Part shown: in pieces, positions 1 to 64,000 of the stretch
How the letters are laid out: every line of letters starts with the position of its first letter
How positions within the stretch are numbered: position 1 is the stretch's first letter
Assembly: GCF_963678975.1 (NCBI RefSeq)
Contig: NC_089273.1
Coordinates: forward strand, 4,675,788-4,739,787
Length of the DNA stretch: 64,000 nucleotides
Direction of reading: 5' to 3'
From: Dysidea avara
Taxonomy: Eukaryota; Porifera; Demospongiae; Dictyoceratida; Dysideidae
The notes under the pieces: model-generated
Told to the model about the DNA's origin: nothing
Databases searched by the model: none
What the model saw: the letters and a program-made list of their open reading frames with translations, nothing else
Program-made: the position numbers and the translations under genes

Positions 1-733
1 TGATATACTTGGTTGCCTCAAAGCCATTAGATAAATTGATACATGTGTTGATGCTTCATATGCCTAGTTGATACCTGTAGATCTCTTTGAAATGTCACAT
101 GACATGGCTGACTTGATGTACGCTACTTGACACTACAGTATGTACATACTACATGTATATACACTCAATAGTCTTACATAATTATAAGATGTCTTAATAC
201 CATTGTACCATCACATGTATGACTTGGCTGACTTGCATTGACTCCAGCAGATTGATTGGGTGTTTGCATGGTACTATCACATGACTTAATTGACTTGGTG
301 CCATCAGATGTCTTGATGCCATTAATGTCATAAGATGATCAGATATCTTTGTACTGTATCTACTGTACCTTCACATGTATAAAATGACTATAGCTATAGG
401 TTGACTTGGTACCATAAGGTATCTGATACGATTAGATGAGTAATCAGTGTTTTTTGATCACATCAGATGTCTTGATACCATAGATGACTAGGTTGACTTG
501 ATGACATTAAATGTGACGTGTACGTGTTGACTCCATTGAATAAATTGGTTGATATATATAATATAATGTCATCAGATATCTTGATGTACATGTGTTGATA
601 CCATAGTATTATATTGAATAACTCTGTTGACTTGGTGTCAACAGATAATAAAATCTTGATGATATCAGATGTACATTATTTGTTTATGCATGCCATTGAA
701 TAACTTTAATTGGTTGACTTAATGCCATCAGAT
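1..733. repeat. Degenerate satellite-like tandem DNA
   Basis: The stretch is made of imperfect repeats of a phrase like GACTTGGTGCCATCAGATGT followed by CTTGATGCCATT. The spacing varies and many copies are diverged, so no single clean period can be given. No coding potential is seen on either strand. It ends where a TIR-element fragment begins at 734. It is probably an old minisatellite or satellite edge running in from the left of the window. Confidence 0.6.
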
Positions 734-1005
734 ATGTGACTGGAACAGGGCACGTAAACGCAAACTACATCAACTAGTCATATCTCAGTACTGGAATAGA
801 ATATTTGTGACCGGATCTGCTTAAAAAGGTGTCTTATAACGTTTACAAATTTCCAAGTTTGACAAGTCATAACTCATCATGTGTTTAACCTACTGTATTA
901 TCTTAAAATTACATCCAGAATAGTGCTCCTTTAGGAGTGTACTGTAACTGGTACATACTCACAAGTCACATTATGGATTTCCAAGTACATGCAATCTATG
1001 GACAG
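734..1005. mobile_element. Two abutting TGTGAC-type MITE fragments
   Basis: Bases 734-805 match the start of the family seen whole at 7235-7485 (TGTGACTGG, then an ACAGGGCA-like block and CATATCTCAGTACTGGAATA). At 806 a second terminus, TGTGACCGGATCTGC, opens a copy of the family seen whole at 9121-9357, with its internal CAAGTCATAACTC and CAAGTACATGCAAT. The far terminus has decayed and its end near 1005 is approximate. The junction suggests one element inserted into, or was joined to, another. Confidence 0.6.
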
Positions 1006-1637
1006 AACTACTTGACATGTTTGCTCAATCCTATAGTAAAGAGGTGGCCATGACGTGAAATTTTTCTTCTAGAACATAATTATTAAGGTTGACCATTTCC
1101 TTTCATTTCAGTTTGCATTCCATTTCTACTGTTTCCAATTACCTAGTAAATGTGTTTAATTCCAAATCAATATAGCTATCATCTACCTCAACATATGGTC
1201 TCTGATATTATACATAACTGCTTTAGGCTCTATTTCACATTACACTCAGATTTCTTACCTCATCCATGGCTGTTTCTACTGTAGGCTAAGCAAAAGCGGC
1301 TGGTTTTCTTGCAATAATACTAATGCCATGGCAACTATGCATGCTCACATGACAAAATAAATTCACTCATTACATCACTGCACATAAAAAATGCATACTG
1401 ATTGGATAAATCTAGTTTTGAACATATGTTATATTGTGCCTGAAAGCGTGGAGTGTATTGGAAAACAAGTTGGAGTATATGAGATTTATTTCCCACCCAA
1501 AACAGCCTTAATAGAGTCTAAGAAATGTTAAAAGAAAGAACAATTTATAATATAAACTGGTGAAATGAACAATACCTTGTGTAGTTAATTTTATTAACAT
1601 GGACATGCACACTTGTAATTATTTTGTATTTAAACAG
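1006..1637. other. No gene recognised; probable intron
   Basis: AT-rich non-coding sequence before the exon at 1638. No frame is open for long. It is best read as the last intron of the plus-strand gene whose terminal exon follows. A polypyrimidine-rich tract and TTTAAACAG acceptor stand directly before 1638. Confidence 0.4.
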
Positions 1638-1737
1638 ACCTGATCGTGATAGTCCAGATAGCCCAGAGTCTATTGATGAAAGGTACATTGATTACCGTGA
1701 ATCTTTCATAGAAGCAATGAATGAAATTGAGGACTGA
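1638..1737 (+). CDS. Putative terminal exon of an upstream host gene
   Basis: After a good acceptor (TATTTAAACAG), the sequence from A1638 reads in one frame PDRDSPDSPESIDERYIDYR and then ESFIEAMNEIED to a TGA at 1735-1737. The tail is strongly acidic with a Ser-Pro-Asp-rich start, unlike random translation of this AT-rich DNA. The rest of the gene would lie to the left of the window or in short exons I cannot identify. The family is not recognised. No convincing polyadenylation signal was seen close by. The evidence is the acceptor plus residue composition only. Confidence 0.45.
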
Positions 1738-2540
1738 TCATATGTACATACAGTAGTGAGTGGTATGAACACACTGTAACTTATTGTAGCCATTTATATT
1801 ATGTACATGCACTACATGTAGCTGTTACTGAGTCTGTAGTATTGTAGCATTATATTGCTTAGTATACTCTTCCTACTGAACATACTGTACATAAACTGCT
1901 GTACACATGTATAGCATCACTGTAGGTTTCATTTTTTTCATACTTACAGACAATGTTTCTAATAGTGAGTGGTGGTTCTAAGGGTTTGCCTGCAGGCGTA
2001 TGAACTAATCAACTTTAAACATCAAAAAGTTTTTTTTAAGTAAACTCAAATGTTCTAATGGGAGAATGGTCAAAACATGTCAACACTTCATTAGATTTAA
2101 ATGTGTAGTACTACCATGTATCCACAACACTTTAGAAGAGAGATGTCAAATTATAATAATGGTATATACACACGTGCAGATATTTCACAATTGTACCACT
2201 GAATCCTGACAGAGAATTGTATGAAATAAATTATAGTGAGCATTGTTTTGATGCTGCGCTCAACACTATTTTCCAATAATGAAAAACCATAGTAAATCCG
2301 ATCCAACACTGACAAGGAAACCAAAAAATGAGACAGGACAAATCCACTAAACCACAAAGATGAATTTAGAGAAGAGTTAGATGTTTTTTGCACAGTACCA
2401 CAGATTACTTTTGATCATCTTCTTCACTCAGCTGGGATTACTTAACTAATCAATGATGTCTCAGATATGGGATCATATACACATAGCATCAGTAGAGTGA
2501 AGGTGTTTACCACTAGGAGAATATAGCTCGTTAGAACATA
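1738..2540. other. Intergenic or 3' UTR; nothing recognised
   Basis: AT-rich sequence without a supported gene. The 80-codon minus-strand open frame at 2151-2393 has no recognisable domain and is taken as chance. Confidence 0.4.
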
Positions 2541-2792
2541 TGTGACTGAATTTTGGAAAATCACCCATATGGGCGCACGTGAAATAATTAGAATTTTCAT
2601 GTTTAGTGGGATGCTAATAAGGTCAGGACCCAGTTTTGAAAATATTTCAAGAACTTTCTTGTAATTTATGGTATTGAGAATGGCTTAAAACCATCAACAA
2701 GTAGATCTGCACTATAAAATATGTGATTTGATCATTAAAAATTTTAGATGTCAAATGCACCCATATGGGTGATTTTCCAACATTCGGTCACA
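2541..2792. mobile_element. TA-flanked MITE, TGTGAC termini (family C)
   Basis: 252-bp element. The left end TGTGACTGAATTTTGGAAAA is followed by TCACCCATATGGG; the right end is the inverted counterpart CCCATATGGGTGATTTTCCA then TTCGGTCACA. It is flanked on both sides by TA, the target duplication of Tc1/mariner-type (Stowaway-like) transposition. No transposase, so non-autonomous. Confidence 0.8.
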
Positions 2793-3604
2793 TATTTTAT
2801 TTGCCTTATGATGATGTTTGTGATGTCAGATAAGCTTTGACCAAGGTTGGCAGATTGCAGCAAACCCAGCTGCAGGACTAATCAATGATGTCTCAGACAT
2901 CGTCTACACAAAGCACCAGAAGAGTGAAGATATATACACCACTAGGAGATCGTGGCTCATTGGAACATCTTCAATGTGTTGCTCACTACCACCACCACTA
3001 ACTTCCAACTCATTAGAAGTAGTTTTTTTGCAACAATGAGAGATTTTGTTTCAGTGGATCAAGTGTTACTAGTAAGATAGTCAAACTTGTTGCAGTATAA
3101 GACTCTTAGCTAGTGAGGTAAATATATAGAATTAAATGGTTCAAAACTTTACTCATGACTATCTGAGAAGTTAGTAGATATGCACAGACTTATTTTACTA
3201 CATTATGCCGCAGTGCTAAAACTCCTACTTATGATATAATTATTATGTTTATAATTATGCTAAAAATGTTTGCCTTAGTTTGAATATTTTGACAATAAAA
3301 TTGTGCTTTCTGAATAAATAATAGTAATTCATAGCATTGATAGAACATGCGTGCACCCAGGCAGGGATTAATTGTAATCATAACATGGTTGGCAGGTTCA
3401 ATGGCTCACATTAGTTGCGGCCTACTGTAAGGAGTGGCAACTGTGGGAGTAGGAAGGAAATTTGTGCTACATACCTTCCAGCCAGCAGTGTCCAGTACTA
3501 ATACCATAATTATTTGTGCACATGACTATTGGAGCTTTTTTAGACCCATGTTTCTGCTATCTGTTTAGACCCATGTTTCTGTTATCTCCTCTGTTTTCTC
3601 TTCT
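2793..3604. other. Intergenic; nothing recognised
   Basis: AT-rich DNA with no coding frame or repeat structure that I can support. A short phrase near 2435-2520 (CAATGATGTCTCAGA and following, including CACTAGGAGA) recurs near 2882-2950, so the MITE at 2541 sits inside a small local direct duplication. Confidence 0.4.
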
Positions 3605-3950
3605 AAGGCCACGACACAGCAAACTGATTCTGCCTTCCTCTATACTACAGCCACACCCACTACAGTGGAGGTAAAAATCTGAGTGTTAAGAAGTAATAAA
3701 TAAATTTAGATTGCTTTACAGAAAGCATCATCACTTGAGTATGTTGCACCATCCACTGTTACAAATCTTAAACCAGTACATTTTGAGGTTAGCATTATTT
3801 TATTGTTTAGTTACAGTTATCTATTTCAGTCATAACATAATGTAGGACCTTGCTGATCACATTCTTAATGTTTGGAAGCTATCCAAGCATCCAGATGGGT
3901 CGATGACACTCAAGATGTCAAAGGCAGATTAGCAGTAGATTGGAGAGACA
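3605..3950 (+). pseudogene. Decayed multi-exon gene, exon group 1
   Basis: Three short open segments are bounded by plausible splice sites. About 3605-3670 reads Thr-rich (ATTQQTDSAFLYTTATPTTV) before GTAAAA. About 3721-3786 follows TTTACAG and reads KASSLEYVAPSTVTNLKPVH before GTTAGC. 3845 onward follows ATGTAG and reads DLADHILNVWKLSKHPDGSM to an in-frame stop near 3930. The in-frame stop and the small exons suggest an old, decaying gene. It is probably one transcription unit with the plus-strand pieces at 4190-8960. The family of this part is not recognised. Confidence 0.35.
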
Positions 3951-4189
3951 CTGTTTGCTCAGAAGAACAGGATTACAGCTGATCCTCCCTCGACGCTGAG
4001 GTAGTATCCACCTCCTGCCAAGTCACAGTCTAATTCCTATTTTACACATAGGCTCTTTCTATGGATACCCAGGAGGGATTGGATAGTTGAATTCATGTGC
4101 CCGACGTGCTTGTCAGGCTCACTGATGTATGAATAGTATACACACAATCTGATTGATTATTTATGGTGTATCATAGATCAAAGGGTCTT

Positions 4190-4532
4190 TACAGAAGATG
4201 CTGAGGAAGGGTGTCAACTATACTGTCAACCACTTCCTTGCTATCGAAGAACTTACTTGTAATGGCTGCAAGAAGGCTTTCTTTAGCTGGAAAAAAAAGT
4301 CAATTGCCTTAACATGAAAGAGGTCATTGTTGTTTAGCATTTCAGAGTAGTCAGTCAGCTGGCAATAGCCAAAATGGTGCAGTTCCCAGCCATCGTCACC
4401 AAGAAATATACTTGTGATGTGGTAGCCTAGAGATGTCGTACACTAGGAAGCACTCCGGGATAGAATCCTAGAACAGCACACAGAGGAGTGGGTGAAGAAG
4501 CCACTAGTGTATTGTTAGCTGTACAGGTGCAA
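4190..4532 (+). pseudogene. Decayed gene, zinc-binding DUF6729-like part
   Basis: After TCTTTACAG a frame reads MLRKGVNYTVNHFLAIEELT and continues CNGCKKAFFSW, a CxxC knuckle followed by Phe-Ser-Trp. A further segment from about 4347 reads VVSQLAIAKMVQFPAIVTKK then YTCDVV, and after a stop another piece contains a His-x-Glu-Glu-Trp-Val-like phrase near 4485. The order (Cys-Cys knuckle, Gln-Phe-Pro, Tyr-x-Cys-Asp, then Glu-Glu-Trp) recalls the DUF6729-type proteins that are multiplied in animal repeats; this is from memory, without a search. Several stops and frame changes make it a pseudogene. Confidence 0.35.
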
Positions 4533-5575
4533 TTCTTTTTACTGCTTTCTTAGGTTACTCTAAATTGTTTTTGCTTTAATTTTAAAGTCAAGGGCTGACT
4601 GGACTACAGCTGCAAAGAACTCCTGTGTTTGACCAGCAAGTACCAATGGAAACTATTCTATGTGCTACTGTAGGTATGAATCACTGATTACATACTTCAG
4701 CGAATGTACAGTATATCTACTTTATTATAGCTGTTTTCTCAAGGTGTATGTCATGGTGATTGCCAGAGATTCTTGCCACTTGCTTTTCTCCCTTTGGGTG
4801 GATCTTAAAAATTGATTCAACCAAGAGATCTGTAGGAAATTGCAGGGGAGGGTTGCTTGTGGTGTACAAATGTAGAAATGGGTGGGGTGAAGTGCTGACT
4901 TCTGTATAACAGCATCAGAGGGGTTGGATGGCCTTCAGTCAATGACAGTTGGACTAATTGCAGAAATTGTCATGAATCTGCATCCATGCTGTAGCTGATA
5001 GGATTTATGGCATTTATATATGAGGAGGATAGCTTGTGGAGTAACTTCAGAATCCCACCCCCTCTATGGATCATTCATGTCTCGCCTCTCGGACATGATA
5101 TTTGAGTGGTATCACTGGGATGCAAAAGATCATGGGTGAGATGTCACTTAATATGACACTCATTACAATGACATGCAATACAGTCATGATCAGCTCTGTT
5201 AGGCAAAGAGGAGGTGTTTACTGGAGGCAAGAGTGATGGACCCTTCCCACAGTGCCATATTGAAGGCTGTAACTAAAGATGAGTTGGGTCACCGCTGTAG
5301 GAGGAGAACAAGGGGAGCTCAGGTGACCTTGCAATGAATTGAAGAATTGCTACCTGCTTTGGTACTGCCACCGATTCTTATGGTGTGCCATTCTTTAGAG
5401 AACAGATAGTCACCATCTGGGAAGAAGAAAAGTAGCACATCCAATACATTCCAGATCCCCAGAGGTGAACTTGTAGGGTACATAAACAAAAGTGGAGTGC
5501 GACTGCCTTTGTACAGGTGTGCTCATGGTACAAAATACCTTGAATCCTTTCATCTCCACCTAGCAATGTACACAA
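4533..5575. other. Remnant introns/exons of the decayed gene
   Basis: No frame can be assigned with confidence. The GC content is a little higher than in flanking intergenic DNA and short plus-strand segments look coding-like, consistent with more of the decayed gene. The 65-codon minus frame at 5378-5575 is not supported. Confidence 0.3.
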
Positions 5576-5984
5576 TAGGGATGCGGCGATTATGCTGGCA
5601 TATTTTCGAGCATAATGGGTATGTGTGGGAATCAGTTATGCTAGCATTTTGAGGTGATTATAAAGCTTTAACTGTAGGAAAATCTGTAGACTGCACATTC
5701 CATTAAAAAATCGAGATACTCTAATAGAGCTGTCAGAAACTCTAATAGAACAGTCACTGAATATTATTTACTCTAATAAAGCAGCCAGCTAAAGAATTCA
5801 AGACTATTTAAAGCTTAAGCGTCATTGAAAATGGTCTGATACAGCAATAAACTGGCATTATTAGCCAATTATGGTGGCATAATTTTGGGAATAATGGGGA
5901 ATTCTCCAAAGCATAGTAGGTGATTTTTTAGCACTGCTCAAAAGCATAATGCTCAATTTTTGGAGCATAATAGCCTAATGCCTA
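5576..5984. mobile_element. hAT-like MITE with exact 8-bp target duplication
   Basis: 409-bp element with left end TAGGGATGCGGCGATTATGC; the right end, read inverted, is TAGGCATTAGGCTATTATGC. It is flanked by perfect 8-bp direct repeats GTACACAA (5568-5575 and 5985-5992), the hAT signature. Multiple internal GAGCATAAT/GCATAATAG words and a central CTCTAATAGAGC motif pair make it a diverged copy of the element at 55543-55975. No transposase frame, so non-autonomous. Confidence 0.85.
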
Positions 5985-6084
5985 GTACACAAAAAATTTT
6001 ACAATGTTGCTACAACAAGACAATTATTATTGATACGTACATAGATTCATCCCAGGCTCTTCAGCTAGTGATGTACATTTCCAG

Positions 6085-6480
6085 ATGTACTTGTTGGAGG
6101 GCCTGTCCGGGTGGAACCATGCTTGCAGACTGGCAGTAGCACAGCAGCCATCCAAGCATGTTAGGATATTCAACCTGGAGCTTGCATGCAAAGGTAGTGC
6201 ACTACACTGTTACAAACATCATTGTGAGAATGGTGGGTCAACCAACTCAGCTCCACTTTCCATGGTACCAGGCTGCTCCCTCACCACTATACCCCAACTA
6301 GCCACAAGGATGGGGAGAATTTAGGAGTGGATTATCTGTTCTGACCAACTGCTTTCCTTCCAAGACCTGTATGAGGGTTTTGTTGACTAGAGCATAGAAA
6401 ATCCACACATCTAAGAGCGAGAATTATTGTTGATGGTTTGTGAGGGAGCTGAAGAGGAAGAGGATGACTGTAATCACCAA
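6085..6480 (+). pseudogene. Decayed gene, middle part (uncertain frame)
   Basis: A 79-codon frame (6085-6324) and neighbouring segments in other frames (for example LHFPWYQAAPSPLYPN) look coding-like, and the stretch ends at AATCACCAACAG before GTAGGC, a plausible donor near 6483. I cannot recognise a domain. It lies on the same strand as, and between, better-supported pieces of the decayed gene. Confidence 0.25.
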
Positions 6481-6619
6481 CAGGTAGGCTAGTTGCCATG
6501 TTACACTAATGTATGTAATAAAATCAGGCTGCCTTTGAAAACACTGATGTGTCCATAAAGTGTTACTGATGTGTCAGGGATTTCTGGTTGGGACAGGGTT
6601 AGGCAGTTAGCATGCACAG

Positions 6620-7099
6620 ATGCTGGTGCAACTGAAAGGGATTGCTGTAGCAACTTCTCAAGCAAACCAACTCAAAATCCTTTATGATACCCTGCATGAT
6701 TATGACAAGAGAGATGTTAAAGCTCATCTCAAAGTTATGCCACAACTTCGAGGTCATTTTTATCACCAAAGAAGAGGAGAGTCAGTCAAGAGCTGTCAGA
6801 ATGTAAGTAATACATGTATGCAATGCAAAATAATGTGAAGTTTTATATTTTCTGGGAATCCTCCACCGCTTGGCCCAGCAAGTAGTAGGATTGTTGAGGC
6901 AATCTTTATCTTGCTGTGTCAGAAGACTCAAAAAGTTAGGAAAGTTACACAGTAATAGTATGAGCAGGTGGAGTGAAACAACAATACCTGTCCAAAACTT
7001 GAGAGTTTACAATGCCCTTCGGTCTCGGTTGTTTAACTCTTGGCAGGTGTTGGAGGAGACTAACTTGGCACTCCACCCAGTTAATCAGACTGGTTAGGT
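6620..7099 (+). pseudogene. Decayed gene, two further exons
   Basis: The first exon reads MLVQLKGIAVATSQANQLKI, then LYDTLHDYDKRDVKAHLKVM and PQLRGHFYHQRRGESVKSC, ending at a good donor (AAT then GTAAGT, 6799). The next, from about 6852, reads ILHRLAQQVVGLLRQSLSCC and continues basic and helical to a stop at 7097 (NALRSRLFNSW near its middle). The residue pattern is clearly protein-like, but no family is recognised. Together they suggest a nuclear, basic protein of a repeat-borne gene. The start codon used by the open frame is probably not biological, because the frame is open upstream of it. Confidence 0.4.
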
Positions 7100-7234
7100 A
7101 GTTTAAAAATTTTGTCACATGCAGTTCAGGTTTAATGATTGACTCCAACAACATTGCTGATATAATGACAATGTCAGGTGTGAGGAGATTGCATCAAGGA
7201 TGCAAGGGATAGAAGTACCAAAGCCATCATAAAA

Positions 7235-7485
7235 TGTGACCGGGCCTGCGAAAACAGGGCATGTGGGCACAAACTACATCCCATTGCTCTACAGGTCATA
7301 TCTCTGTACTGGAAAAGTATATTTCCATTCTGTAACTTGCATCATGATGCCACTTAAATGCTTACTAAGAGGTGAAAATTTCAATGCCATAGCATAATGG
7401 TACAAAACATTATGAGTGATGAAAATGTGAAAAAGTAGGCAAAAATCATGTGCCCACATGCCCTATTATCGCAGGCCCGGTCACA
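7235..7485. mobile_element. TGTGAC-type MITE, family A
   Basis: 251-bp element opening TGTGACCGGGCCTGCGAAAA then CAGGGCATGTGGGCAC, and closing with the inverted form (GTGCCCACATGCCCTATTAT then CGCAGGCCCGGTCACA). Other copies are at 28657-28904, 46372-46620 and 50613-50863. Flanking dinucleotides are AA on both sides here rather than TA. No coding capacity. Confidence 0.85.
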
Positions 7486-7499
7486 AATACTGCCACTAG

Positions 7500-7683
7500 T
7501 CTACTCAATGGAACACATAATTCACAATCTCCTCTTGCTCCTTCTTCATCTGTGCAGCAGTTCTTAGAGCTGGAGGACACATCTAAGGATAGTGGCCACA
7601 GTATAGACACAGGCAGTTGCATGAGGCCCCAAATTATTGTGAGCATCAGTCCAAGTGTAACTCCACCAGTGCTCTGTCAGGGT
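7500..7683 (+). pseudogene. Decayed gene, Ser/Thr/Pro-rich exon (5' part)
   Basis: The frame reads low-complexity Ser-, Pro- and Gln-rich sequence (NSQSPLAPSSSVQQFLELED and onward to SVTPPVLCQG). It is interrupted after CAGGGT by the hAT-like MITE at 7684-8077 and resumes at 8086 as TCTTASTSGTDTTN before a stop. The frame across the exact 8-bp target duplication remains open, which supports this as former coding sequence of the same decayed gene. Confidence 0.35.
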
Positions 7684-8077
7684 CATAGGCGGCGGAAAGG
7701 GGGGGGGGGGGGGGGGGCTAGGGGGCTAAAGCCCCCCCTAGGTCTGCTGAGGGGGGGCTTAGCCCCCCCTCAGAATGATATCACACCGGAATTATCTTTC
7801 TTGGAGTGGGGCTGAAAACCGTGATAAAGATCGAGATACTCTAATAGAGCAGTCACTCTAATAAAGTAGTCAGTGTGTAGCGAGCTATGTAAGGATTTTT
7901 ATGTAGTTTATCAGCTAGAAATGGTAGCTGGTGAGGTGGAAAGCTCTTGTGAGTTGGTTGTGACCTTTTTTTTTTTTTTTTTTTTTTTTTTTTGGTCTCA
8001 CCTTACTAAACTATAGAAATAAGTCTGGGTCAGCTCAGCGTAGCCCCCCCTCATATCAACTACTTCCTCCGCCGCTG
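7684..8077. mobile_element. hAT-like MITE inside the decayed gene
   Basis: 394-bp element with ends CATAGGCGGCGGAA and, inverted, CAGCGGCGGAGG, flanked by perfect 8-bp direct repeats GTCAGGGT (7676-7683 and 8078-8085). Inside are a poly-G run (about 7697-7718), a GGGGGCTAAAGCCCCC inverted block, the recurrent GATCGAGATACTCTAATAGA motif at 7829 and a 28-base poly-T (about 7967-7994). The motif-to-poly-T core is shared with the elements at 27236-27536 and 29256-29564, whose ends differ. Confidence 0.85.
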
Positions 8078-8247
8078 GTCAGGGTACATGTACAACTGCT
8101 TCAACTTCAGGCACTGACACCACCAACTGACAAGTATATAATGTAGTTCATCTATATATAAATGTCAAGTGATGTGCATTGTTTAAAGGCAGTGACTGGG
8201 CCAATTGTTGGAGAGGAAGTGGAAGTGACACCTTGTATGTGGTATAT

Positions 8248-8603
8248 ATTTCAGTATTCTGTTACAGTTCTGTCTTGTAGTAACCTTGCCCAGAAGTGCT
8301 GAGTGGTGGCAGAGGAAGAGGCAGGCACAGGCTGCTACTGAATTGAAAGCTATCCCTTCTGCATGGCGCAAACAATATTCCTGCAAGATGTGTGGCCAAA
8401 AGATGAGTTGAGTACCAAATTCTAGTTTGACTTTGTTATTACTCCAACTTGATAGTGTAGACAGCAATTTAATGGCATAAAGTACTATCCCAATGTCCCT
8501 GGGCAGGTGCCATTAGAGCAGTGGAGGGCTCAAAGGAGGGAGGAATGGCAGCAGAGTCAACAGCAGCAGCAGGGAATCAGCCCCTATTGGCTAGTGTAGA
8601 GGT
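8248..8603 (+). pseudogene. Decayed gene, zinc-ribbon-like C-terminal exon
   Basis: After ATATATTTCAG the plus strand reads, from about 8306, WQRKRQAQAATELKAIPSAW then RKQYSCKMCGQKMS, with a CxxC knuckle; in another frame from about 8478 it reads YYPNVPGQVPLEQWRAQRRE followed by a Gln-rich stretch. A C-x-x-C followed by Tyr-x-Pro-x-x-Pro-Gly-Gln is a pattern I have seen at the ends of repeat-borne animal proteins, but I cannot name the family. A stop and a frame change separate the two halves. Confidence 0.35.
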
Positions 8604-8960
8604 GCCACCATCGCAGTAACTGTTAGTACCGCATGCTGTGCAGCAACCTCCAGTGCTACATGCTGCACAGAGACTGCCAGTACTACCTGCTGTGCAGTGA
8701 CCACCAATACCACCTGCTATGCAGTAATTACAATTGCCACTTGCTGTACAGTGACTGCCAATACAATTAGTTTTACCTTCTGTGCAATTACAGCCCATGC
8801 CACCTGCCATGCAGCAACCTCTACCTGCGGTACAGCGACCACCAGTTCCACCTGCTGTGCACAATTAGCAGTGCTACTTACACAGCAAACTCCAGTACCA
8901 CTGGTTTTGTAGCAATCACCAGTACCATTTACACAGGAAATGCCAGTGCCATTTAGGCTA
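8604..8960 (+). repeat. Coding-like Pro/Gln minisatellite
   Basis: About ten imperfect units of roughly 27-30 bp built on CCAGTACCACCTGCTGTGCA. On the plus strand the units translate as repeats of the type LPVLPAVQxPPIPPAMQ, so the repeat continues the Gln-rich frame of the preceding exon. Some units carry a stop at the spacer codon. It probably encoded a Pro/Gln/Ala repeat tail before decay. Confidence 0.65.
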
Positions 8961-9120
8961 CCGTACGTATTGCCTAGGCTGCCTACAGTTCCAGTGCCAC
9001 ATCAGCTGCCTACAGTTTGTTTGCTACCTAGCTATGGAATACCCACAGCATAGCAGTCTAGACAACATCCTGCATCACCTCAATGATGCCAGTAGGTAAC
9101 GGATGTGCTATATTTCCATA

Positions 9121-9357
9121 TGTGACCCAGTCTGCGAAAAAAGGTATTATAGCCTTTCCAATTGTCAAGTGTGACTAATCATAACTCCTCATGTTTTCAA
9201 CCTATCACCTTCATATTACACCAAGTCATAGTACTATGTTAGGGGTATAAGGGGATCAAATTTCAGTGTGATACCACATTCACAAGTCAAGTTACGGGTT
9301 GCCAAGTACATGCAATTGAAAAAGGCTATAAGACCACTTTTCGCAGACTCGGTCACA
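9121..9357. mobile_element. TGTGAC-type MITE, family B
   Basis: 237-bp element opening TGTGACCCAGTCTGCGAAAA and AAGGTATTATAGCC; the inverted right end reads GGCTATAAGACCACTTTTCG then CAGACTCGGTCACA. Left flank TA, right flank TG, so the target duplication is intact or nearly so. Internal words CAAGTGTGACTAATCATAAC and CAAGTACATGCAATT tie it to the copies at 806 and 10483. Confidence 0.8.
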
Positions 9358-9409
9358 TGTATTACAGTGTGGTATATGTATTTCTCAATGCTGCATCTCT
9401 ACATTATTT

Positions 9410-9575
9410 AGCAATTACATGATTTCATCACCAGGTAGATGTGATCCATGCACTAAGTGACTTTATGCACTTATGATCATTAGTGATTTAGTAATTGCAT
9501 GACTTTGTCACCATGCAGGGCTTGTGGTGGATGTGATCCCTGTACCAAGTGACCTTGTACATAGACCATTCATTT
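9410..9575. repeat. Two-copy direct repeat (about 75-90 bp)
   Basis: A block containing AATTACATGATTTCATCACC, GATGTGATCCATGCACTAAG and GACTTTATGCAC is repeated with changes as AATTGCATGACTTTGTCACC, GATGTGATCCCTGTACCAAG and GACCTTGTAC. A simple tandem duplication; no coding meaning seen. Confidence 0.6.
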
Positions 9576-10166
9576 ATTTGTACAGTGGTAGGTAAGGAGT
9601 ACAGGGTCAGCCTCATGGTACTCTCTGTGAGAGTCATTCAGTGTATAGTTTTGCATCTACCACAAGCCCTAAAACTGTAAGTGATGAGGTGGTATGTGCA
9701 AGAGGTAGTGTGGCAAACTGGAAATATCATGTAAGGATTTGCTGCATTATGTTTAGCTTGCCTATCATTTTATTCTTGCATATATCTTGCAGATAGTTCT
9801 CACTTGAATGGCTGCAGTTACCTCAAAGTATACATGGAAGAATATTAAGCAATAATATCAGCACACAATGGTACTTGCTTTTGTCAACATAAAAGAGCAG
9901 GCAACAGTGAAGAGCTATCATAAAGAAGTAATTATAATTATATTGCAAATTTGAATTTTTCATATGCCTACAGGTCCTTCTCCCCCACTACTTGGATTGC
10001 TGAGGCTGTAACCAATGAATTTACAGCTGCTACAACTAAATTAGCCACTGTATGAATGTGCACTTTATCATGTGGTGCACTTTATCATGTGCTGCACTTT
10101 ATTGTATTGATGATGTGTGCATTACATCTGCTGCTGCTATGTACTGCTGCTTTTATAACTTACATT
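9576..10166 (+). other. Mostly non-coding; one exon-like segment
   Basis: A short exon-like segment follows ATATGCCTACAG at about 9974 and reads SFSPTTWIAEAVTNEFTAAT then TKLATV to a stop at about 10052. It may be a last piece of the decayed plus-strand gene. The rest shows no gene. Confidence 0.25.
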
Positions 10167-10475
10167 ACTGCTTTACCTACTCCAAATCGCTGTTGTACAC
10201 ATGCGGGTTCCTACTGCTGCCGCTGCTATCATTACTCTGTGTGGCAGCTTTACCTACCCCACATAGGTGTTGTACCTGTGTGGGCTTCCACTGCGGCTGC
10301 TATGATTGCCTCGTTGCTTATCCAACATAGCTGTTGTACACATGTGGGCTCCCGCACTTCTGCTGCTGCAACTAGTACTTTGCATGATTGCTTTACCTAC
10401 CTCACATAGCTGTTGTACACTTGTGAGTTCCCAGCGCAGCTGCTATCATTGCTCTGTATGCCTGTTTTACCTATC
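10167..10475. repeat. Minisatellite, about 75-90-bp unit, about four copies
   Basis: Repeating block GCTTTACCTACCCCACATAG, CTGTTGTACACATGTGGG, CTCC(C)ACTGCTGCTGCTATCATTGCTCTGTATG-like, diverged between copies. Overlapping open frames of 86-117 codons cover it in several frames, as expected for a tandem repeat without stops rather than a gene. Confidence 0.6.
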
Positions 10476-10482
10476 CTGTATA

Positions 10483-10710
10483 TGTGCGAAAAGGGGTATT
10501 ATAGCTTTTTCAATTGCATGTACTTGGCTACCTATACGTTCATTTGTGAATATGGTAATACCTTGAAATGTGGTCACATTATACCACTAACATAGCACTG
10601 TTATTGACAGTAGCATGATGTAATTTGAAGGTGATAGGACAGAAACATGAGTTACTCAAAGTTTGGAATCTGAAAAGGCTATAAGACCCCTTTTTGCAGA
10701 TCCGGTGACA
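10483..10710. mobile_element. Family B MITE, left tip eroded
   Basis: The left end TGTGCGAAAAGGGGTATTAT has lost a few terminal bases; the right end reads GGCTATAAGACCCCTTTTTG then CAGATCCGGTGACA, followed by TA. It is the closest relative of 9121-9357 in this window. The end of the minisatellite abuts it directly. Confidence 0.7.
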
Positions 10711-11686
10711 TAATTATGTTGTTGTACTGTACATATGTGGGACTGGATTTTGAAAAATCACAGGTATGAATGCATTGTTGATTCACAGAAAAATATGTTT
10801 AATATTTTAAAGCAATGTTACCTTGGCTGCTGATAGTATGCATATGGATTTTTCACCTCACATAGAGCAATTTGTAACCTTTAAGGGTATCTAGTGGCCA
10901 AGGTACTCCTTGTATATAGAGTTTCTTGCTATTTTAGATTGGTTTCAGTGTACAATATAAGGGAAAATTATTGCTCGGACAGAATGGCTAATCAAAAGTT
11001 AATTTGATTGGACATTTCTGAAATTGCATGGCCATAAAACAGAGGTGGTGTGCCACCCCCCCAGTGCGAAGCACAAGCCTTCTGGGGGTATGCCCTCCCC
11101 CCACCCCCAGGAAATTTTTGAAAAAGGGTCACTCTGAGATTGAATCTGAGACCACTTTCAGCTACTTATCATTGAACTTTATAAAACAAAGCTATGAATC
11201 AATGTATTGTACAACCAGTTTGTAGACTTCGCTGGGCTAGATGCTTTGTTACAAGTGGCGTTGAGTCAACAGATGTACAGATTGAATTATAACTATCCAA
11301 CTAGCTATTGTTAAAGCTTCTCTTGTGAATTGCAACTTACTCTCAAACTAGCCGTGTGCAGAACACTTTTATCACCTGCCTTTCATTCCACTCTCTCCAG
11401 CCAGTGCATTCTCTACACATTCTAACCACAAAATGGCCATCTTATACTTAATATCGTACCTCCACTTTGCTAATATTACTTTCTTTCCTTCTCCTTGAAA
11501 GCGCCACTCGTGTAGTCAGTGTAGTGATCGCTTCTTCACAACATCGACTGTAACCCACAATCGATAATTGGCCATGGGTAAGCACAAGGTGCAGTGCTCT
11601 AGCTTACGCATGCGCATCGACTCGATGCTTCGACGGGATGTACAATATATTTCTGACAATGTACTTGTATTATCAGATATATTATA
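10711..11686. other. Non-coding; C/G-rich MITE-end fragment
   Basis: Near 10736 a TGTGGGACTGGATTTTGAAA terminus of a TGTGAC-type element is visible without its partner. At about 11040-11120, CCCCCCAGTGCGAAGCAC, CTTCTGGGGGTATGCCC and AGGAAATTTTTGAAAA match a repeat also present near 32930 and 43620. No gene is supported. Confidence 0.45.
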
Positions 11687-13450
11687 GCTACTTCATGTAC
11701 ATCTGTCAGCAACTGTAAAGGGTAGAGTTTATTCAAGGACTATCCCATCTCAGAGTTTATTCAAGGACTATCCCATCTCAGAGTTTATTCAAGGACTATC
11801 CCATCTCATTTGGCGTCATGTCACTTCTCCAAGATAAAAATTGTATGTGCGTAATATTTACATTCACAATTGTGTTTTTATTTCTTACAAGGTATATAGC
11901 TACTAACTTTAGAAGAGTTTATTGCGGACCTTCAGCAGAGGATAGCTAGACAGACAGTGCTTTTTAGTGCATTTAGCTTATGAAGGTAGGAATTCCAGTA
12001 TCCAAGCATTTTTCAAAATTTAGAAATCCCATAGATTGATCAATAGGAACCCACAGAATATGCCAGAATAATTTTGCAAATAATAAGTGGTAGAATCAGA
12101 ATAATACTGTAGGACGATTTTCAGAAATAAGTAGAATTCATGAAGTGACTTGCGAAACAATTATAAAATTCTCTTGGAGAAATCCCTCAAACCCTGCTAG
12201 CATAAAACTGGAATAAAAGATCGAGATACTCTAATAGAACATTCACCTTCCCTAATAAAGCAGTCACCCAAATGTAAAGTGACTATTCTATTAGAGTATC
12301 TCAATATAATTATTTTATGTTTGCTAGTAATTACCTATACAGTTGTAGAAGAAAACAGAGGCAATTAACTGTATTTCAAGGATCGCTCCAGGGAATAATT
12401 TCAGGAGTTATAGGTAAAGAAATAAATTGCTAAAATAACAATAGGGAGACTTAAAAGTATATTCCACAGGTCCGTATTTCTTAACTAAACTGTTAAACAA
12501 AATAACAATTACTCCATAATATTATGTAAATGAAACTTAATTTTGTCCATAAACTAAACACCACTGAAATATTAGTAATTTGCATGCGTTGCTATCAAGT
12601 AAATTTTTCAATCTTTTAAAATTAAAACTGTGTATGCAGAAACTTAATAATAATTGTATTGTCAGATATAGAAGGCACTAATGTTTACTTTAAACTGCAT
12701 AGTTCCAAGGATTAGTTAACACAACCATTTTCTGATGATTGTGTTACCAACTTAAAAGCCACTTAATGTCAGAAAATAGTAACATGAATGAAGCCACGAA
12801 TCAACCTTAAGTGCTGTTGCATCATTGTGATACATCTACATCAGTTGTTTACCTTCATAAGCTGCTATATTTTAATCTTTTCCTAACTTGAGATAGCCAC
12901 TTGCCCATTGCCTACATGTACACACATTTTATTGAAAAGTGTGCATTGGTTGGCTATATATAGAACATATGTGCTCACCACAAAGCATACAAAGACATCA
13001 CTGAGATCCAACAAACCCTAAAATTAACATGTCAATACTTTCAGTACATGTGTGTACAGACTTGCAACTACATGTAGAAGCTGCTGCAATTTCAGGTTGA
13101 TACATGGCCTCATAGTAAATGTACTGTATGGGGAACACTGTAAAAAAAGTAAGTTTACCATTTTCATTTGAAACGCTGTACATGCCAAAGTATAGCCAAT
13201 CCCAACCCATATACTTTATTGAGCATAATATAAAGACCATTTTTCCAAGACTGGAATACTTAATGCAGGCTACTATATAACATAACTATCACAAGGAGGA
13301 TAACAATTACGTGGAGGTTGTGGCACCCTTTGACTTCATTACTACATCAAAAGAAGTAGACATATATAGGCTTTCTCAAGTGACTTGCACCCATAACAAT
13401 CTAATACAGCAGACATAACTAGATGGTTAGCATAACTCTCTGTATAATCT
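11687..13450. repeat. Segmental duplication, copy 1
   Basis: Colinear with 16155-17955 at high identity over about 1.75 kb (for example CTACTTCATGTACATCTGTC at the left and TCTAATACAGCA then CATA.CTAGATGGTTAG at the right). A 28-bp unit (GAGTTTATTCAAGGACTATC plus CCATCTCA) occurs three times here (11725-11808) but once in copy 2. The palindromic CTCTAATAGA motif pair at 12219-12305 is present in both, so it predates the duplication. A shortened third copy lies near 28965-29215. No gene inside. Confidence 0.8.
11725..11808. repeat. 28-bp perfect tandem triplication
   Basis: Three identical head-to-tail copies of GAGTTTATTCAAGGACTATC followed by CCATCTCA. The duplicon partner near 16190-16220 has a single diverged unit, so the expansion happened after duplication in this copy. 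Confidence 0.9.
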
Positions 13451-13494
13451 TAATACTTTATGATATTAATTTTTGATATAAGCAAAATAATGTA

Positions 13495-13594
13495 TGACCA
13501 TAGCACAGTGGCATAAAAATTATAGGAGATGAAAGTTAGAAAATGTAGGCAAATTTTATGTGCCCATATGCTCTGTTTTCTCAGGTCCAGTTAC
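13495..13594. mobile_element. 3' fragment of a family A MITE
   Basis: The right-hand part only: AAAATGTAGGCAAATTTTAT, GTGCCCATATGCTCTGTTTT, CTCAGGTCCAGTTAC matches the end of the family A elements. The left half is missing or unrecognisable. Confidence 0.55.
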
Positions 13595-14274
13595 TAGAGG
13601 TGAACATGAATTCACTCCCTGTTGCACTGGAACAAGCATGTTTACATATTCTAAACATGTTTGCACACCTGAATCATGTATACTAAAATTAATGTATGGG
13701 GTATTTGTAAAGCCTCACAACTCATATCAAAGTGCTTTTTTATGAACAGTTCTAGCATTTTGAAGGCTTCACAGTACTACTAAATGCTTGGGAAGCTGGG
13801 ACATGTAACAAGAATTAATGAGGGCCCAAGTGATCACGAACCAACTATGAACACAGTAACAACCCATATCCTCTAACATAAGCCAGACAAACTAAATTCA
13901 CTGCTGGCAGATACTCATAGATTGGTGGATAAAATGTCTTGTATAGCCATCAGACCATTTTTATCTTCTTTTGTGCATTAGCGGTGAATTTCTCTAAGGA
14001 AAACAATGAGGTTTGGTTATTTTATGCAACAATAAGTATTAATGTGTTATGCAAAATTAAATTAAATGTGACTGTGTCCTTGTACATAATAGACTATAAC
14101 CATTGTACAATAGTTATATACTGACATCTGCAAGGTACACTGAATAAAAAATATGGTCAAAATTATGTACATATATATTATGAAATTGATATTACAACCA
14201 TGTATTGCAAATGAGAAGAAAAAGAGTATCTAGCTATGTACATCATTATAATAAAGCTATACAGTAAATAACAG
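13595..14274. other. Downstream of FReD gene A; nothing recognised
   Basis: AT-rich DNA between a MITE fragment and the 3' end of the minus-strand FReD gene. Two 61-codon plus frames here have no features of a real gene. Confidence 0.4.
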
Positions 14275-15097
14275 CTAAAAACTAACAACAGTTAATGTGA
14301 AAGTTTCAAACAAAATGCATTTCTGAGTTGACGTTTTGGTTTTGGGATTAGAATATACAACCAGCTGATCTGATTTCATTTCAATAAACATTAGTGGTTG
14401 CCACTTTGAATTCAAATAAATTCCATGTGTCTTTTTTATTTGATTATTTGGAATAATGTGAGTGCATCTTCTATACCACCAGCCACCACCAGCACCAACA
14501 CTGTCCGTAGCACAATTCTTACTCCAAAGCATCGTTATCTTGATCTTTAGTTGTAAAATGCATACCATTTATAATGAGAACCTGTCATTGGATCAGCTGA
14601 AATGATACCTTCAAATCCAGATACCTTTAGTCTGTACTTAGTGTTAGCTGATTCAACTGCAAATGTTTTGTATGATGCATACGACTTGATCCCATCAGTG
14701 AAAGTAAAGTCAATACGTAACTCCCATAGTCCCAGACTGGTCAAGCAGTGGATAGTACGTACTCCGTACCTAAATTCTCCTGTCAAGCTACCAAATCCAT
14801 CTTCATAGTCTACCCATGGCCTATTAAAATCAACACTTCCATCAATTCTCCTTTGAATAACAATCCATCCTCCTCCATCAGTAGTAGCATCACAGAATGC
14901 TTCAGCTACCAGTTCACGATCACCACAGAAATTAGTAATGTTGTAAACTCGAGAAGTGACGGTTTTAGTAAACTGGAATTCATTGCTTCTAACCTCACAG
15001 CAACTGCCATGTACTGATGATATTATAGGAAACCCATCAGTTGTAGCAGAAATTATTGATAAGAGGTTATTATGGCAGCTACAGTTGTAGTAAGCAT
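14275..15097 (-). pseudogene. FReD gene A, frameshifted fibrinogen-domain gene
   Basis: Minus-strand fibrinogen-related gene. From ATG at 15095-15097 the leader reads MLTTTVAAIITS, a signal-peptide-like start; the frame then changes and continues SIISATTDGFPIISSVHGSC and C, DGGGWIVIQRRIDGSVDFNR, WVDYEDGFGSLTGEF and WELRIDFTFTDG, all hallmark FReD segments. Near 14566 the frame changes again (a short MHFTTKDQDNDA segment holding the calcium-loop-like DQDND), and near 14524 again into WSKNCATDSVGAGGGWWYRR and C, then FIEMKSDQ and a 28-residue tail not present in gene B. Three frame changes within about 800 bp mean a pseudogene, unless they are assembly errors. A TATA box lies 58 bp upstream of the ATG. 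It is more diverged from B and C than they are from each other. Confidence 0.85.
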
Positions 15098-15146
15098 CTC
15101 ATCACTTTGAACAGGCAACTTCTATAGTGTATTTTAAGCAGTGCTT

Positions 15147-15155
15147 CCTTTTATA
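15147..15155 (-). promoter_or_regulatory. TATA box of FReD gene A
   Basis: TATAAAAGG on the minus strand, 58 bp before the first ATG of gene A. Genes B and C have the same word in the same relative place, which supports both this site and the chosen starts. Confidence 0.65.
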
Positions 15156-16154
15156 CTATCTAGCGTTCCTTATGTGGACACTTATTGGTATCATTTGTTG
15201 CTGTCTATATTTAGTAGCACTTGAATTTTACCTTATATGACATAAAATCAACTGTTTTCTTACTATTGTTAGAACAAAAAAGTCCCTAGCAAAGGTATAG
15301 TATATTCATTACTATTTTTAATTTCATTTGGAAGGATTCTGTTTTGTGTACATAACCTCTATCATGTCTGGACTCGTGAGGTACAATTTGCATTAGCCCA
15401 CATTCCATCAAAGTAAAGTGAATAAGCCACACACACAGTAGTTGCATGTGATGTGCTGTAGGCATGTTATAAAGAGATCATCGTTATTATGTGACTGATG
15501 TCTGACAAAACCAGTTTTCCATTATGGCATAGTTTCATTAATCATAACACATTGTAGTAACTTGAAACTTGGTGAGCCTAAAACTGTTGCGCAGCACTAA
15601 AGTGCAGGAAGATATCGAGTAGACTCATTAAAAGTAATGTTATTGGAACTTACTGTATGAGCTGTCAAAGTTTTGATACACTGTATCTGGAAGGGCTATA
15701 AGACTGGTACAATATCACATGTTATGCTCATCAATATTTAAAAATCCAGCTTCCTTTTCCTGCTATTATTTTTTGTCTGTTTTTTATGTAGTATCATACT
15801 GTAATATATAGATAGAATTTAGCTATTCAGCATATGGCATAGCTATAATATGCACTGGTAAGACAGGCAAGCCATTTTAGATTAGTAATTCTGTGAATGT
15901 TATCCAACTAGGGACCTGAGAGAAGGCTTAAATCCAGTGAATACAATCCCTAAAACATGTAACTAAAACGTGAATATTGCTAACAATTGCAAGTAAGTAC
16001 TCTGAATAGCTATCCAATATACAAATTATATTTATTCTTATTTAGGATTGTAGATCTTGGTCTCATGTCTGCGTAATTGTTCATATTGGAATTTCCAGCA
16101 ACAGTCAGTGAATGGAGTATCTATATTACTGTATTCTCTTCATTAATGAGCAGC
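15156..16154. other. Intergenic; diverged family B MITE at about 15490-15700
   Basis: Most of the interval shows nothing. Between about 15490 and 15700 the words TGTGACTGATGTCTGACAAA, AATCATAACACATTGTAG and GGGCTATAAGACTGG are a worn copy of the family B MITE. Confidence 0.45.
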
Positions 16155-17955
16155 TGCTACTTCATGTACATCTGTCAGCAACTGTAAAGGGTAGAGTTTG
16201 TCCAAGGACTATTCCATCTCATTTGGCTTCATGTCATTTCTCCAATGTAAAAAATTGTATGTGCATAATATTAACATTGTACAATTGTGTTTTTATTTCT
16301 TACAAGGTACACACTAACTTTAGAAAAGTTTATTGCAGACCCTTCAGCAAAGGATAGCTAGACAGACAGTGCTTTTCAGTGCACTTAGCTTATGATGGTA
16401 GGCATTCCAGTATCCAAGCATTTTTCAAGATTTAAAAATCCCCATAGATTGATCAATAGGATTAACCCACAGAATATGCCAGAATAATTTTGCAAAATAA
16501 TAAGTGGTAGAATCAGAATAATACTGTAGGACGATTTTCAGAAATAATTAAAATTCATGAAGTGAACTTGCAAAACAATTATAAAATTCTCTTGGAGAAA
16601 TCCCTCAAACACTGCTAGCATAAAACTGGAATAAAAGATCGAGATACTCTAATAGAACATTCACCCTACCCTAATAAAGCAGTCACCCAAATGTAAAGTG
16701 ACTGCTCTATTAGAGCATCTCAATATAATTATTTTATGTTTGCTAGTAATTACCTCTACAGTTGTAGAAGAAAACAGATGCTATTAGCTGTATTTAAAGG
16801 ATCACCCCAGAGAATTATTTCAGGAAGAAACAAATTGCTAAAAGGAATAATAGGGAGACTTAAAAAGCATATTCCACGGGTCCATATTTCTCAAATAAAC
16901 TGTTAAACAAAATAACATAATTACTCCATAATAATATGTGAATGAAACTTAATTTTGTCCATAAACTAATCACCACTGAAATATTAGTAATTTGCATGTG
17001 TTGTTGTCAAGTAAGTTTTTCAATCTTTTAAAATTAAAACTTGTTGCAATTGTGTATGCAGAAACTTAAAAATATAATTGTATTGTGGGATGGAAGGCAC
17101 TAATGCTTACTTTAAACTGCATAGTTACTTTGCTAGATATATTAAATACAAACTTCTAACTAGCTTAACTACCAAACTAAGTACTTTAACTACAAAACTA
17201 GCTACCTTAACTACAAAACAATCTTGCTTGGATTAGTGATTTTCAGCTACACAACCATTTTTTGATGGTTGTGTTACCAAGTCAAAAGCCACTAACAATT
17301 TCAGAATACAGTGACATTAATGCTAATGAAACCACAAATCCACCTTAGATGCTGTTGCATCATTGTGATACCTCTACATCTGTTGTTTGCTTTTATAAGC
17401 TGCTAGATTTTAATCTTTTTTCCTTACTTGATATAGCCGCTTGCGGCCTTGCTCATGGTCTACTGATATATAGAATATATTTGCTCATCACAAAGCATGC
17501 AAAGAGATAACTGAGATCCAACCAACCCTAAAACTAATATGTCAGGTCTTTTATTAGATGTACAAACTTGCAACTAGAAGTTGCTGCTATTTCAAGACAG
17601 TCCAAGTTACTTTCTAGATGGCCTCATAGTAAATGTATGGGTAGCACTGTAAAAAGTAAGTTTACTATTTTCATTTGAAACACTGTACATGCCAAAGTAT
17701 AGTCAATCCCAACCTGAATATACTTTATTGAGTATAATGTAAAGACCATTTTTCCAAGACCGGAATACTTAATGAAGGCTACTAACATAACTATCACAAC
17801 GAGGATAACAATTAAGAGGAGAGTGTGACACCCTTTGACTTCATTACTACATCAAAAGTAGTGGACATATATAGGCTTCTCAAGTGAATTGTACCCATAA
17901 CAGTCTAATACAGCAACATAGCTAGATGGTTAGAATAACTTCCTGTATAATTTAT
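16155..17955. repeat. Segmental duplication, copy 2
   Basis: Direct partner of 11687-13450. Relative to copy 1 it carries small indels, including an extra AAC/TTAACTACAAAACTA-like stretch near 17155-17220, and only one copy of the 28-bp unit. Its downstream continuation (about 17953-18600: GGGATACTATATCTGAATG, ACATTCTGTGTACAAAAACC, ACTAAAAATCTGGTAGAAAT) has a diverged match after the third copy (about 29745-30200), so the ancestral duplicated block was longer. Confidence 0.8.
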
Positions 17956-18573
17956 TGGTATGAATGGGATACTATATCTGAATGTTGTGGCAGATACATT
18001 CTGTGTACAAAAACCTTATCCAAACTTTTCACTAAAAATCTGGTAGAAATTATTATGTGATTTGAATCATTTGATTTGGGAAAGTGATATTACCACCTTT
18101 ATAAAAACCTATCAGGAGAAGCAATGAATTAAAGGCATACTCAGGGCTATAATTGCAATGAAACATCTTTGTACATAATTAAAACAATGGCCATAGTTGG
18201 CTATAACTTATCAATATCACCTGATTACTAATGCTGAAATACCAAGCTAGCTAACCTGGAGACAAAAGTTTGAACCAAACTCAGCAAAATTGAATAGATG
18301 CAGACTGCAGAACAATCAAGAATTCTTTTTGTTTTCCAAAGTCTAATAACTTAACACTGCCATGTGGGTTAAATTTAAAAGAGACATTGATTAGCCACAA
18401 ATTTCATGTAGTTGGTAACATTTGTGTGGTACAACCACTAATCATGACAATAATGTATAAGCAACAGTTTAAATTAAGTTTCTAGCTATAATGCTCTAAA
18501 TAAATTGCAAGCAATAGAGTGTAGTGACATAGCCAGAATTTCATTACCAACATCTATTTGATTAATTTTACTA

Positions 18574-18939
18574 CTAAAACAACCCCACTCTAGATCCATT
18601 AAATCTATTGAAATCAACAGTTAGTTCACCACAGAAATAACGATACAACATTAATATTACTAAGGTTATGATAAAGAGTCTGGTAAAAACACTGAGATAC
18701 CGGAAAGAGAATAACAGGACTTTAAAAGAAAAGGTATCCACCAAAAAAGAGAAAATCTGTTGGTCCTTTGTCTGGTTCTGTACCAGCGATGATCCCTTCA
18801 GATGTTCCTGGGATGAGTACATAAAATAATTGTTATTACTGTAACTCAAAAACATAACTTGTGTAAATACCATGCTGACATTGAAGGCATGCACTGACCA
18901 GGATGGCAAGCCTATGATGTGTTCCATGGCTGAATGTTA
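18574..18939 (-). CDS. Putative downstream exon(s) of ML-like gene
   Basis: After CTTAACATTCAG (minus strand) a frame reads AMEHIIGLPSWSVHAFNVSM and VFTQ, and about 80 codons later RYFCGELTVDFNRFNGSRVG with a stop at 18574. In ML domains the strand after CP(I/L)..G is followed by a Pro-Ser turn, Phe-x-Val-x-Met/Val-x-Phe and a last Cys-containing strand, which these two ends resemble. The hydrophobic stretch between them (FSFKVLLFSFRYLSVFTRLF) does not fit the fold and may be an intron that happens to stay open. The exon at 19067-19192 would be its 5' neighbour. Moderate to low certainty. Confidence 0.35.
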
Positions 18940-19066
18940 AGTGTAATTGAAGGAACTAAACCTACTAGTTCTGTTGTGTCCCCTGTTTTTGTTATTTGCT
19001 GCACTGCTAGGTTTTGTAAAGGATTATAAAATTAAAATGTATACGTGTTTAATTCATTTACTATAC

Positions 19067-19192
19067 CTACAGGTATGGGGCACTGCTTGCTAATCTGCTG
19101 GACAACATCACACTCATTGTACCTTTGATCTAACACAGTGATAATACTGTACTTTGTAACCACCTCGATTTTGCCACCAGTAATTTCCTTAT
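19067..19192 (-). CDS. ML-domain-like exon (lipid-recognition family)
   Basis: Minus-strand 126-nt segment bounded by an acceptor (TTATTTCACTACATAG) and a donor (CCTGTAG then GTATAG). It reads KEITGGKIEVVTKYSIITVL and DQRYNECDVVQQISKQCPIP V. GG-x-(I/V)-x-V-x-x-KY near the start, then (L/E)CD-V and (K/T)xCP(I/L) at the end, is the pattern of the central part of ML (MD-2-related lipid-recognition) proteins of the NPC2 and PG/PI-transfer type, secreted or lysosomal lipid carriers. The family assignment is from memory of the pattern, not a search. The 5' exon with the signal peptide was not found; the DNA upstream is occupied by a Ty3-type fossil, so the gene may be broken. Confidence 0.5.
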
Positions 19193-19619
19193 CTATGTAG
19201 TGAAATAAGTATAAGCATACAATACATGCAACAATAGTTAGGGTCATAAAATGGTGATTAGAGCTCTAGCCCATTGACGTGTTGCGATCTAAGGTGTGAA
19301 GTTGCTTTGGCTTTGTATTTCACAATAATTATTTAAGAGGGAAAATATATTAAGCATTCTACACCTGTATTACAAAAACCTCTCCAAACAGAATAACTCA
19401 TCACAGCAAATGTATGTTATGTACTTTTACCTACTAACTCACCTAATTAATATATGACAATACTTTATGTAACCTTTACTAGTGTTAGCTTTATTAATTT
19501 TATAGTTTTGTTTGTACATGTGTATTGTTTTCATATTCTGTGAAGCACCCTTATTCATGTCTGAAGCCTTATGGTGAGACCACATACACTCCTTCTGTAT
19601 ATAGGTCTGTTCTGATTTA

Positions 19620-20010
19620 AATATACAATGATCCCCTGGTTCTCTTGAGCAGCTCCTGTCCCAGTAGCACTAGTGTCTACATTGAGGTGAAACTGTTTAG
19701 CAGAAGGTGTGAAGTCAGGATGCTTTAAAATTGGGGCTTGGGTGAGAGCACCTTTATTAATAAGACTGCTAAAGGCTGACTGACAAGAAGGACCCTACTC
19801 TAGGTTATGAAGGAGCTGTGATGTCTTCAAAACATGAAATATAGCATCTACTGTACAATAGGATGCTAGTCCCAGGAAACTTTGAAGAGCTGATGGATCA
19901 ATTGTTATCAGGCTTCTGGTTGCAACCCTTCAGATGAGAAGTGGGAGCATGCTGAGCCCATAACCTTAAGATTGATGGATACTAGGAATCATCTTTTGCT
20001 ATTATTAGTA
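19620..20010 (-). mobile_element. Ty3/gypsy-type LTR element fossil (RT-RNase H part)
   Basis: A minus-strand remnant with the segment that links reverse transcriptase to RNase H in Ty3-type elements: a Leu-Gly-Leu-Ala-Ser-Tyr phrase, a Gln-Ala-Pro-Ile-Leu-x-x-Pro-Asp-Phe phrase and an RNase-H-like start with Asp-Thr-Ser-Ala-Thr-Gly. Only a few hundred bases remain; no LTRs were seen. It is broken and looks old. Confidence 0.55.
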
Positions 20011-20540
20011 ATGGTTAGATATTATTTACAAGCACGTGCAGTCTACCAAAAGCAAAAATAATGCACAATTTAGTTGAATGTCCTATACTCAGGATATATA
20101 GCTACTCACTGAAATATTCATGACTACCACTGATCCCTACAACTCTTGATCAATGCAGACTACTTAAAAACACTAATTTAGATCTTTGTGCTTTACAAAA
20201 AAATTTAGTCCTGAAAGGTATACAATACCTAAAGTTCTAGGACCCAATGTTTTTACTAAGTCAGTTGTTTCGGTTGACTCTACAGTAAGTTGTTATGTTA
20301 GCATTTTCATATTGTGTTTCTGGGTACATATCATCACATGATTGCAGTTTGTGGTAAATAAATGTGTGAGAATGTGTAAACAATATCAATAGTATGTTGA
20401 AAGTGATAATGTGCTATACAAGCCAGATAATTACATTGGTCAAGCAGGGAGTTTTTACTATAAATGTAGTAACAATAATGTCCTAATAAGGATTTAAGGT
20501 AAACATTACATCAAAAGTATTGCATCATTAAATCAAAGAC
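20011..20540. promoter_or_regulatory. Upstream region of FReD gene B
   Basis: AT-rich DNA between the Ty3 fossil and the TATA box of gene B. No further element is identified; regulatory sites, if any, cannot be named from sequence alone. Confidence 0.35.
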
Positions 20541-20548
20541 TATAAAAG
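20541..20548 (+). promoter_or_regulatory. TATA box of FReD gene B
   Basis: TATAAAAG lies 44 bp before the ATG at 20585. This gives a very short leader of roughly 10-20 nt if transcription starts about 30 bp downstream, matching the arrangement at gene C. Confidence 0.7.
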
Positions 20549-20584
20549 CAATTGTACTTATTCCATTTCATCTGCTAACAATTG

Positions 20585-21394
20585 ATGGGCTGTTATAAAA
20601 TGGAAGCAATGTTTGTTATTTCTGTTCTGCTTTTGTTTGGAGTAGCAACATCAAACAACAATCAACCATCAGTTGTCCATGGCTGTGTAGTGCAAGATAG
20701 TCATGCTATTGAGAACTGCTGTAACCTGGGATACCGGTATTCAAAGTTCGGCTTTGTCTTTTACAAGCCTAATGTTTACACTATTAAGAATTTTTGTGGA
20801 AATTGCCAATCTGTTCAAAAAGGTTATTGTGACACTAATACTGCTGGAGGTGGGTGGCTGGTTATCCAGAGAAGACAAGATGGAAGTGTTGACTTTAACA
20901 GAGACTGGGTAGAATATGAAGATGGATTTGGTAGCCTGACTGGAGAATTTTGGTTTGGTCTTCGTGCCATCCATTGTCTTACTAATCAAGGACAGTGGGA
21001 GCTACGTATTGACTATACACTTACTAATGGAACAAAAGGTTATCTATCATACAGTAACTTCAGAGTAGGACCAGCCACTGAACAGTATCCATTAACCATA
21101 TCAGGATTTGATGGAGTTACTACTGAGCCTTTCTATATCACTCCAACACATATTCACTGGTCTTTGAATCAGATGAAGTTCACCACTAGAGATAGAGACA
21201 ATGATAGGTGGGGTGCTCATTGTGCTCTAGATCATGTTGACAAATCTGGAGGATGGTGGTACAATCACTGCTCACGAATACGTCTCAACCATCAGTACAA
21301 CAACAAGTACACCATATACTTAAATGGTCAGTGGTATGCTCTGTCATTTGCTGAAATGAAAATAAGGCCAAAAAGTTGCATGATTAAACTTTGA
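20585..21394 (+). CDS. Secreted fibrinogen-related protein (FReD gene B), intact
   Basis: Single uninterrupted exon of 269 codons. The ATG at 20585 is preferred over the in-frame TTG before it; a second Met at 20600 is possible. Residues about 8-23 (MFVISVLLLFGVATS) form a signal peptide. The FReD fold runs from about residue 64 to the end: NFCGNC, GGGWLVIQRRQDGSVDF (about 88-104), WVEYEDGFGSLTGEFWFGL, QWELRIDYTLTNGTKGYLSY, the calcium-loop-like RDRDND (about 202-207), CALD, and GGWWYNHC (about 222-229). There is no coiled coil or collagen segment, so it is a single-domain secreted FReD, by family a lectin-like, often immune or cell-recognition protein; the ligand is not predictable. All domain hallmarks are present, so it is probably functional. 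Genes A and C are its paralogues. Confidence 0.95.
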   Translation: MGCYKMEAMFVISVLLLFGVATSNNNQPSVVHGCVVQDSHAIENCCNLGYRYSKFGFVFYKPNVYTIKNFCGNCQSVQKGYCDTNTAGGGWLVIQRRQDGSVDFNRDWVEYEDGFGSLTGEFWFGLRAIHCLTNQGQWELRIDYTLTNGTKGYLSYSNFRVGPATEQYPLTISGFDGVTTEPFYITPTHIHWSLNQMKFTTRDRDNDRWGAHCALDHVDKSGGWWYNHCSRIRLNHQYNNKYTIYLNGQWYALSFAEMKIRPKSCMIKL

Positions 21395-22480
21395 ATTGAA
21401 AAGTAGTGGTGATGTTTGTGATTTTACTGATTATTCTATAGTTAGTTGTTAATTTTGATAGTGTTGTAATTATATCAAATACACTGACTTGTACCCACAT
21501 TATTGTAATTAAACTAGTGTGTTTAATAGTGTGTTGATACAGACACAGTATTGTAGACTAGTAGTACACTATTGTGAGGTGTGCATATGTTATTACATTT
21601 AGGGATATACAGTAGTGCTAAGTTGCGAGTCCTGCTGAATAACAGGATCTTAAGGGACATAAAAGTTGAGACTTCGATTCCTACTGATTAATTATATAAA
21701 CTGGGTGTTCTGTTATATTTTCAAATTTTGACGCATTCATAATATGCATGACACAATTTCTATATTCCTAGTTGCAGAACTACACATTAGATATACATAT
21801 TTGCAATTTTGTGAATCATGTTTCAGATAAGTGTTAAAGTTCAAATTTTGATGCTTGAATGCTATTAAAAATTTAGATAATTATTAAAAATATATATCTT
21901 TCACACACATCAGTTATTTTTTATCAACTAATGGTAAAGTTTACTAGCACTGTTAATGTGATTGAGTACGGGTATTGTAAGTCCCCCAAAAATGTAACAA
22001 CAATGGGCAGTAAATAGAACATCACATGTGCAGCACTGTGTGCTCAACATGTTGGCAGTAATTATAATTCATGGGAGAAATTTTACTTTGAGGAACATGA
22101 ATATGCACAATACCTTTTTAGAACAAAACAAACTGTCATCTTGAATAATAGAATCTATGGGGTAGCTATCCAAATGCAGCATACTGTGAGAGCAAGCAGA
22201 AAATTAGTTCAAGACAACTAAGCATCTCAGACAAGATGAGAGTACCCCACACATAACTGACATGATACAGTAAATCATGATACATAGAGCCAAATTAGTC
22301 ACTTGTTTCAATGATGTTCTAATTTGCATATAGTGTACATATAGCAGCTATAGCCAAAATTTGAAAGGTTATTTCCAGACTGATAGCAAGTCACAAATCC
22401 AGAAATCTCCCAGCTGCTGACACACTGTGAACATGTAAATGATTTAAAATTTACTATACATATTTATGCATAGATGTTAC
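21395..22480. other. 3' flank of gene B; intergenic
   Basis: AT-rich DNA. A weak polyadenylation-like TAATTAAAC word stands about 110 bp after the stop. Two copies of a TCAAATTTTGA word (near 21719 and 21840) suggest a small worn direct repeat. No gene is supported. Confidence 0.35.
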
Positions 22481-23110
22481 TAATAAATCTGTGGTAATAA
22501 GATACTATCAACATGTAAATTATAGTGCAGCATTTAAAATTCAACATTTATCAAGTTTAAACAATATTCTTAATTCTACACTTAATATACCTTTTACTGA
22601 TTTATATAAAAAAAATTGTTTTGTTATTATCACTATGACTGTTGTATTAATTCAAGTAGTTTACTGTTCTATTAGAGAATCTCTATCATCTGTAATCATA
22701 AACATTTTCTGCTTTATACAAGAAGGCTCAGTCAGTGCTGCATATCAGTGGTGTCAGGCCTGGCTCACTTCTTACAGTTACAACTGGTTAGTCAAACACA
22801 TATACATGCTATACTAAAGGGTATCTACAAATTTCTAAGGATTGATTACTTTCAGTGAGTGCAGAAATGAGTTGCTCTATGTAGTGTGCAGTAGTCATTG
22901 GAACCTGATACCATCGGAAGTGGTTAAAGGTATCTGCACTAAGCAATACAGAGTTACAGTAACTTGTACAGGCCTACGTATATATACTTGCCGTGGATAT
23001 GTACATCTACTTTACGATATAATCAATAAATACCTGTCTTTATCATCGCCAACATCTATTAGATAAACAGCCCACTCTAGTAGATCTGTTTAATTCCATT
23101 GAGATCAATC
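22481..23110 (+). other. Possible small exons, unrecognised
   Basis: A frame ending at about 22780 (SVSAAYQWCQAWLTSYSYNW before a GTTAGT donor) is followed by an acceptor (GATTACTTTCAG, 22855) and a frame with CRNELLYVVCSSHWNLIP and EVVKGICTK. Cys/Trp content and splice signals are suggestive, but no family is recognised and no start exon is found. The end of the interval (near 23065-23105) resembles 18570-18635, so part of the interval is a diverged duplicate of the ML-like 3' region in the same orientation, which argues against a new plus-strand gene. Confidence 0.2.
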
Positions 23111-23830
23111 ATTATTGTTACAGATTGTCTCTTTTTGGTGAATATTATTATTTCTTAATAATATGAACAAAATGAATCCTAATTCTATTTTGCGCTCTCC
23201 TATATATGTATGTCCCAATGTTTCACTCAACTCTTACAGTATCACAACTTTAGTAATGCTGAGTTGTAATTTTGCTTGTGTATTTGTTTTTGCAACCTGG
23301 AAAGCAACCTTATTCAATTCTTAAGCATATTAATAGTAGTAAAACCCTGTCTTTGCAAATCAAATAATAAATAAATGTATATAGCTTCCTTAACATGTTT
23401 CTATGGATTCAATGTGGGTTTCCCATGCTAGCTACGCTGCACTATTCTTGTCTGTTCTTCATAACTTAGTTCTGCCAAACAATCAGGTGTTCCTCTACAA
23501 GTTCAAATTTTAGCCACATGCTAAAGAAACAAGGAGACGTTTTCTAAGATAGTGTCATGATTAATAATATTATTATGGTATTTTAAATGTTGCAAAAGGG
23601 GTATCAATTCAATACACATTCAATGTAATTAATTATCAATGATTTCTGATTGTTCAGAAATATAAACTGAGACAAGCTTTTGGCTTCAAAATTGGTCAGA
23701 AGTGAGAAACACTGAGATACTTTTAAATCAAATAATTACAAAACTTCAGGTTTGTATATCTTTCTAATAATATTGCTTTCTCAATCCAGTTATACAACTA
23801 CAGGTATACTGTATTGTAGTATCATAATAA
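23111..23830. other. Intergenic; nothing recognised
   Basis: AT-rich sequence with no open frame, repeat or signal that I can support. Confidence 0.4.
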
Positions 23831-24070
23831 TGTGACTGGGTCTGAGAAATCCAGTCTTAACACCTTTCTGATCACGGGACTTTAATGATGCATGTACAAC
23901 TTCACATTGAAATTGCTTACCATACAGCTTGAAACATTTACAGATAAATTGCTATGATGTATGCTCCACTTCGTATTGTAGCTATCATTTTAATAAACCA
24001 CACAAAATAAAGGAAATTTGATGTCTGGAAAAGGTTGCATAACTACGTAGTTTATGTAGAGCCAGTCACA
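23831..24070. mobile_element. TGTGAC-type MITE, diverged
   Basis: 240 bp between TGTGACTGGGTCTGAGAAAT and the inverted terminus TAGAGCCAGTCACA, followed by TA. Internal sequence is weakly related to family B. The inner parts of the terminal repeats are eroded, so this is an older insertion. Confidence 0.55.
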
Positions 24071-24922
24071 TATATAATTGTAGTTACACTCTACAGTACA
24101 TAGTATTCATTACAACAAGAAATATCATAATGAGTTACCAATCCAAACTATTTCTTTACATTGCAATGAAATAGAGAACGTATGGTAGTGGAGAGCCATG
24201 TGTTGTATTGATCCTGTCTGAAATGTAACTGTTTGATTACTTCCATAATCAGCCTCAGACATTGCAAAGTTGACTACCAGAGCCAATGAGTTAGGTATTG
24301 AACTGTTTGATGATGATAACCTATCACTCAGGCTGAATAATATTCAAAAAAGCTAATCCTACTTATTACTGAATAGTCCGTATAGCCATGTACCAACACC
24401 GGCTAGGGGCAGATTCCAAAATGCCTCATGGAACAGAACAATGGTTTGTGCACAACAGCTATACTGTATAAGCCTATAAACATGACTGAATCCTTCAACA
24501 ATTAGTTGGATGGCTGTAGCCAGCTACCAGATCACTCTTGGAAATGTTTAAAATCTCTTTGTAAGTTTCATTTAGCACGTAGCTTCAACAACTACCAATG
24601 TTAACCAACTAACTGACCAAGAGATCACATGGTGTGTTACAGTGATTATAATGAATCATCAAATTTTAGTTTAAAACTGTAAATTATTTGTTGTTGGTAC
24701 ATGAATATGTTTATAACTTCCCCACTACCACAGTTATGGAATGTAAACAGTATTATACCATATATGATAAGTGATTGGTCATGTTGCTATTATTAGATTT
24801 GTTGATGTTAGCAATGATGAGTCATGTGTGAGAAAGTACTTTCAGTGGTATATTTGTAATACAACAAATGCAAGTCAGCAATGAACTATACGTAAATTAC
24901 TACATAAGCACAAGCAAAGCAG
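24071..24922. other. Upstream region of FReD gene C
   Basis: AT-rich DNA with no recognised gene or element, ending at the TATA box of gene C. Confidence 0.35.
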
Positions 24923-24930
24923 TATAAAAG
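24923..24930 (+). promoter_or_regulatory. TATA box of FReD gene C
   Basis: TATAAAAG lies 39 bp before the ATG at 24962, the same arrangement as gene B. The promoter is kept although the coding part is disrupted. Confidence 0.65.
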
Positions 24931-24961
24931 AGCAGCACAGTTGTAATGTGATCAGTCTACA

Positions 24962-27027
24962 ATGACGAATACTATCACTAATTCAATAGCAGTAATAGTA
25001 ATTAACTGCTATAGGAATAGTACTGGTTGATGGAGAATGTCAAACTAATGGTGATCCCATTGAAAGTTGCTGTTGTCTTGGCTACAATAATACTCATTTC
25101 AACACAAAGAGTCCAGGAGTCTACACTATTGGTAATTTTGGTGGGGTGAAGTGTTCCAACACTAGAGTATACTGTGATACTAGTAATACTACCTCAGGAG
25201 GAGGAGGATGGTTAGTAATTCAGAGAAGAAAAGATGGAAGTGTTGACTTTGACAGAGACTGGGTAGATTATGAAAATGGATTTGGTAGTCTGACTGGAGA
25301 ATTTTGGTTTGGATTGCGTGGAATGCATACTATTACCCTTCAAGGACAGTGGGAGCTACGTATTGACTATACTTTTACTAATGGAACAAAAGGTTATCTA
25401 TCATACAGTAACTTTAGAGTAGGACCAGCCACTGAACAGTATCCATTAACCATATCAGGATTTGATGGAGCTACAACTGATCCATTTTACATCATTGACC
25501 ATTAGTGTTGTTTTAGTACAGCAAATTCATTTTGGTTTAGTTCTAGTTCTAGTACTCCAATTCTGTCATAGTTTTAGTTAGTTTTAGTTCTAGTACCCCA
25601 ATTCCACTAAAGTTTTAGTTAGTATTAGTTCTGGTACCCCATATTTCTGTAATTTAGTTAGTATTAGTTTCATTTTAGTTAGTGTTAGTTTTAGTGTTAG
25701 ATATCTTCGCATATACTAACCTTGGTAGCACCCCCTAGACTTACAGAAACTTTAGATTTGGTGTTTTGATGTTCAGCACTATTTCCACTTACCATTGTGC
25801 ACAAATGAACAAAAGCTCTAATATAACTGAGCTTAAATAACCTAAATAGGCAAAATTAATGCTGAATAGCAATGTTTCAGAGGAGGTTGGACACAATACA
25901 AGCACTTCTGAAATTTATTTCTGTTAATTGCGTAATTCTTATATATGACAAGGAGTAAGTGATAGAAGAAATGTTTAGCAATATCCCCACCATGTTACCT
26001 TGTGCTTCTTAAGATGAACAGCAAATTCTTATTGCAAGGCAGGTGTGTGAGTTTCTAATTCTCTTTTTGATTCTCTGTAAGGCCAATTAAACTAGCGGCA
26101 TCCGCTCTTCTTTTTCAATACTCTGAGAGGCTTTGTTAGCATGCACATTGCTTTCTTCGACAATCATTGTGTTTAAATACACGTACATATGGCGATCCTA
26201 TAGTATTACACATGGATTCCACCCAGCGAATGCTTACGCACGTGATCCTGTAGATTTCAAGATCAATTTACGTGCCTGGAGTAGTGGGGTTGAATGGGGT
26301 TGACCGGCTGAATAGACTAAACTTGAAGTGCACTCTCGAATGGTATTTGTGAAAACTTTCGTGAACACTTGGTTAAACTTTCAATACAAAATGTATGCAC
26401 TCATGTGTGCATGTCCAACCTCCTCTGACAATGTTTATGGTAGCATTTGCAGGCATCACCATCTTCAAAGAAAAGTGCTAAGTGGTTATAGTGTACAACA
26501 CCCTTTTATGTAGGATTGCTTGAGAAACCTTTTAGTTAATTCTAGTTCTTGAACTAAAAGTTTTAAAGGTTTTGGTTTAGTTCTAGTTTTTGAACCAAAA
26601 CTTGAAAGAATTTTAGTTTAGTTTTAGTTTTAGAACTAAAATAGACCACAATTTTAGTTTAGTTCTAGTGTACTAGAACTAGAATTAAATTGCTGTACTA
26701 AAACTAGATTTAGTTCTAGTTCCTTAGAACTAAAACAACACTATTGACCATCACAGTGGTCGGTCATTAAACCAGATGAAATTCACTACTAAATATATAT
26801 ATATATTATGTACTCTTGCTACAAGGGATAGGCACAATGATAATTGGGTTCATAACTGTGCAACTCACCATAATGGTGGTAATGCTGGTGGATGGTGGTA
26901 CAATGCTTGCTGTGGTATAAATTTGAACCATCCATACAATCACAAACGTACAGTATACCTGAATGACCACCATCATGCTCTACCATTTGTTGAAATAAAA
27001 ATTAGGCCCAAGAACTGCATCATTTAA
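24962..27027 (+). pseudogene. FReD gene C, split by a hAT-like element
   Basis: Paralogue of gene B. The ATG at 24962 begins MTNTITNSIAVIVI, a signal-peptide start; one frame change near 25005-25010 leads into TAIGIVLVDGECQTNGDPIE, then SCC, a Cys-rich segment and GGGGWLVIQRRKDGSVDFDR, WVDYENGFGSLTGEFWFGLR, and QWELRIDYTFTNGTKGYLSY up to TTDPFYII. There the 1241-bp element at 25503-26743 interrupts the codon row. After it the gene resumes with SLNQMKFTT, an extra 33 bp (in frame, containing an AT run) just before RDRHND, then CATHH, GGWWYNACC and a proper end, RPKNCII. From 25146 to 25502 it is nearly identical to gene B, hinting at recent duplication or gene conversion. Unless the insertion is removed from RNA it cannot make a whole FReD. 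Confidence 0.9.
25503..26743. mobile_element. hAT-like element inside FReD gene C
   Basis: 1241 bp with perfect 15-bp terminal inverted repeats TAGTGTTGTTTTAGT and perfect 8-bp target duplications TTGACCAT (25495-25502 and 26744-26751), diagnostic of hAT-type insertion. The subterminal zones (about 25535-25700 and 26520-26730) are filled with repeats of TTTAGTTCTAGT-like words in opposite orientations. The centre (about 25700-26500) has no transposase-like frame; the 61-codon frame at 26328 is not recognised. Non-autonomous. Confidence 0.9.
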
Positions 27028-27235
27028 AGCTTTTCTATTAGCTCATGTGTCATGTGTGTTAGTAATGACATAAATTATCGTATAGTATACAGAAACCAGT
27101 ATGTTGTAGTAAATACATACTTTGAGGGGATTTTCATTAAATAATTGTTAATGTGTATATGTGGTTAATCGTTTTAGCACAAGGATTTACAGCATTTTAA
27201 AATGCTTCATATACATTTAGTTGTCAGTGTATTAC
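27028..27235. other. 3' flank of gene C
   Basis: AT-rich; no gene or clear polyadenylation signal. Confidence 0.35.
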
Positions 27236-27536
27236 CAGGGGCGGATCCAGACTTTTAAAAAGGGGGGTTCCACTTTGAAATTGCAACTTCAGCCTAGCTG
27301 TATAAGTTGAAGACAAAAAAAAAAAAAAAGGTTATCACCTGCTGACAATAGCTGCCACCTCACCAACTATATTTCCTTCCTTATTTATAACTAGATATAT
27401 GGATTGCTACACTGCTCCTCAAAAGACTACTGTGACTACTCTATTAGAGTATCTCGAGTAAGAGAGGCTTTTCAAAAGGGGAGTTCCATGGAACCCTTTG
27501 ACCCCCCCCCCCCCCCCCCCCCTGGATCCACCCCTG
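27236..27536. mobile_element. hAT-type MITE, CAGGGGCGGATCCAG ends
   Basis: 301 bp with ends CAGGGGCGGATCCAG and CTGGATCCACCCCTG. No 8-bp target duplication is visible, so flanks have changed. Inside, read on the minus strand, is the core shared with 7684-8077 and 29256-29564: the CTCTAATAGA motif (about 27430-27460), a TTATAAATAAGGA-like stretch, TATTGTCAGCAGGTGATAAC and a poly-T (poly-A on plus at 27315-27329). Near the right end is a 20-odd-base poly-C. Confidence 0.8.
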
Positions 27537-28656
27537 ATCACCATGTGATAAAGAAATCAGGTGATAATTGTTCACCCAACAAACACAATATACTTAGTGT
27601 ACAAGCATGTTCTTTGTAAAGGATAATTCACTGCTTTTATATATGTAGCATGGTTAAAGAGTACAGAGAGTATGCTATGGGTTGGGGTAAATTCATCACT
27701 ACACTCATAAATGTTGGTTTAGTAGAACCAAATAAAGAAATAATATTGATACCGAATTGAATTCTGAGTTGCAGCTGGCAGTGGAGTCTGGTGTCTGTTT
27801 TAGGAACTGACTATATATATGCATACAATTATCATGCCTAAGGCTATTACAAATAATCAATAATAGTTGTTTATGCATACAATCTAGCAAATCAGAAAAT
27901 TAGATCTTGTGAAAGAATTGAAAGCAATACAACCACAACATTTTTGGTAGGAGAGTGTGGGAGTTGCTAAGTAAAAACAGTCTTTCTGCACATTTGTAAA
28001 TATTATGGATGAGAGTAGGTGAGTGGGCTCAGCACCTAATTACACTCATTTGTAGTTATTACGTGCAGCTATTATTTGTCTCATTTGCTATACTGCAGTA
28101 GTTTCTTGTGCTAAACTTTAGGCACTCTGGTATGTACGTAATCTACCAGTAGTGGTAAGATTAATAATGTGCTACATTCTCATGCTCAATTATGTAAGTT
28201 CTCTATAATATGTGATCTAATTTGGAAAAATAAACTGTCTTTCAGGTTCTCCAAGTTTGATAACTCATAACTTTCTTTACCTTTAATGGATGTATTTGAA
28301 TCTTTGACACATCACTTTGCTAGACAAGGACTGTAAGCTGACAAAGTTTAAGATCACCACCTTATACACAAGACAGGTTATGATTTATTAAATCACATTA
28401 ATTTGAAAGGCTATATAAGACAGACAGTGTCATGCACATAATTATGTGTAGTTACATTAGACAGAGTTTATTACGTGTAACTCTTTTGATGGAGGCAGTC
28501 AGTGGAATTAGATTAGTATGCAAATCAAAGATCAAATTACAAACTTTACATATGTGATCTATAGGGTACATATATGAAAACCATTATTGTGTGGAGCATA
28601 AAAATATTATGCTTTTTCAAAAATCATTATAACTTGTACCATCAATCAGCATAATT
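27537..28656. other. Intergenic; diverged family B MITE at about 28208-28435
   Basis: Mostly AT-rich DNA without a gene. About 28208-28435 holds a worn family B element: TGTGATCTAATTTGGAAAAA, CCAAGTTTGATAACTCATAA and GAAAGGCTATATAAGACAGA. Confidence 0.45.
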
Positions 28657-28904
28657 TGTGACCATTCTGCAAAAATAGTGCATTTAGGCTTAAACTCCAA
28701 AATACAACTGTTACAGGTAATATCTCTGTTCTGGAATAGAATATTGACATTCTGTTACTTAAAAAGTTAATTAAAAGTTTAATAAGGCTGAAAATCGCAA
28801 TACCATAATAGCACAATCAGATGGTAGAAAAAGTTATGAGTGATTAAAGATAAAAAAGGAAATGTTATGTGCCCACACACCCTATTTTCACAGGCCTGGA
28901 CACA
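28657..28904. mobile_element. Family A MITE, diverged
   Basis: Starts TGTGACCATTCTGCAAAAAT and ends GTGCCCACACACCCTATTTT then CACAGGCCTGGACACA. Internal ATATCTCTGTTCTGGAATAG and TTATGAGTGATTAAAG blocks match the other family A copies. The termini no longer pair well, so it is older than 7235-7485 or 50613-50863. Confidence 0.7.
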
Positions 28905-28964
28905 TGTTACTCTTTAATATAGTTAATTGTATTACTATCAGATGACATTACCCTGCTTGGTGTG

Positions 28965-30200
28965 AGTGTAGGATATTATTCATACTTCCAGTACGTGTAC
29001 AAACGTGCAACTAGAAGCCGCTGCAATTTCAAAACAATCCAGGTTACAAGATGGCTTCATAGTTTGATTGCACCATATTTATGTATGGGGGAGCCCCAAA
29101 GAAAAAAATGTACCTTTTCTGTTTGAAACATTGTGCATGTCAAAGTAGCTGATTCCAATCAGATTAAAAACAAATACTCTTGTCTCTTGATATTTATTGA
29201 GTACATTAGAAAATACAGGCAGGAATGTCTAACAAATGTTTAATAGCATTTGAATCATAGGCGGTGGAGACGGAGGGGCCAGGGGGGCCATGGCCCCCCA
29301 CTTTTATGGGACACTGCTTGCAAGAAAAGATCGAGATACTCTAATAGAACGGTCAGGATCTGGATACTCTAATAGAGCAGTCACAGTATTCAGAGAAGCA
29401 GTGTAGCAAGTTACTTAGCTACGTATGTGTAGTTATAAATAAGGAGATATAATTAATTGGTGGAGAGCAGCTATTGTCAGCAGGCTGTGACCTTTTTTTT
29501 TTTTTGGTTTTCAACTTACAGCTGGCTTGGCCCCCTCACTCTTTGGCCTGCTCCACCTCCCCTGGTTTGAATGACATATGGAGGACAACGGTTACAAAAT
29601 TGGGATAAGCTTATTCATCCAGTGTTGCAATGCAACATAAAAACAAGTGCAACTGACCAACTGTAGACTCCTAGAGTAGTCAGTCTCTTATTACAGCAGA
29701 CATTGACAGTTTGCATAGTGTATGTTGTTACTGCAGATATATAGTTGGCTGGGATACTACGTACACCTGTATGTTGCTATGAATGCATTCTGCGTACAAA
29801 ACCATTTCAAAATGTTTCACTAAAATCTTGTGAGAATCATGGATTGATTGCTATTTGATTTATGAAGTGATATTGTCATCATGCCAGAGGCATTACAAGA
29901 AGAGCAATTAAGACAATAGATGAACCACACAAGATGCAGCTATTACAAATGAAGGTCTTTACCCTCAGTCATGGCCAACTTATCAATAATTTATATCAAC
30001 AAAAAGGACACAGTTTAGCTGCAAATACAGATTATTAGGCTATAGCTAATATAACCCACTTAGAGACAAATTTTTAAACCAAAAACACAAGATTGAAATT
30101 GCAGCATGAGTTGTAAACCAAAACTGCATGAATTCTGAATATATATATTTTACAAAATATTAAGATTCAAACTTCAGGAGATGATCATGACACACTGTGT
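28965..30200. repeat. Segmental duplication, copy 3 (diverged, interrupted)
   Basis: Blocks at 28965-29215 (CTTCCAGTACGTGTACAAAC, CAACTAGAAGCCGCTGCAAT, TTTGAAACATTGTGCATGTC) match about 13025-13215 and 17535-17740; blocks after 29740 (CAGATATATAGTTGGCTGGG near 29733, GCATTCTGCGTACAAAACCA, CACTAAAATCTTGTGAGAAT) match the continuation of copy 2. The copy is interrupted by the MITE at 29256-29564. No FReD coding sequence was found attached to this copy. Confidence 0.6.
29256..29564. mobile_element. hAT-like MITE in duplicon copy 3
   Basis: 309 bp with ends CATAGGCGGTGGAG and, inverted, CAGGGGAGGTGGAG, flanked by ATTTGAAT (29248-29255) and GTTTGAAT (29565-29572), 7 of 8 identical. The inside holds GGGGGGCCATGGCCCCCC, two CTCTAATAGA motifs (from 29329), the TTATAAATAAGGAGATATA core and a poly-T near 29492. 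Non-coding. Confidence 0.8.
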
Positions 30201-30658
30201 AAATAGTTCAATATTCACTATGTTTATGCATTGATTATTGTAATGCTTGGTAATGAGATACTGTAGCATAAGCAGTGGAGATCTTTCATGTAGATCACAG
30301 CACCATTATTTTAGTTTAAATTATTCTAAATCATTTTATTTAATTTTCTTTGTTCTACATTATAATTATACTTTCCGATTTAAAAAAAATATTCTGTTAG
30401 TTATCACTATGACTGATAGCATATCTTCAGATGTATTCATTATTTCTTATCTACAATACTTTATGCACAGCACAATTCAATAACCTTTGAAAGACTATCT
30501 ATAAAAGAGTCAAATACTCCAATAGAACAATCATTATAACTACACTACTATAGGAAAGATGATATAGTCTGAGAATGTAAGAGTTGAATAAGCAATTGAG
30601 CAAGTGTTATTAAAAGCATATTTGGAAAAGTAAACTGGAATGGACTTGCCCAATCAAC

Positions 30659-30939
30659 CACAGCAAAACTCATGTATGGATACTAAATATTACTGACTGA
30701 TACTAACTCCGTATTGTATTCCGTATTGCTCCATCAGGGGACCATCTTGTGACCATTATTCAAATTCTGTCAAAATTTGCACACTAATAGTCTACTACTA
30801 TGACTAGTAATGTAGTTTTGCCTCTGGCTAAGCTTTACTTTTAAAACATAGTTCCAAAGCTGAGTGATACTGAGTAAAATTCAATAAATACAGAGTTAGT
30901 ATCAGTAAGTATTTTTTAGTATCCATGAGTTTTGCTGTG
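30659..30939. mobile_element. Long-TIR element
   Basis: CACAGCAAAACTCATGTATG followed by GATACTAA...ACTGATACTAACTC at the left is mirrored at the right by GAGTTAGTATCAGTAAGT and TTTTTTAGTATCCATGAG then TTTTGCTGTG, giving inverted repeats of more than 50 bp around a roughly 170-bp centre. The pairing may extend outward to about 30647 and 30948 (GCCCAAT against ATTGGC). It looks like a foldback or MITE element; superfamily not assigned. Confidence 0.7.
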
Positions 30940-32855
30940 AATTGGCAAATTATTTGAAGCTTCAGAATAATAAAGTAGCTGTTATAACACTGCAGTTCAA
31001 CTGGATAACAGTCTCCATGGTAACAATTATGAAAGCTTTATACAGTAATGATTGAAAAAATGACAAATATTTCAAATAGCTACAAGCTAGAAAATACTGA
31101 GCCACTAAAACACAAATTAAAATCAATAGGGACCTTTAAGTGGTAATGCAGATATTCAGACGTACAATGTATAATATTTCTATTTGACAAAATACATTAA
31201 TTTTGTAGCCAACAAAATGTCGTTTTGATGTGGGTTTCAAAATGTCCAATATTAATTGTGATTATAAACTGAGAGGTAGTTCATGGCTCCAAAACACCCA
31301 AAATGGTGCATGAAGTCACTACGAACATTCCAACATTCAAAATATGTATTAGTATTTCAATAAACAATTATTATTACAATATAAACCTTTTTACCGAGAG
31401 ACAAACTCAACAGCACAAGTTTATAGTAATCAATCATACAATACATCCAGTGGACAATTAGCTACATTTCCATTTGGTTACACACTCAGTTATGAAAACA
31501 TTGAGGGTGGTGACTAACGAGATCATGGGCTTTAGAATAATGACTATATTTGGAGTATGAAAATAACTGGATTTGTAACTCCATAATTCAGTATTTTTAT
31601 GGATTTCTCAGATAGTGTACAAGAGTCCCAGCTCATAACCCCCATTATAATCATAACACATGTTATGTTTTCAGGCCACACATCTAGATTTTAAAAGCTT
31701 TAACTTAAGCCAAAATCTCTGCATTTGTTTTCCATGTAATGGGCATTAGCTAGTAAGTTACAGTACTTCCAAAAATCAGTGACCTTTTGAGCTGCATTTT
31801 CAAATATATGTGTTGGTAACACATTTTTCATAGCTAGCTTAATAAGTGATCGCATGTATGCAAAACAACTTCTACATGCTATGACATACAAGATATAATT
31901 AGACCCTTTCATGGTGGATTTGGAGGTGTCTATATTACTTAGACCATTTCCATGTTTATTATGCGTATCAACTCTCACACCTAAAAATTAATTTTAAACC
32001 CGTACTGGGTGGAGAGATGGCTTGTTTATATCAATCAATGCTATGTTTCTCTGTTACAAGCAGCTGTCAAGAGTGTTAAGGTACAACAACTACATAAAGG
32101 TAGTAAGTTAGACCTCAGATTAAGTAATTTAGTAACCCTCAGGCCCTGTAGTAATGCCTTCACTTTGCTCAGACTCCACAACACAGGGCCGTCAGGTTGC
32201 TATAATGATATTACTTAGACCCCTGTGGTCTGAAGTCTAACTATTACATGTACATAAAGTATAGATGCTGGTATCATGGGTCAAGGGGTATTGTGGGTCA
32301 CATAGCTTTAAATATATTTAGCGGGTTAGATTTAGAAAGAAAGGGATGATACCACTTCAGATCGACATACTGTAGACAGTGCTAATCATGAATCCAATTA
32401 GTTGATGATGCCATAGTTCTTTAAGCTGCTTCACTATGAGAACACTGTCCCAGATTAGCTACTCGTACCCCTCACCCTGTAGCTAGTAAAGTTACAGTAT
32501 AAAGTGCACCAACTAAGTTGACTATGGCATTTCAACTGTCATTATAGAGTGCCTGTAAATATTTTCATAACAACTAGAGAAAAGATCATAGAGCCCACCA
32601 CATGGTAGGAAAATTTTTGAATTTTAGCCTAAGGATAGTGTGGTTTATGATTACACCTTTCCCTACAAGTAATCAGGGTCACAATATTAAGTGATAGCAG
32701 TGGTTTAAGTGACTCTTAATTACAACGACCACTCTACTCTTTGGCTTCCATTATTTTATAGCTTTTTCCCCAATAAATATAGCTAGGGGGAGAATATCTA
32801 TTTATTTGCTGTAGTCTAGAGTTGGGTCCTCAAGCGCCTGTTTGAGGTATATATA
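30940..32855. other. Intergenic; no supported gene
   Basis: Two neighbouring frames, 31700-31978 (minus, 92 codons) and 32009-32218 (plus, 69 codons), have no recognisable domain, start context or splice partners. The rest is AT-rich with nothing recognised. Confidence 0.35.
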
Positions 32856-33500
32856 CAGGGGCGGATCTAGGATTTATAAAAGGGGGGGGGGGGGGCTAAC
32901 TCAAGGTACTAATCTCTTGGGTAGAGATGTGTGAAGCACACTTCCCAGCATGCAAAGCATGCTGGAACTAGGGGGGTCTGGGGGCATGCCCCCCCCTGGA
33001 AAAATTTTGAAAATAGATGCTAAAATACTGCAATTTGAGACATTTCCACATAAAATTCATAATATTTCTGCCTGTAGATATTTTATATACTGCCTTTAGA
33101 TTGTAGGTATGGCTCTCTGAAGCATTTTGCTAATGGAAAAGTTTGGGTAGGTTACAGACAACCAAGTACATGATGCACCCCTCTCACAATTGTACAACAC
33201 TGAATAGGTGCATGTTAGAATAACAATGTTGAAAGTGGAAAATTTTGAAACTTGAACAATACAAGATTGAATCTGAGAGCATTTTCAATGGAAATTGTGT
33301 ACCTGAATTAAGTATTGCCATACATACAAACTGCACAAGTAGATGAATGAAGCACTTTAAACAGACCAATGCACTTCATTGTATGCATAGGTGCAGGTAG
33401 ATTTGGAAAAATTCCATATAACAGAACTAACTACATGTTTACAGTGAATGTTCTATTAGAGTAGTTAGCTGACTGCTCTATTAGAGTATCTCGATCTTGT
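32856..33500. mobile_element. Left part of a hAT-type element, CAGGGGCGGATC end
   Basis: Starts CAGGGGCGGATCTAGGATTT and a poly-G run, followed by GTGTGAAGCACACTTCCCAG, GGGGGGTCTGGGGGCATGCC and a GAAAAATTTTGAAAA phrase also seen near 11100 and 43660. At 33441-33495 it carries two inverted copies of the CTCTAATAGA motif. A matching inverted end (GATCTGCCCCTG) exists only at 35641-35653, 2.8 kb away, so the right boundary is unsure. Confidence 0.5.
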
Positions 33501-33724
33501 ACACCTCCAATGCTGATCCGAGTCCTTGTTGCATAAACTTTAGCATAAATCCACTGATAATACCTTGGAAAGATGTTTATAAGGTGGTTTTATGAGTATT
33601 TATATTATTAGTGATCATATAATTATGCTAAGACAAAATTTCATTATAATACTAAGCATATTGATCAAGTAAAGCCTAAATATGAAGGGGGGGGCTTCAG
33701 CCCCCAAAGCCCCCCCCCCCTCCG

Positions 33725-33756
<32 letters not shown>

Positions 33757-34020
33757 TTTATCTTTCAACCATCAATAGAGATGAAATGTTAAAATGAATA
33801 CATAAAATGAATTTGAAGAAAATTCTATGTCTTCTGTACAGTATCACGCTACAAAAAATGAAACGAGTTATCACGTGGGTGTTGATTGTCACACCGGATA
33901 TCAGTTTAATCAGCGAGGGCCTCTGGAAAGACCCTCTCTCAAAGTTCCTCCTCAGTCCTGGGACGGAGTAAACTAACCCAAGTGAACTAACCTGTGCAGC
34001 CTCGTATTTGTATGAAGCTA
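33501..34020. repeat. G/C-block MITE end and AT microsatellite
   Basis: At 33686-33724 GGGGGGGGCTTCAGCCCCCA then AAGCCCCCCCCCCTCCG is the inverted-block end typical of the G/C-rich MITEs here, followed by a pure AT run (about 33725-33752). No gene is seen in the rest. Confidence 0.5.
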
Positions 34021-35590
34021 GACGGTAAGAACACACCTTAATTAGTTTTTTGTAGTTCTAATTTTTTTTTTTTTTAATACGGTACAGTAGTTATGTGAAG
34101 TTGTTTTGTCACGGCTGTGTGTTAGCTGAGGGAAAAACAAGTCGTAAACTAAGCGGCATGTATTAGATTGATTTTGCGCCCTCTTTTTCTTATAAGAGGA
34201 CGCGGTAATCCGATGGCCGCCATGAGCCAATCTAATCCAAACAGCCAAACTGTGAAAACTAGGGGTAAAATAGGCTGTTTTGAAAAAAATGTAATATCAA
34301 AAGGTGGCAACTAAGGAATAGACAATAGATACAGTGATATTGTAACGTCAATTAATCTGTCTTATTGTATGTGCGTAGGGTCCACAAACAGAAAAATTAC
34401 TTTTACAAATCAATCCCCTACAATGTGGGATGTTCATTGTAGAATACCATTGCTACATCTGGATGTATGAATGTTGTCTTCACAAAAATATCACTTTGTA
34501 TTCAAATTTTACAGTATTTTCAAAATTTCTTGCTCACGCGAAGGACCAGATGAAACTTGCTGATTGCTAGCTACTTAGCCAGATCTTATCTAGAGCGGTT
34601 GTATATAGTTGAAAAGTACACACAGAAGTAAGCAAATGATTTGCTATATTTACAGCGCAGGGCTGCTTTCTTTAAAAACTTCCAAAAGAAACATGAACTT
34701 TTGAATTCAAGCTGCCCTACCAACCAAGACAAGAAAAGCCAAATCTTCTTCATAGTATTATGATAAGGTTGGGAGCATAGTCTGTCTGCTGTAAGTCTGG
34801 AAAAGATCTGAAACTTTTCACCATCTGTGTGACAAGCGTCAAAATTTCTGCAACAGTTGGGAATTATATTGTGCCTTCCGGCCATTTCCAAAGCTTTTGC
34901 AACCACAATACTCATCAATGACAGACTGGAACAATGGCAAAAGATCAACAAATGGCGGAAGACACACGCTTACTGTGCGTAGAAGAGCTGGCAGCTGCAA
35001 GGGAGCAATGGCATTTGTAATCACTGATGTTGTAAAGGTACGTCTGATTTGTATATAAAGAGTGTTTTACTGCCGGTACTTTTCTTTTGTGGTAATACAC
35101 CTGACTCCGCCTTTGGTTAATATGGGCGCATGATATTACTTGGCTGTTCTTGAGACCTCACCCAGAAGACACAGAATGTTGGTCCCCGCGCTCGACAGTA
35201 TGAATTACAAAGTGACACAGGAGTTAGCTACTTCAGTAGTTCTTTGACTTGGTCAGGAAGACCAACTTCTACTCGCACTTGCACAAGGTTGACTTTTGGT
35301 GCCACTTCAGTCTGCGAGGGTGACGGCAAGCAAGAAGTGTGATCGAAATCTATGGTGTGATGAACAAGTGCTGCATCATTCGTCATGATTACTGTGTGCC
35401 AGGAAGTTGCGTATGTAGTAAGCTATAAGTCTACAATTATTAGCATAGTATAGCAATAAGCTGCACAAACAGCAGTGTAGGTTTCCGGCTAGTTATAGAT
35501 AGATACACACATCGTGCTTGCCTAAGGGCACATTTTATGTATGAATGCTACGTACAGCCGTAGGCTGAGTTGAATAATTATGTGAACTTT
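34021..35590. other. Possible host exons on either strand, unproven
   Basis: The stretch has a slightly higher CG content and several exon-like signals. On plus, an ATG in a good context at 34213 reads MAAMSQSNPNSQTVKTR before GGGGTAAAAT, and 34918-35037 reads MTDWNNGKRSTNGGRHTLTV onward to TDVVK before GTACGT. On minus, a frame at 34839-35024 reads PALLRTVSVCLPPFVDLLPL onward to DEYCGCKSFGNGRK after a CTCCCTTGCAG acceptor. These overlap and cannot all be real. No domain is recognised. Confidence 0.25.
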
Positions 35591-35653
35591 AGGGGGGTAA
35601 CCCTCCACCCAGCTCAGAGACCCCCCTCTTGAAAAATCCTGGATCTGCCCCTG
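35591..35653. mobile_element. Right end of a CAGGGGCGGATC hAT-type element
   Basis: GGGGGGTAACCC, ACCCCCCTCTTGAAAAATCC and TGGATCTGCCCCTG form the inverted counterpart of the end at 32856. Its true left partner may be the element at 32856 or may be lost. Confidence 0.5.
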
Positions 35654-35955
35654 TAATGTGCATGTGTATCTAGCAAATCATAGATCTAGATGTCATGAAC
35701 TGACTCTAGTAATAGTAGTAGTGAGACTGTAATTAGTTGGTTATGTGCATGCATATACTTTAGTGTGTACTGTATGCTATTTTTTGGCAATGAGTGAGTG
35801 TGTGACACATTGTCCAGCATCCATGCAGTGACCAGCCCTCCTGATTTCTGTTTTTTTGTGAACCTGTTATACCATGCATGGCATTGGTACTGTGACCAGG
35901 ATTGATTTGCTGTTCCTCTCCACAGATGTTGTGGTACCGAGGCATTTCTTAATAT

Positions 35956-36205
35956 GTGACCGGATTTGCGAAAAGGTACCTTTTTCACACACAAAATTTG
36001 ACCCGTTTTTTGAACTTTAAAGCTTCATAACGTTTTGATCATGGCATATAATTACTTGAACTTTTCAATACATGTAGCTACAGTATCTGGCTACAGTTTG
36101 ATACTAAGGGCAAGTTAATCAGTATAAGGAGTCAAGCGTTACATCATTTTGTTTGCTGGTATGTCAAATGTGTGGAAAAGGTACCTTTTCGCAAATCCGG
36201 TCACA
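35956..36205. mobile_element. TA-flanked TGTGAC MITE with long perfect ends
   Basis: 250 bp; left TGTGACCGGATTTGCGAAAA GGTACCTTTT, right AAAAGGTACCTTTTCGCAAA TCCGGTCACA, essentially perfect inverted repeats of about 30 bp, flanked by TA on both sides. Among the least decayed MITEs here, so probably recent. It sits just in front of the first BEL/Pao fossil. Confidence 0.9.
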
Positions 36206-36219
36206 TATGGTACAAACAA

Positions 36220-37900
36220 ATTCACTGGTAGACCATTTCTTTTCTACTTTTCCATAGATGGAGGGAATGGGCAGTTGAACTGATTTCACAAGGCATACCA
36301 AGCCCCTTTAATGTACATCTATGGAAAAAGATAGAGGAATTAGATCTGATGCAGCATGCTACTGAAGAAACTACTAGTTAAGTTATATCACATTTTATTG
36401 TCTAGTTAAATCACAGGCAGAATCACTGCAATAATTAGATCATGTGAAGATGCAGTCGATGATTGAAGGAGCTGATGATTCTGTATGAGACACTTTTGAG
36501 ATGATAGAGATGGAAGGACACCCTTGAAATGCTATTACTGTAACTTTACAGAACAGCAGCCATTTCACCAGCTACTGTCCTGGATTCTGGATCAAGACAC
36601 CTTGTTCTTGAATCTGCACCCTCCAGTTGACTCCCTAAGTTTGATCTGCTAAAATTGTCTGAAGATCTGCTTGGATGGAAAATATATTTGGACTCATTTC
36701 AAGTTGAAGATATTGATGAACGTCGTATTGTATTGAAAGAGATATTACAATCCATGGGTTAGAGTCTGGGTGAGAAAGTTGTAATAATCATAGTCAATCA
36801 AATTTTTCTTTCCAGGTGTATGTAGGGTCAGTCAGGACTGTCAACAAGGGAGAAGAAAGTACATAGTGAGTGGAAAATCAACCTGTGTGTATTGTAAGAG
36901 TCCAGAAAGAGTCCAATTAGTGGTGTGTACTTCATTGTGGTAACTGACATAAAAGCATGGTCAGAAATGGTAAAAAAGAAATGGCTATACTTTAATTGTT
37001 TAGGAAACTACAAGGCTATTAATTGCAACTAAAAGAATAGATGCAGGGGATGTCATAAGAAACACCACTGTAACCTGTGTGGCATGCACAACACACCCAT
37101 TGCAACATAATCAAACTCTACTTCACAGAGCAATTCACATCTGCTCGGTCATTGTGGAGTGCAATGAACCCATCACTGACTTTTGCTACAACCCATCCAG
37201 TCACTGACCTTACCACAATAACACACTCCCTGACCAGTAACTGATGTTCTAGTTCAGCATGTCTTTTTAAAACCAATGTAGCCTTTGTTAGAGCTGGCAA
37301 CCACAAGCTATCCATGCATTTGATGAAGGGACCCAATGTTCATTTGTAACGCAAGCTTTAGCCAACAAATTGTATTTGTGCCCCCACGGCAGAGAAACTT
37401 TAAATGTATTATCTTTTTGTAACGAAAGTACCTCTAAGTACCAATAAGAATCATGCTGGGAATAGATATCACAATTTCAGCATCTGTGGTACTGCACACC
37501 TGCTCAGAACTTAGTCACCTCAGCTTTACATAACCTTCCTCATTTGTGAGACATAAAGTTGGCTTACTCTGTAGGCTCTACAGTAGATTTTACTGCTATT
37601 GGGAGATGGTGAGCAACCATGGTAACATGTTCAACTGCCATGAATTCAAGCTTGTCAGCGTCATTCCTAACATAGTCAGAACTCCATGTTGCTCATGTGT
37701 ACACAACCCAAGCAATCATTCTCTGGGCCACCACATCTGACACTATTTTAACCACCACTTCCCATACTTTTAGAACATGATTTCAACTGAACCATTCATG
37801 TTAACCTATCAGAGGGACTAGTTAAGGATAGATACTATGTAGTTCAGAACAATCCATCCCTTAATTCCTCCCAACCATTCAGTTGGTCTTTGAGTGTCAA
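36220..37900 (+). mobile_element. BEL/Pao LTR retrotransposon fossil, copy 1 (gag-protease part)
   Basis: Plus-strand remnant in the order of a BEL/Pao gag-pol: a gag segment with a Leu-x-Gly-Trp-Lys-x-x-x-Asp-Ser-Phe phrase, a tandem zinc-knuckle region with Cys-x-Tyr-Cys-Lys and a second Cys-His-Lys-Lys-His-His-like knuckle (about 36880-37110), and the start of the aspartic-protease/DUF1758-like part. Reverse transcriptase and integrase were not seen and no LTR pair was identified. Broken in many places; moderately old. Related copies lie at about 43215, 47090 and 48360. Confidence 0.65.
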
Positions 37901-38500
37901 ACATTAGCACTTACTATAAAGTTGGGACATCAACCAGCTTGTTTGTTAAGTTCATAGAATTGTACCTGTGTGGAAGACCCAAATGCCATTACCTTATGTA
38001 CATTATGAATGTTGTGAGCTATAGCTCTACTCCACATAAATATAAATTATCACTATATGAATATTATGATGGTGGTCCAAAAGGATATTCCAAGAAGAAG
38101 TGGGTCCTCAATATTACTATTGCACCAATAAAGTGTTGGAATGTTGTAAACAACTTTGTGGTAAGGTAGTTACATGGATGATAGCACTTGAATATTATTT
38201 CTTATTCCAATAACTTTTCTCAGAACTAGTTATGTAATATTATTTAATATCCACACAATTCCAACAGTCACTAACAGACATACACATAATGTTGACTGTA
38301 GTGTAGTGTAGTCTAGTTTAGTGGTCTATTAAACACTATGAGCTCATTATTGTTTGAATTCTTGTATTTTTTCACCAAAAATAAGGGCTACCTTACCTTC
38401 CTGTTTAAAAGTGTGTAAACTGATTTTCTCTGGCTAACTGCAACACTGCTCACTTGTTACTGTTTACAAACATTATAAACTAAAGAGCTAGAAAAGCTAG
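37901..38500. repeat. NML repeat block, copy 1
   Basis: A block of roughly 590 bp: GGGACATCAACCAGCTTGTT at the left, GGTGGTCCAAAAGGATATTC and TTGTAAACAACTTTGTGGTA in the middle, ATATTATTTAATATCCACAC, a tRNA-like GTCTAGTTTAGTGG region, and CTAACTGCAACACTGCTCAC at the right. Other copies start near 40402, 49911, 53681 and 57272; the middle alone is at about 47620-47770 and, inverted, at 62095-62345. The way it brackets other segments makes it either a long direct terminal repeat or the junction of a tandem unit. Confidence 0.7.
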
Positions 38501-38842
38501 AGTGAATGTTCAGGGTACTGAAATGTTGTTGGTGATGCTATTATGTTAATACTGTAATTGCATAGTGTAAGACCTCTGTCAATGTGTGCTATTTTACAGA
38601 AGTGTAGAGAAGACATACAGATGCATTAGCAGTATTAACAGTGCACAGTGCTTGTATCATTGCTAGCGGTGGACATTATTCTCAATATTGAACTACACTA
38701 ATGTTTTTGTATGGTTTTGCTAAACATTGTGGAAGTTTTATGTCTTCTGATGAATGGCATTAATTTATAAAGCACCTCTTTAGTATAAAGGCAAGAAAAA
38801 AAGAGAACTTAAGTCCAGTATACCAGTCCAGTAGTTCAGTCT

Positions 38843-38844
<2 letters not shown>

Positions 38845-38890
<46 letters not shown>
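38845..38890. repeat. TG dinucleotide microsatellite
   Basis: Pure (TG)23. The paralogous sites at about 51384 and 54554 hold only TGTGTGTGTGG, so the array expanded in this copy alone. Confidence 0.95.
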
Positions 38891-38891
<1 letters not shown>

Positions 38892-38948
38892 TGGGTTTAT
38901 CACTGTTATATGTGGTGCCATTGTAATGCAAACATTGCTGACAAGAGT

Positions 38949-39067
38949 ACAAGAAAGGTCACATACACCTGCAGATATACTAGTGAATATTTAGTCCTTA
39001 CTTTACTCTATACCCATGATTGAAATGTCAACTAGTGTATCTGCAGGGGTAGGTGACCTCCCTTGTT
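38949..39067. mobile_element. Palindromic short MITE, copy a
   Basis: ACAAGAAAGGTCACATACAC CTGCAGATATACTAGT is mirrored by ACTAGTGTATCTGCAGGGGT AGGTGACCTCCCTTGT with a short centre. Copies are at 51451-51570, 54621-54740 and 63185-63291. Non-coding, about 107-120 bp. Confidence 0.75.
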
Positions 39068-39724
39068 TCCCAACTTTTTCTATGATCTCTAATCAAACGT
39101 AACTTTTCCTTATACTTGTTTGTTTACTTTATGTAGCATTATTATGTCTGGTGAACCTGTGTATAGTGTATCAAAAGAAACAATGGTGCCAGAGTTAATT
39201 TTTGGTCTGGACATGTGCTGACTATCGATTATTGACTAGAAAGTGAAGTGGTCATTGTTCTTAACTTTCAGCTATGTTCAGCCCATTACACAGTGCTACA
39301 AACAAAGAACAGCCTCTGCAATCAATCCAGCAACCATGAAAAATGTGGATGATTTACTTAACTCAACTGAGTTGAAAATGAAAGTGGCCATTACACTTTG
39401 CAGGTTTTTGTTAAGGATTTACCACCTTTATAGATGTGTTGTGACCTTAAGTGCGATCCAGTAAAATCTTACTATGACTTCGATTTCCAGGAAGAAGTGT
39501 GGGCAAAAGTATCAGCATTCTATTGTGAAAATCTTCCCTAAGCAGATATACTGTAGTTTCTGGAACACAAATATGTAATGGACTTTTACCTACTAACTCA
39601 TCAATAATCTAACTTTCAGTACGATTCCCTCACAATAGTGTTTTAATTTTGTTTGTACCATACATAGAGCACATACAGTTTTTGCCCTTAAAAATGTTGT
39701 CTAATTATGCACACATGATTTGTA

Positions 39725-40190
39725 GAATGCCATATCTTAGGTTGCAATGCATCTATGCTGACCTTCCTGGCTACCAGGCAAGTGTTAGTCCCCAAGTACT
39801 ATCGCACTAGTATCACATGTGCTCTAAGCAGACCTGATCTCATGCTGGTTTTCACAGATTCCATCATGCTATTGGACCTCTCTGTTGTTACCAATACTAA
39901 ACAGCATTGTTTGGCTGCAAGGTACTGTAAAAAAGATTGCTAGGGTTCATTAATGCTGGACCTTCAACATGCTGGATTTTATGTTGAACTTGTGACAGTT
40001 GAAGTTGGCTGTCTAGGCCATTTCATACCAGTAACCATTACAAAATGTAGCAATGTATGTCATCTACCAAAGATTACAATACGTTGCATACTTCAGAAGG
40101 CAGCTCGTGCTGCCATCTCCTGTTCATACAAGATATTTAACTCTCGGGTTTCAGCATCATACTGTAGGATGCAGTCGATTTGTTGAACTG
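39725..40190 (+). pseudogene. LINE-type endonuclease tail, copy 1
   Basis: The C-terminal part of a non-LTR retrotransposon protein of the restriction-like-endonuclease (R2-like) kind, by pattern from memory: YADLPGY in one frame, then after a frame change RPDLMLVFTDSIMLLDLSVV, TNTKQHCLAAR, GSLMLDLQHAGFYVELVTVE, VGCLGHF, and CHLPK then ILQKAARAAISCSYKIFNSR. RPD followed by a Leu-(D/E)-Leu-x-V core is the nuclease centre expected. An in-frame stop and a frame shift mark decay; no reverse transcriptase domain was found upstream. Open frames beginning MLTFLATRQ start at a chance ATG in the wrong frame. Copies 2-4 are at 44990, 52985 and 56577. Confidence 0.55.
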
Positions 40191-40401
40191 TTGATGAACT
40201 GATAGCAACTATGTAGATCATTTAGGGGTGTGGTCACCGAGCAGATTATAAGTAGTATTTGTTGATCTGACACTTTGTCAGGTCCAATTTTATCTGACAT
40301 GATATTACATTGTATTATAACAGATTAGACGGGAAGAAGAGATAGCTTGCTTCAAACTACATAGTATCCATCCTTACACTGTATCACGAGCGATGTGGTG
40401 A

Positions 40402-41010
40402 GCACTTGCTACAAAGCTGGGACATCAACCAGCTTGTTTGTTAAGTTCATAGAATTGTACCTGTGTGGAAGACCCAAATCCTATTACCATACATATGAAT
40501 GTTGTGAGCTACTCTAACTATGGCTGTACTACACAAATATATATCACTATATGAATAATATGATGGTGGACCAAAAAGGATACTCCAGGAAGAAGTGGGT
40601 CCTCAACCTTATTATTACACCAATAAACTGTTGGAACGTTGTAAACAACTTTGTGGTAAGGTAGTTACATGGATGATAGCACTTGAATATTATTTCTTAG
40701 TACATTAACACTTCTCAGAACTAGATATGTAATATTATTTAATATCCACACAATTCCAACAGTCTCTAACAGACATACACATACTGTTGACTGTAGTCTA
40801 GTTTAGTGGTCTATTGAACAGTATGAGTTCATTATTGTTTGAACCCAAGTTTGAATCCCTGGCATTTTTCACAAAATTAATGTGGGCAGCCTTGCCTTCC
40901 TGCTTGAAAGCATGTAAACTGATTTCTCTGCCTAACTGTAACACTGCTCACTCGTTACTCTTTACAATCATTATTTATAAACCAAAGAGCTGGCAAAGCC
41001 AGAGTGAGTG
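40402..41010. repeat. NML repeat block, copy 2
   Basis: Same order of words as copy 1 (GGGACATCAACCAGCTTGTT, GGTGGACCAAAAAGGATACT, TAACACTGCTCACTCGTTAC). It contains the best-kept tRNA-like region (A-box-like at 40799, B-box-like at 40848). Confidence 0.75.
40795..40860 (+). promoter_or_regulatory. tRNA-like pol III promoter region in NML block
   Basis: TAGTTTAGTGG (40799-40809) is close to a tRNA A box and AGTTTGAATCC (40848-40858) to a B box, about 49 bp apart. Between them TGAAC and GTTCA enclose a 7-base loop like an anticodon arm. Acceptor and T stems are not convincing, so it is a tRNA-derived SINE-like head or coincidence, not a tRNA gene. Confidence 0.35.
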
Positions 41011-41039
41011 CACCTGACTGTGCCTAAAAGCTAGAGAGA

Positions 41040-41375
41040 GATGGACTTCAAAATGGAGGCAGACCATGACTGGAGTCCACACATGAGATTACAGGCTTCT
41101 TATCGGCTGATATGCACCAAAACCTATACAGATAACGTCTGGCCAAGCTTGTTTGGCCATCCAACAGTACACAACTGATTACTGCCAAGCCAGGTCCTTC
41201 ATAAGGCCGGACGCCACCATTTGAGCTCACCACACCACCCAGAAAAGACACCTCGTATAGTTTGAGTATGCTGAGGATCAAAACCAATAGTAAGATGGTG
41301 TAGTTATCCACTAGTAGTGTTAGTTTGATTTTGCCTGATGTACAATTTGGATCAGTTTTGTAAAATCTGGTCACA
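41040..41375. mobile_element. Partial TGTGAC-type long element
   Basis: AAATGGAGGCAGACCATGAC, TGGCCAAGCTTG.TTGGCCAT-like, and the end TACAATTTGGATCAGTTTTG TAAAATCTGGTCACA match the right two thirds of the complete element at 42061-42722. The left terminus is missing. Confidence 0.65.
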
Positions 41376-41494
41376 ATTATCATACAGTACTATCGTACTG
41401 TATAGTATGGACCACAAGGATGTAGGCATGTTTCATTGCAAAAATTACCCAAAACCAGCTTCGATTTTCCCTGACAATGATGAGGAAGTATTGG

Positions 41495-42041
41495 TTAAGT
41501 AAAACGAAGCCCAATAAAAGCTTCCAGAACGACCCAAAAAAAACAGAATTTTCTGCTGACTAAATGACTGACTGACTGACTGACTGACTGACTGACTGAC
41601 TGACTGACTGACTGACTGAGCAACTCAGACAACTGTAACTCGATAGCAGCTGATACTGCCAGCTTGATTTTTTCACTGTTCAACATTGCTTCAGCCATAC
41701 AAGTACCTTTTGGCATACCGCAGTACGTATGTACAATCCATTCTTCATGACCTTACAATATCCTTCTTTGTGTCTCATTCATCTTGGCCGACAGCGAAAA
41801 GTGTGAATTTGGTGGTAGCACATGATGGTTTGCCTTCATAATGGAAATCATCCGTATTTTTCATAGTGACTACTTTGATGGCAGAGGTGCTTTTAGAACA
41901 CTTTTTGTTTCGTAATGCTGTGTAAATGGTTGAACATAGCTGACAGCAAAACGTAATGGATACTTCACTTTTCAGATGGTAATAGGTACTTGGGGTGCGC
42001 AGTGCCATTTCTTTCTTTTGATGTGGTATGTGTGGGTTCAC
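41495..42041 (-). pseudogene. Repeat-borne gene remnant with VSQS repeats, copy 1
   Basis: On the minus strand, 42041-41775 reads MNPHIPHQKKEMALRTPSTY then Y and onward to TMKNTDDFHYEGKPSCATTK, and 41716-41495 reads MPKGTCMAEAMLNSEKIKLA, AAIELQLSELLS and (VSQS)n, the last encoded by the GACT microsatellite. The same two segments occur at 58690-58960 and 58455-58730; a TMKNVDDL-like segment also occurs on plus near 39330. Recurrence with similar translation suggests a former protein gene of a repeat family. No domain is recognised. Confidence 0.35.
41565..41619. repeat. TGAC tetranucleotide microsatellite, locus 1
   Basis: About 13-14 units of TGAC. On the minus strand it translates as VSQS repeats in the frame of the flanking open frame, because a 4-base unit repeats every 12 bases. 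Confidence 0.95.
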
Positions 42042-42060
42042 CAGTCATAATAATTTTATT

Positions 42061-42722
42061 TGTGACTGGATTTTGGAAAAACGATCCAAATCGCACATTA
42101 GAAGTTCCGAGATAAACGGTTTTAAAGAATTGAAGTCAGCATAACTCTCCAAGGATAGCAAGCACGCGTATGAAATTTACACAAAAGATGCATCAATCTG
42201 TTACCTTTCAAGCCACTTCCAGTACTTGTAGCTGCTTGTACAGTTTCCTGCCAAATAAGATAGAAAATCTGAGCAGTTGGACGAGCGAAGTAGTATCACG
42301 AGTGCTCACAAAGGGGTGGAGGCTGGGGGGTGGAGGCGGGGGGGTGGCGGGGAGGGCAAAAGTTAGACCTCAAAATGGAGGCAGACCACGATTGGAGTCC
42401 AGACACCAGATTACAGGGCTGTGCTGGCTCCTTAGTGGCTGATATGTAGCAAAATCAGCAGAGAACACGTCTGGCCAACATTATAAGGCTGTCCACCAGT
42501 AAACCACTGACTCTTGCCAAGCCAGGTCCTTCACAAGGCCTGAAACCGCCATTTGAGCACTCCACACCACCCAGAAAAGACGTGTGTAAAAACCAGCCTC
42601 GTGTAGTTTGAGTAGTGCTGAGGGTCAAAACTTGTAGTACGATAGTGCAGCTATCCACTGGTGGTGTTAGTTTGATTTTGCCTGATGTGCGATTTGGATC
42701 GGTTCTGTAAAATCTGGTCACA
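42061..42722. mobile_element. Complete 662-bp TGTGAC element with paralogous empty site
   Basis: Left end TGTGACTGGATTTTGGAAAA ACGATCCAAATCGCACAT, right end ATGTGCGATTTGGATCGGTT CTGTAAAATCTGGTCACA. The related DNA near 58957 has an uninterrupted TAATTTTATTTTACAAAA, so the element inserted with a 2-bp duplication (TT, where TA is usual). It contains a G-rich tract near 42315-42355. The minus frame at 42455-42721 is not a recognised protein. Non-autonomous. Confidence 0.85.
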
Positions 42723-42779
42723 TTTTACAAAAAAGTTAACAAACAAGTACATGTTATTTAAAAATTGCAATTTTCAAAT

Positions 42780-43019
42780 AGAGTAGGGATTATAGCACAT
42801 CAATAAAAGGTACTGAAACAAGCTGGAATAGTGTACAATATTGAATCACAGTAAAACAATAAGAAGTGTTATATCCCTACTGTGTTCAAGATACCATAAG
42901 GAAGAGCACAGTAGGGATATAACACTTCTCATTGTTTTACTGTGATTTAATATCTTGCACTATATACTCCAACTTATTTCAGTACTTTATATCGATGTGC
43001 TATGGTCTCTACTCTAGTT
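42780..43019. mobile_element. Foldback element, copy 1
   Basis: Two arms of about 105 bp, AGAGTAGGGATTATAGCACA... AAGTGTTATATCCCTACTGT and its inverse, separated by about 30 bp (GTTCAAGATACCATAAGG and nearby). The inner arms are near-perfect, giving a very stable hairpin. A diverged copy lies at 59030-59253 in the same surroundings, so it was present before that duplication. Confidence 0.8.
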
Positions 43020-43214
43020 TAAAATTCCATTTTTTTGTGTACTTGTCTTTACTTAAGGGAGTCATACCATCACCCATGTAGGGAATCCTATCCTACATAA
43101 CAGCTAAGCTTGAATAAGGGGTGACATTTTTAAAATAGGAGAATGTTGTGATGTTAGCCATTTCTTTTGTGCCACCTTTGACATCACATCTTTTTTTATA
43201 GCCAGCCTATTTTT

Positions 43215-44990
43215 TAAAAGGTCACCAATCACAACAACTTCAGCATCAGTGGCACTGCAGATAACAGCACCTATTCAAAACTTAGTCACCTCAGCTTTAC
43301 ATAGCCTTCCTCATTTGTGAAACATAAAGCTGGCCTACCATGTAGGCTCTGCAGTAGATTTCACTGCTATTGGGAGACGGTGAGCAACCATGGGAACATG
43401 TCCAACTGCCATAAAATCCAAGCTTGTCAGCGTTAATCCTAACACAGTCAGAACCCCATGTTGCTCATGTGTACACAACCCTAGCACTCAATCTCTAAGC
43501 CACCACATCTGACCAGGGCCGGAGGAGGGAAAATTGAGTTGGTCAGGCCATTGACTATAATGTTGAAATTGCTACTATATACATGCCAATGAGAGAGGAG
43601 CTGTTGCACAGTGTGCGAAGCACACTCTGCGAAGAGTGAAGCACGAGCATTCTAGGGGGTCTGGGGGCATGCCCCCACAGGAAATTTTTGAAAATTAGAC
43701 ACTCAGATATGCAATTTTAGTGATATTTTACTGCTAGCTAGCTATATAAATATGCTCAAGCCTATCTGTTGTTCTTCAGACTTTCTATACTATGTATAAT
43801 TGTAGACCTGACATAGCTACAGGGGACACAGCATGAAACTTGCTGTATGGTTCATTTAGTTATAGCTGGCAATTAGAAGTTCAAGGGGGGTCTGGGGTGC
43901 AACCCCCAGGAGCTGCAGAACTTTTGCAATTTAAAGGCTTGAAAATGCCTTAAAATTTAAAATTGATGCTAAATTTTAAAGTAAAACTAGCTAGCAACTT
44001 GCAACTTTTCCCCCAAATTTCACAGGGAACCCATACAGCATGGCCCCCTTTAGCTAGGATATAATTACTATACAATGAATTCACACAGCTACAATAAAAA
44101 GCTACACAACTACAAAAATACAGTATACTACTATACTGGTTTGTATGAAGTGAATGGATCATCAAGTAATATACTGGTGGACAGTCACGAGATCATTCAG
44201 TATTCGAAAATGGCGCGATGTGGGTGAGACTGAAAGTTTGCTCAGTATCTCTACAGGATGAGTGGGTAGTTGAAGAGGAGTGATTTCTACTCAACATCTC
44301 ATCCAGATGGTCACCATGTAATGTATGGGTGTACAGCTTCATGAGTCATCTGGTTTGTCACTTCCAGTCCTTCGCCCAGTAAAAGAAGCCAAGAGAGACA
44401 AGCCAAGGAATGCTAATGATTACTTTATGAAGATTGAATTGTGATATAAGTGTGCTGGTTTAGAATCAAAGAAGGCACCTGCCTTACACGTGATAAATGC
44501 CAACTGTCGGCACACGTGATACTGTACGTAGAACCCACAATCATTTCTGTACGAAAAGATACATAGCTGTACTGTAAGGTAATTGGAGGTACTATACGTG
44601 TAGTTCTGTGCTTTAGTTAGGCTGAGAAACTAGGTGACTACTCGTGTCATGCATTTTCAATAACATCTGTAAAATGTACGTAGCTACATGTAGATGTGAT
44701 CATCCAAAGATTGCATGAGAGTAATGTAGTTCGAGCTGGTCAGCTAGTTGATTCAACTCCAGATTATTGGTCCGGCTCAGGCCTGACCGACCGGACCGTC
44801 TCCTCCGGCCTTGCTGATACTACTTCAACCACCACTTCCCACACTTTTAGACTATGATTTCAACTGAACCATTCATGATAACCTATCAGAGGGACCAGGT
44901 AAGGATAGGTACTGTGTAGTTCAGACTCGCCTATTCCTTAATTCCTCCCATCCATTGAGTCTGTCTGTGAGTGTCAAACATTAGCACTAT
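43215..44990 (+). mobile_element. BEL/Pao fossil, copy 2 (short, split by a hAT-like element)
   Basis: 43215-43513 and 44814-44990 match the protease-side part of the fossil at 37480-37895. They are separated by the 1300-bp insertion at 43514-44813. Gag is absent. Broken; older than the insertion it carries. Confidence 0.6.
43514..44813. mobile_element. hAT-like element nested in BEL/Pao fossil
   Basis: 1300 bp with ends CAGGGCCGGAGGAGGG and, inverted, CAAGGCCGGAGGAGAC; pairing extends inward through GGTCAGGC. The flanking fossil is continuous with its paralogues once this segment is set aside. Flanks share CTGA(C/T); a clean 8-bp duplication is not visible. Inside are GGGGTCTGGGGGCATGCC and GGAAATTTTTGAAAATTAGA, as in the repeats near 11100 and 32960. 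No transposase frame was found. Confidence 0.75.
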
Positions 44991-45240
44991 GGTTCATTAC
45001 TGCTGGACCTTCAACATACACTGGATTTTAGGTTGAACTTGTGACAGTTGAAGTTGGCTGTCTTAGCCATTTCATGCCAGTGACCAGTACAAAATTTAGC
45101 AATGTATATCATCTACCAAAGAGTACAATACATTGCATACTTCAGAAGGCAGTTCGTGCTGCCATCTCCTGTTCGTGCAAGATATTTAACTCATGGGCTT
45201 CAGCATTATGGGATGCAGTCGATTTGCTGAACTGTTGATA
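44991..45240 (+). pseudogene. LINE-type endonuclease tail, copy 2 (3' part)
   Basis: Only the end is present: from about 44999 CWTFNIH and then VTVEVGCLGHFMPVTSTKFS-like sequence, YHLPKSTIHCILQKAVRAAI, SCSCKIFNSWAS and a stop. It is joined directly to the BEL/Pao fossil, unlike copies 3 and 4. Confidence 0.5.
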
Positions 45241-45399
45241 AACTGATAGCAGCTATGTAGATCATTTAGGGGTGTAGTCACCGAGCAGATTATAACTAGT
45301 ATTTTTTGATCTGACGCTATGTCATGTCAAAGTTTTTCTGACATGATATTACCGTGTATTAAAATGTAATTGCAAAGCAGAAGTATTTGAAACATGCCA

Positions 45400-46190
45400 A
45401 GCTATATAGTGGGAACTTGGGGATCCCATCCCCTCAGAAATTTTTGGATTTTCAATGCATGGAGATTACTTAGTATTTTGAAACCCAAAACTCCTTCAGC
45501 AGCCATGCACTGCATCATAAAACATAATAGCTTGGAGTGCTATGCCAGAATGATGCTAGAATGGTAGGTGAAACTATGGAACTTAATTCCATGAAGATAG
45601 ATCGATATTGCCTAATACAATAGAGCACTCAAATACATTGTACATATACTGTAGCTTCTTAGATTGATATGTACTCTCTACTTGAACAGTCACTTTGTAG
45701 TGGAATACTCTAATAGAGCATTCACTGATTAAAAGTTTTCAAGATTATTGTAAGAAATGTTGCTAACTTAGGGCCATAATGCAAGCAGAATGGGAACACT
45801 GAAGAGCATAACAGGTGGAAATTTTTGGGAAATTCCTAAAATCATTTTTTGAGCAAAATTTTGAGATTTTTTGACTCAGGACTATGTATACAGACTCTAA
45901 TGAATGTATATAATTAACGTTATGATGAATTGATAATGCAATGTTTTGTGACATGTTTTATAATCTGTAGCAACTCACAATTATCAATCTGAAGTGTTGT
46001 TGAAGAGTCACTGTGCACGGTGATAGTTTCATAAATTCTTTATGGATTTCTGATTGAATAGAAAGGTGAATTATAGAGTGATATAACATATCCGTGGTAA
46101 GTAGACAGTTGACTACTTAAGATATGACTTGAAATAGCTATTGGGGGGCCATGGCAACCCCCCTCCCAGCCCCCCACTTCCTATGCTTAT
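45400..46190. mobile_element. Patchwork of worn MITE ends
   Basis: GGGGATCCCATCCCCTCAGA near 45420, a CTCTAATAGAGCATTCACT motif at about 45710, TAGGGCCATAATGCAAGCAG with GAGCATAACAGG at 45770-45815 (worn relative of the 55543 element) and GGGGGGCCATGGCAACCCCC with CCCCACTTCCTATG at 46142-46186 (end like that of 29256). Boundaries cannot be fixed. Confidence 0.45.
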
Positions 46191-46371
46191 GCTTGTGTAC
46201 TACTTAAAGAACATTCTCTTAAATTATAAGAAACCATTTACTTGAGTAGTTTTATGGGCAATGGACTGTACGTGATTGTTCCATGAAAACTTACTGTTAG
46301 TTAATACTCCAAGATGTTTGGTGGTTGACTGATTAAGAATTCCTTAATAGGAGATTCTATAAAATTACATA

Positions 46372-46620
46372 TGTGACTGGGCCTGCGAAAATAGGGCATG
46401 TGGGCACATGATTTTCCTACTTTTTCAAACTTCTATCACTCGCAACTTTTAATGCCATTATGCTATGGGAACGTAATTTTCAGCTCTTAGTAAGCATTCA
46501 AGTGGCTTTATAATGCAAGTCACAGAATGTAAATATTCTGTTTCAATACTGAGATATGACCTGTAGTGTGACAGGGTGTAGTTTGTGCCCACATGCCCTG
46601 TTTTCACAGGTGTGATCACA
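46372..46620. mobile_element. Family A MITE, TA-flanked
   Basis: 249 bp, TGTGACTGGGCCTGCGAAAA TAGGGCATGTGGGCAC to GTGCCCACATGCCCTGTTTT CACAGGTGTGATCACA, with TA on both sides. The orientation of the interior is reversed relative to 50613-50863. Non-coding. Confidence 0.85.
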
Positions 46621-47089
46621 TATAATAATTACAATGTGTGCTCATTTATTTATATTATGAAGAAATTCACATTTTCAAGTGTTTGCCATTTAAGGTGGTG
46701 TATACAGGAAGCCTATCTAATAGGAAGCCTATCTAATAGGAAGCCGTATGAAAACAAGCTATAATGTCACCACAAGAAATTCTAGGTGAAGTTTTCTTCA
46801 AACTTGACATGTTAATTTAACATAGTTAAGCTATCAAACTAAAATTATGATACACACACAAGCTATGTAACTTAAAGCTGTTTTGTAATAGATCACACTA
46901 TTTTGTACTTGTGTCACCACACTGTATGATCAAGCTCTGGCTCTGTTAATCCGTTATTGTTTAGTGAGTAATATAGTGTGTATTGTAATATTTTGACTAT
47001 ATCGTGACGTTGATGCTCTGACCAAGATACTGTAGATTTGTTGTTTTGTAACCCTCCCCAATACTGTGACATGTTTTTAATGGTACATG
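46621..47089. other. Non-coding spacer; nothing recognised
   Basis: AT-rich. A short tandem duplication (AGGAAGCCTATCTAAT twice, about 46706-46741) is the only structure noted. Confidence 0.4.
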
Positions 47090-47640
47090 TCAAGACAAAC
47101 TAGTTCATTGATAGATCATTTATTTTCTGTTTTTTCTTACAGCAATCCAGGATGAAGGAATAGGCAAGTTGTAATGAACAGATTTCATAAGGCATACCAG
47201 GCCCATGTAATACACATCTGTGGAAAGATGGAGGAATCAGAACTAATGCAGCACTATGGAATAGTTTAGTTACAGTATATCACATTATATTGATTAGTTA
47301 AATCACAGGTAGAATCACTGCAACAATTTGATGTGAAGACATAGTCAATGACTGTAGGAACTAATGATTCTGAATGATACACTTTTGAGATGATAGAGAT
47401 TTAAGGTGTGTAATGTGGTAACTGACGTAAAAGCATGGTTGGAAATGGTAAAAAAGAAATGGCTATACTTTAATTCTTTAGGAAACTACAAGGCAATTAA
47501 TTGCAACTGAAAGAATAGATGCAGGAGATGTCAAGAAACACCACAGTAGCCTGTGTGGCCTGGATAACACACTTATTGCAACAAAATCAAACTCTGCTTC
47601 ACATAAATTCACATTTGACACAATCCACTCCTCAGCCTTA
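47090..47640 (+). mobile_element. BEL/Pao fossil, copy 3 (gag fragment)
   Basis: Matches the gag start and the zinc-knuckle side of copy 1, with a large internal loss, and runs at about 47630 straight into the middle of the NML block. Broken. Confidence 0.55.
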
Positions 47641-48040
47641 TTATTACACCAATAAACTGTTGGAATGGTGTAAACAACTTTGTGGTAAGGTAGTAACATG
47701 GATGATAGCACTTGAATATTATTAGTTCATTAGCACTTCTCAGAACTAGTTATGTGATAATATTTAATATCCATACAGTTCCAACAGTCACTAACAGACA
47801 TACACATACTGTTGACTGTAGTCTAGTTTAGTGGTCTATTGAACATTACAAGTTCATTATTGTTTGAACCCGAGTTTGAATCCCTTGTATTTTTTTTTCA
47901 CAAATATGGGCAGTGTTGCCATCCTGTTTGAAAGTGTGTAAACTGATTTTCTCTGCCTAACTGTAACACTGCTCACTTGTTACTCTTTGCAATCATTATT
48001 TATAAACCAAAGACCTGGCAAAGCTAGAGTGAATGTTCCT
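47641..48040. repeat. NML block, middle and right parts
   Basis: Begins in the middle part (CACCAATAAACTGTTGGAAT, TTTGTGGTAAGGTAGT) and continues to the right end. Its tRNA-like region (A-box-like 47824-47834, B-box-like 47873-47883) has an anticodon-arm-like TGAAC-ATTACAA-GTTCA. Confidence 0.65.
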
Positions 48041-48059
48041 GATTGTGCCTGAAAGCTAA

Positions 48060-48355
48060 ACTGAATAAATAGACTTAAGAATGAAGGCAGGTAATGACTG
48101 CAGCCCACACATGAGATTACAGGCTCCTTAGTGGCTGATATGCAGCAAAATCAACGTAGAAAACATCTGGCTAAGCTTATCAGGCCATCCACCAGTACAC
48201 CACTGATTGTTGCCAAGCCATGTCCTTCATTCCAGCTCACCACACCACCTGGAAAAAAGCCTTGAGTATGCTAAGGATCAAAACTAATAGTAAGATAGTG
48301 TTGCTATCCACTACCAGTGTTAGTTTTATTTTGCTGATGCATCGGTTTTAACAAG
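48060..48355. mobile_element. Partial TGTGAC-type long element
   Basis: AGGCTCCTTAGTGGCTGATA, ATCAGGCCATCCACCAGTAC and TATCCACTACCAGTGTTAGT match the interior of 42061-42722; both termini are missing. Confidence 0.6.
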
Positions 48356-48359
48356 TTAA

Positions 48360-49910
48360 TTTAGATGCAGCATGCTACTGAACGAACTACTAGTTAAGTT
48401 ATATCACAGGCAGAATCACTGCAACAATTTGGTGTCAAGATACAGTCAATGATTGAAGGAGCTGATGATTCTGAATGAGACACTTTTGAGATGATAGAGA
48501 TATAGATATGAGAAGGTAGCACCTTTGAAATGCTATTTATAGAACAGCTGCCAATTCACCAGCTACTGTACAAGTCTCGGATTCTGGAACAAAACACCCT
48601 GTTCTTGAATCTGCACCCACCAGTCGACTCCCTAAGCTTGATTCGCTGAAATTGTTTCAAGATCTGCTTTGATGGCAAACATTTTTGGACTCCTTTTAAG
48701 CTGAAGTTATTGATGAGCTTTGTAGTTTGTACTGGTATTGAAAGAGAGATTAAAATCCATGGATTAGAGTCTGGGTGAGAAAGCTGTAATAATCTAGTCA
48801 ATCAAAATTTTCTTCACAGGTGTATTTAGGGTCAGTCAGGACTGCCAACGAGAGAGAACAAAGTACATAGTGAGTGGAAAACCAACCTGTGCGTATTGTA
48901 AGAGTCCACATAGTGCTGTGTACTGTAATGTGGAAACTGATGCAAAAGCATAGTCAGAAATGGTAAAGAAGAAATGGCTATGCTTTAAGTCTTTAGGAAA
49001 CTACAAGGCTATAAATCGCAACTCAAAGAATAGATACAGGGGATGTCAATAAAAAGCACCACAGTAGCCTGTGTGGCATGGATAACACACCTATTTCAGC
49101 AAAATCACACTCTACACAGAACAATCCGTATATCCCCTCAGACATTGAGGAGTACATTGAACCCATCACTGACTTTTGTTCTAATCCAGCCAATCACTGG
49201 CCTAACCACAACCATACAGTCTCTGATCAGTAACTGAGATTCTAGCTCAGCATGCCTTTTGAAAACTGATGTAGCCTTTGTTAAAGCTGGCAACCACAAG
49301 CTATCCATGCATTTGATGAAGGGGCCCAATGTTCATTTGTAGCACAAACTTTAGCCAACAAAATCGATTTGTGTCCCCATTGCAGAGAAACTTTAAATGT
49401 ATTATATTTTTATGATGAAACTACCTCTAAATACCAATAAGAATCATGCTGGAAACAGATATCAATTTCAGCATCTGTGATACTGCAGATAACAGCACCT
49501 GTTCAGAACTTAGTCACCTCAGCTTTACATAGCCTTCCTCAACTCATTTGTGCCATAAAGTTGGCCCACCATGTAGGATCTGCAGTAGATTTCACTGCTG
49601 TTGGGAGATATTGAGCAACCATGGAAACATGTTCAACTGCCATGGAATTCAAGCTTGTCAGTGTCACTCCTAACACAGTCAGAACCCCATGTTGCTCATG
49701 TGTACATAACCCTAGCACTCAATCTCTGAGCCACCGCATCTTACGCTATCTCAATCACCACTTCCCACACTTTTAGAACATGATTTCAACTGAACCATTC
49801 ATTATAACCTATCAGAGGGAACAGATAAGGATAGATACTATGTAGTTCAGACCAATCCATCCCTTAATTCCTCCCATCCATTCAGTCAGTCTGTGAGTAT
49901 CAAAAATGAG
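48360..49910 (+). mobile_element. BEL/Pao fossil, copy 4 (gag-protease part)
   Basis: The longest copy beside copy 1, in the same order: gag segment, zinc knuckles (about 48890-49110) and the DUF1758-like protease side (to about 49890), then the NML block. Polymerase and integrase are not seen. Broken in many places. Confidence 0.65.
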
Positions 49911-50499
49911 CCCTTGCTATAAAGCTGGGACACCAACCAGTTTGTTTGTTAAGTTCATAGCATTGCATCTGTGTGGAAGACCTAAATGCTGTTACCATAT
50001 GTACATATGAATGTTTTGAGCTATAGCTGTACTCCACATAAATATAAATTATCATTATATGAATATTATGATGGTGGTTTAAAAGGATATTCCAAGAAGA
50101 AGATGTTACTATTTTATGAATAAAGTGTGGAATGTTGTAAACAACTTTGTGGTAAGCTGGTTACATGGATGATAGCACTTGAACATTATTTATTAGTCCA
50201 TTAGCACTTCCTCAGAACTAGTTATGTAATATTATTTAATATCCATACAATTCCCTAACAGCTAGACCTAAACACAATGTTGACTGTAGTCTAGTTTATC
50301 AGTCTATTGAACAGTATGAGTTCAGTGTTGTTTGAATTCTTATATGTTTTCACAAAATATGGGCTGCTTTACCTTCCTGTTTGAAAGTGTGTAAACTGAT
50401 TTTCTATGGCTAACTGTAACACTGCTCACTTGTTACTCTTTACAAACATTATAAACCAAAGAGCTAGCAAAGCTAGCACTGTGAAAAAAGAGGGATATA

Positions 50500-51050
50500 A
50501 GATGGTATTTCCAGTGGCTTATTGAATACAAAAAAGCTTGATATAACCTGTATTATGTTTACAATCTCATGTAAGACTTTAGTTAATGTGTTAAACATAC
50601 TGAAACCATATATGTGACCGGGCCTGCGAAAACAGGGCATGTGGGCACAAACTACACCCCGTAACACTACAGATCATATCTCAGTGTTGGAACGGAATAT
50701 TTCCAATCTGCAACTTGCAGCATAAAGCCAATTAAATGCTGAGTGAGAGCTGAAAATTGTATTGCTATAGCATTATAATATAAAAAGTTATGAATGATGG
50801 AAGTTTGAAAAAGTAGGCAAAAATCATGTGCCCACCTGCCCTATTTTCGCAGGCCCAGTCACATATGTGATGGTATAGTATGGGCGTTATACTAGATATA
50901 AGCTATTTCAGGTAATGTGGTAAATAAACTGAAACCATACATGTAATAGTATAGTATGCATTATACTAAAGTATAATTATGAGTATAATACAGGATTTAT
51001 ATTAAGGCTCATTTGTATTCAATAAGCCACTGGAAATACCTACCCTTTTC
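50500..51050. mobile_element. Larger inverted-repeat element hosting the family A MITE
   Basis: GGTATTTCCAGTGGCTTATT GAATACAAA at about 50505 and TTTGTATTCAATAAGCCACT GGAAATACC at about 51016 are inverted copies. Between them are GTATAGTATGGGCGTTATAC words and the MITE at 50613-50863. The NML-to-downstream junction in the sister unit (about 54230) lacks it, so it is an insertion in unit A. Confidence 0.65.
50613..50863. mobile_element. Family A MITE, TA-flanked
   Basis: 251 bp, TGTGACCGGGCCTGCGAAAA CAGGGCATGTGGGCAC to GTGCCCACCTGCCCTATTTT CGCAGGCCCAGTCACA, with TA on both sides. Very similar to 7235-7485. It lies inside a larger palindrome: flanking ATTTCCAGTGGCTTATTGAA (about 50508-50527) and its inverse (about 51021-51040). 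Confidence 0.9.
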
Positions 51051-51450
51051 AGTGTAGAGTGAATGTGCAGGGTACTGAAAGATTGTCGGTGATGCTATTA
51101 TGTTACATACTGTAATTGCATAGTGTAAGACCTCTGTCAACCTGTGCTATTTTACAGAATTGTAGAGAAGACATACAGATGTATTAGCAGTGTTAACAGT
51201 GCACAGTGCTTGTATTGGACATTATTTTTGATAATGAACTACTCTAAAGGTTTTGTGCGGTTTTTGTGAAACATTGTGGAAGTTTTATATCTTGTGGTGA
51301 ATGACATTAATTTATAAAACACTTCTTTGGTATAAAATAAAAAAACTTGATTCCAGTAGACCAATCCAGTAGTTTAGTCTACTGTGTGTGTGGTGGGTTT
51401 ATCACTATTATATGTGGTGCCATTGGAATGCAAACATTGCTGACAAGAGT

Positions 51451-51570
51451 ACAAGAAAGGTCACCTATACCTGCAGATATACTAGTGAATATTTAGTCCT
51501 TAGTTTATTCTATACCCTTGACCTGAAATGTCTACTAGTATATCTGCAGCAGTAGGCAACCTCCCTTGTT
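51451..51570. mobile_element. Palindromic short MITE, copy b
   Basis: ACAAGAAAGGTCACCTATAC CTGCAGATATACTAGT and its inverse ACTAGTATATCTGCAGCAGT AGGCAACCTCCCTTGT. Part of tandem unit A. Confidence 0.75.
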
Positions 51571-52984
51571 TCCCTACTTTTTTCTATGATCCCTAATCAA
51601 GCGTATCTTTTCCTTAGACTTGTTTGTTTACTTTATGTAGCATTATTATGTCTGGTGAACCCGTGTATAGTGCATCAAAAGAAAGGATGGCACCAGAGTT
51701 AATTTTTCGTCTGAACATGTGCTTACTATCATTTATTGACTAGAAAGTTAAGTGGTCATTGTGTTTCACTTTCAGCTATGTTCAGCCCGTTACACAGTGC
51801 TACAAATGAAGAACAGCCTCTGAAATCAATCCAGCCACCATGAAAAATATGGATGATTTGCTTACCCCAACTGAGTCAAAAATGAAGTGGCCATTACACT
51901 TTGCTTTCACCTATTTTCATCCCAGCATTACAAACAAAGACACCTCTGCAATCAATCCACTCTTCATAGAAAATACAGACCATTTTCATTAAAATAGGGA
52001 GCCATGTATCGCGCTACCTTGAATTTAATACCTTCAACTGTCAACAAAAATAAATAGGCACAAAGGAGGACAAATGTCAGTCCATGATGCATGTGTTTTA
52101 TGTACTGTGGTATGCCAAAAGGCACATCTAGGGACAAAGTGACATCAAACAGTGCGAAAATCTAACCGTAGCATTAACTATTATCATGTTACACTTTACT
52201 GAAGGTAGGCAGGTAGTTAATCAGTCAGTAAAAATCCAATTTTTGTTTATAATTCTTTAGCTACCTATTGGAAGCATTTTGGGCAGGTAATTTTGGAAGC
52301 GGGCAATTTTAATAGGCTCTTTTGGGCTTAGTGATACCTAATCAATACTGCCAAGGTACCATACTGTGATATTCTTGGCCAGAAAATCCCAAACCTTCAT
52401 GATCTCTAATATACATTACTACTGTACTGTATGACAACTAGCAACAAGAGTATTGTCAACTTTTGTTGTTAGAAAGTGTAATAATAAACTATTAGGCTGA
52501 GAACCGGCTGTGATAAAATTACCAACACCATGAATCTGACTCGCGTATTAGTCCATTATGTACCCTTTGTCACTCTACTTAGAATACAACCAACCATGTT
52601 ATAACTGGTTGTTCAATTACACTTTCCATCCTGACTCCATTTTGCAGGTTTTGTTCAGGACTTTAAAAAGGATTTACCACCTTTATAGATGTGTTGTGAC
52701 CTTAAGTGTGATTCAGTAAAGTGTTGCTACAGTTTCTGATTTCCAGGAAAAAGTGTGGGCAAAAGTACTGAGCATTCTATTGTAAAACTTTCCCTAAGCA
52801 TGTAGATATACTGTAGTCACTGGGACACAAATATGTTATGAACGTTTACCCACTGACTCATCAATAATCTAACTTTCAGTACGATTCCCTCACAATAGTA
52901 TTTTAAAATTTTTCCTAGCTTACATAGAGCACATACAGTTTTTGCCCTCAAAAAATGGTGTCTTATTATGTGCACATGATTTTG

Positions 52985-53460
52985 TAGAATGCCATATCCT
53001 AGGTCGCAATGTGTCTATGCTGACCTTCCTGGCTACCAGGCAAGTGTTAGTCCCCAAGTACTATCCCACTAATATCACGTCTACCCTAATCAGATCTGAT
53101 CTCATGCTAGTTTCCACAGATTCCATCATGCTATTGGACCTCTCTGTGGTTACTAATACTGAACATCATCTTTTGGCTGCAAGGAACTGTAAAAAACATT
53201 GCTATGGTTCATTACTGCTGGATCTTCAACATGCTGGACGCCTGGATTTTAGGTTGAACTTTTATGACAGTTGAAGTTGACTGTCTAGCGATTTCATGAC
53301 AGTGACCATTACAAAACTTAGTAATGCATGTCATATACCAAACAGTACAATACATTGCATACTTCAGAAGGCAGCTCGTGCTACTATCTTCTGTTCGAAC
53401 AAGATGTTTAACTCACGGACTTCAGCATCATGGGATGTAGTCAATTTGTTGAACTGTTGA
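52985..53460 (+). pseudogene. LINE-type endonuclease tail, copy 3
   Basis: Same protein segment as 39725-40190: CHILG, YADLPGY in the neighbouring frame, then SDLMLVSTDSIMLLDLSVVT, TNTEHHLLAARNCKKHCYGS and LLLDLQHAGR. The later part (TVEV..LAIS region) is in another frame. It shares most of its differences from copy 1 with copy 4, as expected from the tandem duplication. Confidence 0.5.
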
Positions 53461-54620
53461 TAAACTGATAGCAGCTATGTAGATCACTTAGGGATGTGGT
53501 GATTGAGTAGATTATAACTGGTGTTTGTTGATCTGACACTATGTCAGGTCAAACTCTATCTAACATGATGTTACATTGTATTAAAATGCAATTGCAAAGC
53601 AGATTAGATGGGAGGAAGAGATAGCTTGCTTCAAATTACATAGTATCCATCCTTACACTGTATCACATGCTATGTGGTGAGCACTTGCTACAAAGCTGGG
53701 ACATCAACCAGCTTGTTTGTTAAGTTCATAGAATTGTACCTGTGTGGAAGACCCAAATCCTATTACCATGCATGTGAATGTTGTTAGCTACTCTATCTAT
53801 GGCTGCACTACACAAAAATATATCACTATATGAATAATATGATGGTGGTCCAAAAAGGATATCCCAGGAAGAAGTGGGTACTCAACCTTATTATTACACC
53901 AACAAACTGTTGAACTGTAGTAAACAACTTTGTGGTAAGGTAGTTACATGGATGATAGCACTTGAATATTATTTATAAGTCCATTAGCACTTCCTCAGAA
54001 CTAGTTATGTAATATTATTTAATATCCACACAACTTCAACAGTCACTAGTTTAGTTTATCCATCTATTCAACAGTATGAGTTCAGTTTTGAATTCTTATA
54101 TGTCTTCACAAAATATGGGCTGCCTTACCTTCCTGTTTGAAAGTGTGTAAACTGATTTTCTATGGCTAACTGTAACACTGCTCACTTTTTACTCTTTACA
54201 AACATTATAAACCAAAAAGCTAGCAAAGCTAGAGTGAAAGTTCAGGGTACTGAAAGGGTGTTGGTGATGGTATTATGTTACATACTGTAATTACATAGTG
54301 TAAGACCTCTGTCAACATATTTTACAGAATTGTAGAGAAGACATACAGATGTATTAGCAGTGTTAACAGTGCACAGTGCTTGTATTGGACATTATTTTCG
54401 ATAATGAACTACTCTAAAGGTTTTGTGTGGTTTTTGTGAAACATTGTGGAAGTTTTATATCTTGTGGTGAATGACATTAATTTATAAAACACTTCTTTGG
54501 TATAAAAGAAAAAAACTTGATTCCAGTAGACCAATCCAGTAGTTTAGTCTACTGTGTGTGTGGTGGGTTTATCACTGTTATATGTGGTGCCATTGGAATG
54601 CAAACATTGCTGACAAGAGT

Positions 54621-54740
54621 ACAAGAAAGGTCACCTATACCTGCAGATATACTAGTGAATATTTAGTCCTTAGTTTATTCTATACCCTTGACCTGAAATG
54701 TCTACTAGTATATCTTCAGGAGTAGGCAACCTCCCTTGTT
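54621..54740. mobile_element. Palindromic short MITE, copy c
   Basis: Unit B counterpart of 51451-51570, differing at a few bases. Confidence 0.75.
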
Positions 54741-55542
54741 TCCCTACTTTTTTCTATGATCCCTAATCAAGCGTATCTTTCCTTAGACTTGTTTGTTTAC
54801 TTTATGTAGCATTATTATGTCTGGTGAACCCATGCATAGTGCATCAAAAGAAAGGATGGCACCAGAGTTAATTTTTCGTCTGAACATGTGCTTACTATCA
54901 ATTATTGACTAGAAAGTGAAGTGGTCATTGTGTTTCACTTTCAGCTATGTTCAGCCAGTTACACAGTGCTACAAATGAAGAACAGCCTCTGAAATCAATC
55001 CAGCCACCATGAAAAATATGGATGATTTGCTTACCCCAACTGAGTCAAAAATGAAGTGGCCATTACACTTTGCTTTCACCTATTTTCATCCCAGCATTAC
55101 AAACGAAGACACCTCTGCAATCAATCCACTCTTCATAGAAAATACAGACCATTCTCATTAAAATAGGGAGCCATGTATCGCGCTACCTTGAATTTAATGC
55201 CTTCAACTGTCAACAAAAATAAATAGGCACAAAGGAGGACAAAGGTCAGTCCATGATGCATGTGTTTTATGTACTGTGATATGCCAAAAGGCACATCTAG
55301 GGACAAAGTGACATCAAACAGTGAGAAAATCTAACCGTAGCATTAATTATTATCATGTTACACTTTACTGAAGGTAGGCAGGTAGTTAATCAGTCAGTAA
55401 AAATCCAATTTTTGTTTATAATACTTTAGCTACCTATTGGAAGCATTTTGGAAGCAGGCAATTTTGAAAGGCTCTTTTGGGCTTGGTGATACCTAATCAA
55501 TACTGCCAATGTACCATACTGTGATATTCTTGGCCAGAAAAT

Positions 55543-55975
55543 TAGGGACCTGCCGATTATGCTGGCATAATAATGAGCATAATAGGTGCCTGAAAGCATT
55601 GAGCATAATGCTAGCATAATAGGCAGAATGCATATGCATTACCATGAATTCTTGCTTATCAAAATGCAAATCACAGAAAAAGATCGATATACTCTAATAG
55701 AACAGTCAGAGAATAGTCAGACAGCTGACTGTTCTATTAGAATATATCGATCTTTTCTGTGACATGCATTTTGCCAAGCAAGGATTTAGAGTCTGTGCTT
55801 CAGCAACTTACTGTTTATCATAAAGTGCATATTTACTAGAAAAACATGGGAATTGAGGCATAATTTGAGCATAATAGATAAATATTGAGCATTAATTTAA
55901 GCACAATAGGCTAAATTTTGAGCAGTGCAGCATAGCATAATAGGTAAAATAATGAGCATAATCGGCGGGTCCCTA
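55543..55975. mobile_element. hAT-like MITE with 8-bp duplication and empty site
   Basis: 433 bp with ends TAGGGACCTGCCGATTATG and, inverted, TAGGGACCCGCCGATTATG. Perfect 8-bp target duplication CAGAAAAT (55535-55542 and 55976-55983); the sister unit has the single empty copy at 52380-52387. The centre is an almost perfect hairpin of about 100 bp (about 55665-55770) containing GATCGATATACTCTAATAGA and its inverse. GAGCATAATAGG words fill the flanks. It inserted after the tandem duplication. Confidence 0.95.
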
Positions 55976-56576
55976 CAGAAAATCCCAAACCGTCATGATC
56001 TCTAATATACATTACTACTGTACTGTATGACAACTAGCAACAAGAGTATTGTCAACTTTTGTTGTTAGAAAGTGTAATAATAAACCATTAGGTTGAGAAC
56101 CGGCTGTGATAAAATTACCAACACCATGAATCTGACTCGCGTATTAGTCCATTATGTACCCTTTGTCACTCTACTCAGAATACAACCAACCATGTTATAA
56201 CTGGTTGTTCAATTACACTTTCCATCCTGACTCCATTTTGCAGGTTTTGTTCAGGACTTTAAAAAGGATTTACCACCTTTATAGATGTGTTGTGACCTTA
56301 AGTGTGATTCAGTAAAGTGTTGCTAAGGCTTCTGATTTCAAGGAAAAAGTGTGGGCAAAAGTATTGAGCATTCTATTGTAAAACATTCCCTAAGCAGATA
56401 TACTGTAGTCACTGGGACACAAATATGTTATGAACTTTTACCTACTAATTCATCAATAATCTAACTTTCAGTATGATTCCCTCACAATAGCATTTTAAAA
56501 TTTTTCCTAGCTTACATAGAGCACATACAGTTTTTGCCCTCAAAGAATGGTGTCTTATTATGCGCACATGATTTTG

Positions 56577-57052
56577 TAGGATGCCATATCCTAGGTCGCA
56601 ATGTATCTATGCTGACCTTCCTGGCTACCAGGCAAGTGTTAGTCCCCAAGTACTATCCCACTAATATCACATCTACCCTAAGCAGACCTGATCTCATGCT
56701 AGTTTCCACAGATTCCATCATGCTATTGGACCTCTCTGTGGTTACTAATACTGAACAGCATCTTTTGGCTGCAAGGAACTGTAAAAAAACATTGCTATGG
56801 TTCATTACTGCTGGATCTTCAACATGCTGGAAGCCTGGATTTTAGGTTGAACTTGTGACAGTTGAAGTTGGCTGTCTAGCGATTTCATGACAGTGACCAT
56901 TACAAAACTTAGTAATGCATGTCATGTACCAAAGAGTACAATACATTTGCATACTTCAGAAGGCAGCTTGTGCTGCCATCTTCTGTTCGTACAAGCTTTT
57001 TAACTCACAGACTTCAGCGTCATGGGATATAGTCAATTTGTTGAACTGTTGA
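56577..57052 (+). pseudogene. LINE-type endonuclease tail, copy 4
   Basis: Unit B copy: SRPDLMLVSTDSIMLLDLSV, VTNTEQHLLAARNCKK, and after a one-base length change in the A run, the LLDLQHAG.. part in another frame. RPD is kept here while unit A reads SD. Confidence 0.5.
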
Positions 57053-57271
57053 TAAACTGATAGCAGCTATGTAGATCATTTAGGGGTGTGGTGACCGAGC
57101 AGATTATAACTAGTATTTGTTATCTGACACTATGTCAGGTCAAACTTTATCTGACATGATGTTACATTGTATTAAAATGCAATTGCAAAGCAGATTAGAT
57201 GGGAGGAAGAGATAGCTTGCTTCAAACTACATAGTATCCATCCTTACACTGTATCACATGCTATGTGGTGA

Positions 57272-57870
57272 GCACTTGCTACAAAGCTGGGACATCAACC
57301 AGCTTGTTTGTTAAGTTCATAGAATTGTACCTGTGTGGAAGACCCAAATCCTATTACCATACATATGAATGTTGTTAGCTACTCTAACTATGGCTGTACT
57401 ACACAAAAATATGTCACTATATGAATAATATGATGGTGGTCCAAAAAGGATATCCCAGGAAGAAGTGGGCACTCAACCTTATTATTACACCAATAAACTG
57501 TTGGACTGTAGTAAACAACTTTGTGGTAAGGTAGTTACATGGATGATAGCACTTGAATATTATTTATTAGTCCATTAGCACTTCTCAGAACTAGTTATGT
57601 AATATTATTTAATATCCACACAATTCCAACAGTCACTAACAAACATACACATACTGTTGACTGTAGTACAGTTTAGTGGTCTATTGAAGATTACAAGTTC
57701 ATTATTGTTTGAACCTGAGTTTGGTATTTTTTCACCAGCCTTGCCTTCCTGTTTCTCTGCCTAACTGTAACACTGCTCACTTGTTACTCTTTATAATCAT
57801 TATTAATTTATAAACCAAAGAGTTGGCAGAGCTAGAGTGAATACATTTGACTGTGCCTGAAAGCTAGAGT
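57272..57870. repeat. NML repeat block, third of the tandem array
   Basis: Closes the array after unit B; it then passes into a different repeat (57876 onward), the same order as after copy 2 (40402-41010). The right part is shortened near 57725. Confidence 0.75.
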
Positions 57871-57875
57871 GAGAG

Positions 57876-58237
57876 ATGGACTTCAAAATAGAGGCAGACC
57901 ATGACTGGAGTCTACACATGAGATTACAGGGCTATGCTGGCTTCTTAGTGGCTGATATGCAGCAAAATCAACACAGAAAAAATCTGGCCAAGCTTATCAG
58001 GCCATCCACCAGTACACAACTAATTATTGCCAAGCCATGTCCTTCACAAGGCCAGAAACCGCCATTCAAGCTCACTACATCACCCAGAAAAGAAACCTCT
58101 TAAGACCAGGTTCAAGTAGTTTGAGTAATGCTGAGGATTAATACCAATAGTATGATAGTGTAGCTATCCACTAGTATATTGTTAGTTTGATTTTGCCTGA
58201 TGTATGACTTGGATCATTTTTGTAAAATGTGGTCACA
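57876..58237. mobile_element. Partial TGTGAC-type long element
   Basis: GCAGACCATGACTGGAGTCT, AGGCCATCCACCAGTACACA and the end ATTTTTGTAAAATGTGGTCA CA match 41040-41375 and the right part of 42061-42722. The order NML block, this element, GACT array, foldback is the same here as at 40.4-43.0 kb, so the two are a large duplicated block. Confidence 0.65.
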
Positions 58238-58454
58238 ATTATCATACAGTACTATCAGACTATATAGTAGGGACCACAAAGATGTGGGTATGTCTCATGA
58301 AAATAAATTACCCAAAACCCAGCCTCAGTTTTCCCTGATGATGATGAGGCAGTATTGGTTACGTAAAAATAAGCCCAAAACAAGCCTTCAGAATAACCCA
58401 TAATACTCTACTTGCTACAGAATGTTTTAAAAATTAATTAAACAGAATTTTCTA

Positions 58455-58960
58455 CTAACTGGCTGACTGACTGACTGACTGACTGACTGACTGACTGACT
58501 GACTGACTGACTGACTGACTGACTGACTGACTGACTGACTGACTGACTGACTGACTGACTGACTGACTGACTGACTGACTGACTGGGTAACTGATTCCTT
58601 CAGACAACTGTAACTCGATAGCAGCTAAGACTACTGGCTTGGTTTTTTCACTGTTCATCATTGCTTCAGTCAGACAAGTGCCTTTTGGCATACTTTGACA
58701 ATAAAAAGTGTTGATTTGGCTGTAGCACATGATGGCTTCTCTTCATAATGGAATTCATCCATATTTTTCATAGTGGATACTTTGATAGTAGAGGTGCTTT
58801 TTGAACACTTCTTAACTTGTAATGCTGTGTAACTGAATGAGCATAGCTAATTGTGAAGTGTAATGGATACTTCACTTTTCGGATGATAATTGGTAGCTGA
58901 GGTGCTCAGCGCCATTTCTTTCTTTTGATGCAATATGTGTGGGTTCACCAGTCATAATAA
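58455..58960 (-). pseudogene. Repeat-borne gene remnant with VSQS repeats, copy 2
   Basis: Minus strand: 58730-58455 reads SMPKGTCLTEAMMNSEKTKP, AAIELQLSEGISYP and (VSQS)n. Upstream (58960-58740) matches the first segment of copy 1. The repeat tract is about twice as long as in copy 1. No domain is recognised. Confidence 0.35.
58463..58585. repeat. GACT tetranucleotide microsatellite, locus 2
   Basis: About 30 units of CTGA. It is the paralogue of 41565-41619 with about 13-14 units, so the array length changed after the block duplication. Confidence 0.95.
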
Positions 58961-59029
58961 TTTTATTTTACAAAAAAAATAAATAAATAAAAAGCTAACA
59001 AGTGCAAAAAAAATTGAAATTTTCAACTT

Positions 59030-59253
59030 AGGTAGGGTCCATAACACATCCGTAAAGGTACTGAAACAAACCGGAGTAGTGCATGATATTGAATCACAGT
59101 AAAACAATAAGAAGTGTTATATCCCTACTGTGTTCAAGATACCATTAGGAAAAGCACAGTTGGAATATAACACTTACTGTGATTTAATATACGGTAGTGT
59201 ACTACTCCAGCTTGTTTCAGTACTTTTTATCAAAGTGTTATGGTCTCTACTCT
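59030..59253. mobile_element. Foldback element, copy 2
   Basis: Same arms as 42780-43019 (AATCACAGTAAAACAATAAG, AAGTGTTATATCCCTACTGT) but the right arm is eroded. Downstream similarity with 43020-43200 continues (GAATAAGGGGTG, CCTTTGACATCACATC). Confidence 0.75.
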
Positions 59254-59479
59254 AGTTGAAAATTTCTAAAAATTTTGTGTACTTGTCTTTACTTAAAGGA
59301 GGCATACCACCACCCACATAGGGAATCATATCCTACATAACAACTAAGCTTGAATAAGGGGTGGCCTTTTTAAAATAGGATGATGTGAAAAAATGTTGTG
59401 ATGTTAGCCATTTCTTTGGTGCAACCTTTGACATCACATCTTTTTCATACTAGTCTATTTTTAAAGGTCACACATCCTT

Positions 59480-60290
59480 TTCTCACAGTTTGGCTGTAGA
59501 TCATAATAACACATGCTATATCTCTACTGGTGTTAGAGAACTGCTGATCGGTGTCATCTACAGACTAAGTGTTTTTACTGAATTAGTATTCCAGTCCCAC
59601 ATATAAACATTACACATCTTTCTTTTATTGGTTGAAGTGCAGATTGTCATCATGATTCATTGTAGCATGATACCTACACTCTGTGCCTAGTCAATATAGA
59701 GAGTGCCTTTATAGAATAAACCATTACTATTCATAAGACAGTCACGAGATTAGCATGTGTGCAACAAGCTCATTTTGAAATACGTATTGTAATAGAACAG
59801 TAATTAAACCAAATTAATGAAAGGTTTCAGGTTAATATGTTTCTTGACTACTGAGCTATGGTCTTCTGAGTTCATACAATTGGATGTGTGTGGAAGACCC
59901 CTTTTTGAAAATCCGGTCACACATGTGATTATACTATTTTTGCAGCACTCTAATAGACCACAAAGTTTTTCTGAGTGTTTCTGATACAATGAACATAGAA
60001 TTTTTCTAGAACACAATGATAGATCTACATATGAGATTATAGGTAAAACTAATGTACTATATAAACTAGAACTTTTATTTATAAAGTGAGGTGAGCAACT
60101 GACAGCAGTGGCAGAGTGGTAAAGGGTTTGAGCATATATTGCATAACGAGTTATTTTCAAAGAAAGAAATTTATGGAGCATAGCCACTAAACAATTTTTG
60201 AATAGTTTTGTGTTTCATACAAGTCACGTCCCCAGCTGCCCATGCACTGGCACATCACATAATTATGATGCTTACATAATCAATTTCTTA
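59480..60290 (-). other. Non-coding; possible LINE remnant and a lone MITE end
   Basis: A 127-codon minus frame (59804-60187) includes KFLSLKITRYAIYAQTL and, in another frame, TTLPLLSVAHL, which faintly resemble the region after the reverse transcriptase of CR1/L2-type LINEs. A lone TGTGAC-type end (AGACCCCTTTTTGAAAATCC GGTCACA) sits at 59897-59923 within it, and CTCTAATAGA at 59947. I would not call a gene. Confidence 0.25.
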
Positions 60291-60609
60291 GGTCAGCATG
60301 GTAACTTTCTTAAATGTCTGAAACGGGAATAGTGCAATGATGAACTCTATCGAAGTCGAAACAGTTATACAAGGTTACCATGTGTACAATAAAATATTAT
60401 GGTCTGCTATGCTTAGTGAGATACTAATCTGCAGACGTGAGACTATCATAATCATTTTGGTGTGGCCGTTTTGAAGGATGCTGTCATTGTTGGCCATGTA
60501 CCAAAGAAAATATCATCACTTTTTCTGTAGAGGTCTGATACAATATTGTGTGAAGTCACTGGGGACAGACAATACTTTGCTGATCTGGATCAGGGTGTCA
60601 GATAAAGAT

Positions 60610-60868
60610 ATCTTGCAAACTTTCCTTCTTTTGTAATGATGATGAACATTTGGTTACAACTCGAAAGTTGCTGGATTTGGCTTTGAAGAAAGATGATGAC
60701 GCTGAGAAGACACTACTGAAGAGAATAAAGCTTGAACCTGTGGAAGAATTGATAATACGTACTGTACCAGTCGATAAGCACAATGGAAATAGTACTGAAG
60801 TCCAAGGATGCAGTAGTAATCTAGACTATTCCACACCTGTAGAAGACCAGAAATTTGAGGTGGATTGA
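60610..60868 (+). CDS. N-terminal part of the Ulp1-like repeat gene
   Basis: The frame runs from about 60620 (NDDEHLVTTRKLLDLALKKD-like) to a stop at 60866: KTLLKRIKLEPVEELIIRTV, then an acidic tail VEDQKFEVD. It is charged, without a recognised domain. Its strand and distance (about 80 bp) to the protease frame at 60947 make it the probable upstream part of the same gene, separated by two stops or a short unrecognised intron. Confidence 0.4.
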
Positions 60869-60946
60869 GAGTGGGTAAAGACTGGCTGTGCTTGCCTAGT
60901 AATTTGACATAAAAGAAAGATTTTAAATTGAGAAGAGCTGAATGAT

Positions 60947-61639
60947 TTGGTTATAAACCTTGCACAAAAATCACTCGAGAAGCAGTTTCCAGCTATCAGT
61001 GGTTTACACAGTACAGTTCTGCAAGCAAAGAAGCAGAATGATGTAGGTGGACAGCAATGTTCGAGGTATTACACACAAATAATTCACTTACGTAGCAACG
61101 ATTGGATTGATGCTTCCAATGTTCACCTAGAAGAATCAGACAAGGTGATGGTGTATGACTCCCTGTATGACAGCACTGATGACAGAACCCAGGTGATAAT
61201 CCATGAATTGTTTGGAGTGCCCATTAAACACAATGTTGCCAAGGTTCATAAGCAACAGGGTATCCAAGAATGTGGACTTTTTGCAATTGCATTTACCACA
61301 GTGATTTGTTTTGGACAGGATCTTTATAAGCCATTACACCAGAAAGCAATACATCTGTATTTAGGGCAGTGTTTTGAAAAAGACATTTGTTTACCTTTCC
61401 CTATGGTACATCAATTTTTAAATTGTTGTAATAATACGCTAGTAACTAGACAGGTTGTCTGTGAAATTTTCACACTATGTACTTATGGTTATGATGCAAT
61501 TTGTAATTGTATTCATTCTATTCTAGAACTGTCCAGAATTGTGTATATAGTATTGTGGTTTAGAGGTATAATTAAATTGTGTAGGGTTTTTTTTAAAAGG
61601 TGCTTAGTTACAGTAGCTGTCAGGGATCGATTACCATAA
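60947..61639 (+). CDS. Ulp1-like cysteine protease domain, repeat-borne
   Basis: A 230-codon frame. The domain (about residues 1-155) reads LAQKSLEKQFPAISGLHSTV, TQIIHLRSNDWIDASNVHLE, VMVYDSLYDSTDDRTQVI and, for the active-site block, QQGIQECGLFAIAF. This is the pattern of the Ulp1/SENP-like (C48) proteases common in animal repeats and DNA transposons: the Asp (VYDS) and nucleophile Cys (ECGLF) positions are filled, but the usual His-Trp reads Asp-Trp, so catalysis is doubtful. Codons after about residue 155 (many aromatic and Cys residues) are probably read-through beyond the domain. The frame is open before the first ATG, so the ATG at 60947 may not be the true start. Function within a host is unknown. 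Confidence 0.65.
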   Translation: MVINLAQKSLEKQFPAISGLHSTVLQAKKQNDVGGQQCSRYYTQIIHLRSNDWIDASNVHLEESDKVMVYDSLYDSTDDRTQVIIHELFGVPIKHNVAKVHKQQGIQECGLFAIAFTTVICFGQDLYKPLHQKAIHLYLGQCFEKDICLPFPMVHQFLNCCNNTLVTRQVVCEIFTLCTYGYDAICNCIHSILELSRIVYIVLWFRGIIKLCRVFFKRCLVTVAVRDRLP

Positions 61640-62094
61640 ATGCAACAATTGTTTAAACTGTTTGAATAAATACTAAAAGTAATACAGTTAATACATAATA
61701 ATATTCTAGAAATGCTGAAGTCAATACTCAAAATATTTTCCTATTAACAATTACAGTTCAAGAACCAGAATCCTAATGAGTTATTACTCTGTTGATACTG
61801 ATAGGCATTGAAAAGCCATTCAGCTCCAAGTGGCTTAAGTATACTCACGTACAAATCCTGGTGCAGCTGCCCGTTAAAACCTTTCTGTACCTTGTATGAG
61901 TACCAAATCTGAAATTTCTCTTCAAGAAATCTTTTATAGTTTTATTGTGACAGTCAGATCCATTGCTCTATAGCCTGTCTGTACAGTTTGCTGGTACCTT
62001 AACAACAATAATATACATGAAAAAAATGCAAGAATTCAAACAATATTGAAGTCATACTTTTAAATAGACTACTTAACTAGACTACAGTCAACAG
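61640..62094. other. 3' flank of Ulp1-like gene; nothing recognised
   Basis: AT-rich, with no gene supported. Confidence 0.35.
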
Positions 62095-62345
62095 TATGTG
62101 TATGTCTATTAGTGACTATTAGAATTTTTAGGATATTAAATAATATTACACAACTAGTTCTGAGAAGTACTAATGGACTAATAAATAATATTCAAGTGCT
62201 ATCATCCATGTAACTACCTTACCACAAAGTTGTTTACACCATTCCAACACTATATTGGTGTAATAATAAAATTGATGACCCACTTCTTCCTGGAATATCC
62301 TTTTTGGACCACCATCATAATATTCATACAGTGATATATATTATA
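62095..62345 (-). repeat. NML block, middle part, inverted copy
   Basis: Reads on the minus strand GGTGGTCCAAAAAGGATATT, TTGTAAACAACTTTGTGGTA, ATTATTTAATATCC, matching 38071-38250 and its paralogues. This is the only copy in opposite orientation, and it lies directly after the Ulp1-like gene. Confidence 0.75.
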
Positions 62346-63184
62346 GTATCTGTACTTATACTCTAGAAAAATTAATGCAGTAAGGGACTGTAAGTCATGC
62401 ACCACAATAACCCACTTCTAGTAGCTACTGTATTTTAGGGATCATGGAGTTTTGTGCTTACTTGCCCTTCAAAATCACCCAAAACCAGCCTCAATTTATT
62501 TTTCCTCCAAAACAGCTTTGCCATATTGATTAAATTCAATTAAATTATAATTCCATAAAAACTTGTTGGAGGGATTTGAGTTTGCTCTGAAGGCTTTTTT
62601 GGGCTTAGTTATACTTATTTTTTTCTATTAACTGACTACCTGATGCCTTCAGCTAACAATGGATAAGGCTATGGGCTTGATTTTTTGCATCACTTCATCC
62701 CAAGATATACTTCTTAGCCAACCGCAGTATTTACAGTACACGCATCATGGACTTACATTTGTTCTCCTTTATGTCCGAGTTCTTTTCACCGACAACTCAA
62801 GGTGTCAATTCATGGTTGGGCAATGTGGCTTCTTTGCTATGTCCTTGTTTCACTACCTTTTTATTCTGACATCCAGCTTAATTATTGTTTCTTTCTATAC
62901 TTGTTTGTTTACTTTTTTATAACATTGTTATGACTAATGACCCAGCATATTCCACATCAAAAGAAGGATGGTGCCAGAAATACCATAATATTAATTTTGC
63001 GTCTGAACACATGTCCCAACAATCAATAACTGAAAAATGAAGTGGCCATTATGCTTCATCTTCTGCTATGTTCTTCCTGTTAGGCAGCTGTTACTCAGTG
63101 ATACAAATGTATGAGAAGTGTCTCTGCAATCACTAAGGAAAATATGGGCAATAAGCATTAATAGCTATATACCACCAAAGTTGT
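62346..63184. repeat. Diverged relative of the tandem-unit interior
   Basis: About 62880-63130 (ACTTGTTTGTTTACTTTTTT, ATTCCACATCAAAAGAAGGA, GATACAAATGTATGAGAAGT) is a diverged copy of 51610-51830, on the plus strand. 62450-62650 resembles 41440-41530. No gene is supported; the 87-codon frame at 62659-62922 is not recognised. Confidence 0.5.
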
Positions 63185-63291
63185 GAAACAAGAGAGGTTG
63201 CTTATACCTGCAGATACATGTACTAATGACATTTAACCCTATTTAAGTCCATTACTATGTCTGCAGGCATAGGCAACCCCTCTTATTTCAC
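63185..63291. mobile_element. Palindromic short MITE, copy d
   Basis: GAAACAAGAGAGGTTGCTTA TACCTGCAGATA to TGTCTGCAGGCATAGGCAAC CCCTCTTATTTC. The outer ends pair beyond those of copies a-c, so this copy best shows the full terminus. Its neighbours differ from those of copies b and c. Confidence 0.75.
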
Positions 63292-64000
63292 TAGTTTTAT
63301 GCTATTCACTTGTTTCACAACCTTTTTACACTGTATTTCAACCCTAATCAAACTTAAAATACTTGTATTATTATTATTCTACACAATTGCAACATACAGT
63401 TACAATTGAGATAACTTTGACAATGCTAAGTCAATGTTATCATTGCCAATACGTATCTCTTTAGTGCAATATATAAAGTGCAACAGTTATGTAAACTTTT
63501 ATATATGCAGTAGATCTACAGTACAAAGCATGGTAAGTTTAGACTAACACCCCGTTCACACTAGCCCAAGAGCACGGTTCGGAACGGTACGGCTCGACAA
63601 AAAGTGCAATGTGAACACCGTCCGTACCGGGCCCAACCGAACCGAGCCAGCCCACTCGATTGAACCAGGCCAGCACGTTACGGTACGATTATTACTCACC
63701 AGGCGCACAAAATAATTATTTTATAAACTCAACATGCAATGAAGAAGGGCTCAGGAACACTGTTCGACACGAGGTTCAGCACGGAAGAAACCCTAACGAC
63801 AGTTATGAACTATTTGTCGTCATGGCAGTTACTGTTTCACTCACTTCGATTCGTGGCATGATTTCTGCAGTCACAGTTTCAGCTACATGGCGCCTATCTA
63901 GTTGAAATGAAAGAATTCCAGTGCAAGAGGCTTGAAGGGAAAGAGCTGCATCCAGTTTCAGTAAGTAAACTAAATAATATTTAATTGTGCACTTATGGAA
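63292..64000. other. Window edge; GTTCACACT-type repeat start, no gene called
   Basis: From 63549 CCCGTTCACACTAGCCC is followed by GC-richer GGTTCGGAACGGTACGGCTC and later AATGTGAACACCGTCCGTAC, a composition unlike the surroundings and typical of a TIR element beginning here. The frame at 63660-63905 and a possible donor near 63960 (CAGTTTCA then GTAAGT) may belong to an element or host gene continuing to the right; neither is recognised. Confidence 0.3.

Follow-up and report, generated by a model that had tools for sequence, protein, structure and literature searches.

Arrays of one short word in the genome of the sponge Dysidea avara lie, as judged by sequence comparison, inside at least three groups of host elements which have no alignment to each other outside the array. 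The word may best be explained as an array of candidate sites for a DNA-binding protein, which would make up the constant centre of several families of non-autonomous transposons whose ends are unrelated, a reading which we prefer with a confidence just short of even.

The word, its unit and its arrays

In the window, the whole analysed stretch of 64,000 nucleotides, the 18-mer core CTCTAATAGARCAGTCAC has 22 matches at up to three mismatches versus 0.11 expected. Exact matches amount to 24,570 in the whole genome of 550.8 Mb (12,258 forward and 12,312 reverse), while the reversed-pattern control gave 0 exact matches forward and 0 reverse genome-wide. Extrapolation, with L153 left out as it lies inside the window, leads to about 10^5 arrays in the genome. 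The recurrence of the word in the window, which a preliminary description had observed at nine strong and three weaker places, is confirmed, as all nine strong places (9/9) were found and 11 of the 12 listed places hold. The weaker places 22672 and 30515 reach 22-23 bits (20-column matrix), whereas 59943 is near noise with 11.7 bits and was left uncounted because its score is near chance level, about 3.7 matches above 9 bits being expected per simulated window.

The unit of about 18 bp has sharp edges, with information concentrated in columns 0 to 17 of a profile built from the 19 units that remained of 26 after three duplicates and four weak units had been set aside. Columns -12 to -1 are informative in first units only, which are preceded by the 12-bp prefix AAGATCGAGATA. 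Arrays usually consist of one to three adjacent units, mainly direct and at variable spacing with preferred values, the commonest among the 44 neighbours in the same orientation being 17 bp (14 times) and 21 bp (nine times). Opposite orientation was found in five pairs within the 191,017 bases covered, which comprised 21 stretches, 20 of them fetched because of the motif. The term palindromic applies to the 11-bp centre CTCTAATAGAG and not to the arrays, as neighbours are mostly direct repeats, and GATCGAGATA is found mainly in the first unit of an array. While the sequence of the unit remains similar across hosts, the spacers between units differ between hosts.

The features of the window are collected in the table. 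The arrays at 12219 and 16637 represent one insertion, because the segmental duplication copied the array.

Arrays and host elements in the window (positions of the whole stretch)
Feature	Position	Strand	Remarks
Group B host	5576..5984	+	TAGGG... ends, subterminal GAGCATAAT words, flanked on either side by the 8-bp target duplication GTACACAA
Three-unit array, prefix ahead of first unit	5709..5788	+	
Group A host	7684..8077	+	ends CATAGGCGGCGGA.../...TCCGCCGCTG, target duplication GTCAGGGT
Two-unit array, 17 bp apart, prefix ahead of first unit	7826..7873	+	
Array of two direct and one inverted unit	12219..12306	+	group C host, ends unfixed, GGAATAAT-like words on either side
Duplicate of the 12219 array	16637..16725	+	segmental duplication, 951 bp, 89%
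Degenerate two-unit array	22635..22687	-	without visible host
Group A host	27236..27536	-	ends CAGGGG[CT]GGATCCAG; no matching 8-bp target duplication found around the element
One unit with prefix	27432..27459	-	
Group A host	29256..29564	+	target duplication ATTTGAAT/GTTTGAAT (7/8); 40 genome copies scored
Two-unit array, 28 bp apart, prefix-like lead on both units	29329..29384	+	
Lone weak unit, three mismatches	30517..30534	+	without visible host
Probable host, A-like ends	32856..33723	-	profile E 0.006 and 0.1
Two-unit array, 25 bp apart	33444..33496	-	
Degenerate array, two clear units and one very weak unit	45600..45725	+	in probable degenerate B host
Group B host	55543..55975	+	ends TAGGGACC[TC]GC, flanked on either side by the target duplication CAGAAAAT
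Foldback array, one direct and one inverted unit	55678..55756	+	32-nt arms, 97% complementary

Host groups of the arrays

Group A comprises hAT-type MITEs with G/C-run ends and 8-bp target duplications, the latter present in 22 of 30 copies at an unshifted boundary with at most one mismatch and in 27 of 30 if shifts of up to 6 are allowed. Most of the 30 copies listed possess the CA...TG terminal inverted repeats CATAGGCGGTGG / CCACCGCCCCTG or close variants, and subfamilies of A with different ends have about 150 bp next to the motif in common. The TATATATA on both sides of the probable host at 32856..33723 is uninformative as a target duplication because it is located within an AT microsatellite.

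Group B consists of TAGGGACC MITEs, likewise with 8-bp duplications, which are exact in both window elements (GTACACAA and CAGAAAAT) and accompanied by terminal inverted repeats; a further case is TAGGGACCTGC/TAGGGACCCGC. By their sequence, groups B and C are probably related. A profile of the left end of B, from whose model the array had been excluded, gave 13 matches, all of which (13/13) have a unit within 260 bp. Six of these matches are located in stretches retrieved on account of an A element, independently of the motif, and these have their own array in 6/6 cases, in L164 only at four mismatches and in L179 spanning a nested A element. In the B copies sampled, the array is thus a fixed, constitutive part of the family and not a tiny foldback element hopping into single copies.

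Group D, a long element without terminal inverted repeats, is putatively classified as Helitron-like by its sequence features. Its left ends read A|TC in 4/4 (5' TC, insertion after A), a hairpin ACAGCTTGGCTGT lies before the right end and is followed by about 10 nt ending in TTAG, as compared to the CTRR of Helitrons, and by eye no target duplication was seen in L151 and L144a, the copies with both ends. All six D copies come from loci fetched by the motif.

With the units masked, z values above 5 were obtained in none of the comparisons between these groups (A-B 0/60, A-D 0/48, B-D 0/40); the comparisons within groups gave 17/30 for A-A, 8/20 for B-B and 6/12 for D-D, and B-C gave 3/20, for 21 hand-picked arrays out of 57 in two orientations per pair. 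The proposition of a common inside combined with different ends is upheld by these values for A, B and D. Descent of all hosts from one ancestor with diverged ends, named beforehand as the alternative, does not hold for A versus B versus D as far as can be judged by sequence, while B and C do look related. An automatic search by target duplication and inverted ends found an element around 5/57 arrays versus 14/342 random places, which is no clear excess.

Competing explanations for the common core

In the mechanism that we prefer, a putative protein would bind the units of the array, and elements bearing the array would be mobilised better, or would be expressed or escape silencing in the appropriate cells. 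The array would have been passed between families via recombination or capture and then retained. A host factor, or a factor common to several elements, seems likelier than the transposase of one family, since the enzymes of A/B would not be those of D. Among the three ideas put forward in the preliminary description, this comes closest to a regulatory signal that was acquired or retained time and again, which we infer to be the best of them.

Of the other explanations, the one that survives best, although we regard it as unlikely, is that the array is a modular hitchhiker, a neutral fragment of some older repeat, be it a minisatellite or an element, which several families captured and copied along with themselves and which has no role. 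Consistent with such an origin, many arrays are without visible host, with 25 of the 57 sampled arrays (best unit at up to two mismatches) lacking a host partner in the sample, the D array continues as a 31-bp minisatellite, another minisatellite, beside L138_2477, includes a prefix-like word and the spacings of 17 and 21 are compatible with slippage. On the other hand, the units are similar even where spacers and hosts differ, and in the 30 A copies letters off consensus are rarer in the units (13/1,080, 1.2%) than elsewhere outside homopolymers (164/6,148, 2.7%), a contrast with a Fisher p of 0.0027 that is not strict because the copies are the best-scoring 30 and have a shared history. Within-family comparison inside the window lent weak support to additional conservation of the units (Fisher 0.009, 0.12, 0.13, 0.16), and in the fetched C1 loci unit conservation is partly built in because the units were chosen by motif.

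It is rather improbable that the unit serves one hAT lineage as an internal binding site for its transposase, as has been proposed for coral CMITEs; the ends of this lineage would have evolved faster than the core, and the array in D would be a captured piece. The 8-bp target duplications in A and B alike, the further common sequence of B and C and the common interior of A subfamilies with different ends would fit such a lineage, but A and B have nothing in common outside the array and D is not a terminal-inverted-repeat element. Moreover, the unit was found at up to four mismatches in 0/2 full-length hAT transposase loci, which may belong to families other than A and B; out of 150 scored hAT loci two were read, one of which has TAGGGCTGAAAC ends that are B-like only in TAGGG.

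A tiny foldback element inserting itself into other elements, as had been considered, is suggested by the foldback forms at 12219/16637 and 55682 and is nevertheless highly improbable, given that only 5/49 neighbour pairs are opposite, that no target duplication of its own was seen, that the array is fixed in B and that the paralogous comparison at 22668 did not reveal a clean empty site, the array at 22635..22687 being mostly absent from the paralogous stretch near 30403-30435. We give equally little credence to a hairpin RNA unit, miRNA- or siRNA-like, which is not supported as a general rule, since folding is far better than that of shuffled sequence in two foldback arrays (z -15.4 and -6.1) but no better in a pair of direct-repeat arrays (z -0.2 and 0.4), and no family reached the Rfam gathering score in a scan of the window.

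Known systems and occurrence elsewhere

Several known systems resemble the arrays in part, with coral CMITEs and nematode CERP2/CELE2 as precedents. The CMITEs of Acropora corals belong to several MITE families that differ in their terminal inverted repeats and possess a common internal region more conserved than the ends, for which the authors propose a role in transposition (PMC2872659). They have in common with the array hosts that a core is shared and the ends differ, yet CMITEs are piggyBac-type elements of about 100 bp with TTAA duplications and a 75-bp core (PMC2872659), while the core in the sponge is an array of an 18-bp unit and its hosts are hAT-type plus one Helitron-like. An assignment of A and B to CMITEs was rejected, as they have no TTAA duplication or piggyBac ends and instead 8-bp duplications of varied sequence. 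In Caenorhabditis, CERP2 and CELE2 MITEs bear HIM-17 m1m2 motif pairs in thousands of copies, which are similar as short motif pairs, direct or divergent, in two MITE families, but these MITEs are related and their binding protein is known (PMC9757741), whereas the sponge hosts are unrelated in sequence and the binder is putative. Arabidopsis VANDAL transposons possess motifs for the anti-silencing protein VANC, which are likewise short and present in direct arrays in non-coding transposon parts, grown by tandem repetition; the VANC motifs are family-specific (PMC5735166, PMC10398659), whereas the sponge motif is common to several families.

Six motif strings had no occurrence in the papers searched, and the 18-mer had 0 matches in a viral contig collection. 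With a relaxed 17-mer, 89 single matches were obtained in a genome contig collection versus about 240 by chance (own estimate); blastn at E 0.01 linked none of these loci to the window and none held a second good unit array, so that, being below chance, single and without match to the window, they were read as chance and not as relatives in other genomes. In the viral contigs, a 16-mer gave 34 single matches and the B-end pattern 0. A phage collection had no match to positions 27291-29560 of the window, and L124, the one match of the A-end pattern, was left as chance, since it consists of 26 bp with 92% identity located on the edge of a contig with dense ORFs.

It is by ends and enzymes that families of transposons are defined. 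One study reportedly concerns Helitron-borne binding sites in Drosophila. Tentatively, and with no more than modest expectation, hAT-type MITEs and a Helitron-like element could carry one array of predicted sites for one host or shared factor, with the array and not the ends as the common determinant of success, which would have provided a single animal genome with binding sites on the order of 10^5. If so, the recruitment of one factor, whether it serves expression, targeting or the evasion of silencing, could be the unit of selection and exchange, and unrelated elements would have seeded one regulatory word through one genome. It would be new for such an array to occur in a Helitron-like element as well. 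With its shortness, its abundance and its clear edges, the word makes the case directly testable.

Abundance and anatomy of the motif

The recurrence of a short motif in the window, as claimed in a preliminary description, was confirmed, since its 18-mer core CTCTAATAGARCAGTCAC (a copy of which is termed a unit) is found 22 times with up to three mismatches versus 0.11 expected. Scanning the 550.8 Mb genome (108 contigs), where the window spans positions 4675788-4739787 of contig C2, recovered 24,570 exact copies and, as a control, 0 of the reversed pattern. One to three neighbouring units constitute an array, of which, counting those with a unit at up to two mismatches, 10 are present in the 64,000-base window and 27 within 87,000 bases around 29 elements of the hAT-type MITE group A; the dinucleotide-model control contained no array. 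By rough extrapolation, with A-element flanks being perhaps transposon-rich, the genome total would be about 0.9-1.7 x 10^5 arrays.

Alignment of 19 of 26 candidate units displays high information over columns 0 to 17, with a prefix, AAGATCGAGATA, occupying columns -12 to -1. Among 67 first or solo and 33 downstream units (up to three mismatches), first units hold most of the prefixes, many solo units lack one, and A at column 8 is commoner downstream (7/33 versus 4/67, p 0.038). Neighbouring units share their orientation in 44 cases versus 5 in opposite orientation, most commonly at spacings of 17 (14 of the 44) and 21 (nine). A word contained in the repeat unit of a minisatellite at locus L138 (around 2477-2700), TTAGAGTATCTTGATC, is the reverse complement of a prefix-like word.

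In 30 A copies, 13 of 1,080 unit letters and 7 of 354 prefix letters deviate from the consensus, as do 164 of 6,148 letters in the rest of the element outside homopolymers. Units are therefore about half as variable as the rest (p 0.0027, weakened by shared ancestry and the choice of best-scoring copies); in window pairs, this contrast is significant in one of four.

Host elements in the window and across the genome

Features of the window
Feature	Position	Strand	Target duplication or ends
B element (hAT-type MITE)	5576-5984		exact, 8 bp
B element	55543-55975		exact, 8 bp
A element	7684-8077		exact
A element	29256-29564		7/8
A-interior element	27236-27536		ends CAGGGGCGGATCC
MITE-like family	2535-2798, 7235-7485, 9120-9358, 35952-36208, 42061-42722, 46369-46623, 50607-50869		TGTGACC ends
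Tandem fibrinogen-related genes	12557-27000 region		
Fibrinogen-related ORFs	14547-15098, 20579-21394, 25002-25505		
Open frame, 235 aa	60932-61639	+	

The two B elements align at 59.6% over 441 columns. The A-interior element, for which a matching target duplication was not found, is 70-76% like both A elements inside. Of two further probable hosts, one has its array at 33444 between A-like ends (weak profile matches, E 0.006 and 0.1), and the other, at 45676, resembles B (score 78, shuffles reaching 41 at most) and less markedly also surpasses its shuffles when compared with one A element (44 against 37). The array is not common to every MITE in the window, because seven elements of the abundant TGTGACC family, among 25 of 38 inverted-repeat pairs listed, are devoid of units.

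A B-left profile built without the array and run on DNA sampled from the same genome gave 13 matches, all 13 with a unit at most 260 bp away. Six fall in loci picked for A elements, where, as read from the sequences by the analyst, the array is in place in 6/6 (two in L155, one each in L177, L181, L164 and L179); in L164 it is detectable only at four mismatches, and in L179 a nested A element separates the left part of B from B's own array. With a B-right profile, 10 of 11 matches have a unit, the sole miss (L160) running out where the locus ends. A unit is present in all 30 A copies retrieved, but the query itself included one.

In the window and twenty stretches of contig C1 surrounding exact copies of the 18-mer (127,017 bases, 78 units), 57 arrays were clustered with units masked, giving groups of nine (A), seven (B) and six (D, a long host) and five pairs, with 25 of the 57 unclustered. 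A blind search for target duplications and inverted ends found elements at 5/57 arrays versus 14/342 random places and therefore alone adds little. When 21 of the 57 arrays were compared with units and prefix masked, no A-B (0/60), A-D (0/48; top value 5.0, just below the line) or B-D (0/40; top 4.8, likewise) comparison exceeded z 5, so that the earlier proposal of a shared inside with differing ends is supported. Likewise 0/24 A-C and 0/16 C-D comparisons exceeded it, as did 1/24 A-F and 3/20 B-C, C being probably related to B, and 17/30, 8/20 and 6/12 within groups.

At L138, the A interior also occurs with other end types (5036-5335 and around 6930-7260), namely CAGGGCC[AG]CCC and CAGGGGGGGGGC.../...CTGGATCCGCCCCTG; in these copies ends are swapped around a single interior. 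The genome holds 1,875 hAT transposase candidates, and all 150 scored exceed the cut-off; the unit is absent from the two such loci read (4.5 kb each), whose families may differ from A and B.

Group D and the putative role of the array

All six D copies derive from loci chosen by motif. Up to about 800 bp preceding the array are common to them, with the first unit at a constant position; a 31-bp minisatellite of variable length follows, and copies with both ends terminate in a block of about 430 bp. Left ends begin with TCAAGACAC directly after an A in 4/4, and right ends read ACAGCTTGGCTGT...GATTAG, then mostly AT. Judged by its sequence D is Helitron-like, without the canonical Helitron CTRR end; two complete copies display by eye neither terminal inverted repeat nor target duplication. 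The right block, palindromic over about 330 nt, is present in L144, L151, L150, L156, L168 and L182 and, in the latter three, apart from the left block; it may move independently.

The arrays are putative sites for a DNA-binding protein, a reading that fits their sharp edges, the repetition of sites with variable spacers between them and their occurrence in unrelated hosts. A single transposase as binder would be unlikely, because A and B possess cut-and-paste features and D does not; binding by a host factor, or by an anti-silencing factor that the elements share, would be more probable. Between families, such binding sites might have passed via nested elements, as in L179, or template switching. 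PMC2872659 already describes coral CMITE families that differ in their ends and are better conserved inside, and CERP2/CELE2 bear HIM-17 motif pairs according to PMC9757741; an array that indeed crosses transposon classes would go beyond these precedents.

Other features of the window

The 235-aa open frame may resemble a Ulp1-like peptidase, with no Pfam match at E 0.001. Two tested fibrinogen-related ORFs match Pfam Fibrinogen_C, a gene content indicative of an animal, and the surroundings of these genes are segmentally duplicated.
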